Origin: Deinococcales bacterium
Lineage (GTDB): Bacteria > Deinococcota > Deinococci > Deinococcales > JAAFIG01
DNA length: 64,000 nucleotides
Assembly: GCA_025359505.1 (NCBI GenBank)
Contig: JANYHH010000101.1
Location: 62,001 to 126,000 of the forward strand
Direction: 5' to 3'
Shown here: piece by piece, positions 1 to 64,000 of the stretch
How the letters are laid out: every line of letters begins with the position of its first letter
Position numbering within the stretch: the stretch's first letter is position 1
Notes under the pieces: model-generated
Told to the model about the DNA's origin: nothing
Database searches by the model: none
Seen by the model: only the letters and a program-made list of their open reading frames with translations
Made by a program: the position numbers and the translations under genes

Positions 1-2
1 TC

Positions 3-575
3 TTCACGTACTCCGACCGTGCGGAAATCAAATTGCTCGATGGGCGCTTTGGGTTGTACCTGACGGACGGCGCACTCAACGCGTACTTGAAGCGTGACGA
101 CGACGCGCAAGCCTTGGACGCCGCTGGCATTCGCAATATTTTTGAAGAGCGCGGCAAACCACCAAAAAGCAAAGCCAAACCGACTCGAGGGGCAGCGAAG
201 AGTCCCGCGAAGGCTGGCGCGAAAACTGCTGGCAAAACCGCTGCTAAGAAACCCGCCTCGAGCAGCAAGTCTCCCAGCACCGCCGCGAAAGGCGTCAAAG
301 CCGCTAAGCCCAAAGGCGCACCGAAGAAGCCTTCGCGCACCGCCAAAGCCGCCAAGCCAGCGGGCGAGAAACCCGCGTGGTCAGCCCTCGAGCCATTCAC
401 CGCTGGCTTCGACCCGACCACCGCACAGCTTTTGAAACTCGTCAACGGCGACCGCATTTCAATGGCGACGGCCGCGCAGCAACTGCGGATCACACCAGAA
501 GACGCGATGACCCGCTACCGCTCGAGCAACTTTAAGCTCTACAACCTGTATCGCAACGCGAAACCCAGCGTTTGA
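3..575 (+). CDS. topA: DNA topoisomerase I, C-terminal part (5' end outside window)
   Basis: The reading frame is open from base 3 with no start, so the window opens inside the gene; 190 residues are visible. The first 25 residues match a C-terminal topoisomerase I repeat (core GRFGLYLTDG followed by NAYLKR), which binds DNA in type IA enzymes. A region of about 75 residues follows that is rich in Lys, Ala, Pro and Ser with AKxA and KPA patterns, like histone H1 tails. A compact last segment of about 60 residues ends NLYRNAKPSV and has no function I can name. The catalytic domains lie upstream and cannot be checked. The family relaxes negative supercoils. The assignment rests mainly on the repeat motif. 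Confidence 0.8.
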   Translation, partial: FTYSDRAEIKLLDGRFGLYLTDGALNAYLKRDDDAQALDAAGIRNIFEERGKPPKSKAKPTRGAAKSPAKAGAKTAGKTAAKKPASSSKSPSTAAKGVKAAKPKGAPKKPSRTAKAAKPAGEKPAWSALEPFTAGFDPTTAQLLKLVNGDRISMATAAQQLRITPEDAMTRYRSSNFKLYNLYRNAKPSV

Positions 576-660
576 GTGCGGGTTTGAGCGCAGGCTGTCA
601 CATGGCTCGAGTCTGAACATTCGTTGGATGTGTGAGTAACAAACCGCATGGGAACAAACC

Positions 661-692
661 GTAGGGGCGAGCGGCCGCTCGCCCTCGCAACC
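661..692. repeat. GTAGGGGCGA-type hairpin repeat, copy 1
   Basis: GTAGGGGCGA is followed by a perfect 16-base palindrome, GCGAGCGGCCGCTCGC at 667-682, and then a CCTCGCAACC tail. It sits in the 353-base gap 576-928 between topA and the permease genes. Apart from scattered CTCGAG sites I see nothing else in that gap. Confidence 0.8.
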
Positions 693-928
693 GCTTCACG
701 CTGAACGAACCAAGCGGCGCATCAGCGCGGCTCGAGCACTGTCGCCACGAGTTTGCGGATCAACTCAGCGTGACTGGGCGGCAATCCAACCTCGAGCCGC
801 ACTCACGGCAACTCGAGGGCGCTGAGATTTTTCGCGTCACCACTTGTCATTGTTCCCGCCTGAAACGGTAGACTCCGCAGCGTGTTCCGACAATTCACAC
901 GAGGTTATCAGACCGCGCAAGGCATCCG

Positions 929-1867
929 GTGGTGAGCGCTCCCGATCTGCACAGCGGGCAACGCTCGAGGGTCTGGCGCGACACGCTGATTGCCTACGCG
1001 TTCATGGCTCCCGTGCTGCTGGTCAAGCTGCTGTACACGTTCTGGCCGATCGTCTTTGGGGTGTTTCTGGCCTTCACCGAGTACAACGTCATCAGCGCTC
1101 CGAAGTGGATTGGCTTACGCAACTTTGAAGAGCTGTTCGGCATCGGCAGCTTCGCTGCTCGCGGCCCCGACCGCGACTTCTGGTTCGGCATGACCAACAG
1201 CCTCAAATACGTGCTGGTCGTGCCAATCATTCAATTCCTCAGCATCGGACTGGCGATGCTCGTCAACCGCCAACTGCCGGGCATCGCACTGTTTCGCACC
1301 GCGTTCTACGTGCCGGTCGTCACCAGCTTCGCGGTCGTGGGTCTGATCTGGGGCTGGATGTACAACCAGTACGGCCCGGTCAATTACATTTTGACGACGC
1401 TCGGACTGATGAACGCCAGCAATCCCACAGGCTTACTCAACAACCCCGCGACCGCGCTGCCAGCCGTGATGTTCGTGACGATCTGGAAAGGGCTGGGCTA
1501 TTACATGGTGCTGTACTTGGCGGGCTTGCAATCGATTGACCGCACGCTCGAGGAAGCGGCCGTGATCGACGGTGCGAACCGCTGGGAGGTTTTCTGGTTC
1601 ATCACCCTGCCCGGACTGCGCCCGACGATTCTGGTCTGTAGTTTGCTGTCCACGGTCAGCGCGATCAAGGTCTTTGAAGAGATCTACGTGATGACGCAAG
1701 GCGGCCCGGCGGGCAGCACCTACACCGCGCTCTTTTTCATCTACAACAAGTCCTTTGGGGATTTCAGATTCGGCTACGGCGCGGCTGCGGGCTTGGTGGT
1801 CGCAGCGGTCAGCTTGGTGCTCGGCATCATCAATTTCAGACTGACCCGAGGAGGACGAGCATCATGA
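929..1867 (+). CDS. Carbohydrate ABC transporter permease (MalF/UgpA type)
   Basis: This is a 312-residue inner-membrane permease of the binding-protein-dependent sugar transporter family, with about six hydrophobic segments. The cytoplasmic EAA loop is clear (EEAAVIDGANRWEVFWFITLPG, read in two parts around residues 205-226) and is where the ATPase docks. The start is GTG at 929 or at 932; no strong ribosome site separates them. The last codons overlap the next permease by four bases (ATGA), so the two are translationally coupled and probably form a heterodimer. No substrate-binding protein and no ATPase lie next to them, so the substrate cannot be predicted; a shared MsmX-type ATPase is common for this family. 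Confidence 0.9.
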   Translation: MVSAPDLHSGQRSRVWRDTLIAYAFMAPVLLVKLLYTFWPIVFGVFLAFTEYNVISAPKWIGLRNFEELFGIGSFAARGPDRDFWFGMTNSLKYVLVVPIIQFLSIGLAMLVNRQLPGIALFRTAFYVPVVTSFAVVGLIWGWMYNQYGPVNYILTTLGLMNASNPTGLLNNPATALPAVMFVTIWKGLGYYMVLYLAGLQSIDRTLEEAAVIDGANRWEVFWFITLPGLRPTILVCSLLSTVSAIKVFEEIYVMTQGGPAGSTYTALFFIYNKSFGDFRFGYGAAAGLVVAAVSLVLGIINFRLTRGGRAS

Positions 1868-2760
1868 CTCGAGATCAAACCAATTCGCAACTCGAGCAAG
1901 CGTGGGCACTGCGTCAAAAACGCCGCTCGAGCCAGCTCATCACCAACGTGATCGTTTACGTCGTGCTGTTTGTGATTGCTTTCATCAGCATTTACCCGTT
2001 CCTGTGGACGGTACGCAGCAGCTTCACCACATCCGGCGGCCTGTTTGAATTCCCGCCGGGCTTGTGGCCGACATCACCCGGCATTCGCAATTACGTGGAA
2101 GTCTTCCAGCTCGTGCCGATTGCGCGGCAAATTCTCAACAGCGTCATCATCTGCTTTTTCGGCGTGGGGGGAAGCGTGCTGCTGGCAACCTTGGGCGCGT
2201 ATCCGCTAGCCAAAATGAATTTTCCGGGGCGCGACGCGATCTTCTATGCGATCCTCGCCACGCTGATCTTACCCAACGAAGCGGGGCTGATCGTCAACTT
2301 CATCACCACCAAAACGCTGGGCTTGCTGCAAAGCGATGCGGGCAAATACGTGGCCATCATCCTGCCCGCGCTCGGTAACGTCGCCGGGCTGTTCTTGATG
2401 CGCCAAGCGTACCTGAGCATCCCGCTCGAGTTGCTCGAGGCGGCCCGCATGGACGGCGCATCGGAACTGACCATCTGGCGGCGCATCATGCTGCCGCTGA
2501 CCTTGCCGACGATTGCGGCGTTCAGCATCCTGCAATTCGTCGCGTTCTGGAACACGTTCCTGTGGCCAATCATCGTGATCGGCAGCGACCGCCAGCTCTA
2601 CCCACTCAGCGCGGGCTTGCTGGATTTGAGCGGCTCGTTCGCCAGCAACACCAGAGCTGTCAGCGCGGGCGCGGTGATCGCCACGATTCCGATCATCATC
2701 GTCTTTCTATTCTTCCAGCGCTACTTCATGCGCGGACTCGAGGGTGCGGTCAAGGGTTGA
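1864..2760 (+). CDS. Carbohydrate ABC transporter permease (MalG/UgpE type)
   Basis: This 298-residue second permease of the pair starts at ATG 1864 inside the stop of the preceding gene. A charged N-terminus of about 25 residues precedes six predicted membrane segments. The EAA motif (EAARMDGASELTIWRRI, about residues 195-211) marks the ATPase contact loop and is typical of MalG-like subunits. With its partner it should form the channel of a sugar or glycerol-phosphate importer. The gene is followed by a repeat element and then an unrelated oxidoreductase, so the operon seems to contain only the two permeases. Confidence 0.9.
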   Translation: MTRDQTNSQLEQAWALRQKRRSSQLITNVIVYVVLFVIAFISIYPFLWTVRSSFTTSGGLFEFPPGLWPTSPGIRNYVEVFQLVPIARQILNSVIICFFGVGGSVLLATLGAYPLAKMNFPGRDAIFYAILATLILPNEAGLIVNFITTKTLGLLQSDAGKYVAIILPALGNVAGLFLMRQAYLSIPLELLEAARMDGASELTIWRRIMLPLTLPTIAAFSILQFVAFWNTFLWPIIVIGSDRQLYPLSAGLLDLSGSFASNTRAVSAGAVIATIPIIIVFLFFQRYFMRGLEGAVKG

Positions 2761-2810
2761 GGAGTCGCCGCTCGAGCCTCGAGAATTCATCAGATATGTG
2801 AGTGACGACC

Positions 2811-2883
2811 CGTAGGGGCAAGACAAAAGCAAGCCCTCGCAACCACGCAGCCCCACATCAGAAGCGTAAAGCATCTCGAGCCT
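2811..2883. repeat. GTAGGGGC-type repeat, copy 2, with extended flank
   Basis: GTAGGGGCAAGACAAAAGC is followed by a CCCTCGCAACCACGCAGCCCC tail, read in two parts, running to ATCTCGAGCC. The downstream flank resembles the flank of the element near 49761-49831, so the mobile or amplified unit is longer than the hairpin alone. Confidence 0.6.
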
Positions 2884-2935
2884 CCCGATTCAAGCAGCGC
2901 TCGAGACCCGTGTTGCTCGAGGTAAACTTCTGCCT

Positions 2936-3700
2936 ATGCAAATTGACTTCACTGGGCGAGTCGCGGTCGTGACCGGCGCGGCTTCGGGCATGGGTGCGGC
3001 GACCGCACGGGCGTTCAGGGCCGCTGGAGCAAAGGTGCTGCTGGTAGACCGCAACGCGGCATTGCTCAACGCGGTCGCGCTCGAGTTGGATGCCAGTCTC
3101 GAGCAGGTGACTACGATGGTCGGCGATGTGTCGCAATCTGCGTTCTGCGACGCGGTCATCGCGCAGGCGGTCACGCATTTCGGGCGGGTGGATGCGGTGG
3201 TCAATGCCGCCGGAATCATCGTGCGAGCGGGGGCTGTTGACACCACCGACGAGGACTGGATGCGGATCATGGGCGTCAACGTCAGCGGCGTGTTCTTCAT
3301 GGCGAGGGCCGCTGCAAGGGCCATGGTCGCGCAGGGATCGGGTAGCATCGTCAATTTTGGCAGCATCTGGGGCGATGTCGGCGCGGCCGGCGTGGCTGCG
3401 TACTGCGCCAGCAAGGGTGCGGTGCATAATCTCACCCGTGCGATGGCATTAGAGCACGCCCAGCACGGTGTGCGCGTCAACGCCGTCTGTCCCGGCGAGG
3501 TCAACACGCCGATGTTGGCGTCCGAACGCAACGAACCCGTCAGTGCCGCGCTGCTCGAGCGGCTGGCGCAGAGCGTCCCGATGGGGCGCTTGGCTGAACC
3601 CGAGGAGATCGCTCGAGTCGTGCTGTTTCTCAGTTCCGATTTGGCGAGTTACATGACGGGTTCGCTGGTCACGGTCGACGCGGGGTACACGGCACGCTAG
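2936..3700 (+). CDS. SDR family NAD(P)-dependent oxidoreductase
   Basis: This 254-residue short-chain dehydrogenase/reductase has a Rossmann fold with the cofactor glycine motif TGAASGMG near residues 12-19, an NNAG-equivalent VNAAG near residue 88, a catalytic Ser in NFGSIWG, and the YxxxK pair as YCASK. The C-terminal part has the usual PxxxxMLxxG-like region, and the protein ends with a typical SDR tail (TGSLVTVDAGY). Classic SDRs are cytosolic and oxidise or reduce alcohols, sugars or acyl chains; the substrate cannot be read from the sequence. Its position downstream of sugar permeases and upstream of an aldo/keto reductase would suit sugar metabolism, but that is inference only. Confidence 0.9.
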   Translation: MQIDFTGRVAVVTGAASGMGAATARAFRAAGAKVLLVDRNAALLNAVALELDASLEQVTTMVGDVSQSAFCDAVIAQAVTHFGRVDAVVNAAGIIVRAGAVDTTDEDWMRIMGVNVSGVFFMARAAARAMVAQGSGSIVNFGSIWGDVGAAGVAAYCASKGAVHNLTRAMALEHAQHGVRVNAVCPGEVNTPMLASERNEPVSAALLERLAQSVPMGRLAEPEEIARVVLFLSSDLASYMTGSLVTVDAGYTAR

Positions 3701-3740
3701 GCGGTCACGGCGCGAGGCTCGAGATTTACTGCCTGACCTG

Positions 3741-3767
3741 ACGGGCGAGGCAAGCCTCTCCCCTACG
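3741..3767. repeat. GTAGGGG-type hairpin repeat, copy 3 (reverse orientation)
   Basis: The stretch ACGGGCGAGGC..GCCTCTCCCCTACG reads as the GTAGGGG-type element on the minus strand. It lies between the SDR gene and the aldo/keto reductase gene. Confidence 0.7.
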
Positions 3768-3808
3768 AAAAAACGACGCCTGACTGCTCAGGAGAAAGGG
3801 GCACGGGA

Positions 3809-4798
3809 ATGGACTACCGCACGCTTGGACGCACTGGGGTCAAAGTCGCGCCGCTGGCATTGGGGACGGACAATTTCCTCAACCCGACGGACGCCAAAGA
3901 ATCCGCACATTTGCTGCTGACCGCGCTCGATGCGGGCATCAACCTGATCGACACCAGCAATTCTTACCGCGCTGGTGAAGCCGAGCGGCTGATCGGGCAA
4001 ACGCTCAAAGACGCTGGGCGACGCGGTGAAGCACTGATCGCCACGAAGGTCTACTACCCGACTGGCCCGCACATCAATGATCGCGGTGGCTCGAGGTTGC
4101 ACGTGATTCGCGCCTGCGAGGATTCGCTGCGGCGTCTGGGAACGGATCACATTGACCTGTATCAGCTCCACCGCCCGGATTTTGAGGTTCCCATCGACGA
4201 AACGCTCGCGGCGCTCACCGATCTGGTGCAGCGCGGTTTGGTGCGCTACGTCGGCAGCAGCACCGCTCCCGCGTGGCGCGTGCTCGAGGGCGTGCTGACG
4301 GCTGAGCTGCGCGGCTACGTGCGCTTCGCCTCGGAGCAACCGCCGTACAACCTGCTGGATCGCCGCATCGAAAACGAACTCGTGCCGATGGCGTTGCGGC
4401 ACGATGTGTCCCTATTGCCGTGGTCGCCGCTGGCGATGGGCATGCTTGCTGGGCGCTACAGCCAGACCGAAGCCACTGACTCGAGCCGAGCGGCGCTGCG
4501 CGGCGGCATCTACGCCGAGCGCGTCACATCAGCCGCGATTGCCGCAGGGGACGCCTTCGTGAAGCTCGCGCTCGAGGCGGGTTTCGATCCAGCGCAACTG
4601 GCGCTGCTGTGGGTCAAGGATCAGCCGGGCGTGACCGCGCCAATCATCGGGCCGCGCACGCTGGCGCAGCTCGAGAACGCCCTGCCCGTGTTGCAGATGC
4701 ACCTGCCGGATGACCTGCGCTTGGCGTGCGACGCGATCAACCCGCCGGGCGGTCACGTCGCCAATTTCTTCAACTCGAGCGGCTGGATGCGCGGGTGA
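3809..4798 (+). CDS. Aldo/keto reductase
   Basis: This 329-residue TIM-barrel oxidoreductase of the Kv-beta/YghZ-like aldo/keto reductase group starts [13 protein letters not shown], a characteristic opening. The catalytic tetrad is visible: Asp in DTSNSY, Tyr of the same motif, Lys in ATKVYYP, and His in YQLHRPD. The C-terminal NADPH-binding region contains the usual [12 protein letters not shown] stretch. It would reduce aldehydes or ketones with NADPH in the cytosol. The RBS GGAGAAAGG lies about nine bases before the ATG. A related but not identical aldo/keto reductase lies at 50100-51053. Confidence 0.92.
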
Positions 4799-4960
4799 GG
4801 ATGGTGTTCGGTGGTGTTTCGTGCGCGGACTCGAGGGTGCGTTTGAAAACTGAAACTCGAGAAAAGTTGAACGGTAAGATAATCGGTCGCCTGTCGTGGT
4901 GAACGAACGAAGAGGCAAGCCTTTACAGCACTTGTGTTGTTTCGAGCGTTCACAATCAAT

Positions 4961-4990
4961 CGTAGGGGCGATCCTTGTGATCGCCCGTGC
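4961..4990. repeat. GTAGGGGCGA-type hairpin repeat, copy 4
   Basis: CGTAGGGGCGATC..GATCGCCCGTGC forms a clear stem with a short CTTGT loop, in the spacer between two convergent genes (3809-4798 and 5085-5972). Nothing else is evident in that 286-base spacer. The hairpin lacks a T-tract, so I do not call it a terminator. Confidence 0.8.
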
Positions 4991-5084
4991 AGCAGCCGAA
5001 CGACGTGGTGACAAGCTGAGAAACGGACTTTGCGGTTGGCAGTCTTCGTCTTACTCGAGTGAAATAAGTAGCTGACTCACGCTC

Positions 5085-5972
5085 TCAAACATCTTCCAGC
5101 ACCGCGTCAATCACCCCCCTCGCTTGCGCGGCTTTGGCTGGGTCGCTGCTTTCAAACGTTATCAGCGCTTTCCACAACGCCCACGCTCGCCCTCGAGTCC
5201 ACGTCGCTTCGTCCACATGCAGCGCGGCGCGAAAAGCGGCGCGGCTTGCCTCTGAGAAATTTGTCCACGCGATGACGGTATCGCAGGCGGGATCGCCGAC
5301 GCCCGCGCAGCCAAAGTCGATCACAGCGCTCAACCGACCGTCCATGACGAGCAGGTTACCGAGCGCGACATCGCCGTGAAACCACACGGGCGGGCTGTTC
5401 CAAGCGGACTCGAGGGCACGTTCCCACAGCTCTATCGCCGCTTCGCCGTCAACCCGATCACCAAGCGCGGAAATAGCGGCTCGAGTTTCAGTGTCGTAAT
5501 ACAGCAGCGGGCCGCCTCGGTGGGCGCTGTGCTGTCCGGGCGGCGGGCCGCTGGTGGCGTCCACGCGCTGGAAGCGTTGCAGAAACCCAGCGAGGTCAAC
5601 AGCGAATCGCTCGAGGTCAGCGGGCGGGGCGACGGCCGCGCTGTCCCCCTCGAGCCACTGGTAGACCGACCACGGGTGCGGGTACTCGAGGGTCGGGCGA
5701 CCGAGTGCCAGCGGTGTGGGAATCGGCAGCGGCAGGCGCGGCTGTAAGAAGGGCAGCCAGCGCTGCTCTTTGGCGACTTGTGGCGCGTAACCTTCGGCGC
5801 TCGGTAGGCGCACGCTCATCGTTGCGCCCAATCTGAATGTTCGGTTGTCCCAACCGCTGTGTGGGACGGACGTGACGCTCAGGTGCGCCCACTGGGGGAA
5901 CTGAACAGCGATCAGGCGAAGCACCAATCCAGCGTCAATCTGAGCGGTCTGTCCTCGAGCAAATGCGGTCAT
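5085..5972 (-). CDS. Aminoglycoside phosphotransferase-fold kinase (APH family)
   Basis: This 295-residue protein has the APH/choline-kinase fold. Visible motifs are the GWDNRTFRLG substrate/nucleotide strand near residue 40, the Brenner loop HGDVALGNLLV (catalytic Asp in HGD), and the metal-binding IDFGCAGVGDPACD. This family phosphorylates aminoglycosides, homoserine, macrolides or other small hydroxylated compounds with ATP; resistance cannot be inferred from the fold. The gene stands alone, convergent with the aldo/keto reductase and divergent from the antiporter gene, whose predicted start is about 97 bases away. Confidence 0.88.
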   Translation of the reverse strand: MTAFARGQTAQIDAGLVLRLIAVQFPQWAHLSVTSVPHSGWDNRTFRLGATMSVRLPSAEGYAPQVAKEQRWLPFLQPRLPLPIPTPLALGRPTLEYPHPWSVYQWLEGDSAAVAPPADLERFAVDLAGFLQRFQRVDATSGPPPGQHSAHRGGPLLYYDTETRAAISALGDRVDGEAAIELWERALESAWNSPPVWFHGDVALGNLLVMDGRLSAVIDFGCAGVGDPACDTVIAWTNFSEASRAAFRAALHVDEATWTRGRAWALWKALITFESSDPAKAAQARGVIDAVLEDV

Positions 5973-6069
5973 CAGTGCGAAGTCTAACGGTCACGCGGGC
6001 GGCTGACCATGCGCCCAAATGCTTACCCGTGCCTTGTCTGCACGCCCCCGCAACCCGTACCCTCGAGCC

Positions 6070-7596
6070 ATGGATGTGATCTGGGTTGGCGCGGCGTACC
6101 TCGCGGGATGGGCGGGCACGCGGATTGGGCTGCCGCCATTGGTGGGCTATCTGGCGGCTGGCTTCGCGCTCTTTTTGATGGGCGTGCGCTCGGACGAGGG
6201 CTTGCAGCACCTCGCGGAGCTGGGTGTGTGGTTGCTGCTGTTCACGGTCGGCTTGAAGCTGCGCGTGCAGAACCTGATCCGGCTCGAGGTGCTGGGTGTT
6301 GGCGGTCTGCACATTCTCATCTCGAGTGCGCTGATGCTGGCGGTCTTCGGCACGCTGCTGGGCTTGACGAACGGTTTGTACATCGCGGTTGGGCTGGCGT
6401 TCTCCAGCACGGTGCTAGCGATCAAATTATTGGAGGATCGGCGCGAGTTGAACAGTTTTCACGGGCGCGTCGCGGTTGGCATTTTGATTTTGCAGGATCT
6501 GGTGGCGATTGTGCTGCTGGCGTTCGCGGGCGCGAAGCAACCGACGGTTTGGGCGCTGGGCTTGCTGGCGCTGCCGCTGCTGCGACCCGCCGCACTGTGG
6601 TTGCTGTCCAAAAGCGGTCACGACGAGTTGCTGCTGATGTTCGGGCTGGCGCTGGCATTGGCGGGTGGTGGGGTTGCCAAAGCGGTCGGCATCTCGCCAG
6701 AGCTGGGCGCACTCGCGGTCGGCGCATTGCTGGCGGGTCACGCGCAGACCACTGAACTCAGCCGCGTGCTGTGGGGACTCAAAGAGGCGTTTCTGGTCGC
6801 GTTTTTCTTGGGGATCGGCTTGGGCGGATTCCCACCGATCACATTACTGCCGTGGGGAGCGCTGATGCTGGCAGTGCTGCCACTGCAAGGACTGCTGTTC
6901 TTCGCGCTGTTCACGCGCTTCGGGTTGCGGGCCCGCACGGCGTTCGTGACCAGTCTGGCGCTTTCGAGTTACGGCGAGTTCGCACTGATCGTCGTCGCGC
7001 CGCTCATCAGCTCAGGCAGGCTCGAGGGTGCGTGGGCGAGTCTGCTGGGCGTGGTGATCGCCGTGTCGCTGGCCGTGTCCGCGCCGCTCAACCGCTCCGT
7101 GCATCGCTTGTTTGAACGCTTTGAGCCGTGGCTGCTGCGCTTTGAACGCCAAAGCGACCACCCAGACCGCGAACCGACAAAGCTTGGTAAAGCGAGCTGG
7201 CTGGTCGTCGGCATGGGACGCACTGGCGCAGCCGCCTACAAGCAACTCGAGCTGGACGGTCAGCGCGTCGTGGGCTTAGACAACGACCCCGAAAAGTTAG
7301 AGCGTCACCGCGCCAAAGGGCGGCGCGTGCTGTACGGCGACGCCGAGGATTCGGAGCTGTGGGACGGTCTCGAGTTCGGGAACTTGAGCGGCGTGATCGT
7401 CACCGCGCCGGACTTGGAGGCGCGGCTGCGGGCTTTGGAGGGCTTGAAGCAGCGCGGTTTTGGCGGGCGGGTCGTCACGGTCAGCCACCACGCGGACGAG
7501 GAGCAGAGTCTGTCGCAGGCGGGCGCGACGCTGATTTTCAGACCCTTCGCCGAAGCCGGTGAACGCTTGGCGCAGCGGGCGCTCACCTCGAGCTGA
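6070..7596 (+). CDS. KefB/YbaL-type monovalent cation:proton antiporter with RCK domain
   Basis: This is a 508-residue inner-membrane protein of the CPA2 superfamily. Residues about 1-370 hold 12 or so membrane segments with the family's Na+/H+-exchanger pattern. The C-terminal part is a cytosolic NAD-binding RCK_N (TrkA-N) domain: WLVVGMGRTGAAAYKQLE carries the GxGxxG motif and LDNDPEKLE supplies the ribose-binding acid. I prefer the ATG at 6070 (MDVIWVGAAY), because the first membrane helix begins at once and the 17 codons upstream look unlike the family. Likely role: K+ or Na+ efflux in exchange for protons, gated by NAD(H). The final TrkA-C domain seen in some homologues is absent. Confidence 0.88.
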   Translation: MDVIWVGAAYLAGWAGTRIGLPPLVGYLAAGFALFLMGVRSDEGLQHLAELGVWLLLFTVGLKLRVQNLIRLEVLGVGGLHILISSALMLAVFGTLLGLTNGLYIAVGLAFSSTVLAIKLLEDRRELNSFHGRVAVGILILQDLVAIVLLAFAGAKQPTVWALGLLALPLLRPAALWLLSKSGHDELLLMFGLALALAGGGVAKAVGISPELGALAVGALLAGHAQTTELSRVLWGLKEAFLVAFFLGIGLGGFPPITLLPWGALMLAVLPLQGLLFFALFTRFGLRARTAFVTSLALSSYGEFALIVVAPLISSGRLEGAWASLLGVVIAVSLAVSAPLNRSVHRLFERFEPWLLRFERQSDHPDREPTKLGKASWLVVGMGRTGAAAYKQLELDGQRVVGLDNDPEKLERHRAKGRRVLYGDAEDSELWDGLEFGNLSGVIVTAPDLEARLRALEGLKQRGFGGRVVTVSHHADEEQSLSQAGATLIFRPFAEAGERLAQRALTSS

Positions 7597-7776
7597 CGTG
7601 AGAATAATGCTCAAATCCATCACTCGAGGCTCGCAGCACCGCTTGCCGATTCACTCGAGATGCTGGCGCACAACAACGCCAAAACCTCGAGCTTCTGTAT
7701 GAATGACTGCTCGTCGAAGCGCGGTCGTGGCGGGTGTCATCGTGGAACCGTCCAGTGACGCGGTAATCTGCACCAC

Positions 7777-9147
7777 ATGAATCTCGAGGTGAAAGACAGC
7801 GCCGAAGTGTGGGACGTGATCGTCGTCGGGGGCGGCACGGCCGGGGCAATCGCGGGGATCGCGGCGGCGAGGGCAGGTGCGAAAACCTTGGTGGTCGAAG
7901 CCTTGGGCAGTCTGGGCGGCAGCGGCACGAACGCTCAGGTCACGCCGCTGATGCGGAACTCCTCGGCGGGCGTGAACCTCAATCAGGGCATCACGACGGA
8001 GTTGAAATCCCGGTTGCTCGAGCGTGGCGACGGCGCGGTGGATGCGGGCAGCAACGACAATTGGTTCAATCCCGAAGCGATGAAATTCGTGCTCGAGCGG
8101 ATGCTGGTCGAGGCTGGCGCTCAAGTTTTGTACCACACGCACTTCGTCGCGCCAGTGCTCAACGCGGGGCGCATCTCGAGCGTGGTGGTTCACAACAAAG
8201 ACGGGCTGGTGCAACTTAAGGCAAAAGCGTTTATTGACGCGACAGGCGACGCAGATGTCGCGGTCAGGGCGGGAGCGCCGTTCGATGCGGGCGAGTCGGG
8301 CACGGGTTTGCATCAGGCGATGAGTCTGCGCTTCACGCTCGGCGGCGTCGATCTGGGGGCGCTGTGCGACTTCTTAGCGCAGCACGGTCAGTCGCAAGAA
8401 TCGACGCGCTTCATGCACTTTTGGATGGTCTGGGGCAGAAACGCGTCGCTCGAGCCGCTGTTCAGGGCTGGTGTGCAGGACGGGCTGCTCTTGGAGCGCG
8501 ACGGCGATTACTTTCAGGGCTTCAGCGTGCCGGGCATGCCGGGCTGCATCAGTTTCAACTGCCCGCGCTTGGGAGCGGACATCAACGACGGCGCGGACGC
8601 GTGGACGCTCAGCCGCGCTCAGGTCGACGGCAAACTGGCGATTGACCGTTTGCTGAATTTCCTGCGGGGGCGCTTCGACGGTTGCCAACACAGTTTCATC
8701 GCCAGTTACGCCGCGATGCCCGGTGTGCGCGAGACGCGGCGGATTCGCGGCGAGTACATCCTGACGCTCGAGGATATTCTGGAGTGCCGTAGCTTCCCTG
8801 ATGCGATCTGCCGCAATCACTACCCGGTAGACATCCACACGCCACGCGGCAAGCTGCTATATCACGAGCGCAATGGTGATTACCCGTATTTCAAGCCAGA
8901 TGCCTTTCACGAGATCCCGTTTCGCAGCCTCATTCCACAAGGCATCGCAAACCTGCTCGTACCGGGGCGCTGCGCCAGCGCGACCTTCGAGGCGCAAAGT
9001 GCGATTCGGGTGCAGCAGAACTGTCACAGCATGGGCGAGGCGGCGGGCGTCGCCGCCGCGTGGATGGCGCGTGACGGCATCGGCTCGAGGGAGATTGACG
9101 GCGTGCAACTGCGCGAGGCGTTGAAAGCTCAGGGCGCGTACCTTTGA
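7777..9147 (+). CDS. FAD-dependent oxidoreductase (FAD_oxidored family)
   Basis: This 456-residue flavoprotein has an N-terminal dinucleotide fold, WDVIVVGGGTAGAIAG (GxGxxG at about residues 16-21), an adenosine-ribose acid in TLVVEA, and the GGSGT turn typical of the PF12831 family. A later FIDATGDADVA motif matches the second FAD contact, and the C-terminal LVPGRCASAT segment closes the FAD site. Substrates for this family are diverse and often unknown. No signal peptide is present, so it is probably cytosolic. The last four bases overlap the TTG start of the next ORF, suggesting a two-gene operon. Confidence 0.88.
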   Translation: MNLEVKDSAEVWDVIVVGGGTAGAIAGIAAARAGAKTLVVEALGSLGGSGTNAQVTPLMRNSSAGVNLNQGITTELKSRLLERGDGAVDAGSNDNWFNPEAMKFVLERMLVEAGAQVLYHTHFVAPVLNAGRISSVVVHNKDGLVQLKAKAFIDATGDADVAVRAGAPFDAGESGTGLHQAMSLRFTLGGVDLGALCDFLAQHGQSQESTRFMHFWMVWGRNASLEPLFRAGVQDGLLLERDGDYFQGFSVPGMPGCISFNCPRLGADINDGADAWTLSRAQVDGKLAIDRLLNFLRGRFDGCQHSFIASYAAMPGVRETRRIRGEYILTLEDILECRSFPDAICRNHYPVDIHTPRGKLLYHERNGDYPYFKPDAFHEIPFRSLIPQGIANLLVPGRCASATFEAQSAIRVQQNCHSMGEAAGVAAAWMARDGIGSREIDGVQLREALKAQGAYL

Positions 9148-9515
9148 GCGACTCACGCCTCGAGCCGTACCGGGGGGCGGACATCCTCGAGTTTCTGCGG
9201 CTCGTCACGGGTCTCGAGCTTGCGGTGTGGCGCGACGGGCGTTCGAGCGAGGATGACTTTGAGGTGTACACGCGTTGGTACGGGGACGCCGCGATTGGCA
9301 TGCGGTGTGAAGAGCGCAGCGGTGTTGACCCGCGCACGGGGTACGTCAATCAGGAGCGCACGCGGGCGGTGGTCTACGGTCTCGCTGATCTCGAGTTGAC
9401 CTTAGAAACAGTGGACGGCGTGATCGAGGGCAGCTTCATCAGCTTGCGGGTCAGTGCCGAACCGATTCTCGAGCAAACGATTCTCGAGCTGTTCAGGCGC
9501 AGCTTCTCGAGATGA
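9144..9515 (+). CDS. Conserved-looking hypothetical protein, coupled to the FAD oxidoreductase
   Basis: This 123-residue soluble protein starts with TTG at 9144, overlapping the stop of the flavoprotein gene. I do not recognise the family. The sequence reads like one compact alpha/beta domain with acidic strands (EDDFEVYTRWYG, AVVYGLADLELTLETV) and no cysteines, membrane segment or signal peptide except one Cys in MRCEERS. The coupling suggests a partner or accessory role to the oxidoreductase. It converges on the histidine kinase gene, with only eight bases between their stops. Confidence 0.6.
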   Translation: MSDSRLEPYRGADILEFLRLVTGLELAVWRDGRSSEDDFEVYTRWYGDAAIGMRCEERSGVDPRTGYVNQERTRAVVYGLADLELTLETVDGVIEGSFISLRVSAEPILEQTILELFRRSFSR

Positions 9516-9523
9516 TTGAATGT

Positions 9524-11291
9524 TCAGCGAGCAGACTCGAGTCTTGCGGGATTGACGGGTGCGCTGCCGCGATCACGCAGCGTCCAGCGGGCGAATCGTG
9601 CCCAGACTCGCGCCAAGCCGTTTGACAGCAGCACGGTGATCCACAGCAGCGCCAGCCCAATCACGGTCGCCACCGCCGCTTCGGTGGGCGTTGTCAGTTC
9701 CCAATTGTCCAGCGTGATGACACTGCCTCCGAAAGCCAGAATCAGCGGTGCAGCGACCAGTGCCAATGAAACGCTGAGCAACACCAGCAGCGACAGGCTG
9801 CTGAGCAGTGCGAACGGAATCTTGACGGTGATGTACAAGCCCGCCCACCACGTCATCGGGTCGCGCATGTAAGTGCTCAGCCGTGCGATCACACCGCCTC
9901 GCAGCGGGCGGGATGTGTACGAAATCGGCACGCCCAGCAGCGAATCGTTGAGCCAGCGCTCGAGCTGAGCGACGTACCCAAAAAACCAGAAGGTCGCCAG
10001 CAAGATCGGCAATCCGATCCAGATGATGCTCAAGGCGATGCCGAGCGCGAATCCGATCAGGCTGAGCATCAGGTACATGATCGATAGCGGCAGCGACAAA
10101 CCGTGATAGATCGCTCGAGTCAACGCGCTAGACGCGGCTGACCGAACCTCAATGCTCGGTTGAGGCACGTATCTCGAGCGGATCGGCTTGGTTGGCTGCT
10201 CGAGCACTGCGTTTCTGGACAGCGTGACCGTGAACTCCGCGCCGCCGTCCGGGTGGTTGCGGACTCCGATCCGACCGCCGTGCATCGTCACAATCGCTTG
10301 CGAAACCGCCAAGCCCAATCCGCTGCCCCCGGACGCTCTCGAGCGGCTGCTGTCGCTGCGGTAGAAGCGCTCGAAGACGCGACCCAGCGCTTCACTCGGA
10401 ATGCCAGCGCCAGTGTCGCGCACCCGCAAATTGACGCTGCTGACACCAGTCTCGAGGCTGAGTCGCACGAAACCGTGATCGGTGTGACGCAAGGCGTTCT
10501 CCAAAAGGTTGGCGATCACCTGATGCAAGCGCTCCGCGTCCACATGCAGCCAGACCGCTTCAGGGGCAATCACCTCGAGCCGCAAGCCTTTAGATGCGGC
10601 TCGAGGGGCAAACACCGCGCCGACCGATCTGAGCAGCGCTGCGATGTCCGCGTCGTGGCGCTCCAATGACAGTTGCCCCGCCTCAGCCAGCGACAATGTG
10701 CGTAGATCCGCGATCAAGCGCGACAGCAGTTCCACCTGCCCGATCAGCAGCCCGTACTCGGCTGGGCTACCCTCGAGCACACCGTCGCGCACCGCCTCGA
10801 GCCGCCCGCGCAGGACGGTCAGCGGCGTGCGTAACTCGTGGGCAATCGCCGCGACGCTGACCTTGCGCTCGGCTTCCAGTGCTTCCAAGGTGGACGCCAT
10901 GCTGTTGAAATCGCGCACCAGCCGTGCGGTTTCTGAACCGTCACGCTCATGCAGCGGCGCTCGAGCGTCCCACTCCCCGAGCGCGACTCGCGTAGCGGCT
11001 TCCGACACGCCTTGCAGCGGCGCGGCGATCCGTCTAGCGAGCAGCACCGCCAGCACCACTGCGACGATCACCGATCCGAAAATCAGCGCCAGCAGAATAT
11101 AGTTTTCCTCGGCGCTGAGGTCTGGACTTAAAAGACTCACCGATCAACTTCTCGATCTGCTGCCCCGCCGCCTGCGGAATCCCTCGAGCGACCAGCAGCA
11201 TCACGAAAATCAGCGTGCCAATCACGGAGACGACCGTGACGCCGATAATGAGCAGAAACGCGACCAGCAAGCGCACGACGAGGCGGTTCAT
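9524..11291 (-). CDS. Sensor histidine kinase with C-terminal Sensor-like membrane domain, split by a +1 frameshift
   Basis: Two overlapping frames together make one kinase. Bases 11291-11133 encode the first membrane helix and a short extracytoplasmic loop (MNRLVVRLLVAF to KLIGES). The remainder reads in the frame that is open from 11140 to 9524: a second helix, HAMP, the phospho-acceptor H-box (AIAHELRTPL, His about 101 of the downstream part), the N-box NLLENALRH, DTGAGIP and GGSGLGLAV. Removing one T from the TTTT run at 11130-11133 would join them as ES-LSPDLSAEEN without a stop. After the ATPase domain come about 200 residues with four or more membrane helices resembling the Sensor domain (PF13796) found at the N-terminus of actinobacterial kinases. 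It lies 22 bases downstream of its response regulator. It may be a pseudogene, an assembly error or a recoded gene. Confidence 0.85.
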
Positions 11292-11313
11292 GCCCTCATC
11301 TCCACAGCCAACA

Positions 11314-12006
11314 TCAGTTCACCCAGACGCGGTAGCCGACGCCGCGCACGGTCTCGAGCAGATTGGGCAAGCCAGAGCGCTCTAACTTCTTGCGTAAGTT
11401 CGCTAAGTGCGCGTCCACCACGCGCTCCAAGGCCTCAGAGTCGGGCACGGCGACTTCTAGAAGTTCCGTGCGCGTGAACGTGCGGTTGGTGTGACGGCAG
11501 AGCGTCTCTAAGAGCTTGAATTCAGTCAGCGTCAAATCCAAACGCGAACCACCCACTGAGGCGACCATACCGACCGGATCGATCTCCAACTCGCCAACGC
11601 GCACGACAGTGACCACGGGTTGCTGCGCGGTGCGGCGCAACACTGCCCTGACCCGCGCCACGACCTCGAGCGGCGAGAACGGTTTGACGACGTAATCGTC
11701 CGCGCCGAGCCGCAAGCCCAGCAGCTTATCCAAGTCCTCCGCCATCGCCGTGACCATGATGACGGGCGTGGATGCCACAGCGCGAATGCGTTTCAAGACC
11801 TCCAAGCCATCGAGTTTTGGCAGTTGCACGTCCAGCAGCACCAGATCAGGCTTGGCAGCGCGGTGCAACTCCAAGGCCCGCTCACCGTCCAGCGCGACTT
11901 CCGTGCGGTAGCCGTCGCGCTTTAAGTAGCCCTCTAAGACCTGCGCGATGTGCGGTTCGTCCTCGACGATCAGAATGAGTGGAGTTGCATTCGACACGAT
12001 GTTCAT
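11314..12006 (-). CDS. OmpR/PhoB-family response regulator
   Basis: This is a 230-residue two-component regulator. The receiver domain (about residues 10-122) has the acidic pair in VEDEPH, phospho-acceptor Asp59 in LLDVQLP, a Thr in VTAMAE and the conserved Lys108 in VVKPFS. The C-terminal winged helix (about 135-228) ends ETVRGVGYRVWVN, the standard Trans_Reg_C ending. I chose the ATG at 12006 (MNIVSNATPL) because the 41 codons upstream of it in the open frame overlap the TGCAA repeats and do not resemble the family. The kinase gene follows after 22 bases in the same operon. Autoregulation is likely from the phased repeats directly upstream. Confidence 0.93.
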   Translation of the reverse strand: MNIVSNATPLILIVEDEPHIAQVLEGYLKRDGYRTEVALDGERALELHRAAKPDLVLLDVQLPKLDGLEVLKRIRAVASTPVIMVTAMAEDLDKLLGLRLGADDYVVKPFSPLEVVARVRAVLRRTAQQPVVTVVRVGELEIDPVGMVASVGGSRLDLTLTEFKLLETLCRHTNRTFTRTELLEVAVPDSEALERVVDAHLANLRKKLERSGLPNLLETVRGVGYRVWVN

Positions 12007-12010
12007 AGCA

Positions 12011-12107
12011 TGCAAGCTACTCGAGGCAGATGCAAGCTGATCTGAGGTTTTGCAAAGGAATTGCAAAGACGCCGCGTGGATTTGGGTTCTTTGCACGATC
12101 TTTGCAG
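12011..12107. promoter_or_regulatory. Phased TGCAA direct repeats, probable response-regulator binding sites
   Basis: Six TGCA-type copies begin at 12011, 12031, 12051, 12062, 12092 and 12103; the first four read TGCAAG, TGCAAG, TGCAAA and TGCAAA, the last two TGCAC and TGCAG. The spacings are 20, 20, 11, 30 and 11 bases, all near whole helical turns, so all would face one side of the DNA. They lie immediately before the response-regulator start and about 140 bases from the divergent membrane gene. OmpR-type regulators bind such direct repeats; binding here is inferred. Confidence 0.55.
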
Positions 12108-12247
12108 AGCGTTCGCCACACCCCAACACGAGCAGCGCATCATCGGGTCATCCCCAAAGCGGGATTGGAGGCAAGCGGGCATTCAGCCGAATCTCGAGCC
12201 TCAACCGATAGCACCGCGCTCGTCTCCTCGAGCCGAAAGGACAAATC

Positions 12248-12952
12248 ATGACCGACCCATCCATCACTCAACGCCTCCAAAACGCCGCCCCTCGAGATCG
12301 GCAGCTCGGCATCGGCTTACTGGTTCTCGCAGGCTTGGTGGTGCTGGCCAGTTTCAACGGCGCACTCAGCGGCTTTTTCACCCTCGGCACGCTGGCGCTC
12401 GGGTTTCTGGTCGCGCATCGCCGCACTCGGTTGCACGGTCTGGCCGTACCCGGCGGCATCCTCGCGGGCATTGCCATCGGCGTGCTGCTCGAGGGAATCA
12501 CGCCGTTCTCCGGCATCGCCGTTGCTGGGATCGCGTTTGGCTTCTGGCTCGTCAAAATCCTCGAGCCGCAGCGTCACGCGTGGGCTGGCTACGTCGCACT
12601 GGGCTTCGCGGCGATTGCAGGCTTGGTGTTCGTCACCGAGAACGCTTGGGCGGTGGCTTTGGCGCTGATCCTCGCTGGCGTCTACGTGCTTTCGCGCCGC
12701 AACGCGAGTGTGGCTCGAGAATCTGCGACCGAGATCGCCGCAGCGCAACCCACTGCACTCGAGCGTTTACTGGCTTGGCGGGCAGCAGTCGCGCAGCGCG
12801 ATGGGCAACCCGAAGCGGAGATCTTACGCACCGAGCAGCTCGAGCGCTTGGCGACGCTGCGAGCGCAAAATGTGGATGGGCTGTTCGGCGTGCTCGACAC
12901 CGCGCAGATCGAGCGTCACGGCAAGGCACTGCTCACAGTCATGCGAGGTTGA
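12248..12952 (+). CDS. Membrane protein with C-terminal HRDC-like domain
   Basis: This 234-residue protein has five or six hydrophobic segments in residues about 20-155 and a soluble C-terminal domain in residues about 170-234. The tail reads ALERLLAWRAAVAQRDG, then ILRTEQLERLATLRAQ, then LFGVLDTAQIERHGKALL, which matches the helix pattern of HRDC domains (nucleic-acid-binding modules usually at the end of RecQ helicases or RNase D). Such a fusion to a membrane region is unusual. The gene is divergent from the two-component operon and shares its repeat-rich control region, so it may be a target or partner. An RBS AAAGGAC lies before the ATG. Confidence 0.75.
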   Translation: MTDPSITQRLQNAAPRDRQLGIGLLVLAGLVVLASFNGALSGFFTLGTLALGFLVAHRRTRLHGLAVPGGILAGIAIGVLLEGITPFSGIAVAGIAFGFWLVKILEPQRHAWAGYVALGFAAIAGLVFVTENAWAVALALILAGVYVLSRRNASVARESATEIAAAQPTALERLLAWRAAVAQRDGQPEAEILRTEQLERLATLRAQNVDGLFGVLDTAQIERHGKALLTVMRG

Positions 12953-13082
12953 AGTGGGGTAGCGCTTCGAGAGATCGGTAACGTATCTTGGCGGGCGGAC
13001 TGCGAAAACCGTGTCCTGCTTGAGCGGTTGCGAAAATCTCGTAGGCGGCAGTTTAAGCAAAAACGTGTACCGAACGATTTAG

Positions 13083-13200
13083 CTTTGCTCCCTCTCCCAC
13101 GCGTGGGAGAGGGTTGGGGAGAGGGGATGAGCGCAGCGAATGCTTTTGACGTTCAAGGTCAACAGCAACTCGCCCCTCACCCGCAGGGGGAGGCGAGAAA
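13083..13200. repeat. CCCTCTCCC-type interspersed repeat, copy B1
   Basis: CTTTGCTCCCTCTCCC opens a perfect hairpin (CCCTCTCCCACGCGTGGGAGAGGG, read in two parts), followed by GATGAGCGCAGCGAATGC and a second pyrimidine/purine-rich arm ending GGGGGAGGCGAGAAA. A close relative is at 49862-50021. It lies in the 434-base gap between the HRDC membrane gene and the DUF58 gene; I see no gene in the rest of that gap. Confidence 0.75.
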
Positions 13201-13386
13201 TCGCGTCTGTGGCGCTAAAAATCCCTAAACTACTGAGTTCGGTAACTTCAGGGTAAGAATTCGTCGCAATTCAGTGCGTCTGTGATGTAAGCGTGAGTTA
13301 ACCGAATCATGCCGTTATCAGTAATGCAAGTTGAGCGAAGCGTGGCTCGAGCATTGCAACACTCGAGCCTCAACAATTCACCCGAC

Positions 13387-14103
13387 TCAGCCGCGCTCGA
13401 GAATTCGGGCGCGGCGCAGGCGTGCGAACGCATCGGCGAAGTCAGCGCCGCGCAGTTGCGCGTGACGCAAGCCCAGTGAGCGCGTCAAGCCCGCCAGCCC
13501 CTCGAGATGCTGGGCAAGCCGCGCCAAGTACGCCAGTCGCGCCGCGTCGTCCACTTCCCGCACGTTGGCACTCTCCGCGTCGGTGATGCGCCACGTGCCA
13601 AGCGGCGGCTCGAGGTCATCGGCGGAGAGAAGCTGAACCAAGCTGACATCGAAACCACGTGATTTCAGCGCCAATAACCCAGCGCGAATCTGGGGCAGCG
13701 GCTCTAAAAGATCGCTGAGCAGCACGACCAGCCCCGCTTTCTCCAATGCGAGGCGAGATAAACCGCTTCGCAAATCCGTCACGCGCCGCTCGAGCAGCAG
13801 ATCCGAACGGGTGAAGTTTTTTAAGAAGCGAGCGATTTGCGTAGCATCCAATTGCTTGGCAGTCATGCTGGCGCTTTCGTCCAGCACCAGATACACGCGG
13901 CTGCTTCGCTGGGCTTGAAACTTGCGCGTGAACAACTTGCCGCTGCGGGCGTAGACGTTCCAATCGACGAATCTCGGATCGTCGCCCGCTTCGTAAGGGC
14001 GGTACTCCATGAATTCGGAGCCGCCGCCAGACAGCCTCGAGACGCGCTCACCCGCGCCAGTGGACAGGGCGCGGCTCGAGAGTCTGAAGGTGCGGAGCGT
14101 CAT
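13387..14103 (-). CDS. DUF58 domain-containing protein
   Basis: This 238-residue protein carries the DUF58 signature in EYRPYEAGDDPRFVDWNVYARSG, read in two parts around residues 33-55, followed by a von Willebrand A-like fold with LVLDESASM, the usual metal-site DxSxS pattern. It has no membrane anchor, unlike the longer members of the family. DUF58 proteins are almost always encoded beside MoxR ATPases, as here, where the MoxR gene lies upstream on the same strand. The pair probably acts as an AAA chaperone with a VWA-type adaptor for assembling or activating another complex. The target is not visible in the neighbourhood. Confidence 0.9.
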   Translation of the reverse strand: MTLRTFRLSSRALSTGAGERVSRLSGGGSEFMEYRPYEAGDDPRFVDWNVYARSGKLFTRKFQAQRSSRVYLVLDESASMTAKQLDATQIARFLKNFTRSDLLLERRVTDLRSGLSRLALEKAGLVVLLSDLLEPLPQIRAGLLALKSRGFDVSLVQLLSADDLEPPLGTWRITDAESANVREVDDAARLAYLARLAQHLEGLAGLTRSLGLRHAQLRGADFADAFARLRRARILERG

Positions 14104-14180
14104 CGCGGGGTCAATTCACAAAGCGCGACCTCGAGCACCCGAAACCGCGTGCAGACGTGCTCGGCATCACTCGAGCACCA

Positions 14181-14215
14181 TGCTCGGGGAGTACATGCTC
14201 GGGGAGTACATGCTC
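14181..14215. repeat. 15-base tandem repeat with CTCGGG/CTCGAG core
   Basis: The unit TGCTCGGGGAGTACA occurs twice in tandem (14181-14195, 14196-14210) and a third partial unit, TGCTCGAG, follows. It lies in the 160-base spacer between the MoxR and DUF58 genes, so it is probably transcribed with them. The first two units differ from CTCGAG by one base. Confidence 0.8.
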
Positions 14216-14263
14216 GAGCAGCACCGTCCTTCCCCTTCGCCTTTCGCCCTTCGCCTTCTTTCA

Positions 14264-15193
14264 TCACTTGACCTTTTCCAGCACGCCCTTCAATACATCC
14301 GCGACTTGCACACCCTCGAGTTCAGCTTCAAAGCCCATGATGACGCGGTGCGTGGCTGATAGCGGCAGCGCCCGCAGCACGTCCTCGCGGCTGACGAAAG
14401 CCCGAGCGCCCAGCAATGCGAAGGCTCGAGCCAAATTGAGCAGCGCCTGCGCTCCGCGTGGCGATAAGCCGTAACGCACGCGCTTGTCAGAATGCGTGGC
14501 TTCGACCAGTGCGACGATGGTCTCGAGCATCGGTTGCGAGACGGGGACGCTTGCCGTGATGCGGCGCAACTCGAGCAGTTCCCCCGCCTCGAGCGCTGGA
14601 TTAGCAGACTTGACCGCGCCCGCCTCGAGAATGCGTTTCAGGGTCTCAGGCGTTGGGCGCTCGACGGTGATTTTTGATAGGAACCTGTCCAGTTGCGCCT
14701 CGGGCAGTGGGTACGTGCCCTCCATCTCCAACGGGTTCTGCGTAGCGATCACGATGAAGGGCTGCGGCAATTCGGCGCGTTCACCGGCTGTCGTGACCGC
14801 GCCCTCCTGCATCGCCTCCAGAAGGGCGCTCTGGGTTTTCGGGGTGGCACGGTTGATCTCGTCGGCCAGTAAGAGCTGCGTGAAGACCGGCCCGCGCTGG
14901 TGACGGTATTGTAATTGGCCGCCCGTGGTGTCGATCACCTGCGTTCCCGTGACATCGGCCGGCATCAAATCCGGCGTGAACTGAATGCGCTTGTACTCCA
15001 GACCAGCGGCGCGAGCGAAGTTCTGCGCCAGCAGCGTCTTACCCAAGCCCGGCACGCCCTCTAAAAGCGCGTGACCGCCCGCGAAAGCCGTGGCGATCAG
15101 GTTCTCAATCACCGTCTCCTGCCCGATCAGCACGGCTTCTAAGGAGCGCTTCAAGCGCCGCGCCGCGTCGTTGGCTCGCTCCACGCCGTCCAT
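14264..15193 (-). CDS. MoxR family AAA ATPase
   Basis: This 309-residue AAA+ ATPase has Walker A in GVPGLGKTLLA (about residues 40-50), Walker B in LLLADEINRA, the MoxR-typical TPKTQSALLEAMQE that follows it, and sensor 1 in VIATQNPLEMEGTYPLPEAQLDRF, read in two parts. The lid domain contains the YGLSPRGAQALL sensor 2 region. MoxR proteins are cytosolic chaperones that work with VWA-domain proteins; the DUF58 gene directly downstream is the expected partner. The start ATG at 15193 (MDGVERAND) gives the usual family length. Confidence 0.95.
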   Translation of the reverse strand: MDGVERANDAARRLKRSLEAVLIGQETVIENLIATAFAGGHALLEGVPGLGKTLLAQNFARAAGLEYKRIQFTPDLMPADVTGTQVIDTTGGQLQYRHQRGPVFTQLLLADEINRATPKTQSALLEAMQEGAVTTAGERAELPQPFIVIATQNPLEMEGTYPLPEAQLDRFLSKITVERPTPETLKRILEAGAVKSANPALEAGELLELRRITASVPVSQPMLETIVALVEATHSDKRVRYGLSPRGAQALLNLARAFALLGARAFVSREDVLRALPLSATHRVIMGFEAELEGVQVADVLKGVLEKVK

Positions 15194-15449
15194 TCACTCG
15201 CCCCCGTGAAGTGTTGAGCCTGTTGCAGATGGCTCGAGGCATATTGACTGATCGCGTTCATGGAAATAAGTCATCGGTACGGCGCAGCCTAGCAGGTTGC
15301 CAACCGATCAACGGTGACAGCGTTGTGACGAAATCGACAAGTCGGAGATCAATCGAAAATCAACGCCAATTGTTTCGCAACAAGCCTTCAGCGCAGCCCC
15401 CCGATCCCTCGAGCGCAAATCGTGAACCCTATAAGGCATACTGAGCAAT

Positions 15450-16172
15450 GTGGATTCTGCTGTGCTGCAAAAAGAAGCCAGAAGCAAGCTCACCAAATCG
15501 GCGCGGCTGCTCGAGCTGGCCGCCAACCGCGACCTGAAGGTGCAATTGTCGGTCGCCAATAACCCACACTCGCCAAGCGCCGCCCTCGAATATCTGGCTG
15601 GGCACGGCAAGTTCAACATCCTCAAAGCCGTCGCCAAGAATCCCTCGACCCCCGCGACTGTCCTCGAGACGCTGGCCGCGCACCAGCAAGCCACGGTCTG
15701 CGCGGCGGTGGCGGGCAACCCGAACACGCCGCAAAAAGCGCTCGAGCATTTGGTGCGGCACGCAGACTCCAAGGTGCGCGAGGCGATCACCGACAACCGC
15801 AACGCGAGTGCGAAGGTGTTGGAGCGCTTACGGGATGACCCCGATCCGACCGTGCGCTACTGGCTGGCCTACCGCGCTTACTGCCCAGTTTCCGTGTTGG
15901 AAAAACTCAGCCGCGACCCAGACGCCACAGTGCGGGCTTGCGTCGCTTGGAACCCTCAGACCCCTCGAGCCGCACTGATTGCACTCGCAACCGACGCCGA
16001 GTCAGCCGTGCGAGCCGTGACGATCAAGGGCTTGTGGCGCTTCAGACAGAGCGATTTGAGGAGCGGCGTGCAAGACGCCGAAGTGTTTGAGCTGCTGCGT
16101 CAACTTGCGGCTGACCCCGATCAGGTGGTGCGCGAGGTCTACGTCAAAGAACACATTCCCGTCTACGTCTAA
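15450..16172 (+). CDS. Leucine-rich repeat variant (LRV)/HEAT-like repeat protein
   Basis: This 240-residue protein is built from about eight repeats of 22-24 residues with the pattern V..AVA.NP.TP..VLE.LA.H, as in VAKNPSTPATVLETLAAH and VAGNPNTPQKALEHLVRH. This is the LRV pattern (PF01816) of alternating helices, used for protein-protein contact. No signal peptide or membrane segment is present. The start is GTG at 15450; an overlapping ATG two bases earlier is out of frame. It is divergent from the MoxR gene with about 256 bases between them, in which I see nothing certain. A clear terminator follows the gene. Partners are unknown. Confidence 0.85.
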   Translation: MDSAVLQKEARSKLTKSARLLELAANRDLKVQLSVANNPHSPSAALEYLAGHGKFNILKAVAKNPSTPATVLETLAAHQQATVCAAVAGNPNTPQKALEHLVRHADSKVREAITDNRNASAKVLERLRDDPDPTVRYWLAYRAYCPVSVLEKLSRDPDATVRACVAWNPQTPRAALIALATDAESAVRAVTIKGLWRFRQSDLRSGVQDAEVFELLRQLAADPDQVVREVYVKEHIPVYV

Positions 16173-16248
16173 CCATGTCTTCAACCTGCTCGAGTACACC
16201 CCAGTACACCCTCGAGCAATTAAATTAGCGATCGTTCTCGAGCATGTA

Positions 16249-16270
16249 GAACGGGTAATTACCCGTTTTT
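16249..16270 (+). terminator. Intrinsic terminator after the LRV gene
   Basis: AACGGGTAATTACCCG followed by TTTTT forms a perfect stem with almost no loop, about 77 bases after the stop at 16172. A GTAGGGGCGA-type repeat begins directly after the T-tract. Confidence 0.8.
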
Positions 16271-16299
16271 CGTAGGGGCGAGGCACGCCTCGCCCGCAG
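16271..16299. repeat. GTAGGGGCGA-type hairpin repeat, copy 5
   Basis: CGTAGGGGCGAGGC..GCCTCGCCCGC forms a tight stem (GGCGAGGC/GCCTCGCC) and abuts the terminator of the LRV gene. Confidence 0.8.
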
Positions 16300-16310
16300 T
16301 TAGAGCCGCG

Positions 16311-16346
16311 AATCTCGAGCCAGAGAATCTCGAGCCAGAGAATCTC
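16311..16346. repeat. 15-base tandem repeat containing CTCGAG
   Basis: The unit AATCTCGAGCCAGAG occurs at 16311-16325 and 16326-16340, followed by a partial AATCTC. The period of 15 equals that of the tandem repeat near 14181, though the unit differs. It lies just beyond the 3' end of the DUF1501 gene. Confidence 0.85.
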
Positions 16347-16379
16347 TTGTTCTCGAGTCACCCGCAGCCCATCGGTTAA

Positions 16380-17576
16380 CTACCGCAACAAGTACCCAAG
16401 GGCCGCGAAGCTCTCCTTTCCGAAGACCTCGCGGCTGGGTACGCCCAGCCAGCCGTCGAGCGCTTCGCTGTACACGCCGCGAAAATCGGTGGTGAAGCGC
16501 GGATCGCCGTCGTCCAGCTTCTCTAAGTCCGGCGCAGCGCCGTGCAGACCGCCTTTGACGCCCTTGCCGATGGCGAACATCACGCCCGCTTTGCCGTGAT
16601 CCGTGCCCGCGCTGGCGTTCTCCGTCAAGCGCCGCCCGAACTCCGAAAACCCCAGCATCAGCACGTCGTCGGCTCTGCCCTGCGCGGTCAGATCGCTGCG
16701 AAACGCGCTCACGGCGCTCGAGAGCGTCTCGAGCAGCTTTGGGTGATCCTCGGGCTGGCCAGCGTGGGTGTCGAAGCCGCCTAAGCTCACGTAGTAAACG
16801 CGCAGACCGACATCGGCAGCGATCAACCGGGCGACATCGCGCAGGTTGCTGGCAAAGCCGCTTTTGGGGTACGCCGCGCCCGCTTTGTACTTGGCGAGGC
16901 TCTTTTGCACTCGAGCCGTGTTGCCGAGCGTCTGCACGAGGTTTTTACGCAGCAACTCGGTTTTGCCCTTGTCGCTGTAGCCTTCGACAGGTTGCGCTAA
17001 AAGCTCGCGGTACGCGGCGTCCAGCTTAGGCTCTAATTTCAGTTGGAAGCGGTCCACGCTGTCGATGCTCGGCAGGATCACTTCGCTGCTGCGGAGCGCC
17101 AGCGGCGTGGTGCTGCCGAAGTTCGTCGCGCAGAACGGGTCGCCCCAGCGGTCAGCCAACTTGCCAATCCAGCCTTCAGTCTCGCGTGCCAGCGGGTCGG
17201 CGCTGTGCCAGATCGCCATGCTTTCAAAATGGCTGCGGTTCGGGTTCGGGTAGCCCACGCCTTGCACCACCGCCAGTTCGCCACTGTCCCACAAGCCCAT
17301 CCACGGTTTCAGCGCTGGGTGAAACCCGAAGTCGCCGCTCAGCGGCAACACCTCTTTTTTAGAAACCGCGATCACTGGCCGCGCCGCGTAATACGCGCCG
17401 TTGCTGTACGGCACGAGCGTGTTCAAGCCGTCATTGCCGCCCGAGAGCTGCAAAACCACCAGAATCTTGCCGCGCTCACTCCCGGCGGCTCGAGCGGTGC
17501 GCTCCAAGAAGCCCGGCATCCCCGCACTGGCTGCGAGCGTGACAAACGATGTCTTGAGGAAATCCCTGCGCTTCAT
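16380..17576 (-). CDS. DUF1501 domain-containing exported protein, first copy
   Basis: This 398-residue protein has a twin-arginine leader ([19 protein letters not shown]) at its start, so it is probably folded in the cytoplasm and exported by Tat. The body carries the DUF1501 pattern: [14 protein letters not shown] near residue 46, [16 protein letters not shown], and [21 protein letters not shown], which resembles metal-binding sulfatase-like segments. I take the ATG at 17576, because the ten codons before it would displace the Tat motif. It is encoded directly downstream of a DUF1800 gene, the usual arrangement. A close paralogous pair lies at 44828-47634. Function is unknown for the family. 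Confidence 0.92.
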
Positions 17577-17694
17577 GTGACTCCTTATTGAGATCGGCTC
17601 GAGCAACCTCGAGATTGGCGCTTCGTTGACTGAATAGACACTCGAGGTTTCGCCTGTGCGCTCTGCGCTCTGCCCTCGGCGCTCTGCATCCCGC

Positions 17695-19089
17695 TCACGC
17701 CAAGTGATACTGCGGGCTGGCCAGCACCAGATACGCCAGTCCCCTCGCTACTTCGGGCGTGTTCTTGCCGTCGGCGTAGAGTTGCATGGTTCTGAGCAGC
17801 GCCCCATCGGGTTGCTCGCCCAGATACGTTTTTCCCAGCAGCTCTATCGTCTCACTCAGACTCGAGCCTATCGGCAGGGTCAACACGGTCGGCGGGGCGG
17901 CTTGATCTTTTTGCAGTTGCGCGGGCAGCTTACGCTGCGTGACCGCGCCAGCGAGGTTGAGGCGGTTGAGTAGCGTCGTGTCCGAAACCCAGTCGCTGCC
18001 ACCGTCCCAGCCTTTGACGTTTGGTGGTTGAAACAAGGTCTGTCCCATCACGCGCATCGCATTGAAGATTCCCAAACTCTGCTCCGGGGCGAGGCGGGAT
18101 TGAGAGGAGCGCAGCATGCCAATCGCGTACTCGGCTGGGGATTTAATCAGCGCGAAGCGGTTGGCTTTGGCGTAGAAAACCTCGGATTTGAAGATGGCTC
18201 TGAGCAGCACCGCGATCTCGCCGCCGCTCGAGTTCCACAGCGCGGTCAGTTCTGCCAGATCGCTGCTGGGGATCGTGTCGCTGACGAAAAACTTCCAGAG
18301 CTTGGTGATGATGAACTTTGGTGTGGATGGGTGCGCGGTGACGATCCTGACGACATCCTCGCCGCCGAAGTTGCCGCTTGCGCCCAGATACGTCTTCGCG
18401 CCGTCGTCAAAGTTTTTTTTGTTGAACACAAAAGTCGGGTTAGTGAAACGCCCATTCTCTTCGGGTTTGTTGGGGTTGCCCGTCTGAAACGTCCAACCCG
18501 TGAAGGCCCTCGCCGATTCTTGTACATCGCGCTCCGTGTAGCCGCCGTGAACGCCGAGCGTGAAGAGTTCCATCAACTCGCGGGCGAAATTCTCGTTCGG
18601 TTTGCCTTTGACGTTGCGGTTGTTGTCCAAGTAACGCAGCATCGCCGGGTTTTTAGCCATCTCGAGCACGAGGTCTGAGAAGCGCCCCAAGCCTTTTTGC
18701 CGGAAGAGTTCGTTCTGCTGCTGCATCGCAAACGCGTTTTCGACTTTTTGCGCTTCCGTGGCGAAATGCCCGTGCCAGAACAGCGCCAGTTTCTCTTTGA
18801 GGGGTTGCGAGGTGTGCGCGAGGCGATGCACCCACCAGCCGCTCAGCCCCGCGTTGGCGTCAATGTTGGCTTTGGAGCCATTCTGCCGCTCCAGAAACAA
18901 GGCGTTCAAATCAAACGGGTTGTCCGCCGTGTTGTCGTCCGTGGACGCGTACAGCAAACGCTCCACCGCCAGACTGGGCCCGAGTCTCTGCAAGGCTTCG
19001 ACTTCACTGACTCCGCCAGCGAAACCGGCCCGCCGCAGCAGGTGAGCGGCGTCCGAGAACGTGTATTGGCGCGGTGCGTATTCCCTCAC
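17695..19089 (-). CDS. DUF1800 domain-containing protein, first copy
   Basis: This 464-residue protein starts at GTG 19089, with GGAGG five to six bases upstream. The opening [23 protein letters not shown] is the family's N-terminal signature. Further conserved stretches are [37 protein letters not shown], and [15 protein letters not shown]. The end [15 protein letters not shown] is shared almost exactly with the second copy at 44828-46246. No classical signal peptide is evident. DUF1800 and DUF1501 genes are typically paired and the proteins probably act together at the cell surface; the biochemical role is not established. Confidence 0.93.
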
Positions 19090-19364
19090 GTGACCTCCAA
19101 ATGCCCAGCCCTGTGCTCAACAGAGAGTCAAAAGCAGTGCTCGAGTGCTTGGATGCAGTGTAAAGCCTAGAAGTTCCCGCACCGTCAGCTTTGGTCACGG
19201 CTCGAGGGATGAAAAAGCCCCTAATCTTCTCCAGCCAGTGATGGGCTGTGTCACTCGAGCGGAGCGGCTTGATGCACACCTCGAGTCACAAATTCAAACT
19301 CGAGTTTTACGGGTTGAGTCTCGCGGGTCTCGAGTCACCTGCGCGGCGCGTTACACTCGCAGCC

Positions 19365-20117
19365 ATGTCATCAGCGATGCTCACCACGAAGAACCTGACG
19401 GTGCGGCGCGGGAAACGCGCTGTGCTGAGTGATGTCAACCTCGAGTTTACGGGCGGCGCGGTCACGGCGATCATCGGCGCGAACGGCGCGGGCAAGACGA
19501 CGCTACTGGCGACGCTGGCGGGCTTACGCTCGCTCGAGCATGGCGACGGTGAGGTGCGTTTGAACGGGTCAGCGCTGTCTGAACTTTCAAAAGGCGCGAT
19601 TGCCAAACAACTTGCGTTTCTGCCCGCGCACAGCCACGTGCCCTTCCCGTTGTCGGTCCGCGAGTTGCTGCTGCTGGCTGAGCCAAGCCCAACCGCCTAC
19701 GACGCGGCGCTCGAGGCGATGGAACTGCGCGTACTCGAGGACAAACCCGTGACGCGGCTCAGCACCGGCGAGGTCAAACGCGCTTGGATCGCATTGACAC
19801 TCTCGCGCAGCACACCGCTGCTGCTGCTGGACGAACCGCTGTCGGGCTTAGACCCGCGTTACCAAGTGCGGCTGCTCGAGACGCTCAAAAACCGAGCGCT
19901 GGACGGGTGCAGCGTCGTCTTCATCGCGCACGACATTCCGTATGCGGCTCGCGCTGACCGCGTGATCGCGCTGGGGTCGGGGAAGGTCGTTGCGGACGGC
20001 GCACCGCTCGAGGTGCTGAATGCTGATTTACTGCGCGACTTATACGGCGTGGATGTCTGGATTGGCACGGATCCGCTGAGCGGCGCGGTCGTGCCGATTG
20101 CGACGCGGGCGATTTGA
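19365..20117 (+). CDS. ABC transporter ATP-binding protein (iron/cobalamin/heme uptake type)
   Basis: This 250-residue ATPase has Walker A in IIGANGAGKTTLLATL, an LSTGEVKRAWIALTLS signature (LSTGE instead of the usual LSGGE), Walker B in LLLLDEPLSGLD, and an H-loop in FIAHDI. Spacing and style fit the FepC/BtuD/HmuV group, which energises uptake of siderophores, heme or cobalamin. I start at the ATG at 19365 (MSSAMLTTKNLTV), since the 39 upstream codons lack family similarity. No permease or binding protein is adjacent, so the subunit must pair with partners encoded elsewhere. The gene is followed by natA after a 69-base gap. Confidence 0.88.
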   Translation: MSSAMLTTKNLTVRRGKRAVLSDVNLEFTGGAVTAIIGANGAGKTTLLATLAGLRSLEHGDGEVRLNGSALSELSKGAIAKQLAFLPAHSHVPFPLSVRELLLLAEPSPTAYDAALEAMELRVLEDKPVTRLSTGEVKRAWIALTLSRSTPLLLLDEPLSGLDPRYQVRLLETLKNRALDGCSVVFIAHDIPYAARADRVIALGSGKVVADGAPLEVLNADLLRDLYGVDVWIGTDPLSGAVVPIATRAI

Positions 20118-20186
20118 ACATGTGACCCTGCCACGGCTCGAGTCCTCAGCGGGAACGCGGTTCACGTCCCCAGCGTATGGTGAGGC

Positions 20187-20912
20187 ATGATTGAAGTCAG
20201 TGGGTTGACCAAACGCTTCGGCGATAAGGTTATAGCGGTGCAGGACTTGAGTTTTTCCGCGAAGGCCGGCGAGATTTACGGCTTGCTGGGCCCGAACGGC
20301 GCGGGCAAAACCACGACATTGCGGATGCTGGCGACCTTACTGAAACCCTCGAGCGGTAGCTTGAAAGTCGCAGGTTACGACGTGACCACGCACCCGGAAG
20401 ACGTGCGGCGCAACATCGGCGTCGTCAACGGCGGCATGGGCTTGTACGACCGCCTGACGGGCCGCGAAATACTCGAGTATTTCGCTTACTTTTACGGCAT
20501 CGGCAAGATTGACGCGCAGAAACGCATCAAGCAGCTCGAGGGGGCGTTGGAGATGACTGATTTGTTGGACAGGCGCTCCAGCGAATACAGCACGGGCATG
20601 AAGCAGAAGATCGTGATCGCCAGAGCCGTGCTGCACGAGCCAGCCGTGCTGATTCTGGACGAAGCCACCAACGGCTTAGATGTCGTGGCGCGGCGGGCGG
20701 TTTTGGAGTTTGCGCGGGCGTACCGCTCAAAAGACCGCGTGGTGCTGTTCAGCACGCACATCATGGCGGAAGCCGAGGAATTGTGCGAGCGAGCCGCGAT
20801 CATCGACCACGGGCGCTTGGTCGCGCAGGACAGCGTGGCAAACCTTAAAACGCAGTCCAGCGCGAACAATCTCGAGGAAGCGTTTTTTAGGTTGACGAGG
20901 AGCGTGAACTAA
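20187..20912 (+). CDS. natA: ABC exporter ATP-binding protein, NatA-like
   Basis: This 241-residue ATPase has Walker A in GLLGPNGAGKTTTLRML, signature YSTGMKQKIVIARAVLHEP, Walker B in LILDEATNGLDV, and switch His in FSTHIMAEAEELCERAAI. The STGMKQK signature and the GGMGLYDRLTGREILEYFA stretch are characteristic of the NatA group, which with NatB exports Na+ in Bacillus. The membrane partner is encoded 94 bases downstream. The substrate in this organism is inferred from family only; related exporters move antibiotics or other ions. Confidence 0.88.
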   Translation: MIEVSGLTKRFGDKVIAVQDLSFSAKAGEIYGLLGPNGAGKTTTLRMLATLLKPSSGSLKVAGYDVTTHPEDVRRNIGVVNGGMGLYDRLTGREILEYFAYFYGIGKIDAQKRIKQLEGALEMTDLLDRRSSEYSTGMKQKIVIARAVLHEPAVLILDEATNGLDVVARRAVLEFARAYRSKDRVVLFSTHIMAEAEELCERAAIIDHGRLVAQDSVANLKTQSSANNLEEAFFRLTRSVN

Positions 20913-20914
20913 CC

Positions 20915-21010
20915 ATGTCAAAATCTTGGATCACGAAACAGCTCTCTGAAACATCAACAATCGAACGCTCACTTCAATTTAAAAATCCAAGTTTTGACTC
21001 GAGGATATGA
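20915..21010 (+). CDS. Candidate 31-residue ORF bridging natA and natB
   Basis: An ATG two bases after the natA stop opens a frame of 31 codons that ends in TGA overlapping the natB ATG (ATGA at 21007-21010). GAGGAG lies 13 bases before the ATG, within the natA end. The peptide starts MSKSWITKQLSE, is polar and has no membrane segment. The stretch is visibly richer in A and T than its surroundings. The exact fit between two genes suggests translational coupling, so it may be a real small protein or a leader that controls natB translation. Chance remains possible. Confidence 0.35.
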   Translation: MSKSWITKQLSETSTIERSLQFKNPSFDSRI

Positions 21011-22236
21011 TGCGGGGGAAATTCGTTTGGCACGTGACATTCAAAGAGCTGCTGACGACCGTGCGCGACGTGCGCTCGTTCAGATCAGCAGTGATGATGC
21101 CGTTCATTCTGACACCGATTTTCCTGCTGGGTTTCCCCGCGCTGATCGCGCAGACCTCGGGCGGCGAGGTTGTGCGGCGTCAAACGGTCGGCGTGACGGG
21201 TCTCGAGCGCATCCCAGCGGGGTTGCGCGGCTTGCTCGAGGCTGAGGGCGGCGTCAAATTGCAAGCCGTGACCGATCCACTGATCGCCGTGCAGAGCGGC
21301 GTGGTGGACGCTGCATTGCGCGTCCCAGCAAACGGGCTGCCCGTCGCAGCGGGCGAGAAAACCGTGCAGCTCGAGGTGCTGGTCAAGTTCTCCGATCAAC
21401 GCGCTAGCGTCGTGCGCGATAAACTGGAGGGTATCATCGGCGCTTACTCGAGGAAGCTGGTGGTCAAAAAACTGGCGGGGCTGGGACTGAGCGCCGATAC
21501 CCTCGAGCCGCTCAAAGCCAAGGCGGTCAACGCCGAAACGGCCAGTGAAACGGCGGGCGGGCTGTTCGCGTTCCTGATCCCGTTTCTGCTGCTGAACGCG
21601 ATCATCGGTTCAGCCGCGACCGTCGCCACTGACAGCACGGCCGGGGAAAAAGAGCGCGGCAGCTTGGAGATTCTGCTGGTTTCCCCAATCACGCGGCTCG
21701 AGGTGCTGCTCGGTAAGCTCGGCGCGGTCACGCTGTACGCGTTGTTCGGCGTGCTGGTGCAAATCAGCGCCTTCGTCATCACGACCGCGCTCAGCCCGCT
21801 GATTCTCGGACTGTTCGGCGCGAACGCCTCGAGCGTCGCAGAGCGCTTGGGCGGGAATCTGAGCTTGGGTTTCGGCGGTTTTGCGATGCTGCTGCTGATC
21901 GGTGTCAGCGTCGCCATGATGCTCTCGGGGCTGCTGATCGCGGTTTGCTTGTACGCCAGATCGTTCAAAGAAGCCCAAACCTACTTGATTCCCGTGCAAC
22001 TGGTCTCGGTGTTCTCGAGCATCGGCTTGCAATTCGGCGATTTCATTCAGCGCAGTCCAGCGCTCTACAGCGTGCCCGTGATCGGCAGCGTGATTGGGAT
22101 TCTGGATTTGGTCAAAGGGAAACTCGGTCTCGAGATGCTGCTGGTGATCGTCGCGTCGAACCTGATCTTCGCCGTGCTGACCGCGTTTCTGGCGCTCAGG
22201 AATTTCAGAAGCGAGCAAGTGCTGTTTCGCAACTGA
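21007..22236 (+). CDS. natB: ABC exporter permease, NatB-like
   Basis: This 409-residue membrane protein of the ABC-2 type has one helix near residues 25-45, an extracytoplasmic domain of about 150 residues (TVGVTGLERIP to LSADTLEPLKAK), then about five or six helices. The motif EKERGSLEILLVSPITRLEVLLGK around residue 215 is the conserved cytoplasmic segment of NatB/YhaP permeases. The start could be ATG 21007 or 21010. With the NatA-like ATPase it should form an exporter, for Na+ in the best-known case. The gene is followed by a repeat and a convergent secreted-protein gene. Confidence 0.87.
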   Translation: MMRGKFVWHVTFKELLTTVRDVRSFRSAVMMPFILTPIFLLGFPALIAQTSGGEVVRRQTVGVTGLERIPAGLRGLLEAEGGVKLQAVTDPLIAVQSGVVDAALRVPANGLPVAAGEKTVQLEVLVKFSDQRASVVRDKLEGIIGAYSRKLVVKKLAGLGLSADTLEPLKAKAVNAETASETAGGLFAFLIPFLLLNAIIGSAATVATDSTAGEKERGSLEILLVSPITRLEVLLGKLGAVTLYALFGVLVQISAFVITTALSPLILGLFGANASSVAERLGGNLSLGFGGFAMLLLIGVSVAMMLSGLLIAVCLYARSFKEAQTYLIPVQLVSVFSSIGLQFGDFIQRSPALYSVPVIGSVIGILDLVKGKLGLEMLLVIVASNLIFAVLTAFLALRNFRSEQVLFRN

Positions 22237-22285
22237 GGCTCGAGACACGGACTTGGGCGTCAATCTCGAGCCATGTTTCAACTAC

Positions 22286-22314
22286 CGTAGCGGCGAGGCT
22301 CGCCTCGCTCTGCG
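22286..22314. repeat. GTAGGGGCGA-type hairpin repeat, copy 6
   Basis: CGTAGCGGCGAGGCTCGCCTCGCTCTGCG contains the palindromic core GGCGAGGC..GCCTCGC, with one change in the GTAGGGG head. It lies between the convergent natB and DUF3298-like genes, at their 3' ends. Confidence 0.7.
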
Positions 22315-23424
22315 TCACTTCAGCGGGCTGTTCGGCGCTAAATACTGCGTCAAGCTCGAGTACGGCAGTTCATATGATTCCTCGCCAGCGGATATGACGT
22401 GCGGTAGGGAAGATCGCACGACCAATCCCTTCGCGGTCAAATGCCATGTCGGTTCCGAAAAACCGTTGTCGATCCCCAAGCCCTCTTTGGACTCGCCAGC
22501 AATGCTCCCCTGAGTGACGCCGTATTTCAAAATCAAACTCAGCAAGACTTTGGTTCGAGCTTCGATGTATTTCAAATACCCAACGCTGCTCGGGTCGAGA
22601 TCCATCTTCACGGACGTGAAGCGGTACAAATCTTCGAGCATCAAAACTTTAGCGGTTTTTAAGTCGAGCGTGTAATTGTCCTCAAAATAATCCGGGTACG
22701 CTCCACCGCAGTAATACGTGGCTGTCGCATTCAAGCTCAACAAGCGGCTCGAGTACAAGCTGACCTTCGGGGTGTATTCGTAATCGTCGATCACGCATTG
22801 CAGTTGATCGCTGGCGATGCGGTAGCGCTCGACGTTCAGCGCGTCATTCACGGCGGCACTGGCATTAAGCAGGCTCGGAAAAACGGTTTGGGATTTCGGT
22901 TCCATCAACCATTGCACGCGCTTGCCAGCGACAGTCTCGAGCTTGGCGGCTTTCAGCGGCATATCGAAACGCAACGCGTCCAGCGGATTCTCGAGCATCC
23001 ATTTTTTCAGCGCTGATGCACTGGGCAGTTTCAACGCCGCGAAATCGCTCGAGTTGGCTTTGCGAAGTGCGATGTTGTACACGCGCCGCTCGCCTTTCAG
23101 CTCCGCCCACGAGCCGCTCAGATTCGTGCCTTGCAATGTCAACTCGAGCCGTGCGAAATCCTCGCGGTCGGGCAGCTTGACTTCAGTCAATTTGAACGTG
23201 CCATTGGCCCTAGAAATACCATCGAGTTGAATATCGCGCCCGATACGGCGGTAGTAATACGTGGCGCTGACTTCCTCGGGTGCGAGCGTCTCGAGCTTCA
23301 AAACGATCGCGCTCGAGCCGAGCGTGCCGACATACACGCCATCGCTGCTGGGCGCGGCTTGGGTGCTGACGAGCGCGGCGGTGACGAGTAGCGTGAGCGC
23401 CGAAATCGCTTTGAAGAATCGCAT
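22315..23424 (-). CDS. Secreted protein with DUF3298/RsiV-like C-terminal domain
   Basis: This is a 369-residue protein with a signal peptide (MRFFKAISALTLLVTAALVSTQA, read in two parts; likely cleavage near residue 24). The first half (SSDGVYVGTLGSSAIVLKLE and following) looks like a repeated beta-strand domain. The second half has LNATATYYCGGAYPDYFEDNYT and ends with FVVRSSLPHVISAGEESYEL-like features and IPYSSL-type strands, similar to the DUF3298 domain of RsiV, which binds lysozyme in Bacillus. No membrane anchor or anti-sigma domain is present, so it is not RsiV itself. Start ATG at 23424 is set by the signal peptide. Function is unknown. Confidence 0.7.
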   Translation of the reverse strand: MRFFKAISALTLLVTAALVSTQAAPSSDGVYVGTLGSSAIVLKLETLAPEEVSATYYYRRIGRDIQLDGISRANGTFKLTEVKLPDREDFARLELTLQGTNLSGSWAELKGERRVYNIALRKANSSDFAALKLPSASALKKWMLENPLDALRFDMPLKAAKLETVAGKRVQWLMEPKSQTVFPSLLNASAAVNDALNVERYRIASDQLQCVIDDYEYTPKVSLYSSRLLSLNATATYYCGGAYPDYFEDNYTLDLKTAKVLMLEDLYRFTSVKMDLDPSSVGYLKYIEARTKVLLSLILKYGVTQGSIAGESKEGLGIDNGFSEPTWHLTAKGLVVRSSLPHVISAGEESYELPYSSLTQYLAPNSPLK

Positions 23425-23481
23425 GGCTCGAGTGTAGCGGGTTTTCAGCGCACGACTCGCCAGCACCGTAAAATACCGACC

Positions 23482-24123
23482 GTGACCGAGATTCAACAGC
23501 AGCACATTCATGACCTACAAAAGGCCGTCGAAACTCATTTCAGCGCCGACTCGAGCGGCCACGACTGGCCGCACGTTCGCCGCGTCTGGCAGATGGCAAC
23601 GCGGCTTGCGCGACTCGAGGGTGCGGATCAGTACATCACGCAGCTAGCCGCGCTCGCGCATGATTTGGAGGATCACAAGCTGGACGCCACGCCGCGCATC
23701 AAAGACTGGCTCGAGCGCATCGGCGTCGCAGCGAATGTCGTGGACGAGGTTTACGAAATTTGCTCGAGCGTCAGTTTTAAGGGTGCACTCGTCCCAGACG
23801 ACATGCCCTCGCTCGAGGGTCGCTGCGTGCAAGACGCGGATCGCCTCGATGCGCTCGGCGCAATCGGCATCGCCCGCACTTTTGCGTTCGGCGGCTCGAG
23901 GGGACGCGCCCTGTACGACCCGAGCGATGCGGGCACGCTGCACGACAGCTTTGAGATGTACAAGAGTAAATCCACGGGCAGCCTCAACCATTTCTCTGAG
24001 AAGCTGCTTTTGCTTAAAGACCGCATGCACACACACAGCGCCCTCGAGATTGCTGCGGAACGTCACGCGTATCTCGAAGGCTTCGTGCAGCGTTTCCTCA
24101 GCGAGTGGGACGCGCTGGATTGA
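23482..24123 (+). CDS. HD domain phosphohydrolase (YedJ-like)
   Basis: This 213-residue protein starts at GTG 23482. HD-superfamily metal ligands are visible: His27 and His31 in HDWPHVRRV, the His60-Asp61 pair in LAHDLEDHK, and a late Asp in VQDADRLDALG. The overall layout matches single-domain HD hydrolases related to E. coli YedJ, which act on phosphate esters or nucleotides; the substrate is unknown. It is cytosolic and divergent from the DUF3298-like gene with only about 57 bases between their starts, so the promoters must overlap. Confidence 0.88.
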   Translation: MTEIQQQHIHDLQKAVETHFSADSSGHDWPHVRRVWQMATRLARLEGADQYITQLAALAHDLEDHKLDATPRIKDWLERIGVAANVVDEVYEICSSVSFKGALVPDDMPSLEGRCVQDADRLDALGAIGIARTFAFGGSRGRALYDPSDAGTLHDSFEMYKSKSTGSLNHFSEKLLLLKDRMHTHSALEIAAERHAYLEGFVQRFLSEWDALD

Positions 24124-24170
24124 CCCTCGAGCTGGCTGGTCTCGAGGATGGTGCTGACTTGGCGTTGCAC

Positions 24171-24198
24171 GGGGTTTGCAGTGGCAAACCCCTACGGG
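24171..24198. repeat. GTAGGGG-type hairpin repeat, copy 7 (reverse orientation, GTTTGC variant)
   Basis: GGGGTTTGCAGTGGCAAACCCC followed by TACGGG, read on the minus strand as CCCGTAGGGGTTTGCC..., keeps the GTAGGGG head but has a different stem. A related form is at 51149-51174. Confidence 0.7.
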
Positions 24199-24234
24199 AG
24201 TGGATCGTAAATACTCGAGTAGGGAGCGGTTTTT

Positions 24235-24265
24235 TGTAGGGGCGAACCTTGTGTTCGCCCGGCAC
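24235..24265. repeat. GTAGGGGCGA-type hairpin repeat, copy 8
   Basis: TGTAGGGGCGAAC..GTTCGCCCGGC forms a stem GGGCGAAC/GTTCGCCC with a short CTTGT loop. It sits about 110 bases before the helicase start. Confidence 0.8.
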
Positions 24266-24375
24266 AAATGGTCGTCGACAGCTCAAACCCTCGAGAATCG
24301 GATCTTGTCTACCGCTCGAGTCTTCATTCTGCTCTGCTCGTAATCAAGCAGTTGGGGGGCTATACTTCGGGGCTG

Positions 24376-26598
24376 ATGTCAGACGCGACCCCGAACATTC
24401 TGGATGGACTGAACCCCTCGCAACTCGCCGCTGCGCTGCATTTGCACGGCCCCGCGCTGGTCGTGGCGGGCGCGGGCAGCGGCAAAACCGCGACGGTCGT
24501 GCGCCGCATCGGGCATCTGATGGAAGCGCACGGCGTCTTTCCGAACGAAATCTTCGCCGTGACGTTCACCAACAAAGCCGCTGCCGAGATGAAGGAGCGC
24601 GTGGTCAAGCTGGTCGGCCCGCAAGCCGAGCAAATCTGGGTCACGACCTTCCACAGCGCCGGCGTGCGAATTTTAAGAGCCTACGGCGAGTTCGTCGGAC
24701 TTAAGCACGGCTTCGTGATTTACGACGACGGCGATCAGCTCGACATCATCAAGGGTGCTCTCGAGGGGATTCCCAGCGCGGGCGAGTACAACCCGCGTTA
24801 CCTGCGCGGCATCATCGACCGCGCCAAGTCAAACCTTTGGACGCCCGAAGACCTTGCGAGGGAAGGCGACGAGTGGATGTCGGGGATGCCGAGGGATGTC
24901 GCCGTCGAAGGCTACCGCCGTTACCAGAGCGCGATGCGGCGCGTCAACGCGATTGACTTCGGGGATTTGCTGACGCTGACCGTGCAACTGTTCAGGGAAC
25001 ACGCGCAGATCCTCGAGAAAGTACAGTCTAGGGCGCTGTTCGTGCATGTCGACGAGTATCAGGACACGAACAAAGCGCAGTACGAGATGACGCGGTTACT
25101 GTCGGAGAAATACGGCAATCTGCTCGTGGTCGGCGATCCAGACCAAAGTATTTACCGCTTTCGCGGTGCGGACATTCAGAACATTCTGGACTTTCAAAAG
25201 GACTACCCGGAAGCCGCCGTCTACAAACTCGAGGAGAATTACCGCAGCAACGCTCGAGTCTTGTCTGTAGCGAACAAATTGATCGAGCAGAATGCGGAGC
25301 GCCTCGAGAAAATCTTGCGTCCCGTCAAGCCCGATGGCGAGCCGGTGCGCCTGTACCGCGCCCCGGATCACCGCGCCGAAGCGGAGTTCGTGTCATCCCG
25401 GATCGAGCATTTGTTTGGGCAGGGCGTCGCGTACAGCCGCATGGCGATCCTGTACCGCACCAACGCGCAATCGCGGGTGCTCGAGGAGCGGTTTTTGCGG
25501 TCGCAGATTCCGGTGCGTTTGATCGGCGGAACCAGTTTCTACGAGCGCCAAGAAATCAAAGACATGCTTTCATACGCTCGAGTTGCCGTGAACACCTTAG
25601 ACGATTTGGCATTGAAACGCGCCCTGAAGCGCCCGCGTCGCGGCGTGGGCGACGCCAGCATTCTCAAGCTCGAGACGTGGGCGACCGCGAATACGACCAG
25701 CTTGCTGACCGCGTTCTTGCAAGCCGACGAGATCCTCGAGCGCGGCGGGGACAAGGCAGCCGCCTTCGGCAAGTTGCTGCTCGAGCTGAGCGAGTACGCG
25801 ACAGAGCACTCGGCTGAGGATTTCTTCAAATTGGTGATCGATGTCAGCGGCTACCGCGAAATGCTCAACAGTGAAATGAAAACCGAGAAGCACGAAACCG
25901 AGCAGCGCCTCGAGAATATTAGCGAGTTGGTCAACGCCGCCGCCGATTGGGACAAGGAAAACCACGGCACGATCCAAGAGTTTCTGGACGACAGCGCACT
26001 GCTGAGCAGCGTGGACGACCGCCGCAACAAGCACAACAACAAAGACACTCCACCCGACGCGGTGACGATGATGACGATGCACAACGCCAAGGGCTTGGAA
26101 TTTGAGAACGTCTTCGTGGTCGGACTCGAGGAAGGTTTACTGCCGCACAAGTCGTCGATCCCGGAGCCGGGCGGCATCGAAGAGGAGCGGCGGCTGCTGT
26201 ACGTCGGGATTACTCGAGCGATGGAGCGGCTGTGGCTCACTTCAGCCGAATCGCGCCAAGTGTTCGGCAAGACCATGCCCAGCGAGGACTCGAGGTTCAT
26301 TAAAGACATCCCGTCTGAACTGCTCGAACCGGTCAATCTGTTCAACGAACCCTACGGCAGCCGCATTGATCCGGGCAGGGTCGCGCCCGCACTGATGAAG
26401 CAACTCGAGGCGGCGGGCGGCGCGGTCACGCTCGTCAAAGGCGGTGAGCGCGTGTCACACCCGAAATTCGGCGCGGGCAAGGTGCTGGCCACGACCGGCA
26501 GTGGCGACCGGCTCGAGGCGATGATCGCGTTTGAAGGCGCGGCGGGCACGAAGAAGTTACTGGTGAAATACGCGAATCTAACGTTTACCTCGAGTTGA
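24376..26598 (+). CDS. uvrD: ATP-dependent DNA helicase UvrD/PcrA
   Basis: This 740-residue superfamily 1A helicase has the Q-motif LNPSQLAAA, Walker A AGAGSGKTAT (residues 31-40), motif Ia TFTNKAAAEMKERV, Walker B in HVDEYQDTNKAQ, motif III VVGDPDQSIYRFRGAD, motif IV LEENYRS, motif V MTMHNAKGLEFENVFV, and motif VI RRLLYVGITRAMERLWL. The C-terminal tail includes a Tudor-like segment (GERVSHPKFGAGKVLAT) typical of PcrA/UvrD. It unwinds DNA 3' to 5' in excision and mismatch repair and clears RecA or stalled polymerases. The ATG at 24376 gives the family's start; 36 upstream codons are not similar. Monocistronic. Confidence 0.95.
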   Translation: MSDATPNILDGLNPSQLAAALHLHGPALVVAGAGSGKTATVVRRIGHLMEAHGVFPNEIFAVTFTNKAAAEMKERVVKLVGPQAEQIWVTTFHSAGVRILRAYGEFVGLKHGFVIYDDGDQLDIIKGALEGIPSAGEYNPRYLRGIIDRAKSNLWTPEDLAREGDEWMSGMPRDVAVEGYRRYQSAMRRVNAIDFGDLLTLTVQLFREHAQILEKVQSRALFVHVDEYQDTNKAQYEMTRLLSEKYGNLLVVGDPDQSIYRFRGADIQNILDFQKDYPEAAVYKLEENYRSNARVLSVANKLIEQNAERLEKILRPVKPDGEPVRLYRAPDHRAEAEFVSSRIEHLFGQGVAYSRMAILYRTNAQSRVLEERFLRSQIPVRLIGGTSFYERQEIKDMLSYARVAVNTLDDLALKRALKRPRRGVGDASILKLETWATANTTSLLTAFLQADEILERGGDKAAAFGKLLLELSEYATEHSAEDFFKLVIDVSGYREMLNSEMKTEKHETEQRLENISELVNAAADWDKENHGTIQEFLDDSALLSSVDDRRNKHNNKDTPPDAVTMMTMHNAKGLEFENVFVVGLEEGLLPHKSSIPEPGGIEEERRLLYVGITRAMERLWLTSAESRQVFGKTMPSEDSRFIKDIPSELLEPVNLFNEPYGSRIDPGRVAPALMKQLEAAGGAVTLVKGGERVSHPKFGAGKVLATTGSGDRLEAMIAFEGAAGTKKLLVKYANLTFTSS

Positions 26599-26639
26599 CT
26601 CGAGCCTTGAGCTTTTAGCGTCACAAACGCTTTAGACCC

Positions 26640-26669
26640 TTCGCCTCTCCCTGCGGGAGAGGCGAAAAA
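26640..26669. repeat. CCCTCTCCC-type hairpin, short copy B3, possible bidirectional terminator
   Basis: TTCGCCTCTCCCTGCGGGAGAGGCGAAAAAT is a perfect stem (TTCGCCTCTCCC/GGGAGAGGCGAA; described in parts) between two convergent genes. An A-run follows on one side, which gives a T-tract on the minus strand only weakly on the other, so it could end transcripts. It is the core of the longer B1 and B2 repeats. Confidence 0.65.
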
Positions 26670-26680
26670 TCCGAGCTTCC

Positions 26681-27475
26681 TCACCCCACGCACTCGAGCA
26701 CGCGCCGCACGTCGCCCAGCGTCACTCGCCCGAGGGAACCGACGAACAGCAGCAACTCCAAGCGCAGCCCGTACAGCAGCTCGAGGTCAAAGTCATGGCG
26801 GGTCAAAGCGATCCCCAGCGCGTCGTCCTCGAGCCACGCGTATTCGCGTTCCAGCGCGTGCCATTGGGCGTTGCCCCAGTCGATCAGCCCGGCGTAACGT
26901 CCATCGTCCACGATGATGTTCGCGGAGAAAGCGTCACCGTGCAGGAAGTGTAGCCGCTCGAGGCGGCGCGGTTTGAACAGGTCTGCGATGCGCTTGCGCT
27001 CAGTCTCCTCGAGCTGCATGGCGAAATCGTTACGCAGCAAGCCCGGGTCGGCGTGCCAGATGCCGGGTGGGGATGGTGAGCGATCCCACGGGAACGGCGT
27101 TTGCACCCAATCCTCGAGCCTCGGAGCTGGCGAGGGCGGGTTGGCGTGCCACAGCTCGAGGTCATCCAGCAGCGCCTCCCAAACTTGGCGCGGTTGCGGC
27201 GGCGTGGCGTGGCTGCCTCTGACGCGCTGCCAGATGCTGTACTCCTCAGCCCAAAACATTGGTCTCGAGGTGCGGATGCCCAGAGACAGCGCGTGCAGTG
27301 CAAGCCGAACCTCTTTTCTATGGTCAACTTGGTCACCCCTCGAGACGCGCAGGGCGTACTCGTCGGTCAGCCACACGGTGTTGTTGAAACCCACATCGAT
27401 TTGTTCTAGACCGCGCACGGTGAGCGCGTGCAGCGCGAAATACTCGAGGGGATTGATCGTCTTCTCTCTGGTCAT
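26681..27475 (-). CDS. APH-fold phosphotransferase
   Basis: This protein of about 264 residues has the APH/choline-kinase fold. A nucleotide-binding start VGFNNTVWLTDEYALRVSR is followed by the Brenner loop LHFLHGDAFSANIIVDD and metal site GLIDWGNAQWH. It is distinct from the other APH-fold protein at 5085-5972. The start is uncertain: ATG at 27475 or at 27511; neither has a strong ribosome site. The substrate is unknown and no resistance should be assumed. Its start faces the clpC gene; the two divergent promoters must share about 85 to 120 bases. Confidence 0.8.
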   Translation of the reverse strand: MTREKTINPLEYFALHALTVRGLEQIDVGFNNTVWLTDEYALRVSRGDQVDHRKEVRLALHALSLGIRTSRPMFWAEEYSIWQRVRGSHATPPQPRQVWEALLDDLELWHANPPSPAPRLEDWVQTPFPWDRSPSPPGIWHADPGLLRNDFAMQLEETERKRIADLFKPRRLERLHFLHGDAFSANIIVDDGRYAGLIDWGNAQWHALEREYAWLEDDALGIALTRHDFDLELLYGLRLELLLFVGSLGRVTLGDVRRVLECVG

Positions 27476-27559
27476 GGTGACAAAGGCCGCACAAGTGAAT
27501 TGGATTGGCATTGTACAATCACCTCATCGTATGAACCGCGCTGCTCGAGGGGTGACATC

Positions 27560-29782
27560 ATGAATCGCTACGACGACCGAGCTAGGCTCGTGTTTCACTA
27601 CGCCCGCGAGGAGGGCAGCAAGCTTGGCCACGCGATGATCGGCCCGGAGCATCTGCTGTTGGGACTGATGCGCGAGGGCGGCACGGCTTGCCGCATTCTG
27701 ACCGAATTCGGCGCGACGCTCGAGGGTTTCCGGCGGCGCGTCGAGGAGATCATCGGGCGCGGCGAGGGCTTGCGCCACACCGAAGCACCCGCGATCACGC
27801 CCAGAGCGCGTCGCGTGATGGAGTTAGCCTCGAGCGAAGCCCGCAATTTGGGCAGTCAAGTCATTGGCACTGAACACATTCTCTTAGGCATTCTGCGTGA
27901 AGGTGACGGCGTGGCGTACCGGATTTTAACCGATCTGGCGAGGGATCCAGACACGATCCGCTGGCGGATTTTGGCGCACGCCGATCCGAAGCAGGAAACC
28001 AAGCCCGCCAACACGCCGTTTCTGGACGAGTACGGGCGCGATCTCACAAAAGAGGCTCGAGATGGCAAGCTGGATCCCGTAATCGGTCGCGCCGAGGAGA
28101 TTCGCCGCGTCGTGCAGATTCTCTCGAGGCGCACCAAGAACAACCCGGTGCTGATCGGTGATCCGGGCGTTGGTAAGACCGCGATTGCCGAGGGGCTGGC
28201 GCGAGCGATTGTCGAGAATCGCGTGCCGCCGAACCTGCGCGGGATGCGCCTGATCTCGATTGACCTGGCGGGCGTCGTGGCGGGCACGAAGTATCGTGGC
28301 GAGTTCGAGGAGCGGCTGCGTCAAATCATCGACGAACTGCGGCAATCGAGGGTGATCGCTTTCGTGGACGAGTTGCACACGCTCGTCGGCGCAGGCGGCG
28401 CGGAAGGCACGCTCGACGCCGCGAACATTTTGAAGCCACCGCTCAGTCGCGGCGAGGTGCAGGTCATCGGCGCGACCACGACCGGCGAGTACCACCGCTA
28501 TATAGAGAAAGACGCCGCGCTCGAGCGGCGCTTCCAGCCAGTGCTGGTGCTCGAGCCGTCGCCCGAGGATACCCTCGAGATTCTGCGCGGTTTGAAATCG
28601 CGTTACGAGGAGCATCACAACGTCATCATCCCCGACGCGATTCTGCAACTGTCGGTCAAAGTCGGTGAGCGCAGCCTGCCGGGACGCAACTTCCCCGATA
28701 AGGCGATCGACTTGATCGACGAGGCTGGCTCGAGGGTGCGTTTGAACGCCAGTCTGAACATGCCGATTCTCGAGGATGCCGACGGCACGCCGATTGTTTC
28801 CAGAGAGGACTTGGAGAGCGTTGTCAACTCGTGGGGCGGCGTCTACGTCGATGACCGCGATGACGGCAAGCTGCTGATGCTCGAGGATAATCTCTCCAAG
28901 CAGGTCTTCGGGCAGCCCGATGCGGTCAAGGCACTCGCGGCAGCGCTGCGGCGCAGCAAAGTTGGGCTTGGCGGACAGACCAGAGTCAGTGCGAGCTTCT
29001 TGTTCGTCGGCTCGAGCGGCGTCGGCAAGACGCATTTGGCGAAGGCGCTGGCACGGACGCTGTTTGGCTCCGAGCGCAGTCTGGTGCGTTTTGACATGAG
29101 CGAGTATCAGGAATCGCACAGCGTCTCCAAGTTGATCGGCGCACCTCCGGGGTATGTCGGTTACGATCAGGGCGGACGGCTGACCGAAGCAATCCGTCGC
29201 CAGCCGTTCAGCGTGATTCTGCTGGACGAAATCGAAAAAGCCCACCCCGATGTCTATAACGCTTTTTTACAGGTCTTAGACGATGGGCGTCTGACCGACG
29301 GCATGGGGCGCACCGTGGATTTCCGGCGCTGCATCTTGATTATGACCAGCAACACTGGCTTTAACCTCGCTGGCGGCGTGCGCTTCAGTGGCGACGATGC
29401 GGTTACGGACACGCAACCGATCAAAAACCTCTTTACGCCAGAGTTTCTGGACAGGCTGGATGAGGTGATCCGCTTCAAGCCGCTGGGCGAACCGGAACTG
29501 GTCAACATCGCCCGCAGTCTGCTCGAGGAGATGCGTTTGGAACTCGTCAGCCGCGAATTGCGCGTGACCTTCGAGGCTAGCGTCGCCAATTACTTGGTGA
29601 GCAAAGTCAAACTCAAAGGCTCGAGCCGTCAACTGCGGGCGATCATCCGCGATTCAATCGAAGATCCACTGTCACTGGCGCTGCTCGAGTTCCCGCAGGG
29701 CGATGTCTACATCGGCGTGCAAGACGGGCAGATCAAGTTTGGTCAGCCGCAGCAAGAGCAGGAACTCGTCGCGGATTTCTAG
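27560..29782 (+). CDS. clpC: ClpC-type AAA+ protease ATPase subunit without a middle coiled coil
   Basis: This is a 740-residue Hsp100 ATPase. Two Clp_N repeats occupy residues about 1-70 and 80-140. The first AAA module has Walker A GDPGVGKT (200-207) and Walker [10 protein letters not shown]. The second has GSSGVGKTH (484-492), the pore loop GYVGYDQGG, and [12 protein letters not shown]. Between them (about 395-430) there is only a short linker in place of the coiled-coil M domain seen in Bacillus ClpC, so it resembles ClpA in layout. The ClpP-docking tripeptide expected as [LIV]-G-[FL] appears as VRF at about 607-609. With ClpP it would unfold and degrade proteins. ATG at 27560 is set by the N domain. 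Confidence 0.92.
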
Positions 29783-29806
29783 CTCGAGCCGCCGTTTCGT
29801 GGTGTT

Positions 29807-29859
29807 CGTAGGGGCGAACGTCACGCTCATGCGTGCAATTCTCACTGTGTTCGCCCTTT
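29807..29859. repeat. GTAGGGGCGA-type repeat, copy 9 (with long insert between arms)
   Basis: CGTAGGGGCGAAC and GTGTTCGCCC flank about 30 bases in place of the usual short loop, within the 268-base spacer between clpC and the trigger factor gene. Confidence 0.65.
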
Positions 29860-29942
29860 TCACGTTAACGCGAATCGCGTGCAGAGCAACGTTGCTCGAG
29901 CCGCTTGTGAATCTCTCGAGACTCGAGTCTGTGAAAAATCAG

Positions 29943-29970
29943 CGTAGAGGCGAACTGCATGTTCGCCCCA
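29943..29970. repeat. GTAGGGGCGA-type hairpin repeat, copy 10
   Basis: CGTAGAGGCGAAC..GTTCGCCCC with a TGCAT loop, about 85 bases from copy 9 and just before the trigger factor terminator. Confidence 0.75.
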
Positions 29971-29999
29971 TTCACGTTTACTTCTCGAGGCTCGAGCAT

Positions 30000-30035
30000 C
30001 AAAAACCGCGACCCAGTTCGCGGATCGCGGTTTCC
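30000..30035 (-). terminator. Intrinsic terminator of the trigger factor gene
   Basis: Read on the minus strand, AAACCGCGA and TCGCGGTTTTT form a strong stem ending in a T-tract, starting about 17 bases after the tig stop at 30051. Confidence 0.85.
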
Positions 30036-30050
30036 TCGAGCTGAATTGTC

Positions 30051-31289
30051 TTAGCCGAGCTTGGCGAGCGCTTGCTCCAAGGCTTTGTCGCGGGTGGCGA
30101 TGACCCGGAAATTCTCCACGCCTTCGTTGCCGAGGGCTTTGAGTAAACCAGCGACGCTGACGCGGCTATTGCGGGCGTAATTCTCCAAGCTCGCCCGCCA
30201 CTCGTTCTCCTCGAGCTTCGTGCCCAAGCTTTCCGCAAGTTGCTCTAAGGCCAGATCGTTGCGAACGCGGGTCAGTGCGCCAGTCTCCAAGTCTTTGACG
30301 AACTCCTCGAGCTTGCCTTCCGCACCGAGGTACTGCTTGTACGCGTCCAAGGTGATGCCTTGCTGCTCCAAGTCGCGCCCCAAGTCTTGCTCCATCGCTT
30401 CGCGGCGGCGCTCGATCATGATGGCGGGTACTTCGACGGTCGCGCCGTCACCGAGTTTCTTGACGAACTCGTCGCGCTTATCGGTGCGGGTTTTTTGCTC
30501 TGCTTGCATTTCCAAATCGCGCTGCACGCGCTCTTTGAAGGTCTCCAGCGTGGTCACGTCTTCCATGCCAAAGCTTTTGACGAATTCCTCGTCCAGCGCT
30601 GGGATGTTTTTGGCTTTGATGTCCAGAATCTTGACTTTCAGCAGCGTCGCCTCGTCGGTCTCCGTGTTTTCGGAAACCTTGACTTCAACCTCGTCAGTCA
30701 CGACTTTACCCAAGAGCGCGTCGCGCACGCCAGCTTCGGCACGGTCGATGTACACGGGGTAGGTCTTGCCGGTGTCCTCACCCTCGAGAATCTCGACGTT
30801 GACCATATCCTCGCTCTCAGTTGGGCGCTCGACTTGCTCGTACACAGCGCGGCTTTGACGCAGTTCCTCTAATGCTTTTTCTAGGTCTTCAGTACCGACC
30901 GTGACGGGTGCAGCCTCGAGCGTGAAGGCTTCCCAGTTGGGCAAGGTCACTTGCGGGTAATTGTCGATGTCGACGGTGAACTCAAAATCCGTGCCTTCCG
31001 ACACAGCGCCGGGCGTGACATTGGCGTCCACTGGAGTCAGCTCGAGTTCTTTCACAGCGTCGCTGTAATTGTTTTGGATCAGGAACTGTGCGACTTCGGT
31101 TTTGACGAAATCCGCTCCGACGCGGCGTTCGATCACGCTTTTGGGAGCCTTGCCGGGGCGAAAACCGTCGATTCGCACCTGCTTGGAGAGCGCGTTCATC
31201 ACGCCCGTGAAGGCTTCCGAGACTTTCGCGGCGGGAACCACGACTTTGAATTTCACCTTGTTACCGCTGCGTTCGAGCAATTCTGCCAT
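30051..31289 (-). CDS. tig: Trigger factor (ribosome-associated chaperone)
   Basis: This 412-residue protein has an N-terminal ribosome-binding domain with the signature GFRPGKAPKSVIERR near residues 42-56, a central FKBP-like peptidyl-prolyl isomerase domain (about 145-240) and an alpha-helical C-terminal domain. It binds the ribosome tunnel exit and shields nascent chains. I place the start at ATG 31289 (MAELLERSGN), since the 25 upstream codons run into the tRNA-Leu region. The gene is downstream of two tRNA genes on the same strand and ends at a clear terminator; it is not followed by clpP/clpX as in many genomes. Confidence 0.95.
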   Translation of the reverse strand: MAELLERSGNKVKFKVVVPAAKVSEAFTGVMNALSKQVRIDGFRPGKAPKSVIERRVGADFVKTEVAQFLIQNNYSDAVKELELTPVDANVTPGAVSEGTDFEFTVDIDNYPQVTLPNWEAFTLEAAPVTVGTEDLEKALEELRQSRAVYEQVERPTESEDMVNVEILEGEDTGKTYPVYIDRAEAGVRDALLGKVVTDEVEVKVSENTETDEATLLKVKILDIKAKNIPALDEEFVKSFGMEDVTTLETFKERVQRDLEMQAEQKTRTDKRDEFVKKLGDGATVEVPAIMIERRREAMEQDLGRDLEQQGITLDAYKQYLGAEGKLEEFVKDLETGALTRVRNDLALEQLAESLGTKLEENEWRASLENYARNSRVSVAGLLKALGNEGVENFRVIATRDKALEQALAKLG

Positions 31290-31334
31290 GAGTACGTTTC
31301 TCCAAACCTTTTTATTCTTAAAACCAACAGTCTT

Positions 31335-31419
31335 TGGTGCGAAGAGCGGGACTTGAACCCGCACACCAGTTGGTACTGGATCCTAAATCCAGCGCGTCTA
31401 CCAGTTCCGCCATCCTCGC
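31335..31419 (-). tRNA. tRNA-Leu (anticodon TAG)
   Basis: The minus strand folds into a class II tRNA of 85 bases: acceptor 5' GCGAGGA pairs with TCTTCGC-type 3' arm, a CTGGA TTTAGGA TCCAG anticodon arm gives TAG, a short variable arm hairpin (ACCAACTGGT) follows, and the T arm has GGTTCAAGTCC. CCA is encoded at the 3' end (31335-31337). Confidence 0.95.
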
Positions 31420-31560
31420 TTAAGAACTCACCCTCGAGCCATTGAAAAAATTGCCTCTCGAGAGAGTGCGCGAAGTAGGGTACACCAGTGGCCTTGAGAC
31501 GGTCAACAAAAACCTTGAGCGGAGTGGTTGAGTAACCAGCTTCCGCCCGAGGTTTTGGCT

Positions 31561-31638
31561 TGGGGTAAGTGACGGGGTTCGAACCCGCGACCTCCGCTTC
31601 CACAGAGCAGCGCTCTAACCGACTGAGCTACACCTACC
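31561..31638 (-). tRNA. tRNA-His (anticodon GTG)
   Basis: Minus strand: acceptor arm GTAGGTG pairs with CACTTAC, and an extra 5' G at 31638 sits opposite the discriminator C, the hallmark of tRNA-His. The anticodon arm CTGCT CTGTGGA AGCGG gives GTG. The T arm has GGTTCGAAC. CCA is encoded at 31561-31563. It lies just upstream of tRNA-Leu. Confidence 0.93.
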
Positions 31639-31683
31639 ACGCGCCAAATAGCATAGCCTCGAGACGGGCGGGTGTCAAGAAAT

Positions 31684-32247
31684 TTAGGGGACGCTGACGG
31701 TTTGTCCGCCCTCGTCGCGCAGCCGCACATTGTACGCGCCGTCGCCGCTGGTCGTGACGATGCACTCGGGCAACGCATCGACGGGTTTTTCGACGCTGTA
31801 ATCGCCAGCCTTGTAGCCGCTCGAGCAATCGGTTGGGGGTTCACTGCCCGCTTGAGATTTGAAGTTCTGCGCGGCGCTCAGCACGTTGTCGGCGTAGGTT
31901 TTGAGCCGAGCTGTGCGCTCGGTGATGGCCGGATCGGCGGGCGTCGGGGCTGGGACTGCTGGCGTTGCGCTCGAGTCTGGCGTGGGTGTGACGCTCGGAT
32001 CGACGGGAGCGCTCGAGTTGGGTGGTGTGGCGGGCGATGCGGTTTCTGGGGCTGTGACGACTGATGCTTTACCCTCGAGCGCTGATCTGACCGCCTCGAG
32101 CCGCGCTTTGAAGGCATCGCGCTCCGCCGTCACCACCTCGAGCTGGCGTTTGAGCGTGGCGTTCTGATCGCGCATTGCATCGGTTTCGGACTTGGCACAC
32201 GATGCGAGGGACAACATCAGCAGCGCGGCAGCGAGGATTCTGGTCAT
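31684..32247 (-). CDS. Lipoprotein with coiled coil and Pro/Thr-rich linker
   Basis: This 187-residue protein has a lipoprotein leader MTRILAAALLMLSLASC; Cys17 sits in an LASC lipobox. A short coiled coil follows (DQNATLKRQLEVVTAERDAF), then a Pro/Thr/Ser/Ala-rich flexible stretch (about residues 75-110) and a C-terminal domain with two Cys residues (PPTDCSSGYKAGDYS and LPECIVTTSGDG). The N-terminal start at ATG 32247 is fixed by the lipobox. I do not recognise the C-terminal domain. It lies upstream of the tRNA-His gene on the same strand. Confidence 0.78.
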   Translation of the reverse strand: MTRILAAALLMLSLASCAKSETDAMRDQNATLKRQLEVVTAERDAFKARLEAVRSALEGKASVVTAPETASPATPPNSSAPVDPSVTPTPDSSATPAVPAPTPADPAITERTARLKTYADNVLSAAQNFKSQAGSEPPTDCSSGYKAGDYSVEKPVDALPECIVTTSGDGAYNVRLRDEGGQTVSVP

Positions 32248-32469
32248 GTCTGGGGTGTACGCGTCGTAGGGAAAAAAAGTTCCGACGTTGCTGACCGTTC
32301 CTCGATCACGGCAGCTCGAGGTCGCACTCTCCGACTGCACCGCAGGCTCGAACGCGTGGTGAACGGTCATGCAGGTCTATCTCGAGTCGGTATCGCTCGG
32401 TTAGCGTCGCGCTGACTGACCGTGAGGCTCGAGCCAGACTGGTGAGCGCAAAACGCTAGACTGTGCAGC

Positions 32470-32949
32470 GTGACGGTTCAGAGCGCCAGCAAACCCATCA
32501 AGCAACTCACGGTTCACACCGACGGCAGTTGCCTAGGAAACCCCGGCGCGGGCGGTTGGGCGGCCGTACTCGAGTACCGCGCCCCGAGTGGAGCGTGTAA
32601 GACTTTGGAGTTGAGCGGCGGCGAAGCCGACACCACCAATAACCGCATGGAACTGATGGCGGCCATCGGCGCACTGGAAGCCTTGAAAGAACCCTGCCAG
32701 ATCACGATTCGCACGGACAGCAAGTACGTCCAGCACGCCTTCACCAAGCGCTGGCTCGAGGGTTGGCAGCGCAACGGTTGGGTGACGAGCACCAAGCAAG
32801 CCGTGAAGAATCAAGATTTGTGGGTGCGACTATTGGCACTGACCCGCACGCACGACGTGCGCTGGGACTGGACGAAGGGCCACGCGGGCGATCCGCTCAA
32901 CGAGCGCTGCGACGTGCTGGCACGGACAGCGGCCAAGAAATTCTTGTGA
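32470..32949 (+). CDS. rnhA: Ribonuclease HI
   Basis: This 159-residue enzyme removes RNA from RNA-DNA hybrids. All four metal-binding carboxylates are visible: Asp in [16 protein letters not shown], Glu in [10 protein letters not shown], Asp in [11 protein letters not shown], and the late Asp in [13 protein letters not shown]; the catalytic His lies in KGHAGDPLN. Length and order match bacterial RNase HI. The start is GTG at 32470. The last bases overlap the GTG start of a transporter gene (GTGA), which implies coupled translation though the functions are unrelated. Confidence 0.95.
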
Positions 32950-34277
32950 GCTGGCTCGAGAAGCTCCTCAAGCTCGTTCATCCGGGACGCGATTTTTCGC
33001 CCGCCCACGCGACGCGCACGATGAACCTGTCTATCTTGGAGGGCGGCTTTTCGATGCTGTTCATCAACTGGACGCAGGGCAGTGTGCTGACCGGCTACGC
33101 GCTCTATTTGGGCGCGACGCCGTTTGAACTGGGCTTGATCGCCAGCGTACCGCTCTTGGGGCAGGTGCTCGCGCCGCTGATCGCGTGGCTGGCGGGCCGG
33201 GTTGGACGCCGCAAATCGTTGACGGTCGCCACGGCCGTTTTGGGGCGCGTGATCTGGACGGTCGCGGCGCTGCTGCCTGAGGTAGCGCCGCCCGACTCGA
33301 GGGCCGGGCTGCTGATCGTCACGATTGCCGTTTCCGGGATTTTCTTAGCCGGTAACGGCGCGTTGTGGACAGCGTGGATGGGCGATGTCGTGCCGCAGGA
33401 GCAGCGCGGGCGGTACTTTGGCTTGCGCGGCGGGATTCTGGGGATCGTCGGCATGTTCGCCAATCTCGGTGCGGGCGCGTTCGTGGACGCGGTGGCTGCA
33501 CCGCTGAGTTTTCAACTCGTGCTGGTCTTCGCTATTTTTAACGGTCTAATCGCCTCGAGTCTGCTGCTGACGCACTCCGAGCCGCTGGTGACGGCGCAGC
33601 GCTTGCCACTGTTGGCCACGTTCACTGTGCCGTTCCAAGACCTCAATTTCAGGCGCTTTCTGATCTTCGCGTCGTACTGGACGTTTGCGGTGCTGATCGT
33701 CGCGCCGTTCGTCTTCGCGTATTTCCTCAAGCATTTGCAGATGTCCTACACGCAAATCGCGCTCTGGAGCGTGATCGCAGCCGTGTCGGCGCTGCTCTTT
33801 TCGCCGCAGTGGGGACGCCTCGCCGACAGGGTAGGCAACAAGCCGATCTTGGAGATCACCACCGTCGGCGCGGGCACGTTGCTGCCGCTGACGTGGCTGC
33901 TGGCCACACCCGGTAATTTGTGGCCCATCTGGCTGTCTGGCGTGGTGGACGCTTTGATCTGGGGCGCGATTGGCCCGGCGCAGTTCAATCTGGCGCTGGA
34001 AAGCGCCCCGCGTGAAAACCGAGCGAGCTTCATCGCGGTGCTGAGCGCGGTCACTGGCTTGGCGGGTTTCGTTGGCGGCGTGCTGTCTGGCGTGCTGCTG
34101 GGTGCTTTTACCAGTCTGGGAACGACTTGGCTGCTTGGGTATCAGTGGACGCCGTACCACTGGCTGATCGTGGTCAGCGCACTGCTCCGCACGCAAGCGT
34201 GGCGTTTCCTGCGCGGTCTCAAAGAGAAGAACGCGTGGCGCACCCGCGATGTGCTGAACTGGAAGCTCTGGCGCTGA
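32946..34277 (+). CDS. Major facilitator superfamily transporter
   Basis: This 443-residue inner-membrane protein has about 12 hydrophobic segments. The loop 2-3 motif appears as [15 protein letters not shown] and its repeat as [15 protein letters not shown], both typical of MFS. The start is GTG at 32946 overlapping the rnhA stop; the 61 codons upstream in the same frame belong to the rnhA shadow. The [20 protein letters not shown] segment, read in two parts, is the first helix. The substrate cannot be predicted; the shape fits a small-molecule exporter of the DHA1-like kind. Confidence 0.88.
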
Positions 34278-34562
34278 ATGGCCGAGGCTCGAGTTCAGAA
34301 ATCAATGGTTCGCAACTCGAGATTCTGAGTTGCAGTGCTGGCTTGACAACAAAGGCAAAACCTAAAAGCCGTACTTGATGGCTCGAGCAACCATCAAAAC
34401 GTTCGATTCTCGAGTCAGTACGCAGTTTCAGCTTGCGAACTTGCGTTCAGCACGGGTTCAGCTTCAAAGCAGATGCGACTCAAGGGCAATCGGGATACTC
34501 CGTTGCAGTTCAGCGCGGTCTCGTCGTTCAACAATCCAAACGAGCCGCCCACGGAGAACATC

Positions 34563-35108
34563 ATGAAATACGTAAAATCTAGTCTGATCGCCCTGACCGT
34601 CGCCCTCGCCGCCTCGAGCGCCCATGCGGCCGATGCGCTGGATATGACTCGGGTTCGTTTCGGGATCAACTTCGGTTTCGGCAGCGGCATTGGTTTCACG
34701 GCCGACGCGTCGCTGAACAACCTCGCGCAGATCGCGCCGGGCATCAACCTCGGTGCTCGGGTCAGCGCTGGGTACATCCCGAACGTCTTCAGCATCGCCG
34801 CCGCGCCCGTGGCGACCTTCGCCTTTCAAAACGGCGGCGTTTGGGTTGGGCCAAGCATCGCGCTGGCGATTGCCGGAGCGGTCGATGTCGGTTTTGGTTT
34901 GACGACCGGCGTGGAGTACAACGTCAATCAGCAGATCATGCTTTACAGCGGTCTGTACTTGGGTGTGCTGCCGAGCGTCGCGGGACTCGTCAATGCGGGC
35001 GTGGACATCGACATCACCAACAACTTCTCTGGGTATTTTGAAGCCCGCACGAACTTCGGCAGTGGCACGAGCTTCGGCCTTGGCGCTGGCGTCGCGTACC
35101 GTTTCTAA
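34563..35108 (+). CDS. Outer-membrane-type beta-barrel protein
   Basis: This 181-residue protein has a signal peptide MKYVKSSLIALTVALAASSAHA (cleavage after AHA, described in parts), followed by alternating amphipathic strands rich in Gly and aromatic residues (RFGINFGFGSGIGFTAD, GLTTGVEYNV) and a C-terminal AYRF. A final Phe after an aromatic-alternating strand is the usual outer-membrane assembly signal. An RBS CGGAGAA lies before the ATG. A similar small barrel is at 62920-63435. A terminator with CTCGAG in its stem follows. The 285-base spacer before it shows nothing definite. Confidence 0.78.
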   Translation: MKYVKSSLIALTVALAASSAHAADALDMTRVRFGINFGFGSGIGFTADASLNNLAQIAPGINLGARVSAGYIPNVFSIAAAPVATFAFQNGGVWVGPSIALAIAGAVDVGFGLTTGVEYNVNQQIMLYSGLYLGVLPSVAGLVNAGVDIDITNNFSGYFEARTNFGSGTSFGLGAGVAYRF

Positions 35109-35138
35109 ACAATCTCACGTTCAAGAAGCCAACGGTAC

Positions 35139-35170
35139 AAAGCTCGAGGGTTCGCGCCCTCGAGCTTTTT
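35139..35170 (+). terminator. Intrinsic terminator whose stem is built on CTCGAG
   Basis: AAAGCTCGAGGG and CCCTCGAGCTTTTT pair perfectly around a TTCGCG loop, 31 bases after the beta-barrel stop. Both arms contain the over-represented hexamer. Confidence 0.9.
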
Positions 35171-35241
35171 CATGGCTCAAGTTTCGGTCAGCCGCAGCTC
35201 AACTCGAGCCTCGAAGTCGGCAAGACGAAGCTCAATAAATC

Positions 35242-35493
35242 TTGGATCGCACGATGCTCGAGCGGCTGCCCGTGCGTATGCCCCGTGCGGCCGCCTGTGC
35301 GTCTGGTTTGAAGCTGCACACGTGCCAGTCGGAGCGTCATTTCGCGCAGTTAACGCTGGTCAGTTTCCACGCCGATCTGGGGACGCTCAGCGCTTTGGTG
35401 CTCAAAGCCGGTTTACCACTCCTGCGCGACGCACACGGACTGGCGGTGCGCGATCCCGCTGGTCACGTCTTTGAATTCCTCGAGCCAAATTAA
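35242..35493 (+). CDS. Short VOC/glyoxalase-like ORF, perhaps a remnant
   Basis: This 83-residue ORF has a C-terminal half that ends LLRDAHGLAVRDPAGHVFEF, read as the DPxGxxxEF strand that closes VOC (glyoxalase/bleomycin resistance) domains. The N-terminal half (MPRAAACASGLKLHTCQ) does not look like a VOC strand. The normal VOC monomer is about 120 residues, so it is either half a domain or a degraded gene. The start is uncertain (35242, or ATG 35254) and no ribosome site is clear. Activity is doubtful. Confidence 0.4.
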   Translation: MDRTMLERLPVRMPRAAACASGLKLHTCQSERHFAQLTLVSFHADLGTLSALVLKAGLPLLRDAHGLAVRDPAGHVFEFLEPN

Positions 35494-35641
35494 AACCGCG
35501 TCGATCTGAGCACTCAGTCCAGCTTCAGTTGCGAGACAAAACCCCGTCAAGCCCTGCCCTTACGCTGCTCGAGTACCCTGACCGACACCGTTCAGGTCAA
35601 ACCCTCACCGCACCGTGTTCAAAGCACCACAGGAGGTCAAC

Positions 35642-36340
35642 ATGTACACCGCCGAAGCCAGTGTCAATGTCCACGCCGCGCCGCAAACCGCTTGGGATTA
35701 CGTGTCCAACTACCAAAATTTTGACCAGTTCATGCCAAACATCAAAAAAATCGAGTTGCTCTCTGGGGACACCTCCGAGTGGCACGTGTCCGGACCACTG
35801 GGAATTCCCGTGTCGTGGCAGGCGATCACCACCACCAAAGAAGCCCCGAAGCACCTCGCGTGGCACAGCACCAAAGGCATGATCGACACCAAAGGCTTCA
35901 TCAAAATAGAGCCAAACGGCGCAGGCTCAAAAATCACGGTTCACATGGAATACGCGCCGCCACTCGGTGCGATCGGCGAAACCTTCGCCAGCCTTTTCAA
36001 AGACCCGCAGATTATGCTCGAGCAGGGCGTCGAGAAGCTTGGTGAGTTGTTGCAGGACGGCAGTGTCGTCGTCAAAGACAAAGCCCAGACCCGCGACGCC
36101 GACCTCAACAGTGACATGTCTAGCTCGAGCACCCTGAACGGCTCGAGCGCCCAGACCAGTCCAGCGCTCAGCGAAACGCAAGCGCAAGCGGGCATGACTG
36201 CTCCTACCGCTGCGCGGCTGGGCAACGACCGCGAGTACACCCACGGCGATCCGAGCTTGGCTGGCTCGAGCCTGATGGACTCGAGCGGCGACCGCGATTT
36301 GGATGGCGATGACAGCGGCAACGTCAATCGGCGCGGGTAA
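35642..36340 (+). CDS. SRPBCC (polyketide cyclase/START-like) family protein with Ser/Thr-rich tail
   Basis: This is a 232-residue protein. Residues about 1-145 form an SRPBCC helix-grip fold: YTAEASVNVHAAPQTAWDYV opens strand 1 and the first helix, and WQAITTTKEAPKHLAW plus KGFIKIEPNGAGSKITVHM match the central strands. The last 85 residues are low complexity and rich in Ser, Thr, Asp and Gly. The RBS AGGAGG lies seven bases before the ATG at 35642, so expression may be strong. It is the first gene of a tight set with a disordered acidic protein and a DUF892 protein. Similar SRPBCC proteins appear in general-stress clusters; the ligand is unknown. Confidence 0.82.
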   Translation: MYTAEASVNVHAAPQTAWDYVSNYQNFDQFMPNIKKIELLSGDTSEWHVSGPLGIPVSWQAITTTKEAPKHLAWHSTKGMIDTKGFIKIEPNGAGSKITVHMEYAPPLGAIGETFASLFKDPQIMLEQGVEKLGELLQDGSVVVKDKAQTRDADLNSDMSSSSTLNGSSAQTSPALSETQAQAGMTAPTAARLGNDREYTHGDPSLAGSSLMDSSGDRDLDGDDSGNVNRRG

Positions 36341-36350
36341 GGAGCAACCA

Positions 36351-36686
36351 ATGAGCAACAGATCTAAAACTGGCAGCAACGCCAATCAACCGTACATGAC
36401 CCAAGCCGTGATCCCCGGTGGCGACAAAGCCGCCAACGACCAAGGCGCAATCGATAAAGGCATGTACGACGAGAACGGCGACCCGCTGTTCACCGACGAC
36501 GACAACCCCGCGCAGGAACACCGCGACCGTGAAGGCAAAGGCGAGGGCCGCACTCCGGACACCGACCTCGAGTACGCGCAGGGCGGCGATACCTCGGATG
36601 AGAACGGCGACCCGATAACGCCCAAAAAAAACGCCAGAGACCAGAGTAAACCGCTCGACGAGCGACTGAGCGGCAATCAGCGCTAA
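36351..36686 (+). CDS. Small acidic, probably disordered protein of the stress trio
   Basis: This 111-residue protein is very rich in Asp, Asn, Gly, Lys and Pro. YDENGDPLFTDDDNPAQEHR and a later DENGDPITPKKNARD repeat the ENGDP core. It has no cysteine, no membrane segment and few hydrophobic residues, so it is probably intrinsically disordered. An RBS AAGGAGC lies before ATG 36351, ten bases after the SRPBCC stop. The acidic repeats could bind cations or act in desiccation protection, but no family is recognised and this is speculation. Confidence 0.65.
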   Translation: MSNRSKTGSNANQPYMTQAVIPGGDKAANDQGAIDKGMYDENGDPLFTDDDNPAQEHRDREGKGEGRTPDTDLEYAQGGDTSDENGDPITPKKNARDQSKPLDERLSGNQR

Positions 36687-36726
36687 AAACTCGTCCTCGA
36701 GCCATTCAAACCAAAGGAGCATCAAT

Positions 36727-37221
36727 ATGGAACTGGCGACATTAAAAGACCTCTATATCGAGCAACTGCGCGACCTGTACTCGGCCGAGACTCAACTCTG
36801 CCAAGCTCTGCCGAAAATGGCGGCGGCCGCGACCAACCCAGAACTCAAGCGCAGTTTCGAGCAGCATTTGGAAGAAACCAAGCAGCAGCGCGAGGATGTT
36901 GCGAAGCTGATTCGTGCCGCTGGTGAGAACCCGGAAGGTCACGAGTGCAAAGCCATGAAAGGCTTGATTGCCGAAAGCAGCGAGCTGATGAAAGAGGACG
37001 CCGATCCAGACGTGATGGACGCTGGCTTGATCGCGGCTTCGCAGCGCATTGAGCATTACGAAATCGCGGGTTACGGCACGGTACGCACCTACGCCAAGCA
37101 ACTCGGCGATGCGAGCGCCGCCTTCGTGCTGGATCGCATCGCCAAGGAAGAGGGCGCGACCGATCACAAACTGACCGCGCTGGCCGAGCGCGTCATCAAC
37201 CCGGCCGCGATGCAGCAGTAA
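36727..37221 (+). CDS. YciE/DUF892 ferritin-like protein
   Basis: This 164-residue all-helical protein is of the DUF892 (YciE-like) ferritin-superfamily. It opens ELATLKDLYIEQLRDLYSAETQL, a family signature with the first Glu ligands, and continues with helices ending KRSFEQHLEETKQQ, AGLIAASQRIEHYEIAGYG and AKEEGATDHKLTALAE, which supply Glu, His and Asp residues for a di-iron-like site. YciE proteins are induced by osmotic and general stress in several bacteria. The RBS AAAGGAG lies before the ATG. It is the last gene of the stress trio. Confidence 0.92.
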   Translation: MELATLKDLYIEQLRDLYSAETQLCQALPKMAAAATNPELKRSFEQHLEETKQQREDVAKLIRAAGENPEGHECKAMKGLIAESSELMKEDADPDVMDAGLIAASQRIEHYEIAGYGTVRTYAKQLGDASAAFVLDRIAKEEGATDHKLTALAERVINPAAMQQ

Positions 37222-37369
37222 AGCAGATCACCTCGAGCCAGTGCTTGAGAAGAGCAGGCTCGAGGGGGGCAGGGGTGCAAATTGCCTCTGCCCTTCGTCG
37301 TGAGCCGCAAAAAGCTAGACTGTTTCCACGCCCTCGAGCGTGAACGTGATGCGAATTCTGGGAGTACAC

Positions 37370-38494
37370 ATGGCATTTGATTACCTGATCGTCGGCGCTG
37401 GATTCGCGGGCGCGGTGCTGGCCGAACGCCTCGCCACGCAGCTTGGCAAGCGCGTGCTGATCGTCGATAAACGCACTCACATCGGCGGGAACGCCTTTGA
37501 CACCTACGATGAAAGCGGGATTTTGATTCACCCGTATGGGCCGCACATTTTCCATACCAACTCGCTCGAGGTCATCGATTATTTATCCCAATTCACGCAG
37601 TGGCGGCCGTACCAGCACCGCGTGCTCGGCAGCGTCGAGGGGCAGCTCGTGCCGATTCCGTTCAACATGGACAGTTTGAAAACCCTCTTCCCGAGCGAGT
37701 ACGCCGCACGCTTGGAGCGCAAACTCGTCGAGCGTTACGGCTACGGCGTCAAGCAACCGATTCTGGAAATGATGAACGAATCCGACGCCGACCTGAAATA
37801 CTTGGCAGAGTACATCTACAAAAACGTTTTTCTGGGTTACACCCTGAAGCAGTGGGAGCGCAAACCCGATGAGCTGGACGCTAGCGTCACCTCAAGAGTT
37901 CCCGTAAATATTTCCAAAGACGACCGTTACTTCGGCGACAAATACCAAATGATGCCGCTGCACGGCTACACCAAAATGTTCGAGCGGATGCTCTTTCACC
38001 CCAACATCAAGGTCATGCTGAACACCGATTACCGCGAGATCGCTGAAATTGTGCCGTTTGATAAAATGATTTACAGCGGGCCCGTCGATGCGTTTTTCGA
38101 TTACCGCTACGGCAAGCTGCCGTACCGCAGCCTGCACTTTGAACACCGCACCTTAGACACGGCGCAGTACCAGCCGACGGGCACGGTCAATTACCCGAAC
38201 GAGTACGCCTACACCCGCATCAGCGAGTTCAAATACATCACCGGGCAAACGCATGATAAAACCAGTATCGTCACCGAGTACCCCCGCAGCGATGGCGACC
38301 CGTACTACCCGATTCCCATGCCAGAATTCAACGCGCTCTACAAGCGCTACGAGGCCGACGCATTGCTCGAGGATAAAGTCCTGTTCGTCGGGCGCTTGGC
38401 GACGTACAAGTATTACAACATGGATCAGATCGTCGCGCAGGCGCTGAGCGTGTTCAACAAGCAGATATTGCCGAACGAGCCTCGAGCGGACTGA
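37370..38494 (+). CDS. glf: UDP-galactopyranose mutase
   Basis: This 374-residue flavoenzyme interconverts UDP-galactopyranose and UDP-galactofuranose. An N-terminal FAD motif YLIVGAGFAGAVLAERLA is followed by the GLF-specific signature HIGGNAFDTYDESGILIHPYG, read in two parts, and GPHIFHTN. Catalytic Arg residues lie in VLGSVEGQLVPIPFN-proximal and RSLHFEHRTLD regions. The ATG at 37370 is chosen because the FAD strand starts three residues later. It implies galactofuranose in surface glycans. A glycosyltransferase and two glycosidases follow about 1.5 to 5 kb away on the other strand, separated by the MarR pair. Confidence 0.95.
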   Translation: MAFDYLIVGAGFAGAVLAERLATQLGKRVLIVDKRTHIGGNAFDTYDESGILIHPYGPHIFHTNSLEVIDYLSQFTQWRPYQHRVLGSVEGQLVPIPFNMDSLKTLFPSEYAARLERKLVERYGYGVKQPILEMMNESDADLKYLAEYIYKNVFLGYTLKQWERKPDELDASVTSRVPVNISKDDRYFGDKYQMMPLHGYTKMFERMLFHPNIKVMLNTDYREIAEIVPFDKMIYSGPVDAFFDYRYGKLPYRSLHFEHRTLDTAQYQPTGTVNYPNEYAYTRISEFKYITGQTHDKTSIVTEYPRSDGDPYYPIPMPEFNALYKRYEADALLEDKVLFVGRLATYKYYNMDQIVAQALSVFNKQILPNEPRAD

Positions 38495-38513
38495 AGCTAA
38501 GGGGTTGGGGCGT

Positions 38514-39065
38514 TCAATGCTTGGCCGTCAGCGCCTCCTCGAGCGTCGCTGGGTCGAGGGTGTCGTAGATGTAGTTGGCGTAATGGGCGATGCGGACTAC
38601 GCCATCTGGCCCGATCAGGAACTCGGCTGGCATGCGGTAAAAATTGCTGCCCTCTTCTGGAGTGAGCTGAAAACCGTGTTCAGCCGCCGCCCGAATCACT
38701 GCTGGCGTCTCCAGCCGCGCCACCGTTGCATTGACTTTTTCCTCAGAGATTTCAACTCCATACATCGCGTATAACTTCGCCTCCGGGTCGGCAATGATCG
38801 CAAACGGGGCATCTTGCTTGCCGACGTTTTGCTCAACGCTCGAAGCGGGTGACTCGAAAACCGTGACAATCTCGAGACCTTGCGCGTGCAGCTTGGGGAA
38901 GGCTTCGATCAAATGATGAACGTGTAGGTTACACAGGGCGCACGCGCCGTTGCGAAGGAACGACAGCAACAACCATTTGCCTCGGTAGTCCTCGAGCGTG
39001 ATGGCTGCGCCGAAAGTGTCGCGGGTGCTGAATGCGGGGGCGGATGTACCGACTTGAATGCTCAT
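38514..39065 (-). CDS. Peroxiredoxin-like thioredoxin-fold protein
   Basis: This 183-residue protein of the AhpC/TSA group opens VGTSAPAFSTRDTFGAAITLEDYRG, read in two parts, followed by WLLLSFLRNGACALCNLHVH with a CxxC pair at 42 and 45 where the peroxidatic Cys region lies. The C-terminal half has EFLIGPDGVVR, typical of thioredoxin-fold enzymes. It should be a cytosolic thiol peroxidase or oxidoreductase. It is divergent from a MarR gene with a palindromic operator between them, so probably MarR-controlled. It converges on glf, with 19 bases between their stops. Confidence 0.88.
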   Translation of the reverse strand: MSIQVGTSAPAFSTRDTFGAAITLEDYRGKWLLLSFLRNGACALCNLHVHHLIEAFPKLHAQGLEIVTVFESPASSVEQNVGKQDAPFAIIADPEAKLYAMYGVEISEEKVNATVARLETPAVIRAAAEHGFQLTPEEGSNFYRMPAEFLIGPDGVVRIAHYANYIYDTLDPATLEEALTAKH

Positions 39066-39218
39066 CTGGACTCCTCGAAAGTCTGGCGGAGCGGCGTCTT
39101 TGTTTCCATAGACGCAGCGAGTGGTGCGAAACGCGGGTAAATCGGGTTCTGGTTGAGATAGTCAATGATTGGTCTCCAAAACTGCTGTTTGAGCCGCTTC
39201 AAAAATAATAAGCTCACC

Positions 39219-39233
39219 TGACTAAATTAGTCA
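39219..39233. promoter_or_regulatory. Probable MarR operator
   Basis: TGACTAAATTAGTCA is a perfect 15-base palindrome (A at the centre) between the divergent peroxiredoxin-like gene and the MarR gene, 31 bases before the MarR start. Flanking CACCT and AGGTG add a partly offset outer inverted repeat. MarR dimers bind such sites; the assignment is by position and symmetry. Confidence 0.7.
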
Positions 39234-39263
39234 AGTAGGTGAACCATTTGTTAAGATTGTCTC

Positions 39264-39743
39264 GTGACTAGACTGAAACGCAACATATCCATTGAAAAAC
39301 TCGAGCAACTGCGCGACCAGCAACCCTTTGTGCGCCTGCTGATTCGCGCCCATCGCGCCCTTAGCGCGGGCACGGCCGCGAAACTCGAGGCGCTGGGCTA
39401 CGAGAATTTCGGTGGCGCACAAGGCACGCTGCTGTCGCAGCTCGATCCAAACGGTACGCGCCTGACCACACTGGCTGAACGCCTCGGCGTCACCAAGCAG
39501 TCGGTCAGTCAACTCATCAGTGACCTCGAGTCCAGCGCTTACGTGCAGCGCGTCCCAGACCCGACCGACCGCCGCGCCAGCTTGGTTCGCTTCACCGAGC
39601 GCGGCTGGCGCTTTTGTCAAGATGTCAACCGCGTGCGGCTGGAACTCGAGGCCGATTACGAGTCCGCACTCGGCGCAGACACCATGAAGACCCTACGCGA
39701 CCTGCTCGAGCAGTTGGTTGAACACACAGGGAGACTCAGCTAA
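39264..39743 (+). CDS. MarR family transcriptional regulator
   Basis: This 159-residue winged-helix regulator starts at GTG 39264. The DNA-binding part reads LTTLAERLGVTKQSVSQLISDLE, read in two parts, with the wing motif DPTDRRASLVRFTERG. Helices at both ends form the dimer. It has one Cys (118, in RFCQD), which leaves a thiol-sensing mode possible but unproven. It probably represses itself and the divergent peroxiredoxin-like gene through the operator at 39219-39233. The ligand is unknown. Confidence 0.93.
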   Translation: MTRLKRNISIEKLEQLRDQQPFVRLLIRAHRALSAGTAAKLEALGYENFGGAQGTLLSQLDPNGTRLTTLAERLGVTKQSVSQLISDLESSAYVQRVPDPTDRRASLVRFTERGWRFCQDVNRVRLELEADYESALGADTMKTLRDLLEQLVEHTGRLS

Positions 39744-39796
39744 AAACGTCATGAAGCCGAGTTTTTTTCGGCCTCGCTCGAACGCCCTAAACAACT

Positions 39797-40915
39797 TTAG
39801 CCCTCGAGCCGCAACCGCCAACGCTCGAGTTCGTCCGCCAAGTCCAGCTCCAAACGCCGCTCGCCGCGCCGCCGAAAGCCGTACAGTCCGCAGCGCACGT
39901 GGCGGTCGTCGTCCCAGCCGGGGTGATCGAGGATCGGATACCAGCAGATGCCTTGAACGTTCGCGCCGCGATTGACGGCGCGTTCGACTTGAGCACCGAT
40001 GTACGCCAGCCACGGTTGGCGCAACGCCAGTTCTGCGCCGGTCTCGGAGACGATCAGCGCTCTGGGCGCGTACCGCGCCGCAATCTCCTCGAGCGAGATC
40101 GACAACGCCCGCCAGCGCGTGTCGTCCATTTTCATCGGTGGCCCGCCATGCTCCCACTGGTTGTCCGGGTAGTAATTGACACCGATCACGTCCAGCAGAT
40201 GCTCCTCGCCGCCGAGTTCTGGTTCAAAACGACCCGCGATCATGTCCCACGTTTGAAATTGCGCCTCGCGGTGATCGGCGGCTGCACCCACTTCCCACGG
40301 CCGATCCCGTGCGGTGACAATGTGAATGTGCGGTTCGGGTTGCATCAATCGGGCGTGCGGCGCAAGCTCCAGAATAGCTCGGGTGGCCGCAATCGTCCCT
40401 CGCACCAGTTGGCGTTTCAGTTCGTGTCCGCGCCCGCGCTGGAACGGCGCGAAAAAACCCGCGTCGCCAGCGGCAAACGCGGTGAACGAAATCTCGTTGA
40501 CGGGCGTCAGCCACGGTACATCCGTGAAATCGCACAGCACTTTCGTGAACGCACGAGCCAGCCCCTCGAGCCGATCCACGAAGGCGCTCGAGTAGACATC
40601 CAGCCCGTCGGGAATCCCGAAGTGCATCAAGTCCCAAATGACTTGCGTGTCGGTTTCCCTTGCGGCGTGCAGCATCGGCAGCACGCTGCTGAAATCGTAC
40701 TGCCCGGCTCGAGGTTCTATCGTGTTCCAGCGCAGCCCCTCGCGCACCGTGCGAATACCGATCTCTTGGAGTAACTTGTAATCTTTTGCACTGCTCAGAT
40801 CGTGACGCGTGGCGTGCAGCACGTCGTGGCGATAGCCGCGCACACCAACGTGGGTCGTGCATTCAAACCCGCCCATGAAAAACGATTTGAAGAGTTTCGG
40901 ATGGGTCATGACCAT
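39797..40915 (-). CDS. Glycoside hydrolase, family 1-like (clan GH-A)
   Basis: This 372-residue TIM-barrel glycosidase has an acid/base Glu in WLTPVNEISF and a nucleophile Glu in LIVSETGAEL, as in GH1 and related GH-A enzymes. FFMGGFECTTH at the start is a signature of this short GH1-like group. The ATG at 40915 overlaps the TGA of the upstream GH2 gene by one base (TGATG), so the two are coupled; another ATG is two codons later. There is no signal peptide, so it is probably cytosolic. It likely trims or remodels a glycan made with the neighbouring glycosyltransferase; the linkage is unknown. Confidence 0.85.
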   Translation of the reverse strand: MVMTHPKLFKSFFMGGFECTTHVGVRGYRHDVLHATRHDLSSAKDYKLLQEIGIRTVREGLRWNTIEPRAGQYDFSSVLPMLHAARETDTQVIWDLMHFGIPDGLDVYSSAFVDRLEGLARAFTKVLCDFTDVPWLTPVNEISFTAFAAGDAGFFAPFQRGRGHELKRQLVRGTIAATRAILELAPHARLMQPEPHIHIVTARDRPWEVGAAADHREAQFQTWDMIAGRFEPELGGEEHLLDVIGVNYYPDNQWEHGGPPMKMDDTRWRALSISLEEIAARYAPRALIVSETGAELALRQPWLAYIGAQVERAVNRGANVQGICWYPILDHPGWDDDRHVRCGLYGFRRRGERRLELDLADELERWRLRLEG

Positions 40916-42738
40916 CAGCCCGCTCGAGTCCGTCCGGTCACGGCTGCCGACAGCAACTCGAGATCGGCTTTCGGGCTGCGATCCTCGCGCAGTAAACCGT
41001 TTTTCTCTTGGAAGGTGTCGCACAGTTGCGTGTAACAAAAACCGGCTAGTCCGCTGCTTCGGTGAATCGCACCCATCAGCGCCTCGAAGCGCACGACCAA
41101 TGCCGCCTCGTCGCTGGCGCTCGAGTATCCCCAACCGCCCTGACCCGCAATGCTGATGCCGCCGAACTCGGAAAGCACGACGGGATGGTCTTTCAAGGCA
41201 AAACCCTCCAAGCGCAGCGGTCGCCCGCCGGGGCGCTGGTGCTCGACCGTGCGACGCACCGCCCCGAGGTCGCTGTAGCGCCGCTCCAACATCACAAGGT
41301 CATCGCTGTAATCGTGAATGCCAACGATGTCGGTCTGCGAGACTTCCCAGCCGTCGTTGCCGATCACCGGGCGCGTCGGATCGATGGCTTTGGTCAGGTG
41401 ATACAGTGCACTGACGTAATCGCGGTGCGCGGCGTTCGTCGGCAGGTCTGGCACGCCCCACGATTCATTCAACGGAACCCACGCGACGATGCACGGGTGC
41501 GAGACATCGCGTCGCAATACCTCGAGCCATTCGCTGGTCAAGCGCTCCACGGCATCTGGCGTGAAGCGGTACGGGCTGGGCATCTCCTCCCAGACCAGCA
41601 CGCCCAGCACATCGCACCAGTACAACCAGCGCGGATGCTCTATTTTTTGGTGCTTACGCACGCCGTTGAAGCCCAGACGCTTGACCAATTCCACGTCGCG
41701 GCGCAGGGCGTCGTCGCTCGGCGCGGCCAGCAGCGACTGGGGCCAGTAGCCTTGATCCAAAACGAGGCGCAGCGTCAGCGGGCGTTTGTTGAGTAAAAAC
41801 AGATTCTCCGTGACCGCCACGCTCCGCATCGCCGTGTACGACAGCACGCGGTCGATCAGCGCCTCGCCATCCAGCAACTCCACGATCACGCGAATCAGAT
41901 GCGGGTGGCTCGGACTCCACAGCAGGTAATCCCTGAAATCGTCGACGCCGGGATCCTGCAAACCGATCCGCCGCGAGACCTCACTGCGTGTCAGCGCGTA
42001 GCGATCATCAGCCAACGCGTCCTCGTCCTCTAAAAGCCGAACGCGCAATTGCAGTCCGTCGCGCAACTGACCCGTCACGCGCACGTCCACGCCGAACTCC
42101 CAGCGCTCCAGATACGGCGTGCAGTGCAACTCATCGATTCGCACGGCCGCAACCGGCTCGAGCCAGACGTCTTGCCAGATGCCGGTCGTGCGCGGATACC
42201 AGATCGCGTGCGGTTCGGGCAGCCAGTCCTGCTTGCCACGCGGCTTGGCGAGATCATTCGGGTCGTCCTCGGCCCGCACGACGATCTCCAAGATTCGCAA
42301 ACCGGACTCGAGGGTCTGAATCGCGTCCGTGACATCGAACGCGAACGGTGTGTGACCGCCGCGATGCTCGCCGATGTGCTGCCCGCCCGCCCAGACGGTG
42401 GCTTGGTAATCGACCGCACCGAAATGCAGCATCAGCCGCCCGCCGGGTGGTGGTAGATCCCCGTCACTCAACTCCACGCGCAGCGCGTACCAGACGGCAA
42501 TGTGCAGCCCCTGATCGCCGATACCGGACAGTGCGCTTTCTGGCGGAAACGGCACGGTGATCTCGAGGTTGAACTCGACTTCGCTCGGGTGACGGTACTG
42601 GCCAGTGGCATCAAATGCGAAGCGCCAATGTCCATTCAAGGAACGCCAGCGCTCGCGCTCGAGCAGCGGGTTGGGGTGCGAACTGTTGGGAATCATCACG
42701 GCAATTTTGCGCGGCTGCGATGAGCGAACGGGCTTCAA
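40915..42738 (-). CDS. Glycoside hydrolase family 2 (beta-galactosidase/mannosidase type)
   Basis: This protein of up to 607 residues has the GH2 sugar-binding jelly-roll at the N-terminus ([20 protein letters not shown]), an immunoglobulin-like middle and a C-terminal TIM barrel. The acid/base Glu is in WVPLNESWG and the nucleophile Glu is in VVLSEFGG. No signal peptide is present. The start is at 42738 or the ATG at 42696 ([10 protein letters not shown]). The gene lies between the glycosyltransferase and GH1-like genes on one strand and is translationally coupled to the latter. Substrate specificity among galactose, glucuronate and mannose cannot be fixed from sequence alone. Confidence 0.9.
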
Positions 42739-42798
42739 AGCCGTCGCTCATCGCGCATCAATCCTTTATGAATGGCTCAGCTTGACGCTGCCCATCAC

Positions 42799-44040
42799 TC
42801 AATCGCTGCCGCCGCTGCCTGAAAGCGTGGCAGCAATCGCGGTCGCGCTCGAGGTCGGCGTCGGACGCTGCGCTGCGGCAGCATTGGGGGACAGCGGCTC
42901 GAGGCGAGCTGCGTTGAAAGCCGGGCGCTGCGTCGCAATTCGGGCGCGTTTGAAAATCGCTTTGGAAATCTCGGCTTCCATGTTGCGCCATGTCAGATCC
43001 CAAGACATCCCGGCGATGAACAGATCAGCCCGCGCATTGCACTCGCTTTGATCCTCACTGAGCGCTCGCTGCAAGCACGCGGCGAAGCTGGTGGCGTCGC
43101 TGGCGATCTGCACCAGACCGCGCTCACCGTAAGGGCGCACGACATCGCGGATCGGTGTGGAGACCACGGGTTTACCGGCCGCCAGATACTCCGGGGTCTT
43201 GGTCGGCGAGATAAAGCGCGTCGATTCGTTCATCGCAAACGGCAGCATCGCCACGTCCCAATGCGCGAGGTACGCGGGAAGCTGCGCGTAGGTGCGCCCA
43301 CCGAGGTAATGCAGGTTCTGACGCTGCGGCAGCGTCGCCGGGTCAATCTTCACCACGGGCCCGACCATCACGAATTGCACCTCGGGCAGCAGCTCAGCGA
43401 CATCACCGAGCAACTCGAGGTTCATGCGCTCGTCGATCACGCCGATGTAACCGACTCTGGGGTGCGCCATGCCGATCAGCTCAGTTGGTTCTGGCTGGGC
43501 GTTGCGGGCCTGCCCGAAATGCAGGCAATCGACGCTCGAGGGCATGGAATGGACGTTGCCGTGAGCGCCGCGTTTGGCTTCAAACAGGCTGTGGCCGCCA
43601 GTAAAGACGACATCGGCTTTTCGCAGCAACTCGCTCTCCAACTGCACCAGTTCTGGCGGCGCGAACTTGAAGGCGCTCAGTTCGTCCATGCAGTCGTAAA
43701 TCACCGCTTTGGGCTTCAAGTGCTGTGCCAGCGGCCACATCATCGGGGTGTAAAACCAGATCGCGTAATTCTCTAAACGCTGCGAGGTGACGAGCGTCTC
43801 GAGCCACTGCTGGATCAGTTGCTGAACCCGCTCCGGGGACAAACCAACTGGGAAATGCGGCACGCAGACCGTCACGCCGCTCGGGTCGCGACGCAGTTTG
43901 AAGTGAATTTCCTCGGCTGGCAGCGGTTCCTCGATGAAGAACACGCGGCGCTCTTTGGCGGCGCGGGTCAGTAAATGCTGCGGGCGCTGATACACAAAAT
44001 CCCAACGCAAGTGCGAAAAAACGATCAGATCAAAGTTCAT
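42799..44040 (-). CDS. Glycosyltransferase family 1/4 (GT-B fold)
   Basis: This 413-residue protein starts MNFDLIVFSHLRWDFVYQRP, a pattern of a GT family that often sits beside glf. The GT-B C-terminal donor site reads STRFISPTKTPEYLAAGKPV with the Glu of the EX7E-like motif, then STPIRDVVRPYGERG. The last 50 residues are low complexity and Ala/Pro-rich. It would transfer an activated sugar at the inner face of the membrane; no membrane helix is present. It is the first gene of an operon with the two glycosidases, with about 60 bases between it and the GH2 gene. Confidence 0.85.
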   Translation of the reverse strand: MNFDLIVFSHLRWDFVYQRPQHLLTRAAKERRVFFIEEPLPAEEIHFKLRRDPSGVTVCVPHFPVGLSPERVQQLIQQWLETLVTSQRLENYAIWFYTPMMWPLAQHLKPKAVIYDCMDELSAFKFAPPELVQLESELLRKADVVFTGGHSLFEAKRGAHGNVHSMPSSVDCLHFGQARNAQPEPTELIGMAHPRVGYIGVIDERMNLELLGDVAELLPEVQFVMVGPVVKIDPATLPQRQNLHYLGGRTYAQLPAYLAHWDVAMLPFAMNESTRFISPTKTPEYLAAGKPVVSTPIRDVVRPYGERGLVQIASDATSFAACLQRALSEDQSECNARADLFIAGMSWDLTWRNMEAEISKAIFKRARIATQRPAFNAARLEPLSPNAAAAQRPTPTSSATAIAATLSGSGGSD

Positions 44041-44317
44041 GGTGTTTCCTTTCTCAACCTCGAGCTAACCCGTTGCCTATTTCGTGGCCTTCAGAATCAA
44101 GTCGCTGCGAAGATCGAACGCTTCGTGAAGATAAAGGCTGCACTTGAACCAACCCAGACTCGCAACTGAGTCCAAACTGAATGGACGACCCGCGTAAAAA
44201 ACTGGTGAACAAGCGCCGTGAAAACGAGTGTTCGGGCCACGCACGCCCACTGCCAGCACGGAACCTCGAGCAGCGCAAAGACTCGAGGATTGACACGCGA
44301 GTCGTAAAATCAGTGCC

Positions 44318-44728
44318 GTGACCGACCTGCGCCCCGCCACGACCGCCGACACCGCGATTCTCGCGTTGCACCACTACCGCGCCCTGCTCAGCAGCGGCCT
44401 GAGCGAGACGAACGCGACGCGGGCAATGACCACGTTTTTGCCGTGGGCCCGAACGGAGCTTGAGGCTGGGCGCTTGATCGCCGTGATCGCTGGCGAACTG
44501 CTCGAGGCGGCCGGCAGCGCGGTGCTGCACTGCACCGACCGCCCTGCAATGCTCGAGCGAGCTGAACTGCTTTTCATTTACAGCACCGACCCAAGCCTCG
44601 AGCCAGCATTGATCTCCGCCCTGATCGCCGAGGCGCGACTGCGCGGCATGACCAGCCTGCTCGCCAAGCCAGCGCAACTCGCGGCACTGGGATTCAAGGG
44701 GACGGCGCTGCTCGAGTACAAGCTGTAG
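44318..44728 (+). CDS. GNAT-like acetyltransferase
   Basis: This 136-residue protein opens MTDLRPATTADTAILALHH, the usual first strand and helix of GNAT N-acetyltransferases. The middle has IAGELLEAAGSAVLHC and LLFIYSTDPSLEPALISALI, which fit the strand preceding the acetyl-CoA loop, but the canonical Q/RxxGxG/A loop is not clear. The enzyme may therefore be divergent or inactive. The start is GTG at 44318 and no operon partner is evident. Confidence 0.55.
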   Translation: MTDLRPATTADTAILALHHYRALLSSGLSETNATRAMTTFLPWARTELEAGRLIAVIAGELLEAAGSAVLHCTDRPAMLERAELLFIYSTDPSLEPALISALIAEARLRGMTSLLAKPAQLAALGFKGTALLEYKL

Positions 44729-44827
44729 AACTGACTCGAGGGCAGGCTCGAGGAATCGGCGGGAACTTCGCTGGCTTAAGCGGCATCTCAAGGGAACAGT
44801 CGCTCAAGAAAGCGGAGGAAACCCTGT

Positions 44828-46246
44828 ATGAAACCGTATGCACCCGCCAGTTACACGTTTGAAGACGCCGCGCACCTGCTCAGGCGCATGGGCTTCGGTG
44901 GCACGCCCAGCCAAATCGAGGCCCTGCGCCGCATGGGGCCAGCTTTAGCAGTCGAGACGCTGATGCGCTTTGACGACAATGACGGCACGCGTGACAATCC
45001 GCACGATCTCGAGCAGCGCTTCAAGGAAATTGTGGATGGTGGCCGGCCGCCACAGCAGGCGGTCGCCGGAACCGTCCCGATGGCCCAAGCGTGGTGGATG
45101 CACAAACTTGTCAACACCACGCAACCGTTTAAAGAAAAGCTAACGATTTTCTGGCACGGGCATTTCGCCAGTGGCTTGGACAAGGTACGCAACGGCTTCA
45201 TGCTGCGCGATCAAAACGAACTCTTCAGGCGCATGGGCTTGGGTAAATTTGAAGCCTTGACGCTGGCAGTCGCCAAAAACCCCGCGATGCTGGTGTACTT
45301 GGACAACGACGAAAACACCAAAGGCCACCCAAACGAGAACTTCGCCCGCGAATTGATGGAACTCTTCACGATGGGCGTGCACGGCGGCTATACCGAGCGT
45401 GACGTGCAGGAATCGGCGCGGGCGTTCACCGGCTGGAGCTTTCTAAAAAAGCGCGGCGATCTCGAGTCATTGAAAAACCCGCAGTTCGTCTTCAGCGCGA
45501 AATTACACGATGCCGAGGGCAAAACTTTTCTGGGTAAAAGCGGCAATTTCGCGGGTGAAGACATCATCCGCGCCGTGACCACGCACCCCAGCACCGCGAC
45601 GTTCATCACCACGAAACTCTGGCGCTTCTTCGTGTCCGAAGACCTGCCCGAGAGCACCTCGAGCGAACTGGCCGCGCTGTTCACGCGCAGCGGCGGCGAC
45701 CTGCGCGAGGTGCTGCGCGTGATCTTCACCAGCAGCGATTTCTACGCTCCTCAGAACCGCAACAGCCTGATCAAATCCCCTTTGGAGTACGTGATCGGTG
45801 CATTGCGCTCGAGCCAAACGGTGCTTTCCAAGAACCACGAGTACGCACTGTCTGGCGTATTGGCCGCGATGGCGCAGATTCCTTTTTACCCACCGAACGT
45901 CAAAGGCTGGGACGGCGGGCTGGACTGGGTTGCCGACACGACGCTGCTCAACCGCCTGCAATTCATCGGAGCGCTCAGCAGCAGCAAATTACCAACCGGG
46001 TACGGCAATGGCAACGGCAAAGCCAACAACACGAGCGACAAAGCCGCGCCCGTGACCTCGAGCTGGCCCGTTGGTCAAAGCTTGGACGCGACTTTGGAGC
46101 TGATCGGCAACACGTACCTCGGGAAGAAACCATCCGGCAGCTTGGAGCGGGCGCTGCGCGTCTTCGCCAAAAACCGCAACACGCCAGAGGTCGCTCGCGG
46201 ACTGGCGTATTTGGTGATGGTCAGCCCGCAGTATCACCTCGCCTGA
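44828..46246 (+). CDS. DUF1800 domain-containing protein, second copy
   Basis: This 472-residue paralogue of the gene at 17695-19089 has the same opening ([22 protein letters not shown]), the same [20 protein letters not shown] and [17 protein letters not shown] stretches, and an almost identical end (GLAYLVMVSPQYHLA). A small insertion rich in Gly, Asn and Lys (YGNGNGKANNTSDKAA) lies near residue 400, absent from the first copy. The RBS AAAGCGGAGGAAACC lies before ATG 44828. A 48-codon Cys-rich ORF and a DUF1501 gene follow on the same strand. Function is unknown. Confidence 0.93.
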   Translation: MKPYAPASYTFEDAAHLLRRMGFGGTPSQIEALRRMGPALAVETLMRFDDNDGTRDNPHDLEQRFKEIVDGGRPPQQAVAGTVPMAQAWWMHKLVNTTQPFKEKLTIFWHGHFASGLDKVRNGFMLRDQNELFRRMGLGKFEALTLAVAKNPAMLVYLDNDENTKGHPNENFARELMELFTMGVHGGYTERDVQESARAFTGWSFLKKRGDLESLKNPQFVFSAKLHDAEGKTFLGKSGNFAGEDIIRAVTTHPSTATFITTKLWRFFVSEDLPESTSSELAALFTRSGGDLREVLRVIFTSSDFYAPQNRNSLIKSPLEYVIGALRSSQTVLSKNHEYALSGVLAAMAQIPFYPPNVKGWDGGLDWVADTTLLNRLQFIGALSSSKLPTGYGNGNGKANNTSDKAAPVTSSWPVGQSLDATLELIGNTYLGKKPSGSLERALRVFAKNRNTPEVARGLAYLVMVSPQYHLA

Positions 46247-46300
46247 AAGCGTAGGGGAAAGGCAAAAGGCGAAGGGAAAACCTTCTTCTCGAGGAGACCC

Positions 46301-46447
46301 ATGAAACACGATTGCACACGCTGTCAGCGGCTCGAGTGCCCGTTCAAGAAACGCAGTGTTTACCTCGAGTTTCGCCTCAACCTGACCTTCACCACACGCC
46401 TCGAGTTCGCCTTTGCGCCACAGCCTCGAGCCACGCTCAGCTTTTGA
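46301..46447 (+). CDS. 48-residue Cys-rich small protein candidate
   Basis: An ATG at 46301 preceded by GAGGAG (46291-46296) at ideal distance opens 48 codons ending at 46447. The peptide starts MKHDCTRCQRLECPFKK, with Cys at 5, 8 and 13, a CxxCx4C pattern that could bind a metal, and continues with an aromatic and Arg-rich end. It sits between the DUF1800 and DUF1501 genes, 54 bases after one and 14 before the other. The first DUF1800/DUF1501 pair has no equivalent. The strong ribosome site supports translation; the family is unknown. Confidence 0.5.
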   Translation: MKHDCTRCQRLECPFKKRSVYLEFRLNLTFTTRLEFAFAPQPRATLSF

Positions 46448-46461
46448 CAAGGAGCTAAACA

Positions 46462-47634
46462 ATGAACCGTAGAGATTTCGTGAAAACATCGTTCCTGACG
46501 CTCGCGGCAGGCGCGGGCATGCCGGGCTTTTTGGGACGCACGGCGAACGCCGCGATTGGCAAAGGCAAGATTCTGGTCGTCGTGCAGTTATCTGGCGGTA
46601 ACGACGCGCTGAACACGCTGATTCCGTTCACCAACGGCGCGTACTACAACGCCCGTCCGACGCTGGCGGTCGGCAAGAAGGACGTGCTGAACCTCAACGA
46701 CAGCGTGGGCTTGAACCCAGCCCTGAAGCCGATGATGTCGCTGTGGGACAACGGCGAGCTGGCACTGGTGCAGGGCGTGGGCTATCCCAACCCCAACCGC
46801 AGCCATTTTGAGAGCATGGCGATCTGGCACACCGGCGACCCGAAGGCGCGTGAAACCGAAGGCTGGATCGGCAAAATCGCCGAGAAATACGGCGATCCGT
46901 TCTGCGCGACCAACATCGGTGGCACGACGCCGCTGGCACTGCGCGGCTCGGACATCATCCTGCCCAGCATCGCCAGCGTCGACCGCTTCCAGTTCAAGAT
47001 CAACCCCGAAGCGCAAACCGCTTTTGATACGATCCTCGAGACACCATTGACGGGCAGGGCCGAAACGATGCGCGGCGCGACGCGGCAGATGCTCATTGAC
47101 ATCGACCGGGTGCAAAAAGGCATCGGCAAGTACAAGGCCGGAGCCGCGTATCCAGAAGAGAAATTCGCGGTGAGTCTGCGCGAGATCGCCAGACTGATCG
47201 CCGCCGACGTGGGGCAGCGCGTGTTCTACACCAGCCTCGGTAGTTTCGACACGCACGCCGGGCAGCCCGTGGATCACCCAGAACTGCTGGGCGCGTTATC
47301 CAGCGGCTTGAGCGCCTTTCGTGCGGATTTGGAGAAGCAGGGTCGCAGCGAGGATGTGGTCGTGATTGGCTTTAGTGAATTCGGGCGGCGCTTAGCCGAG
47401 AACGCCAGCGCGGGCACGGATCACGGTAAGGCGGGTTTGATGTTCGCACTCGGCAAGGGCGTCAGAGGCGGGCTGTACGGCGCGTACCCGGATCTCGAGA
47501 AGCTGGACGACGGCGACCCGGTGATGACCACCGATTTCAGGCAGGTCTACGCCACGGCGTTGGACAAATGGTTGAACATTCCCAGCCGCGATATTCTGGG
47601 CGCGAGTTTCGCGCCGATGAATTTTCTGAAGTAA
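46462..47634 (+). CDS. DUF1501 domain-containing exported protein, second copy
   Basis: This 390-residue paralogue of 16380-17576 has a twin-arginine leader [20 protein letters not shown], followed by [30 protein letters not shown] and [21 protein letters not shown], all matched in the first copy. Tat export is likely. The RBS AAGGAG lies before ATG 46462. Downstream is a terminator at 47737. Two DUF1800/DUF1501 pairs in 64 kb point to duplication, with the order DUF1800 then DUF1501 kept in both. Confidence 0.93.
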
Positions 47635-47736
47635 GGGCAGTCTCTTCAAAGCCCCTCGAGCGCTTGCTGTTCGTGACGTTGGATATTTCCCCAAAATTCC
47701 TGATCAGCTCGAGCAATTTTGTGAATGCAGTCAGCC

Positions 47737-47767
47737 AGCCCCTCGAGCGTTCAGTCTCGAGGGGTTT
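47737..47767 (+). terminator. Intrinsic terminator built on CTCGAG, after the second DUF1501 gene
   Basis: AGCCCCTCGAG and CTCGAGGGGTTTT pair around a CGTTCAGT loop about 100 bases after the DUF1501 stop. The rest of the 404-base gap 47635-48038 holds scattered CTCGAG sites and presumably the promoter of the next gene, which I cannot identify. Confidence 0.8.
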
Positions 47768-48038
47768 TGTCTTGATCTTCCATTTGGTCGTAGTCACTGA
47801 GCCGCAATCACGCTCACAATCACCTTCGCACGACGTTCATAACCCAAAGCTGTATGTGTTCATCGCTGCCGTGAGGCACGGCTCCCATGCCTCGAGTTCG
47901 CACAGCCGCTCGAGTTCACGGGTTCTGCCCATAACCTGCGCGGGGTCTCTACGCGCCGCTCGCATACTGCTGTTCATCGAGGGCAGTGAACCTCGACCCA
48001 AGGAAATAGAACGCAAAGCGTTCAGAAAGCAGGACATT

Positions 48039-48485
48039 ATGTTTAATCCATCCAAGTTCGCCGCCGCCCTCGCCCTCGCCGCCAGCCTCACCGTTGCCAC
48101 CGCCTTCGCCGCGCCAACCCAGCCGTTCATCGATTACACCGCGATTGACAGCACGGTCAGCGTCGCTTACAACAACTCAGCCGACACGACCATCAAGCTC
48201 GAGGCCAGCCGCTTGTTCGACTCAAGCCAGCTCATCAAACTCGATTACGGTTTCACCGATCTGTCCCAAGTGCTGCGGATCAAGCAAGTCAACGCTCCTG
48301 AAGGCGTGACGGTGACGATTGACAACAGCAGCCTCAGCAGCACAGACAACACCAACATGCTGAGCCTCGAGCTGTTGGTCAGCAATACTGGTCAGCTCAG
48401 CGGGCAGTACCCTGTGCAAATCATCGTCGAGAACACGATGACGGGTCAGACCACGACCCTCAACGTGATGATGAACGCCAACTGA
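48039..48485 (+). CDS. Small secreted protein, unknown
   Basis: This 148-residue protein has a signal peptide (MFNPSKFAAALALAASLTVA, then TAFAAP; cleavage near residue 25). The mature part is predicted beta-rich (IDSTVSVAYNNSADTTIKLE, LSQVLRIKQVNAPEGVTVTI) with no cysteine. I prefer ATG 48039 over the long upstream extension, because the signal peptide starts here and AGGAC precedes it. A strong terminator follows. The family is not recognised; it could be periplasmic or at the surface. Confidence 0.7.
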   Translation: MFNPSKFAAALALAASLTVATAFAAPTQPFIDYTAIDSTVSVAYNNSADTTIKLEASRLFDSSQLIKLDYGFTDLSQVLRIKQVNAPEGVTVTIDNSSLSSTDNTNMLSLELLVSNTGQLSGQYPVQIIVENTMTGQTTTLNVMMNAN

Positions 48486-48501
48486 AGATCTCTACAGCAG
48501 C

Positions 48502-48533
48502 AAAAAAGCGACCCGTCAAAGGGTCGCTTTTTC
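48502..48533 (+). terminator. Intrinsic terminator after the secreted protein gene
   Basis: AAAAAGCGACCC and GGGTCGCTTTTT form a strong stem with a GTCAAA-type loop, 17 bases past the stop. Confidence 0.9.
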
Positions 48534-48798
48534 ATTTGGCTTCTCTTGCCCGAACCTCGAGCGGTCACTTGAAACTCTTGGGCGACGCTTCTTTGCCCTT
48601 CGCCGATCCCGAGCAGGAATTCGGCCGCTCGTGTCTCGAGCAGCGCGAGTTCCCAGTACCAATTGCGTTGCCCCTCGAGTGCGTGAGGCACGGCTCAGCA
48701 CAGTCATTATGAGGCTTTGAAATGTGCAAGCTGTAATCTGATGCGAGCAGACGACGACTGCAAAAAAGGTCAAAAACTGTGAACCGGAGGGGGTTCGT
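48534..48798. other. Gene-free spacer with CTCGAG sites only
   Basis: I see no convincing ORF, hairpin or promoter here, apart from several CTCGAG copies. It should contain the promoter of the two-gene lipoprotein operon that follows. Confidence 0.5.
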
Positions 48799-48933
48799 AT
48801 GAGAAAAAATTTGGTGGCTTTGCTGCTGGCGCTCACGGTGTTGCTGGTGTCCTGCCCGGAGCCGATCACGCCAGTCAGCAACGACGGTGTGTGGGACTCG
48901 AGCAATTGGGATTCGACAGCGGTCTGGAAGTAA
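48799..48933 (+). CDS. 44-residue lipoprotein
   Basis: The ATG at 48799 is preceded by CCGGAGG. The peptide MRKNLVALLLALTVLLVSCPEP has a charged start, a hydrophobic core and an LVSC lipobox with Cys19, after which only 25 residues remain (PITPVSNDGVWDSSNWDSTA). The Trp/Asp/Ser-rich end has no known domain. It is followed 11 bases later by a DUF7452-like secreted protein, with GGAGG between them, so the two form an operon. The VSCP lipobox resembles those of the lipoproteins at 58064 and 60922. Confidence 0.65.
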   Translation: MRKNLVALLLALTVLLVSCPEPITPVSNDGVWDSSNWDSTAVWK

Positions 48934-48944
48934 CGGAGGTAACC

Positions 48945-49487
48945 ATGAACCACAAAGAGATTCGCCATTTGGTACTGGGTTTGATCGTCGGCGCGAGCGG
49001 TCTGACGGCGTTAGCCGCGTTCAGCGAATTCCAAGCGGGCACACCGATCAAATCAGCCGATGTCAACGCCAAGTTCAATGATTTAGATACCAGAATAGCT
49101 GCCAAGCAAGCTCGAGTGACCGCGACCTGCGCGGCCGGCTCGAGCATCAGCGCGATTGCCGCCGACGGCACGGTGACGTGCGACGCGGGCAGCAATAAAG
49201 CGGCGTTCGTGCACGTGGCGAGCGCAGCTAATACAATCACCAATACCACTTGCATTGACAGTCCGCTCACCAACGCTAAGCCCAACGCGATCCTCATCGT
49301 CACGCAGAATTTCAACCCCGGTGGGATTGGAGGCCTCTACAACAATCAATCTATCGGTGTCTATTACGGCGTGGGTGCGTTTGCATTCCCGAACAAATGG
49401 TGCATCTTCAACCAAATCACGTCCGGGGGTGCGGTCGCCCCCATGCCCGTCAACGCTTCGTTCAACGTCCTCGTCATCAACCAATAA
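48945..49487 (+). CDS. Exported protein with DUF7452-like domain
   Basis: This 180-residue protein has an N-terminal hydrophobic segment (HLVLGLIVGASGLTALAAF) that acts as a signal or anchor, followed by FQAGTPIKSADVNAKFNDL, a linker seen in several secreted or tail-like proteins. The rest (AFVHVASAANTITNTTCIDS, then VTQNFNPGGIGGLYNNQSIG and WCIFNQITSGG) matches the DUF7452 beta-sandwich pattern by its conserved order of NPxG, YNN and IFNQ. Three or four Cys could form a disulfide. The RBS ACGGAGG lies before ATG 48945. Function is unknown. Confidence 0.7.
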   Translation: MNHKEIRHLVLGLIVGASGLTALAAFSEFQAGTPIKSADVNAKFNDLDTRIAAKQARVTATCAAGSSISAIAADGTVTCDAGSNKAAFVHVASAANTITNTTCIDSPLTNAKPNAILIVTQNFNPGGIGGLYNNQSIGVYYGVGAFAFPNKWCIFNQITSGGAVAPMPVNASFNVLVINQ

Positions 49488-49516
49488 TCAACCTGAGACG
49501 AGCCTCGAGTTACGCG

Positions 49517-49708
49517 ATGCAAGCCCGCAAGCGCTTCTGCGAAGGACGGCGAATCGCGCCGATCGAACTGGTGCTGAGCGGCAAACGCAGCCTAGAAGAA
49601 TGGGTGGAACTGCTCAGCGAGGAGCGCGAGCGTTTTGAAAAGCGCAACCAAACGCAGACCTCGAGACAGTTTGCTCGAGTTGGTGATGCTCAAAGGTCGA
49701 TGAGTTGA
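49517..49708 (+). CDS. Possible small charged protein
   Basis: This 63-codon ORF (MQARKRFCEGRRIAPIELVL onward) is rich in Arg and Glu and predicted helical. There is no clear ribosome site and no recognised family. It lies 29 bases after the DUF7452-like gene. It may be a chance frame; I list it because nothing else accounts for this stretch. Confidence 0.25.
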   Translation: MQARKRFCEGRRIAPIELVLSGKRSLEEWVELLSEERERFEKRNQTQTSRQFARVGDAQRSMS

Positions 49709-49760
49709 GGTGTTGTGACGGCTCGAGTCTAGAATTTGCTACCCAGATAATCGCCCAACC

Positions 49761-49831
49761 GTAAGGGTGAGCGGCCGCCCACCCTTACAACCGCACAGCC
49801 CCATGCTGGAAGTGTGACGAATCTCGAGCCG
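49761..49831. repeat. GTAAGGGTGA-type repeat, copy 11, with extended flank
   Basis: GTAAGGGTGAGCGGCC..CCACCCTTAC forms a stem of about ten pairs. The downstream CAACCGCACAGCCCCATG to ATCTCGAGCC resembles the flank of the element at 2811-2883, so these two share a longer unit. It lies in the 391-base gap 49709-50099, together with repeat B2. Confidence 0.7.
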
Positions 49832-49861
49832 AATAAGGAAATGAACCTCTTGCGTAAGTCG

Positions 49862-50021
49862 GCGCTTTGCTCCCTCTCCCAGCGGGAGAGGGTCGGGGTG
49901 AGGGGATGAGCGCAGCGAATGCACTTGACCTTGACGTTCAACTTCACTGTCAAATGCAACTCGCTTCGCTCGCCCCCCTCACCCGCCTTCGGCGGCCTCT
50001 CCCGCAGGGAGAGGCGAAAAA
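49862..50021. repeat. CCCTCTCCC-type interspersed repeat, copy B2
   Basis: GCTTTGCTCCCTCTCCC and GGGAGAGGGTCGGGGTGAGG form the first hairpin, followed by GATGAGCGCAGCGAATGC (identical in copy B1), then CCCCTCACCCGCC and a second stem CTCTCCCGCAGGGAGAGG. No gene occupies it. Confidence 0.8.
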
Positions 50022-50099
50022 GCACTTATGCAAGAGGTCTAATGCAACCGCTTTGAATCTGAGTTGGGTCAAGTCTGCGAACTCGAGCGTAGAACCACA

Positions 50100-51053
50100 T
50101 TAGCTCGAGGCGGGCGCGAAAATCTCGTCGATTCTGCCCACCACATCTGGCTCGAGCGTCATTCCAGAGGCTTTCAATGTGTCGTCGAGCTGCTCTGGTT
50201 TGGTCGCGCCGATGATCGCGCTGCTCACCCCTTTTTGACGCAGCACCCACGCAATCGCCAATGTGCTGCGCGTCACGCCCAGATCATCGGCGACGCTTTT
50301 GAATCGCCGCACACGCTCCAAATTGGTGTCACTCAGCAGACGCTCCGCGAAACTGGCTTTGTCGGTCAGCCTCGAGTTCGCGGGTTTGCCCGCATCGTAC
50401 TTGCCGCTCAGCACGCCCATGCCCAATGGACTCCAGACGACCAGTCCAATGCCGTGGTGTTCGGTCGCGGGCAGGATTTCCTTTTCCACGCGGTCGCGGT
50501 GCACCAAACTGTACTGCGGTTGCTCGGTGACAGGCGCGACCAGACCGTTCGCTTTAGCGATGCCGACCGCATCGGCGATTTGCGCGGCACTCCATTCCGA
50601 TGTGCCCCAGTACAAAATCTTGCCCTGCCGCACCAGATCCGTCATCGCGCTGACCGTCTCGAGCAGTGGGGTGTCTGTGTCGTAACGGTGGCAAAAGTAA
50701 ATGTCCAAGTAATCCGTGCCAAGCCGCTTCAAACTGGCGTCAATGCTCTGCATCACGTGCTTGCGCGATAAGCCACGGTCATTGATATCGTCCGACATCG
50801 GCCAAAACACCTTGGAGGAGATCACGAGTTTATTGCGGTCGAAGCGCTTTAGCACCGCGCCCATCATCGTTTCACTCGCGCCGTTGGCGTAGACATCGGC
50901 TTGGTCAAAGAAATTTACGCCATGCTCAAGTGCTTTTTCAATGATGCTAACCGCCAAATCGCTGTCCTGCACGCTGCCGCCGAACGTCAACCAACCGCCC
51001 AGTGATACGCTCGAGATTTTTAAGCCGCTGCTGCCCAATCGCCTGTATTCCAT
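50100..51053 (-). CDS. Aldo/keto reductase (Kv-beta/YghZ-like)
   Basis: This 317-residue TIM-barrel reductase starts MEYRRLGSSGLKIS and has the catalytic Asp and Tyr in DQADVYANGASE, Lys in VISSKVFWP and His in IYFCHRYD. The C-terminal NADPH-binding part reads GATKPEQLDDTL. The GGWLTFGG stretch near residue 20 places it with potassium-channel beta-subunit-like reductases. It has no operon partner and no signal. The other aldo/keto reductase in the window (3809-4798) has a different active-site context. Confidence 0.93.
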   Translation of the reverse strand: MEYRRLGSSGLKISSVSLGGWLTFGGSVQDSDLAVSIIEKALEHGVNFFDQADVYANGASETMMGAVLKRFDRNKLVISSKVFWPMSDDINDRGLSRKHVMQSIDASLKRLGTDYLDIYFCHRYDTDTPLLETVSAMTDLVRQGKILYWGTSEWSAAQIADAVGIAKANGLVAPVTEQPQYSLVHRDRVEKEILPATEHHGIGLVVWSPLGMGVLSGKYDAGKPANSRLTDKASFAERLLSDTNLERVRRFKSVADDLGVTRSTLAIAWVLRQKGVSSAIIGATKPEQLDDTLKASGMTLEPDVVGRIDEIFAPASS

Positions 51054-51148
51054 AGATTTGTAAGATTACCGCTCGAGTGTCATAACTGCTTGACGCCCAG
51101 ACGACTCGAGGATTGTCGTGTTGTCCGCGTGGGGCTATGCGGTGACTC

Positions 51149-51174
51149 GGGTTTGCCGTAGCAAACCCCTACAC
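51149..51174. repeat. GTAGGGG-type hairpin repeat, copy 12 (GTTTGC variant)
   Basis: GGGTTTGCCGTAGCAAACCCCTAC is a hairpin similar to the copy at 24171-24198. It lies between the divergent reductase genes. Confidence 0.7.
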
Positions 51175-51222
51175 AGCTCGGGCGACCCCGATCACGTCTC
51201 GAGTTGGCTAAGATGACGCGGT

Positions 51223-51750
51223 ATGAAACACTTTTCTGGCAACGATACCGCCGCGTATAAAGCCCTCGCCGGTCACTGGTGCAGCACGGTGACGGTCGTC
51301 ACGGTCAAACGCAAAGCCGAATTTGTGGGTTCCGAAGCGCCAGAGTTCGACGGCTACACCGCCACGGCGTTTTTCACGGTCTCCATCGACCCGCCGATCA
51401 TCGTTGTCTCCGCGACCAACAAGGGCAGCGCTTACGCGATGCTCAGCCAAGCCGATCACTTCGTCGTCAATCTGCTCGACGCCAGCCAAGAGGAAATTGC
51501 GGGCGCATTTGCAAGGCCCTCGAGTGAGCGCGTCGCCAACTGGGAGAAGTTCGCGTGGCAGTTTGATGCGAGCGGCGCACCGCTGATTCTGGGCAGCATG
51601 GGCGCGTTCAGCGCGTCTATGCGCCAGCTCGTCCCAGCGGGCGATCACACATTGGTGCTGGGCGACGTGACCGAGATTCATCGCGGTGAGGCGAGCGTGC
51701 CGCTGATGTACTTCAACCGCGCCTACACCAAGCCCGCGAACGCCGAATAA
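51223..51750 (+). CDS. Flavin reductase family protein
   Basis: This 175-residue FMN-binding split-barrel protein is of the flavin reductase group. ALAGHWCSTVTVVTVKR near the start and TATAFFTVSIDPPIIVVSATNKG match the conserved strands and the SxDPP turn, and FVVNLLDASQEEIAGAFARP matches the flavin-contact region. These enzymes reduce FMN or FAD for partner monooxygenases or act as FMN-dependent reductases. No monooxygenase is adjacent. It is monocistronic and divergent from the aldo/keto reductase gene. Confidence 0.9.
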   Translation: MKHFSGNDTAAYKALAGHWCSTVTVVTVKRKAEFVGSEAPEFDGYTATAFFTVSIDPPIIVVSATNKGSAYAMLSQADHFVVNLLDASQEEIAGAFARPSSERVANWEKFAWQFDASGAPLILGSMGAFSASMRQLVPAGDHTLVLGDVTEIHRGEASVPLMYFNRAYTKPANAE

Positions 51751-51900
51751 CTCGAGTTGTGATATCTCGAGGTCATTGCAACTCGAGCCTTAACGCAGCC
51801 TTGAACCAAGTCACAATTCTCAAAAAACCTTTAATCAAGCTCACCGTCACTCAAAGATTGACTGCTAACCTACTCATTAGTTACACAAAGGAGAAAGCAT

Positions 51901-53343
51901 ATGAATCTGAAACTGTTACTGGCTGGCGCGTTGACCCTCGTGTCCGGGGCGGCATTCGCGCAATCGAACCCTCGAGTCACCCCGCAAGCGGTGATCGTCA
52001 ATCCCGTGGAAACAGCGCTGAAAGTCAATGTCGCCATTGACAAGGGCGGCAACAACCCGCTCTACATTGAGGGCGAGAAGCAGCGCATCAGCGTCAACGT
52101 CAACCAAGACGCCTATGTCTACGTCTTCAACATTCAGGCGAACGGCGATGTCGCGGTGCTGCTCCCCAACGGCTTCTCGGGCGGTACGCCGTTCCTGCGT
52201 GCCGGTGAAACCCGCACGTTTCCCACGCCGAACGCTGGGTACGAGCTGACCATCGGCGCTCCGTATGGGCAAGAGAAAATTTTGGCACTAGCCAGCAAAA
52301 CGCAACTCAACCTTGGGCAAATCATCCCGCAAATCGGCAACAACCAGATCGTCAACGCGACCGTGCAAGGTCAGGACGGCTTAGCCCGTGCTCTAGCTGT
52401 GGTCGTCACGCCGCTGCCCGCGCAGGGCTGGGTCACGGATGTCGCTGACTTTCAGACCCGCTCGAGGGTCGTCGCTCCAGCAACGGGGACGCTGGTCGTC
52501 AATGTCAACCCGAACGGCGCGAACGTGTCCTTGGACGGCGTGCTGATCGGTCGCGGCGATACGCGCCGCGTCGTTCCTGCCGGTCAGTACACGGTGCGCG
52601 TGTCCTTGGGCGGCTTCCAAGACTTCCAGCAAGCCATCACGGTGCAGGGCGGTCAGACCGTCACAGTCAACGCAAATTTGAACGCCGTCGCCGTCAACGG
52701 CACACTGCAAGTCAACGTCAGCCCGAACGGTGCGAACGTCTCCATTGACGGCGTACTGATCGGTCGCGGTGACACCACTCGCGTCCTGCCCGCCGGTCAG
52801 TACACCTTGCGCGTCAGCGCTGCCGGTTATCAAGACTTCCAGCAAGCCGTCACGATCCGCAATGGTCAGACGACGCAAGTCAATGCGAACTTGCAGCAAA
52901 TTCAAGTCAACGGCACGTTGCAGGTCTTCGCTCCCGAAGGCTCGAGCGTGTCCTTGGACGGTGTGCTGATCGGTCGCGGTAACACCAGCCGCGTCGTGCC
53001 CGCCGGTCAGTACACGGTGCGCGTGTCGTTGAATGGCTTCCAAGACTTCCAACAAGTGGTCACGGTGCAAAACGGTCAGACCGTGACCGTGCAAGCCAAC
53101 CTGCAACCCGTTGCGAGAGAAGGCACGCTGATCGTTCGCAGCAACATCGCGGGCGCAAGGGTGTTCATCAACGGCAACGAGGTCGGTGTCATCAACTCCA
53201 ACGGCAGCTTGACCGTACAGGGCCTGCCGATCGGTTCGCACGAACTGGTGTTGATCGCCCCGGGTTTCCGCGCTTCGGTGCAGAACTTCAGCATCAACGG
53301 CGGTCAGACCACGACCGTCACCGCGAACCTCAACCGACTCTAA
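51901..53343 (+). CDS. Exported DUF4384/PEGA-repeat protein
   Basis: This 480-residue protein has a signal peptide ending at SGAAFAQ (about residue 20). Residues about 55-135 form a DUF4384-like domain (QRISVNVNQDAYVYVFNIQA, LPNGFSGG). Four PEGA repeats follow, beginning at residues 196, 267, 338 and 408, with a core SLDGVLIGRGDTRRVVPAGQY and QDFQQAITVQGGQTVTVNAN (read in parts). The first three are nearly identical, also in DNA (bases 52486-53121). PEGA domains usually sit on the outside and bind surface structures. The RBS AAAGGAG lies before ATG 51901. A strong terminator follows. Confidence 0.88.
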   Translation: MNLKLLLAGALTLVSGAAFAQSNPRVTPQAVIVNPVETALKVNVAIDKGGNNPLYIEGEKQRISVNVNQDAYVYVFNIQANGDVAVLLPNGFSGGTPFLRAGETRTFPTPNAGYELTIGAPYGQEKILALASKTQLNLGQIIPQIGNNQIVNATVQGQDGLARALAVVVTPLPAQGWVTDVADFQTRSRVVAPATGTLVVNVNPNGANVSLDGVLIGRGDTRRVVPAGQYTVRVSLGGFQDFQQAITVQGGQTVTVNANLNAVAVNGTLQVNVSPNGANVSIDGVLIGRGDTTRVLPAGQYTLRVSAAGYQDFQQAVTIRNGQTTQVNANLQQIQVNGTLQVFAPEGSSVSLDGVLIGRGNTSRVVPAGQYTVRVSLNGFQDFQQVVTVQNGQTVTVQANLQPVAREGTLIVRSNIAGARVFINGNEVGVINSNGSLTVQGLPIGSHELVLIAPGFRASVQNFSINGGQTTTVTANLNRL

Positions 53344-53378
53344 GCGAATCTCCTGCGAGCTAGACTGCTCTCAACAGA

Positions 53379-53406
53379 GGGACGGGTGAAACCCCGTCCC
53401 TTTTTT
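53379..53406 (+). terminator. Intrinsic terminator after the PEGA gene
   Basis: GGGACGGG and CCCCGTCCC form a stem with a TGAAA loop and a run of six T, 36 bases past the stop. Confidence 0.9.
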
Positions 53407-53552
53407 CATGGCCCGAAGTCTGTCAACTCGAGGCGAATTCCTGCTGCTCGAGTCACACGTCCAGCACAGCTCCGAAGCGGTCGTGAGTGAGACTTGATCG
53501 AACCCAGCCCTATACTTGGGGTCAGGAAACATTTCTCTCCTAAATAGGCTGG

Positions 53553-56500
53553 GTGCACTCTGTGGACGGTGATTTACAGCAGGTCGCGGGGCGCTTGACG
53601 GGCTTGACCTTGAAGCGTTCTGGCTTTGCGCTGGGCGTTTACGGTCCGCCCGGCATCGGCAAGACCCACGCGGTGCTGGCGCTCTTGCGCGGCGCACAAT
53701 GCCGCTCACTCACGGTTCACGCGACCCAGCCGCTTGCGGGAACCTTGCTCCGACTGCCGCGCCCGAAGAAGCTCAGCGCGTGGCTCGAGCGGGGCTTGGA
53801 GCGTTTGCGAAGCGGTGAAACGCTGGCATCTGAAGCGCTGCTGCAAACCTTAGCGGGCGTGCTGAGCGCCAACGCACCGTTTATTCTGCACGTTGAAGAC
53901 CTGCACGAAGCCAGCTCAGAACGATCAGAGTTCTGGACGCAACTGGCTTTGATGATCCCACGTCTGCGTGGCGTGGCGTTGATCGTCACCACTCGCACCC
54001 AGCCACCCGCACCGCTCGAGGCGATGGGACTCTCGCCGCTGACCCGCACTGGCTCAGACGCATTGCTCGAGGCTGAGGCGGGCGCGACGCTGCCCCGCGA
54101 AGCCCTCGAGTGGATTTTTGAACACGCCATTGGCAACCCGCTTTTTACCCTCGAGTTTTTTAGGTTTCTGGCCCGCCAAGGCGCATTGTGGAACGACGGG
54201 CATCGCTGGCGCTGGCGCACCCCGCAACGTGGCGCGATGCCAGTGACGATTGAGGCGCTGATCGAGCAAATACTGAACGAAGCGGGCAGCACACCTACCC
54301 TCGAGCGAGCGTTGCAGGCGCGGGCGGTCTTGGGGATGGCCGCGACACCAGCACTGTGGGCGAGCGTGGCTGAACTGACCCCGCAAACCCTCGAGCTGGT
54401 CAGCGCTGACCTCGAGCGGCTGGGCGTGTGTACGAGCGGTGACTTCGCCCACCCGCTGTACTGCGAGGTCGCGCTGGGTCAGGTGAGTCTCGAGGGGCGG
54501 CGCTCGTTGGCGCGACGGGCGATTAAATGCCTAAAGGGCGACCCTCGAGCGGCGGCGGGCTTCGTTCAAAACGCTGGGCTGAAGGCTGACGAAGCCCTCG
54601 AGTGGTTTCGGCGGGCGGCACTGGCGGCGCAACGGGCGGGCGACGAGATTCAAGCGGCGCAGTTTACGTCTCAAGCCGTGCAGTACGTGCATGGTGACGA
54701 ACGGGCAAGTCTCGCGCTCAGCGCAGCTCGAGCCTTACGAAACGTTGATGCGCTCCAAGCCGTCAAACTGCTCGAGCAGGCGCTTTTCGTGCAACCCGAT
54801 CTGCCCGATGCGATTTGCTTGCTGATCGAGCTGTCCATCAGCCTGCGGCGCGATGCGGAAGTCGAGCCTTTACTATTGCGGCTCGAGGGGTTGTACGAGC
54901 GCGGTCTGCGCTGGGTCGCGCAGTGTGTCAAAGTCCAATGCGCTTTCAAGCGATACGCTGAAGTGTTGGCGCTGTGGCAAGCCAACCCAAATCTGACTGA
55001 CCAAAGCCAGTTCAACGTCGTGCCAGAGATTTGCAGGGCGCTGTCCTCGTGCGGCCGCACAGCCGAGGCTCGAGCGATTGCCGAAGCAGGCTTAGCGCAG
55101 CTTAGTCTGGATGCGAACGAGCGCGGGCGGACGCTCGAGGCGATTGCCGAAACTTGTTTCTATCAGGGCAAGTATTTGGAAGCCGCCGATTGGTACGCGC
55201 AGTCTCACGCGCTGCTGGAACGCAGCGGCAACCTCAAAGCGATTGCGTCCATCCTGTACAACCGTGCGATGTGCCTGCGTTACGCCGGGGATTGGTCGCA
55301 ATCCACTGCCGATATTCAAACCAGCATCGCGCTAGAGGAGCAAATCGGCAACATCAGCGGCGCAATCAAGTCGAAAATCAGCCTCGGCGTGCAATGGCAC
55401 TCGCAGGGGCAGTATGAGCGAGCCGAAGAGCTGTATTTGGAATGTCTACATGAGCTGAGTTTTCTGGCGCTCTCGAGCGATGTTGTGACCTGCGAGATCA
55501 ACCTCAACGCCCTGCATCTGGACTGGCACTCGAGCCACAGCGCTTTGCTGGCCGTCAAGTATGGCTACGCGGCGCTGAAACACGCGCAGAGGCTTGGTGA
55601 TCTGGCTGGCGTGGCCAGCGCGTTGGCCCACGCGAGTTTCGCGGAAAGTATTCAAGGCAACGGTCAGACCGCGTTGCAACTGGCGGACGACGCGCTCGAG
55701 CGAGCCAGCGAGATTGGCTTTGCGAACCTGATTCGCAAGGCTGGGGATGCGCGGCGCAGGGCGCTCGAGGCGCTCGGCGAGCCGATGGCTGCGTTGGAGA
55801 TTCTGCGAACGCTGATGAGTGAAGCCGAAACCAACGGTAACGACGCGCTGATCCAGCATTACGGCTTGGAGATTGACCGTCACACCAACGATCTCACAAG
55901 TGCTCGGCAGCGCCTCGAGTGGTACAAAGCGCGAGGCAGGCTGCACGGCGTTCATAAGGCGTTGCGCTACTTCCCAGAACTCGCTGTTCAACCCGCGCCG
56001 CTCGAGTCATCACCCGCCCGACTCGAGGTGCTGGGCACAATGCAAACCAGTCTCGAGGGTACAGCCTCACCCGTGCGCGGACGCAAACGCCAAGAGTTGC
56101 TGGCGCTGCTCTTAGAGGCGCGAATCTCTGGGCGCGGTGAGGTGGCTAAGCTCGAGCTGCTGGACGCGCTCTACCCGGACGCCGATGAGCTTCAAGCCAG
56201 CGCGGGCTTGCGCGACGTGATCTATCAACTCCGCTCGAGCCTCGGGGACGGCGCGGTGATGACGACCACCCACGGTTACGCGCTGGGGAATCTCGGCAGC
56301 GACGTTGAGGATTTCCTGAAATCTGGCGACACGCGGTTGTGGCGCGGCACGTACCTGCAAGGGCTGATGCTTGCTGGGTCGGACACCGTGTTCGAGAGTA
56401 TGTACTTAGCCCTGCGTTCTCGAGCTGAGACATTACTTCAAACCGATCCCGCAGAAGCGGCTCGAGTCGGGCGTTTGCTGTGCGACGCTGACCCTTACGA

Positions 56501-56663
56501 TCTTGAGGCGGTGCAGTTGACGCTTTCTGGCTTGCGGGTTGGGGGCAATCACCGCAGCCTCTCGAGGGTCTACGAACAAGCCCGAACGCGGTTCTTGGAG
56601 ATCGGTGAAACGCTGCCCAACGCTTGGCAAGATTTTCTGATGCCGGTCAGCGCGAGCGACTGA
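53553..56663 (+). CDS. Large NTPase-TPR-winged helix transcriptional activator (SARP-like, reversed order)
   Basis: This 1036-residue protein starts at GTG 53553 (or GTG 53562). Walker A is GPPGIGKT at residues 31-38 and Walker B is in FILHVEDLHE near residue 118. Residues about 350-800 are helical TPR-like repeats (EAADWYAQSHALLERSGN, YERAEELYLECLHELS). The last part, beginning ARLEVLGTMQTSLEG near 810, matches a winged-helix/BTAD-like output domain (RGRKRQELLALLLEAR, LELLDALYPDADELQ, LWRGTYLQGLML). Actinobacterial SARP proteins have the DNA-binding part first; here it is last. It probably senses a signal through NTPase and TPR and activates nearby genes. Targets are unknown. Confidence 0.82.
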   Translation: MHSVDGDLQQVAGRLTGLTLKRSGFALGVYGPPGIGKTHAVLALLRGAQCRSLTVHATQPLAGTLLRLPRPKKLSAWLERGLERLRSGETLASEALLQTLAGVLSANAPFILHVEDLHEASSERSEFWTQLALMIPRLRGVALIVTTRTQPPAPLEAMGLSPLTRTGSDALLEAEAGATLPREALEWIFEHAIGNPLFTLEFFRFLARQGALWNDGHRWRWRTPQRGAMPVTIEALIEQILNEAGSTPTLERALQARAVLGMAATPALWASVAELTPQTLELVSADLERLGVCTSGDFAHPLYCEVALGQVSLEGRRSLARRAIKCLKGDPRAAAGFVQNAGLKADEALEWFRRAALAAQRAGDEIQAAQFTSQAVQYVHGDERASLALSAARALRNVDALQAVKLLEQALFVQPDLPDAICLLIELSISLRRDAEVEPLLLRLEGLYERGLRWVAQCVKVQCAFKRYAEVLALWQANPNLTDQSQFNVVPEICRALSSCGRTAEARAIAEAGLAQLSLDANERGRTLEAIAETCFYQGKYLEAADWYAQSHALLERSGNLKAIASILYNRAMCLRYAGDWSQSTADIQTSIALEEQIGNISGAIKSKISLGVQWHSQGQYERAEELYLECLHELSFLALSSDVVTCEINLNALHLDWHSSHSALLAVKYGYAALKHAQRLGDLAGVASALAHASFAESIQGNGQTALQLADDALERASEIGFANLIRKAGDARRRALEALGEPMAALEILRTLMSEAETNGNDALIQHYGLEIDRHTNDLTSARQRLEWYKARGRLHGVHKALRYFPELAVQPAPLESSPARLEVLGTMQTSLEGTASPVRGRKRQELLALLLEARISGRGEVAKLELLDALYPDADELQASAGLRDVIYQLRSSLGDGAVMTTTHGYALGNLGSDVEDFLKSGDTRLWRGTYLQGLMLAGSDTVFESMYLALRSRAETLLQTDPAEAARVGRLLCDADPYDLEAVQLTLSGLRVGGNHRSLSRVYEQARTRFLEIGETLPNAWQDFLMPVSASD

Positions 56664-56725
56664 ATTCCCGAATCAAATCTCACCATGCCCGCCACGTAAC
56701 TGGAGTCCAAAGAAACGAGGCTGAT

Positions 56726-57739
56726 GTGTTCGCAACCAATGAAAACGGGGACAATTTTGCGGACATGACGTTTCTGGTGCGGGCGTTTCAAGTCTCCAAA
56801 ATGATCCAAGTCGCGGCCGCCCTCGAGTTAGCAGATCGCGTGGCGGACGGCGCAAAACCGATCACCGCGTTGGCGCTCGAGGCGGGTGCAGAACCGACGA
56901 TGCTGCTGCGCTTGTGCCGGGCGCTGGCTGCCTTCGGCATCTTCGCGGTGGACAGTGACGGGAACCTCAGTCAGACCGCCCGCTCAATGCACCTGCGCCA
57001 AACGGCCGCGCCGACGCTGCACCACGCCGCCCGCTACTACGCCTCACCGCACATCACGGCCTCGTGGGCGCAGCTCGAGCATGCGGTTCGCACGGGTGAA
57101 TCGGCATTTCAAGCGGTGTACGGGATGCCGAAATTCGACTATCTGCAAACGCACCCGGACGAAGCGCAAGTGTTCGACGCCTTCATGCGCCACAGCCCCG
57201 AGGATCGCCACGCGGCGGTGGTTGCCGCTTACGACTTCTCCGAGGCTGGTTTGGTGGTGGACATCGGCGGTGGCAACGGTGCGCTGCTCGCAGCAATCCT
57301 AGAAGCGAATCCGCAAGCTCGAGCGGTACTGTTCGATCAAGCGCACGTTGTGGCGGGCGCGGCTGATTCCTTTGAGCTATTCGCTCACCGCTTACAAGTT
57401 GCGACAGGGAGTTTCTTCCAGAGCGTCCCCGTCGGCGGCGATGTCTACACCATGTCCCAGATTTTGCACGACTGGAACGACGCTGACTGCTTGAGCATCC
57501 TGACGAACGTTCGCGCCGCCATGCGACCCGGCACGCGATTGCTGGTGATCGAACGGCTGCTCGAGGGGATCAGCAACCCGATGGTTTACCTGTCCGACAT
57601 CAACATGATGGTGAATTTGCAGGGACGCGAACGCACATTTGAGGAGTTCACAGATTTGCTGACGCAGAGCGGGTTCTTTGCGCCTCGAGTCGTCCGCACG
57701 CGCTCATCGTTTTCTATCCTCGAGACCGTCCGGCTTTGA
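56726..57739 (+). CDS. O-methyltransferase (SAM-dependent, dimerising type)
   Basis: This protein of about 337 residues has an N-terminal dimerisation winged helix (QVSKMIQVAAALELADRVAD, ARSMHLRQ) and a C-terminal Rossmann fold with the SAM motif VVDIGGGNGALLAAIL, then FDQAHVVAGAADSF and the catalytic-region YTMSQILHDWNDADCLSIL. This is the acetylserotonin O-methyltransferase/polyketide methyltransferase group, which methylates small hydroxylated metabolites. I choose GTG 56726, with GAGG five bases upstream, over ATG 56765, which has no ribosome site. It starts about 60 bases after the large regulator gene. The substrate is unknown. Confidence 0.88.
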   Translation: MFATNENGDNFADMTFLVRAFQVSKMIQVAAALELADRVADGAKPITALALEAGAEPTMLLRLCRALAAFGIFAVDSDGNLSQTARSMHLRQTAAPTLHHAARYYASPHITASWAQLEHAVRTGESAFQAVYGMPKFDYLQTHPDEAQVFDAFMRHSPEDRHAAVVAAYDFSEAGLVVDIGGGNGALLAAILEANPQARAVLFDQAHVVAGAADSFELFAHRLQVATGSFFQSVPVGGDVYTMSQILHDWNDADCLSILTNVRAAMRPGTRLLVIERLLEGISNPMVYLSDINMMVNLQGRERTFEEFTDLLTQSGFFAPRVVRTRSSFSILETVRL

Positions 57740-57824
57740 AAGCTTCATCGGCGCAAACCCTTCAGTTTCCGACTCCCATCTGACCGAGCGAGGACTACCT
57801 TCTCACTTGGAAGGAGACCCGAAT

Positions 57825-58067
57825 GTGGAAGACGAGCCAAGGGGCAGCCTCACCTACCGCCTCTGCCCGCGCTGCGCCCGCGCAGTACCGATCCGTTCAA
57901 CAGAGCGCTACTGCATCAACGACGGAAACTGGCTGCTCGAGGCGTGCCCGCTGTGTGGGGCAGCCATCACCAGTCCGTACACACGCTTTTGCGGTTGTTG
58001 CGGTCTCGAGTTCGCTCACCTGATCGTTGACGCCAAAGCCCTTACCGCAAAGGAGTTGCCCGAATGA
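57825..58067 (+). CDS. Double zinc-ribbon protein coupled to a lipoprotein peptidase
   Basis: This 80-residue protein starts at GTG 57825 with AAGGAG eight bases upstream; an ATG at 57823 is in another frame. Cys pairs at 14/17 (LCPRC), 41/44 (CPLC) and 56/59 (CGCC), with an extra Cys at 30 and 58, suggest one complete zinc ribbon and a partial second one. No membrane segment or signal peptide is seen. Its stop overlaps the ATG of the peptidase lipoprotein (ATGA at 58064), so they are co-translated. Cytosolic zinc ribbons coupled to an exported peptidase are unusual; the role is unknown. Confidence 0.7.
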   Translation: MEDEPRGSLTYRLCPRCARAVPIRSTERYCINDGNWLLEACPLCGAAITSPYTRFCGCCGLEFAHLIVDAKALTAKELPE

Positions 58068-60802
58068 ACCATCAGTGGATCAAATCGTTGTTCGTCCCAT
58101 TGCTGGCAGCCGCACTGGTTGCCTGCCCGACCGACACACCCCCAGCCGAAACGCTCTATATCAAGAGCAACGCGTGGAGCAGCGAGATTCCCTCGAGCGC
58201 CGATCAAGTGAGTGCCGCAGAGTTTAAGAATCGCGTCGCCTCTGGTGAGCTGAAATTACTGAGCGACACCTCAGTGGCAACACAGCAGCAAACCCGCGAA
58301 AAGCAGTACCAAGACGACAAGGCGTTTTTGCAGGTCATCCCAAACAAAGACCCAAACCTGCTCGCGTTGCTGGCTGAAGCCGCCTCGAGTCCGAACTACG
58401 ACGCGGATCGTGCTGTGGTTGGGCCAGATGGTCAGCGTGTGATGGTCTTTGGGTTGGGCACGCAGCTTCGCAACGCAGCCGATGTGTACAAGCGTTCGCA
58501 GAGTGTGGACAACGCACTGGCGAGTTACAGTCAAATTTACGACCTGCTGCCCGCTGATCTGAAATCCCAAGCGGCCACGCTGGACAGCCTCAAAGCAGCC
58601 TCGCTCGCTGCGATTCAAGCCGCCCTGAGCCAAGTCAACGACTTGCTGGGCGCGAACCCTAGCACGCTCAAAACGGCTCGGCTCGAGGTTGGCAATGCAG
58701 CGGGCAGCGGTCTGCGCCCGCAAGTCTTTAACGCGGGTAACGGAACGGACAACAACGGCGTGTGCAGCCCCGCGAACCTCGCACAGCGCTACTGGTTTCC
58801 GCTGAAAAACTTCGTCAGCCCCATGAAAAGTCAGGGTCAGCGCGGCACGTGTTGGGCGTTCGCAGCCATCGGCGCAGTCGAAAGCCGCGAGCGGGTGCAG
58901 AACAACAACCCCGTCAACCTGTCAGAGCAGTTTCTGGTCAACAAAGTCAAACAGGCTTGGTCACCGAACGATTACGTCGAAGGTGGCTCATCAGACTACG
59001 CGCTCGAGACGGCAATCACAAAAGGACAGGTATTGCCGCCAGAAGCTTTCTGGACGTACAACCCAGCCTTGGGTCGCACCAGCGATGAAGACAAAGACGG
59101 GAAAATCAGCACGTATTTTTTTACTTGCGTCAGCGGGCTTTCTCGAGTTGGAGGTGGTTTTGATCCCTACACGGGCACGTGTTCGGATACCGCACATCAA
59201 AGCAAACTGGTTTGTACGTTGGTAGAGGGGGCAAAGTATTGCAGTTCGACTGCGGTTACCTACAGTGGCGGCGGGGTCTCTTCAGGCAAAACCACGCAAA
59301 TCTGGAGTAACGGTTCACCGTTTTTCCTGAACAGTTATCGGCAATTGCTTTCGCAAGGCAACGTGCTGATAGCAAGTTTTCCGACCTACAAAGGTTTCCA
59401 AGACGATGTAAAAGGGGTAAGTGAAGCAGACATCACCAAGCGCGGCGTGGTCAGCAATTACAGCCGAACCAAGCTCAAAGATGGCAAGGAGGTGGACGGC
59501 TCTTACGGCGGTCACGTCGTGCAGATTGTCGGTTTCCTCAGCAACGATGACCTGAAGGTTGTCGGCATCACGCCGAACATTGGCGGCGGCGGGTATTTCA
59601 TCGTCAAAAACTCGTGGGGCTGCTTCGCGGGTGACGGCGGTTATTACTACGTGCCCGCCGATTACGTCAGCAGCATTTTCAATGACATCAGCGTGCTGAA
59701 CTTTGATAATCGCCGCAGCGATGCTTGGAACCGTGAACTGGCTACACCCGGTGGCGCGGACGCACCAACGATTAATGCCAAGGCCTTGAACGTTCGCGTT
59801 GATCTGCGAGTAGAAACCGATCTGGCGAAGTTCTTCAAAGTATCCCACCCAGTCGCCAAAAGCGTGAACCTCAGCGTCACCTCCGATAAAGACGGCAGCC
59901 TGTACAACGGGGCTTGGAACACAGACCCCAACGCCCTGTTCGGCTCGAGCCTGAAATTCACGTTTGCCACACCCGGCACTCGCACGTTGACCCTCGTGGC
60001 GAAGTACGGCAGCAATCAAACGCGGAATATTATCAACGTGGACGCGGTGAACACCCCGCCGACCCTCGAGCTGCAACAGAGCGGCAATCCGCTTCAGGGC
60101 GAGGATTACTTCGTTACCGCCGCGATCAAAGACATCAACCAGACCGACCTCAGCACACTCTGTCCCAACACGGTCTGGTCGGTGGACGCACCTGACACGT
60201 TGTCCAGCACGACGGGTTGCGCGGTCAAGGTCAAGTTTGGAGTGCAAGGCGCACGAACCCTCAAGGTCAGCACCACCGACAGCGACGGCGCAATCGGCTC
60301 GAGCCAAGTGACGCTGACGGTTCTGCCGCCGCCCGCCAATCCTTTCCCGCGCATTGCTAGCAGTGGCGTGTTCTCGAGGGAGTTTCGCGGTGGTGGCTCG
60401 AGCTTACGGACTTGCTCCGATTTTAGCGTCAGTGGCGGCAGCACGATTGACCTGCGACAAGATGGTTGCACCTTCAGCATTGCGGGAACGCAACCAGCGC
60501 GTTACTCAGCATCAGTGGTCGTCGAAAACCCGTCAAGTGAAACGCTAACCTACGACTGGAAACTGCTGGTGAAGAACTTTTTGGGCGTCGAATCTGAGTT
60601 GCTCATCGCCAATGCCTCGAGTAAACCCTCATTGGCGATGAAGTACGTGCTAACGGTCAATGGAGCGCCAATCGCTGGCTTGTTGGTGACTCAAGACTGC
60701 AAAGTCACTCTCAAAGTCAACGCGCCAGATGTGGCTCGCAGCAAAGGGCCAATCACGGTCTGGAGCGGCAAGTGTTCCTACGAACTGCCCGGGCCGCGCT
60801 GA
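58064..60802 (+). CDS. Papain-like (C1) cysteine peptidase lipoprotein with Ig-like C-terminal domains
   Basis: This 912-residue protein has a lipoprotein leader (QWIKSLFVPLLAAALVAC, lipid Cys21). A propeptide-like helical region (residues about 60-220) precedes the C1 catalytic domain: Gln257, Cys263 in GTCWAF, His484 in GGHVVQIV, and Asn516 in VKNSWG. The residue that is Cys22 in papain is Arg260 here. Insertions around residues 335-420 carry extra Cys. The last 350 residues are beta-rich with PKD/Ig-like patterns (TPGTRTLTLVAKYGS, QGARTLKVSTTDSDG). It is probably anchored to the outer or inner membrane and faces outward. It is co-translated with the zinc-ribbon protein. Confidence 0.85.
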   Translation: MNHQWIKSLFVPLLAAALVACPTDTPPAETLYIKSNAWSSEIPSSADQVSAAEFKNRVASGELKLLSDTSVATQQQTREKQYQDDKAFLQVIPNKDPNLLALLAEAASSPNYDADRAVVGPDGQRVMVFGLGTQLRNAADVYKRSQSVDNALASYSQIYDLLPADLKSQAATLDSLKAASLAAIQAALSQVNDLLGANPSTLKTARLEVGNAAGSGLRPQVFNAGNGTDNNGVCSPANLAQRYWFPLKNFVSPMKSQGQRGTCWAFAAIGAVESRERVQNNNPVNLSEQFLVNKVKQAWSPNDYVEGGSSDYALETAITKGQVLPPEAFWTYNPALGRTSDEDKDGKISTYFFTCVSGLSRVGGGFDPYTGTCSDTAHQSKLVCTLVEGAKYCSSTAVTYSGGGVSSGKTTQIWSNGSPFFLNSYRQLLSQGNVLIASFPTYKGFQDDVKGVSEADITKRGVVSNYSRTKLKDGKEVDGSYGGHVVQIVGFLSNDDLKVVGITPNIGGGGYFIVKNSWGCFAGDGGYYYVPADYVSSIFNDISVLNFDNRRSDAWNRELATPGGADAPTINAKALNVRVDLRVETDLAKFFKVSHPVAKSVNLSVTSDKDGSLYNGAWNTDPNALFGSSLKFTFATPGTRTLTLVAKYGSNQTRNIINVDAVNTPPTLELQQSGNPLQGEDYFVTAAIKDINQTDLSTLCPNTVWSVDAPDTLSSTTGCAVKVKFGVQGARTLKVSTTDSDGAIGSSQVTLTVLPPPANPFPRIASSGVFSREFRGGGSSLRTCSDFSVSGGSTIDLRQDGCTFSIAGTQPARYSASVVVENPSSETLTYDWKLLVKNFLGVESELLIANASSKPSLAMKYVLTVNGAPIAGLLVTQDCKVTLKVNAPDVARSKGPITVWSGKCSYELPGPR

Positions 60803-60921
60803 GAACTGTGTCAACTACTCGAGCCAAACGAAAACCATCAACCAACGCTCAGAACAGCTTTGAAGCGCGTAACTCGAGCGCGTCGTGGATCCAAAGCCCT
60901 TGCCACGAAGGAGTCCCGCCA

Positions 60922-62736
60922 ATGAATCAGTATTGGATCAAGCTCTTATCCGTCCCCCTGCTCGCCGCCGCGCTCGTGTCCTGCCCAAAAGATGCGGTCT
61001 CGAGCATCGACGCGACCGCCACACCCGCGACGATTGCTTCCGCCGCGACCTCGAGCCTTAGCGCGACGGTCAGTGGCACGGGCGCGTTCAATGCAGGCGT
61101 CAATTGGAATATCGTGTCTGGCGGCGGCAGCTTATCCGCCAGCACGGGTGCAAACGTGACGTACACCGCGCCAAGCGTGACCTCGAGTACCGCCGTGCAA
61201 GTGAAGGCGATGTCAGCAGGCGACTCGAGCGTGTCCAAGACGGTCACGGTGACGGTACAGCCCGCCAGTGCGACACCTACCTTGAGCGTTTCTCCAACGA
61301 CTCAAACAATTGCCGCTGGTGGTTCTCCTGTGACCTTCACAGCGACGTTGACGGGGGCTTCTGGAGCCGTTAATTGGAGCCTGACTCCTGCAAGTGGAGC
61401 AGGCACTCTCAGTTCCGCTACGGGCGTCGCAACCAATTACACACCACCTAGTCAAGTTCCTACTGCTACGACTGCGATCCTCACGGCGACCTCGGGGAGC
61501 CTCAGTAGCACAGTTCAAATAAACGTCAACCCAGCACCACCAACTCAATTTTTTACCGATCCTGCCAACGGACTCGACACCAACGTAGGCACGCAGACAC
61601 AACCGCTCAAAACCATTAAAGAAGCCTTAGCTCGCATGGACACTGGAGCAATTAAAACCACCGTCTTGCTGGCGGGAACCTATAGTGAGGCCAGCGGCGA
61701 AACTTGGGTTTACACCATTCCTAACAGCGTGACGCTCAAGGGCAACTCGGCGGGGGTGATTCTGCAAAGCACAACCAAAAAAGCGGGCTTCACCTTCAAG
61801 CAAGGCGCTACACTCAGCGATTTAGCCCTGACTGGTTTTGGCACTGCGCTCACCGCTAATACTGGGTCACAAACCTTGACCCGTTTAGCTTTCAGTAACA
61901 ACGAATACGCTCTACAATTGAGCGGCAATGCGGCTTCAGCCTTGCAGGACTCCAGCTCGAGTGGTGCGTACACATCCATCCAAGCCGCAGGGCTGAGTAC
62001 CGTGAACGTGACTGGTGGTAGCTTCGGGGGAACCAGCAATGCGCTGACCTTGCAACAGTCAGCTACTGCCTCACTGACAAACGTGGATATCAGCAGCGGT
62101 GGGTTTGATACTGGAGGCTCGAGTACACTCTCGCTGAATCAAGTTAAAGTTCACGATGTTGATAGCTACGTGATCTACGTGCGCGATAGCGCGACTCTGC
62201 TCAACATCGAAGCCAGCAGTTTCTACGATAACACTGGCAACGCCAGTGTTATCCTCACGAATGGAATCGTGAACATCAACAACACCAGCTTCAGTAAGAA
62301 CGGTACAGCCATCGGCGCGAGCGGTGGAAGTATCACCCTAACCAAAAGCGTTGTCATCAATAACCGTTCTTACGGCATCACTACCTCTAAGGGTGTGGCC
62401 TTCAAAATGCGGGGTAGCACCGTGGCGGGTAATGGTAGTGGCAGCGGCAGTAACGCGACTGGAATCTCTATTGATGATGCCACCGCAGGTATTGATCTGG
62501 GTACGGCTAGCGATCCCGGCGGCAATACCATCCAAGACAACGGCGGAAGTTCATATCCGAACTTAGCGGTCTCTGGTTCATCTGCCAAAGTGCAGGCGGC
62601 GGGCAACACTTGGAACGCCAGTACACAAGGCGCGGACGCGGCGGGACGCTATCCCCCCTACTTGGTCAGCCCCTCTGACGCTTACGCCAGTGGCAGAAAC
62701 TATTACGTCATCAAAGGGGTGTCCATTCAATTTTGA
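60922..62736 (+). CDS. Beta-helix lipoprotein (DUF1565-like) with Ig-like domains
   Basis: This 604-residue protein has a leader MNQYWIKLLSVPLLAAALVS with lipid Cys21 almost the same as in the peptidase gene before it. Two Ig-like segments follow (TATPATIASAATSSLSATV, VSPTTQTIAAGGSPVTFTAT). From residue about 215, TQFFTDPANGLDTNVGTQTQ opens a DUF1565-type region with LKTIKEALARM, then a right-handed beta-helix rich in Gly, Ser, Thr and Asn. Such folds bind or cleave polysaccharides. The start at ATG 60922 is supported by CGAAGGAGTCC upstream. The catalytic residues cannot be identified. Probably a surface protein. Confidence 0.82.
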   Translation: MNQYWIKLLSVPLLAAALVSCPKDAVSSIDATATPATIASAATSSLSATVSGTGAFNAGVNWNIVSGGGSLSASTGANVTYTAPSVTSSTAVQVKAMSAGDSSVSKTVTVTVQPASATPTLSVSPTTQTIAAGGSPVTFTATLTGASGAVNWSLTPASGAGTLSSATGVATNYTPPSQVPTATTAILTATSGSLSSTVQINVNPAPPTQFFTDPANGLDTNVGTQTQPLKTIKEALARMDTGAIKTTVLLAGTYSEASGETWVYTIPNSVTLKGNSAGVILQSTTKKAGFTFKQGATLSDLALTGFGTALTANTGSQTLTRLAFSNNEYALQLSGNAASALQDSSSSGAYTSIQAAGLSTVNVTGGSFGGTSNALTLQQSATASLTNVDISSGGFDTGGSSTLSLNQVKVHDVDSYVIYVRDSATLLNIEASSFYDNTGNASVILTNGIVNINNTSFSKNGTAIGASGGSITLTKSVVINNRSYGITTSKGVAFKMRGSTVAGNGSGSGSNATGISIDDATAGIDLGTASDPGGNTIQDNGGSSYPNLAVSGSSAKVQAAGNTWNASTQGADAAGRYPPYLVSPSDAYASGRNYYVIKGVSIQF

Positions 62737-62919
62737 ACTGGGACACCGGAAGCGACCCACGATAGCTGCAAACCCTTCAGTTTGAGCGCCCCTCAACCAA
62801 CCCGTCTAGCTCGAGGTTGAATTCATTTAAGCTCGAGCCAATTTTTAAGCGACGTAGCATGAAGTGAATCGGGATCGTTAACGCCCGCCGAAGAGTTTTT
62901 AGCTGGTTGGGAGAATCCT

Positions 62920-63435
62920 ATGAGTCTGAAACGAGTCGTCACCGCGCTGTTGATCGTCCTCGGCATGACCTTCGCCTGCTCGAGTCCAGCCAGTGCGGGC
63001 AGTGTGTACTTCGGCATCAACTTCGAGCTGATCGGCGGGCCACCGGATTTTCAGTTCGACAAGGCGTTTCGCCTTGCGCCACTGCCGATTCCGGGCGTGC
63101 AGATCGGGTACGACTTTGGCGATGGCGCAGAGACCTTCGGCGCTCGAGTGAGTTTTAATTTCTTCATCATCGGTCAGATCGCGCTGGACGGCTACTACCG
63201 CTTTGCATTGGATGCGGGCGGCTCGAATGCTTACGTCGGCGCGGGTGCGGAGTATCAGTTTTTCGCCTTTGATACGGTCGGGGGAGCGCCGGGGCTGCAC
63301 GCGCTGGGCGGACTCGAGTGGCGACTGACGCGAAATTTTGGGTTGTTCGTTGAAGCCACGCCGGGCGTATTGCTACAACTGCCCGCGCTGGCGTTCACGG
63401 TCATTGTTCGCAGTGGACTTTTGCTGCGTTTCTAA
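62920..63435 (+). CDS. Small beta-barrel outer-membrane-type protein
   Basis: This 171-residue protein has a signal peptide (SLKRVVTALLIVLGMTFAC, then SSPASAG; a lipobox-like FACS is possible but the ASA site is a better cleavage point). The mature part alternates polar and aromatic residues (GSVYFGINFELIGG, GARVSFNFFIIGQIALDG, LDAGGSNAYVGAGAEYQF) and ends GLLLRF with a terminal Phe. It resembles the barrel at 34563-35108 in size and ending. No strong ribosome site is visible, with GGGAGAA at eight bases. The 183-base gap before it shows nothing definite. Confidence 0.75.
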   Translation: MSLKRVVTALLIVLGMTFACSSPASAGSVYFGINFELIGGPPDFQFDKAFRLAPLPIPGVQIGYDFGDGAETFGARVSFNFFIIGQIALDGYYRFALDAGGSNAYVGAGAEYQFFAFDTVGGAPGLHALGGLEWRLTRNFGLFVEATPGVLLQLPALAFTVIVRSGLLLRF

Positions 63436-63497
63436 GCGGCTCGAGCAATTCCACTTGACGAGTTTTTGTCGCTCGAGCATGGAGAAAGAAGGTAGGC

Positions 63498-64000
63498 ATG
63501 AAACGACGTTGGATCATCGTCGCTGCGTTGCTCGCGGCCGTCGCACTGGCGCAGGCTTCGATCAAACTGACCGTCAACGGGCAGCCGTCGGCGCTGCCAG
63601 CCATCACCGTGAACGGCGCAACATACATCCCACTCTCAGCCCTCGAGCGGGCGGGTGCGAAAACCGTGCGTACCTCGAGCGGCTTGACACTGACCCTACC
63701 CGGCGGCTCGAGCGCAAGCCCCAGCCAGACGGCGGGCGGCGCGAATCAGCGTGTGTCGCTCGAGGGTTGCATCGGAGAGACGCTGTTCAACGGCATCTGG
63801 CGCTTGACGGTCAAAGGCATCAAAGCGATCAACCGTTACAACGGTCAGCAACTCGGCTACAGCGTCAACCTCGAGTGGCGCAACGGCGCGAAGGTCAGCG
63901 CAGACGCGCTCAACACGGGCGTCAAGAACCTCAATTTGGTGCTCACCGATGGGACAGTATTGCAGACCGACGACGCGCAGAGTTTGACCAATAAGAAATT
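63498..64000 (+). CDS. Exported protein with copper amine oxidase N-like (stalk) domain, 3' end outside window
   Basis: The ATG at 63498 is preceded by AAGAAGGTAGG and opens a frame that stays open to the window end, 167 codons. The signal peptide reads MKRRWIIVAALLAAVALAQA. Next comes IKLTVNGQPSALPAITVNG, TYIPLSALERAGAKTVRTSS, the pattern of copper amine oxidase N-terminal/stalk domains found in many exported proteins. A Ser/Ala linker and a second beta-rich domain follow (SLEGCIGETLFNGIWRLTVK, LGYSVNLEWRNGA). It continues the run of exported proteins from 57.8 kb. The role is unknown. Confidence 0.78.
   Translation, partial: MKRRWIIVAALLAAVALAQASIKLTVNGQPSALPAITVNGATYIPLSALERAGAKTVRTSSGLTLTLPGGSSASPSQTAGGANQRVSLEGCIGETLFNGIWRLTVKGIKAINRYNGQQLGYSVNLEWRNGAKVSADALNTGVKNLNLVLTDGTVLQTDDAQSLTNKK

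Follow-up and report, generated by a model that had tools for sequence, protein, structure and literature searches.

Highly iterated palindromes (HIPs) are known from cyanobacteria, where they occur at 500–2500 copies per Mb, in one case at a higher density, and where cognate methyltransferases are present (Elhai, 2015; PMC4390886). For HIP1 (GCGATCGC), a model of methyl-directed repair has been put forward which saturates near one copy per 1000 bases, and among cyanobacteria polyploidy tends to go with the presence of HIP1 and monoploidy with its absence (Elhai, 2015; PMC4390886). Here, we read the palindrome CTCGAG as a highly iterated palindrome, i.e., a HIP-like element, carried by a lineage of the Deinococcota. 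We know of no denser case resembling cyanobacterial HIP1, and searches of the open literature turned up no account of CTCGAG being enriched in this phylum.

With HIP1, CTCGAG shares that a palindrome is enriched by at least an order of magnitude throughout the genome, in genes as well as in spacers, and with HIPs in general that the enrichment spans a clade, is lost sporadically, and comes with variants of the word (in this case CCTCGAGG, in cyanobacteria the alternative HIPs). The resemblance to HIP1 on which the original prediction had remarked is thereby borne out, including its lineage-specific character. Unlike HIP1, the element has another word in another phylum and reaches 6400 instead of approximately 500–2500 copies per Mb, and its six-base core lacks the outer-base deviations which HIP1 prefers, as the observed/expected (O/E) ratios of its one-off versions follow the distinction of transition and transversion and not the position. 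The word of HIP1 itself is absent from the window (zero copies). Unlike the cyanobacterial HIPs, CTCGAG has a marked effect on proteins, and the five Pfam families searched contained no methyltransferase common to its carriers in the family. It further resembles the uptake sequences of Haemophilus (USS) and Neisseria (DUS), short words which accumulated genome-wide by a drive-like process, and very short patch repair (Vsr/Dcm), a sequence-specific mismatch repair altering word frequencies. Vsr, however, is confined to T:G mismatches in a single context, whereas all one-off types of CTCGAG are affected here.

The window, i.e., the whole stretch of 64,000 bases that was analyzed (contig JANYHH010000101.1, positions 62,001–126,000, assembly GCA_025359505.1, Deinococcales bacterium, an uncultured relative of Thermus), contains 429 copies of CTCGAG between positions 1 and 64000, which are strandless due to the palindrome and amount to 2–13 per kb. 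Expected were 21 copies from base composition, 28 from an order 1, 37 from an order 2 and 102 from an order 3 model, the last value being inflated by CTCGAG itself. The entire assembly (G000; 4,230,927 bases in 127 contigs) includes 27,118 copies, corresponding to 6.4 per kb or approximately one per 156 bases, versus nine copies of the letter-reversed control GAGCTC. Three relatives (G001, G002, and G003), which together with G000 constitute the family f1, contain 26,600–28,200 copies per genome. The enrichment is real, genome-wide and very strong, and goes beyond composition. The massive over-representation claimed in the original prediction is even larger than had been stated, extends beyond the window, and persists against a Markov background from which the word was masked. 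Nine copies in the first kilobase (1–1000) and 13 in the densest one (54001–55000, within the reading frame 53553–56663) had been counted correctly. The predicted 30–40-fold excess, in turn, applies to the densest kilobases only; naive models yield approximately 12–20-fold for the window as a whole, and a masked background yields approximately 39-fold for the spacers of G000.

A family scan of the larger reading frames of the window depicts an ordinary chromosome (PcrA, a ClpC-like ATPase, trigger factor, transporters and two tRNAs), and no DNA methyltransferase or restriction-system nuclease was found among them. A DUF1800/DUF1501 gene pair occurs twice, in opposite orientation (16383–19089 and 44828–47634), and a 213-bp tandem repeat encoding PEGA domains (52498–53083) is part of a 480-residue protein. 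Both terminators that had been said to carry CTCGAG are real hairpins: in the one at 35139–35170 (plus strand; AAAGCTCGAGGGTTCGCGCCCTCGAGCTTTTT) two CTCGAG copies form the arms and a T run comes after them, and a second terminator-like hairpin at 47739–47768 (plus strand) likewise combines CTCGAG arms with a T run. For the tandem repeats the same statement holds for two of the four arrays, for example a 15-bp repeat at 16310–16346 (GAATCTCGAGCCAGA) with two copies, and fails for the other two.

That the word appears in all three frames and in non-coding DNA could be confirmed as well. The genes of the window contain 301 copies (179, 36, and 86 by reading frame) versus 53 under a codon-use null (44, 1.3, and 7), and the density in non-coding DNA is approximately twice the coding density. 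The strength of the bias was estimated from genes called in 386 kb of G000, including the window, and from samples of the relatives, with CTCGAG being masked in the codon and dinucleotide backgrounds. The spacers of G000 exhibited 667 copies versus 17 expected (approximately 39-fold), while words with one, two, and three mismatches reached 1.07, 0.94, and 1.06 of expectation. Against an order 2 masked background the O/E in spacers was 43 for G000, 44 for G001, 49 for G002, and 50 for G003, and over the analyses the spacer excess ranged from 39- to 72-fold. The preference of CTCGAG over its one-off versions, taken over all frames and the spacers, was 33–66 in G000, 35–67 in G002, 37–67 in G003, and 30–46 in G001, where 30 stems from the smallest sample. 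In the sister genus g11 (G012/G016) it was 41–140 in small samples, and in the controls G004 and Thermus-like G007 the bias was approximately 1 in well-sampled classes. As the GC content of G000–G003 spans 45–60% and the bias is similar throughout, it is a bias at the DNA level for which reading frame, location in spacer or gene, and GC content are irrelevant.

One could argue that such numbers merely reflect composition, codon use, a protein motif, or an assembly or linker artefact, as CTCGAG is the XhoI site of linkers and Leu-Glu a common dipeptide. The 301 versus 53 copies in window genes and the 39–72-fold spacer excess speak against this, as do the agreement of four assemblies and the location of copies in frame within conserved genes. 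This reading, whose probability we consider negligible, is already refuted, and the original statement that neither codon use nor one protein motif explains the word stands.

The word is dense enough to have altered proteins. In genes of G000, 68% of the Leu-Glu pairs are written CTCGAG, and for 91% of those at most one change away this is the case. Leu-Glu dipeptides reach 2.37 (G000), 2.68 (G001), 2.22 (G002), and 2.02 (G003) times their expectation, and 1.05–1.19 times in G004 and Thermus. Leu-Asp, Ile-Glu, and Glu-Leu are near 1 in G000–G003, with a depletion of Val-Glu and Met-Glu in most cases. The change is estimated at approximately 900 Leu-Glu sites per 106,000 residues. An example of this is the PcrA/UvrD helicase gene of the window (24268–26598, plus strand), which contains 19 copies; its orthologues contain 17 in G002, 15 in G001, and none in G004, with positions being shared only in part.

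The individual sites are independent of each other. Counts per interval of 500 bases to 1 kb are near Poisson, and the fraction of Leu-Glu pairs written CTCGAG is flat (0.69–0.78) at nearest-neighbour distances of 30–400 bases and falls only below 30 bp. In spacers the pair correlation is approximately 1 down to 6 bp, the distance of adjoining copies, but for some scatter in small samples. Genes of G000–G003 avoid copies less than approximately 20 bases apart, a deficit that is absent in spacers and that probably originates from RNA hairpins between two copies and not from a protein footprint. Functions requiring a single site in each stretch, a large protein footprint, and the suggested role in segregation are all disfavoured by the independent placement and by the absence of saturation. 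A coverage or spacing function was rejected on the same grounds.

The bias is clade-wide, being strongest in f1 and one sister genus, weaker in Meiothermus- and Truepera-like genomes, and near 1 in another sister genus. All four members of f1 contain 5.9–6.4 copies per kb, genus g11 of family f2 6.2–7.7, g8 3.6, and g4 0.3; Meiothermus-like genomes contain 1.4–3.1 and Thermus-like ones approximately 0.8. Expressed as bias, f1 and g11 are high, g8, g13, and g23 intermediate, and g4 shows none. Loss in relatives had been named in the original prediction as support for a lineage-specific system. Among single genomes, G008, G070, G075, and G077 show an intermediate bias and G081, G006, and G009 a weak one. 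A plasmid of Deinococcus deserti showed no enrichment (four copies in 50 kb). Viral contigs with clustered CTCGAG were uninformative, as they are mostly GC-rich and GAGCTC is equally frequent in many of them.

The word itself varies as well. In spacers of G008 the base following CTCGAG is G in 75% of cases, which gives CCTCGAGG, and 34 of the 35 TCGA sites of Thermus-like G007 lie within this 8-mer. The same applies to 183 of 219 TCGA sites (84%) in 200 kb of pTT27 from T. thermophilus HB8 and to 51 of 59 in 50 kb of pTT27 from strain HB27, versus none of 29 in 50 kb of phage P23-45. In the sample of G000 this form is nearly forbidden (one copy, 154 expected; none in the window). The avoidance of TCGA in Thermus is consistent with TaqI-type restriction, which leaves the exception of the 8-mer unaccounted for. 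TaqI is described from Thermus (PMC5587805).

XhoI and PaeR7I recognize the identical word CTCGAG. Unlike restriction sites, which are avoided, the word is enriched 16–54-fold here (order 1 expectation), whereas other palindromes of these genomes do exhibit avoidance of the restriction type. The 386-kb sample of G000 contains no CTGCAG (154 expected), GAGCTC (156), GGCGCC (291), or TGCGCA (298), one GCGCGC (880) and one CCGCGG (293), and GGYRCC is almost absent; in G001–G003, GGCC occurs at approximately 1% of expectation. These word counts suggest a large number of strong restriction systems.

A dedicated methylation system, as considered in the original prediction, found no support in the enzyme families that were searched. 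In terms of the HIP1 model, the site would be marked by a methyltransferase for CTCGAG or TCGA, and strand-directed repair would preserve the mutations that create it. TCGA methyltransferases are carried by Thermus, which fits with this idea, and the model is a published one with cognate methyltransferases for cyanobacterial HIPs (PMC4390886). CTCGAG methylation also occurs naturally, for example in Halorubrum (PMC8112702). Nevertheless, a search with five Pfam families (PF01555, PF00145, PF02384, PF07669, and PF02086) yielded no methyltransferase ortholog group common to all of G000–G003; methyltransferase genes are many per genome, differ between genomes, and have a sequence specificity that is not readable from these data. 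An apparently solitary N6-adenine methyltransferase (alignment A1, approximately 550 residues) is conserved in 24 genomes, of which 14 are Meiothermus-like and 10 Truepera-like; in G005 and G062 its neighbour is a V-type ATPase-like reading frame. It was rejected as the cause, as it is absent from all f1 and f2 genomes and does not track CTCGAG in g13, where genomes lacking it (G037, G025, G089, and G015) contain 2.2–2.4 copies per kb, equal to carriers. Plasmid homologues of this enzyme were checked for an adjacent CTCGAG nuclease, and their neighbours had no Pfam match. Moreover, the density is six-fold above the saturation of the model (one per 1000 nt), without any sign of saturation. Taken at their weight, these points make methylation-directed repair an improbable explanation.

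Searches for nucleases also gave no support for an XhoI-type enzyme or Vsr as the cause. The XhoI family (PF04555) was found in none of 14 genomes at E ≤ 1, in a search in which control genomes matched weakly and E. coli fell below the cut-off, and Vsr (PF03852) was absent from G000–G003 above the cut-off and found only in G008. There, a cytosine methyltransferase lies beside the Vsr-type endonuclease (G008:C11:83962–85231) in a CTCGAG-poor stretch (0.25 per kb), which is possibly a recent arrival.

Biased transformation could also spread a word, with CTCGAG being a DNA uptake or self-recognition sequence. Genera related to this lineage are naturally competent, biased uptake is known to drive the spread of motifs, and the phage P23-45 mentioned above is devoid of the Thermus form. 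Known DNA uptake sequences are, however, longer, non-palindromic and directional, and occur approximately once per kb, unlike a 6-bp palindrome at 6.4 per kb that does not saturate with density. A word occurring once per 156 bp would discriminate kilobase fragments poorly, and we regard an origin by uptake as very improbable.

The main rival of a repair or conversion process is weak genome-wide selection, in which CTCGAG would be the binding site of an abundant chromosomal protein (a nucleoid, topology, or segregation factor) and each copy would confer a tiny advantage, with a scaled coefficient of approximately ln 45 = 3.8. Additive selection would also yield a uniform bias across contexts, the extreme avoidance of other palindromes implies that these genomes respond to very small effects, and a clade-wide bias suits a conserved chromosomal protein. 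In spacers, however, no footprint exclusion is seen even at 6–15 bp (pooled) and no diminishing return with local density, and the benefit would have to exceed the protein cost of the approximately 900 altered Leu-Glu sites. Selection at equilibrium also predicts equal O/E for one-off transitions and transversions. In the spacers of G000–G003 one-off transitions reached 1.60 and transversions 0.77 of expectation, and the transition excess is present at each of the three distinguishable positions of the word. Of the other hexamers (mean 1.01, sd 0.21), 0.5% attain the resulting ratio of 2.08, which ranks first among all palindromes. In a stationary mutation model with 4096 states, 1.00/1.00 was obtained for selection at equilibrium, for a mutational cold spot, and for a higher rate of gain, and a conversion independent of mutation type, at 15–20 times the unit rate, gave an O/E of 33–62 with 1.37–1.78/0.66–0.83. 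As the asymmetry arises in the model only with an irreversible restoring step, it favours a restoring process over equilibrium selection, although background miscalibration or recent relaxation could be a partial cause. Turnover of CTCGAG between G002 and G003 is not above the neutral rate (kappa approximately 0.2 versus 0.09–0.29 for ordinary codons; 150 sites, synonymous sites nearly saturated), which counts weakly against a restoring process. All in all, weak selection appears rather unlikely to us.

The repair system that had been named among the possible causes remains the best-fitting idea, by virtue of the mutation model and the one-off asymmetry. We tentatively favour, with somewhat less than even confidence, a maintenance of CTCGAG by motif-biased mismatch repair or gene conversion acting as the restoring process. 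Such a process would act on each six-base site separately and at the DNA level, and would turn one-mismatch sites (back) into CTCGAG, resulting in a 45-fold preference. A strand or allele with CTCGAG might meet a one-off version in a heteroduplex, which would form either among the sister chromosomes of polyploid cells or with DNA entering from outside, and a sequence-recognizing activity would resolve the heteroduplex towards CTCGAG. We infer conversion or repair as the restoring step, help from polyploidy, and one conserved enzyme for the CTCGAG core and its Thermus form. T. thermophilus HB27 is polyploid (PMC6469415). Against this reading it has to be held that pure conversion needs a CTCGAG template, so that old one-off sites should stay, whereas the fitted model converts all of them.

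In its widest form, the proposal is that of a site-autonomous motif drive which would irreversibly convert near-matches to CTCGAG, rewrite hundreds of protein positions, extend across Deinococcota with variants (CTCGAG and its 8-mer form), and be of the same kind as the HIP1 process in polyploid cyanobacteria; we consider it rather unlikely in this generality. HIP1 has long been unexplained and, as far as the literature was searched, a cyanobacterial curiosity. A denser case in a second phylum provides an independent comparison and excludes explanations specific to cyanobacteria, and the constant bias, the independence of sites and the asymmetry of transitions and transversions are quantitative constraints by which selection and a repair-like drive can be told apart. 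With the Thermus form, finally, the question can be taken up in a laboratory organism that is tractable and naturally transformable.

Follow-up and report, generated by a model that had tools for sequence, protein, structure and literature searches.

To our knowledge, HRDC domains have almost always been treated as accessories of RecQ helicases or of RNase D. The domain described here resembles those of RecQ and RNase D (PF00570) in sequence profile and in helical fold, but it occurs without a helicase or nuclease and is fused to membrane helices instead, in a protein (TM-HRDC) encoded in the 64,000-nucleotide stretch of Deinococcales DNA that was analyzed (the window). The DR2444-type protein of Deinococcus, a PLP enzyme combined with HRDC, is likewise found outside helicases and nucleases (PMC1978522, PMC10614293). 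It resembles TM-HRDC in this respect, also within Deinococcota, and the window genome carries an apparent representative (C106), but it is a soluble PLP enzyme, whereas TM-HRDC is a membrane protein. A PLP-enzyme-like protein with HRDC, which resembles DR2444 by description, was observed at L111:1339-2865 (reverse strand), adjoined by a gene resembling polysaccharide pyruvyl transferase. The small HRDC proteins of diversity-generating retroelements (DGRs), as on a Prosthecochloris plasmid (L143) beside avd and reverse transcriptase, are helicase-free as is TM-HRDC, but they are ~160 aa long and belong to a retroelement cassette, whereas the HRDC of TM-HRDC sits on a membrane protein; no retroelement was seen among the neighbors of TM-HRDC.

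No description of a membrane HRDC family was found in the open-access papers searched, and databases may carry members as 'HRDC domain-containing protein'. The architecture is genuine and under-described. As a phylum-wide family with canonical and apparently DNA-contact-free forms, and with the tail present or absent, it constitutes a natural experiment on a helicase-independent role of HRDC.

The TM-HRDC gene (12248..12952, forward strand) is a 234-aa open reading frame with an ATG start, preceded by a Shine-Dalgarno-like AAAGGA read from the sequence (12236..12241, forward strand). On the same strand, it encodes a membrane part (residues 19-150; 12302..12697), a linker that is unconserved in the clade alignment (residues 151-168; 12698..12751) and a divergent HRDC domain (residues 169-230; 12752..12937). 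Where five or six membrane helices had been proposed, about six are indicated by hydropathy analysis, in which the hydrophobic peaks come in pairs, and by the AlphaFold2 model, which has helices at residues 15-35, 39-60, 66-84, 90-105, 111-130 and 133-166, the first with low confidence. The model was computed from three sequences, with a mean pLDDT of 67.9 and values of ~72-85 in the tail. Because the membrane part has Arg/Lys-rich loops (HRRTR, KILEPQR and SRR), the C-terminus is predicted by the positive-inside rule to be cytoplasmic, and the six-helix membrane part would then carry a cytoplasmic HRDC module via a flexible linker.

Pfam, profile and structure searches agreed that the protein ends in an HRDC-like domain, as the earlier note had claimed. 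Residues 169-230 scored 31 bits against PF00570 (E 2.4e-7) and 33.9 bits in a whole-genome scan, above the Pfam gathering score of 23.8 bits, and the NCBIfam RNase D model matched the same residues weakly. The comparison with known HRDC structures and profiles that had been suggested in the earlier note gave HRDC on both counts: a profile of eight homologs matched the HRDC chains of DrRecQ, EcRecQ, RNase D and BLM in the PDB (E 4e-8 to 2e-3), and the first 17 Foldseek matches of the AlphaFold2 model to the PDB were all HRDC domains (17/17), among them 2rhf and 1wud (each with a TM-score of 0.77 by target length, rmsd 1.4). The Foldseek E-values were weak (0.46-4.2) because the HRDC tail makes up about a quarter of the model, and the fold claim rests on the uniformity of these matches together with the sequence evidence. 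A SHOCT-like or plain coiled tail, which the earlier note had named as the outcome that would overturn its claim, was rejected, as no SHOCT match was obtained with Pfam and the predicted fold was that of HRDC.

The explanation that we favor, tentatively and with somewhat less than even confidence, is a membrane HRDC family in which the tail of the window clade has become a docking module, together with a repeat array that would let the neighboring regulator control the genes on both sides. The function is inferred: anchored in the membrane and serving the envelope in some way, the protein would recruit or sense a cytoplasmic partner through its HRDC domain. The envelope link rests on the neighbors of other TM-HRDC copies. 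In a related genome (G001), TM-HRDC (G001:C15) is divergent from a gene for a secreted 3D-like protein, named by eye as Pfam gave no match; the paralog in the window genome (G000:C97) is likewise divergent from such a gene, and the copies of family f4 have this neighbor too. A MacB/FtsX permease also adjoins, divergently, the paralog G000:C97 and the f4 copies. The neighbors in family f3 (2-oxoacid dehydrogenase subunits, an MgtC/DUF4010 protein and citrate synthase) are uninformative in this regard.

The TM-HRDC gene is divergent from a two-component system on the reverse strand, as had been noted earlier, consisting of an OmpR/PhoB-type response regulator (11314..12006, whose start codon, ATG at 12006, was set from the G001 ortholog) and a HAMP-HisKA-HATPase kinase (9524..11291), in which domain searches placed a C-terminal Sensor domain (PF13796) after the HATPase. 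The notion of a shared control region gained support from a repeat scan of the intergenic region, which identified, within 57 bp (12050-12106), two direct repeats that match exactly (8/8) and have a period of 11 bp, namely TTGCAAAG-GAA-TTGCAAAG (12050..12068, forward strand) and, inverted relative to it, TCTTTGCA-CGA-TCTTTGCA (12088..12106, reverse strand). A period of 11 bp between direct repeats is what regulators of the PhoB/OmpR type bind, as in the pho box.

Exact 8/8 period-11 repeats numbered three in the 64-kb window, and in 2000 rounds of dinucleotide shuffling the region never yielded an equally inverted pair (0 of 2000), a figure that is optimistic because the pattern was picked after being seen. 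In exact form the pattern occurs once in the 4.23-Mb genome, at 12050..12068, and a regulon search brought up no other such copy; at ≤2 mismatches there were 7 matches, two of them the array itself, against 3 for the control. Scattered matches with one or two mismatches occurred in sister genomes at roughly two- to sevenfold the control level. Simple scans of the control region for sigma-70 promoters and terminators found nothing. Since the array lies ~44 bp from the start of the regulator gene and ~141 bp from that of TM-HRDC, autoregulation of the regulator through this operator-like array would be the simplest reading. The array also lends support to a putative co-regulation of TM-HRDC with the two-component system: the inverted repeats would most likely be an operator through which the window regulator, if it binds there, controls its own operon as well as the membrane gene.

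Linkage between TM-HRDC and the two-component system proved not to be conserved. The neighborhood survey for kinases with the C-terminal Sensor domain, which the earlier note had proposed, went against it: in G001, the orthologous system (78% identity for the regulator and 48% for the kinase, which is intact with 605 aa) has as its divergent neighbor a GNAT gene, assigned from the sequence itself without a family search, and no repeat array lies upstream of the regulator; TM-HRDC is located elsewhere in that genome. Most TM-HRDC relatives have no two-component neighbor. In the sister genome G003, a truncated copy consisting of the membrane part only (G003:C65; L035:6700-7160) is divergent from a non-orthologous OmpR-type system, and a weaker, 7/8 repeat of period 11 lies between the two (shuffle fraction 0.043). 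Two-component neighbors are therefore recurrent within the clade yet not conserved, since G003:C65 has a different OmpR-type system and the G001 ortholog adjoins GNAT. A conserved two-component linkage was rejected on the basis of the G001 ortholog and the family neighborhoods. In the window genome, one of the two paralogs would have ended up next to an OmpR-type system, in divergent orientation. The suggestion of a functional set of kinase, regulator and membrane protein retains the local shared array in its favor; against it stand the unconserved linkage and the window kinase itself, whose N-terminus and first helix lie in another frame. A +1 shift at about 11140 would connect them to the rest, and this apparent frameshift may reflect a decaying system or an assembly error. 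The same kinase architecture, with a C-terminal Sensor, is present in a single intact frame at L107 (7536-9353); G002 and G003 have a kinase of another type, with the Sensor-like part at its N-terminus (L102, L104).

These neighborhoods also bear on the possibility, which we regard as unlikely, that TM-HRDC modulates the adjacent kinase in the manner of LiaF, sensing the envelope and contacting kinase or regulator with its cytoplasmic tail. The divergent position with an operator in common and the truncated copy beside another OmpR-type system fit such a role, as do matches to LiaF-TM (PF22570) in two relatives (L037 and L038), but these matches are sub-threshold (17.6-18.6 bits versus a cut-off of 27), the Pfam search gave none for the window protein, and neither the G001 kinase ortholog nor most family members have the expected partner beside them. 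Furthermore, no LiaF C-terminal domain was found in TM-HRDC, which has HRDC instead.

The earlier note had described the domain as nucleic-acid-binding; the HRDC fold stands, but binding by the window tail is doubtful because the contact features have been lost and the net charge is zero. In E. coli RecQ, the substitution Y555A abolishes binding of ssDNA by HRDC, and DNA affinities of HRDC domains range widely (PMC4464074). Residue 555 of K-12 RecQ was checked to be the Tyr of VPPYVVF, and the alignment pairs it with A190 of the window protein. The Gly-rich turn close to the C-terminal helix, which reads IKGIGP in the canonical form, is two residues shorter in the window clade (f1; V--LD), so that both the Tyr and the GIG/GVG turn are missing from f1 tails. 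The net charge is 0 for the window tail and -3 to -1 for other f1 tails. By comparison, the canonical GIG[PK]VKLERYG turn was present in 8/8 f3 tails inspected and the Tyr in six of these eight, and f3 orthologs carry a net charge of -2 to +3 over their last 70 residues.

The tail is nonetheless the best-conserved part of the protein in the window clade and appears to be constrained, judging from identities of 64% and 62%, compared with 55% and 42% for the membrane part and 35% and 20% for the linker, and from a dN of 0.31 with synonymous sites saturated, a saturation that limits the test of constraint at the nucleotide level. For a domain that appears constrained yet lacks the known contact features, protein docking is the most plausible function, and for the window HRDC it is a likelier role than DNA binding; the domain would probably have been converted from contacting nucleic acid to docking protein, although it may still contact DNA weakly without Y555 or the GIG turn.

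It is quite unlikely, in our estimation, that the tail has kept its affinity for nucleic acid and anchors DNA or RNA at the membrane under two-component control: RecQ HRDC does bind ssDNA, and the f3 orthologs retain the turn and, for the most part, the Tyr, with the charges given above, but the window clade has lost both features and its tails are neutral or negative, and some syntenic orthologs have no tail at all. Improbable as well is a reading in which a two-component-regulated membrane protein holds nucleoid DNA or RNA at the cytoplasmic membrane through HRDC, with the f3 relatives clearly binding DNA and the window clade retuned to another ligand.

The TM-HRDC family occurs across Deinococcota. 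Homologs from the same genome family are 36-55% identical overall, and the closest named relatives in a contig search were two Deinococcales MAGs. The family profile had matches in 74/111 Deinococcota genomes, a count that includes some RecQ HRDCs and genes for the membrane part only, the full fusion being rarer. Full-length fusions were found in f1, the family of the window protein, and in f3, which is probably Trueperaceae-like and in which the HRDC score reaches 83 bits; in f4 the tail is degenerate. In the phylogenetic tree, the window copy groups with G002:C4, G003:C410 and the truncated G003:C65 (support 98/97), apart from the paralog G000:C97. In the window genome, HRDC occurs in the two TM-HRDC genes, in three copies in a RecQ and once in the PLP-enzyme-like protein.

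The HRDC tail is optional, since it is missing from syntenic orthologs at the same f3 locus (G017, G020 and G102), in which the membrane part is present. These losses, the degenerate f4 tail and the unconserved linkage would suit a functionless remnant on a membrane part that does the work beside unrelated neighbors, but this is improbable given that the tail is the best-conserved part in the window clade. In G009, the membrane part and HRDC occur in different frames at the f3 locus. At L042:9172-10022 (reverse strand), in a single-contig genome, the membrane part is out of frame with an HRDC that is intact and canonical, and the split could be a frameshift, a sequencing error or a programmed shift.

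A plasmid search gave matches to the HRDC part only, mostly RecQ where annotated. Apparently soluble small HRDC proteins of 137-156 aa with a common N-terminal domain were observed at L093:8886-9305, L094:8624-9037 and L095:8715-9185, and no retroelement genes were recognized among their examined neighbors.

Downstream of TM-HRDC, an intergenic GC-rich inverted repeat at 13090-13200 (CCCTCTCCC...GGGAGAGGG) resembles a dispersed repeat element. Genes of the MoxR/DUF58 type often accompany TgpA, and MoxR and a short DUF58 gene lie directly downstream of TM-HRDC (13387-15193, reverse strand). The N-terminal domain of TgpA (TgpA_N, PF11992) weakly resembles the membrane part of TM-HRDC relatives, with sub-threshold scores of up to 28.4 bits (cut-off 30), but TM-HRDC carries HRDC where no transglutaminase domain was found.
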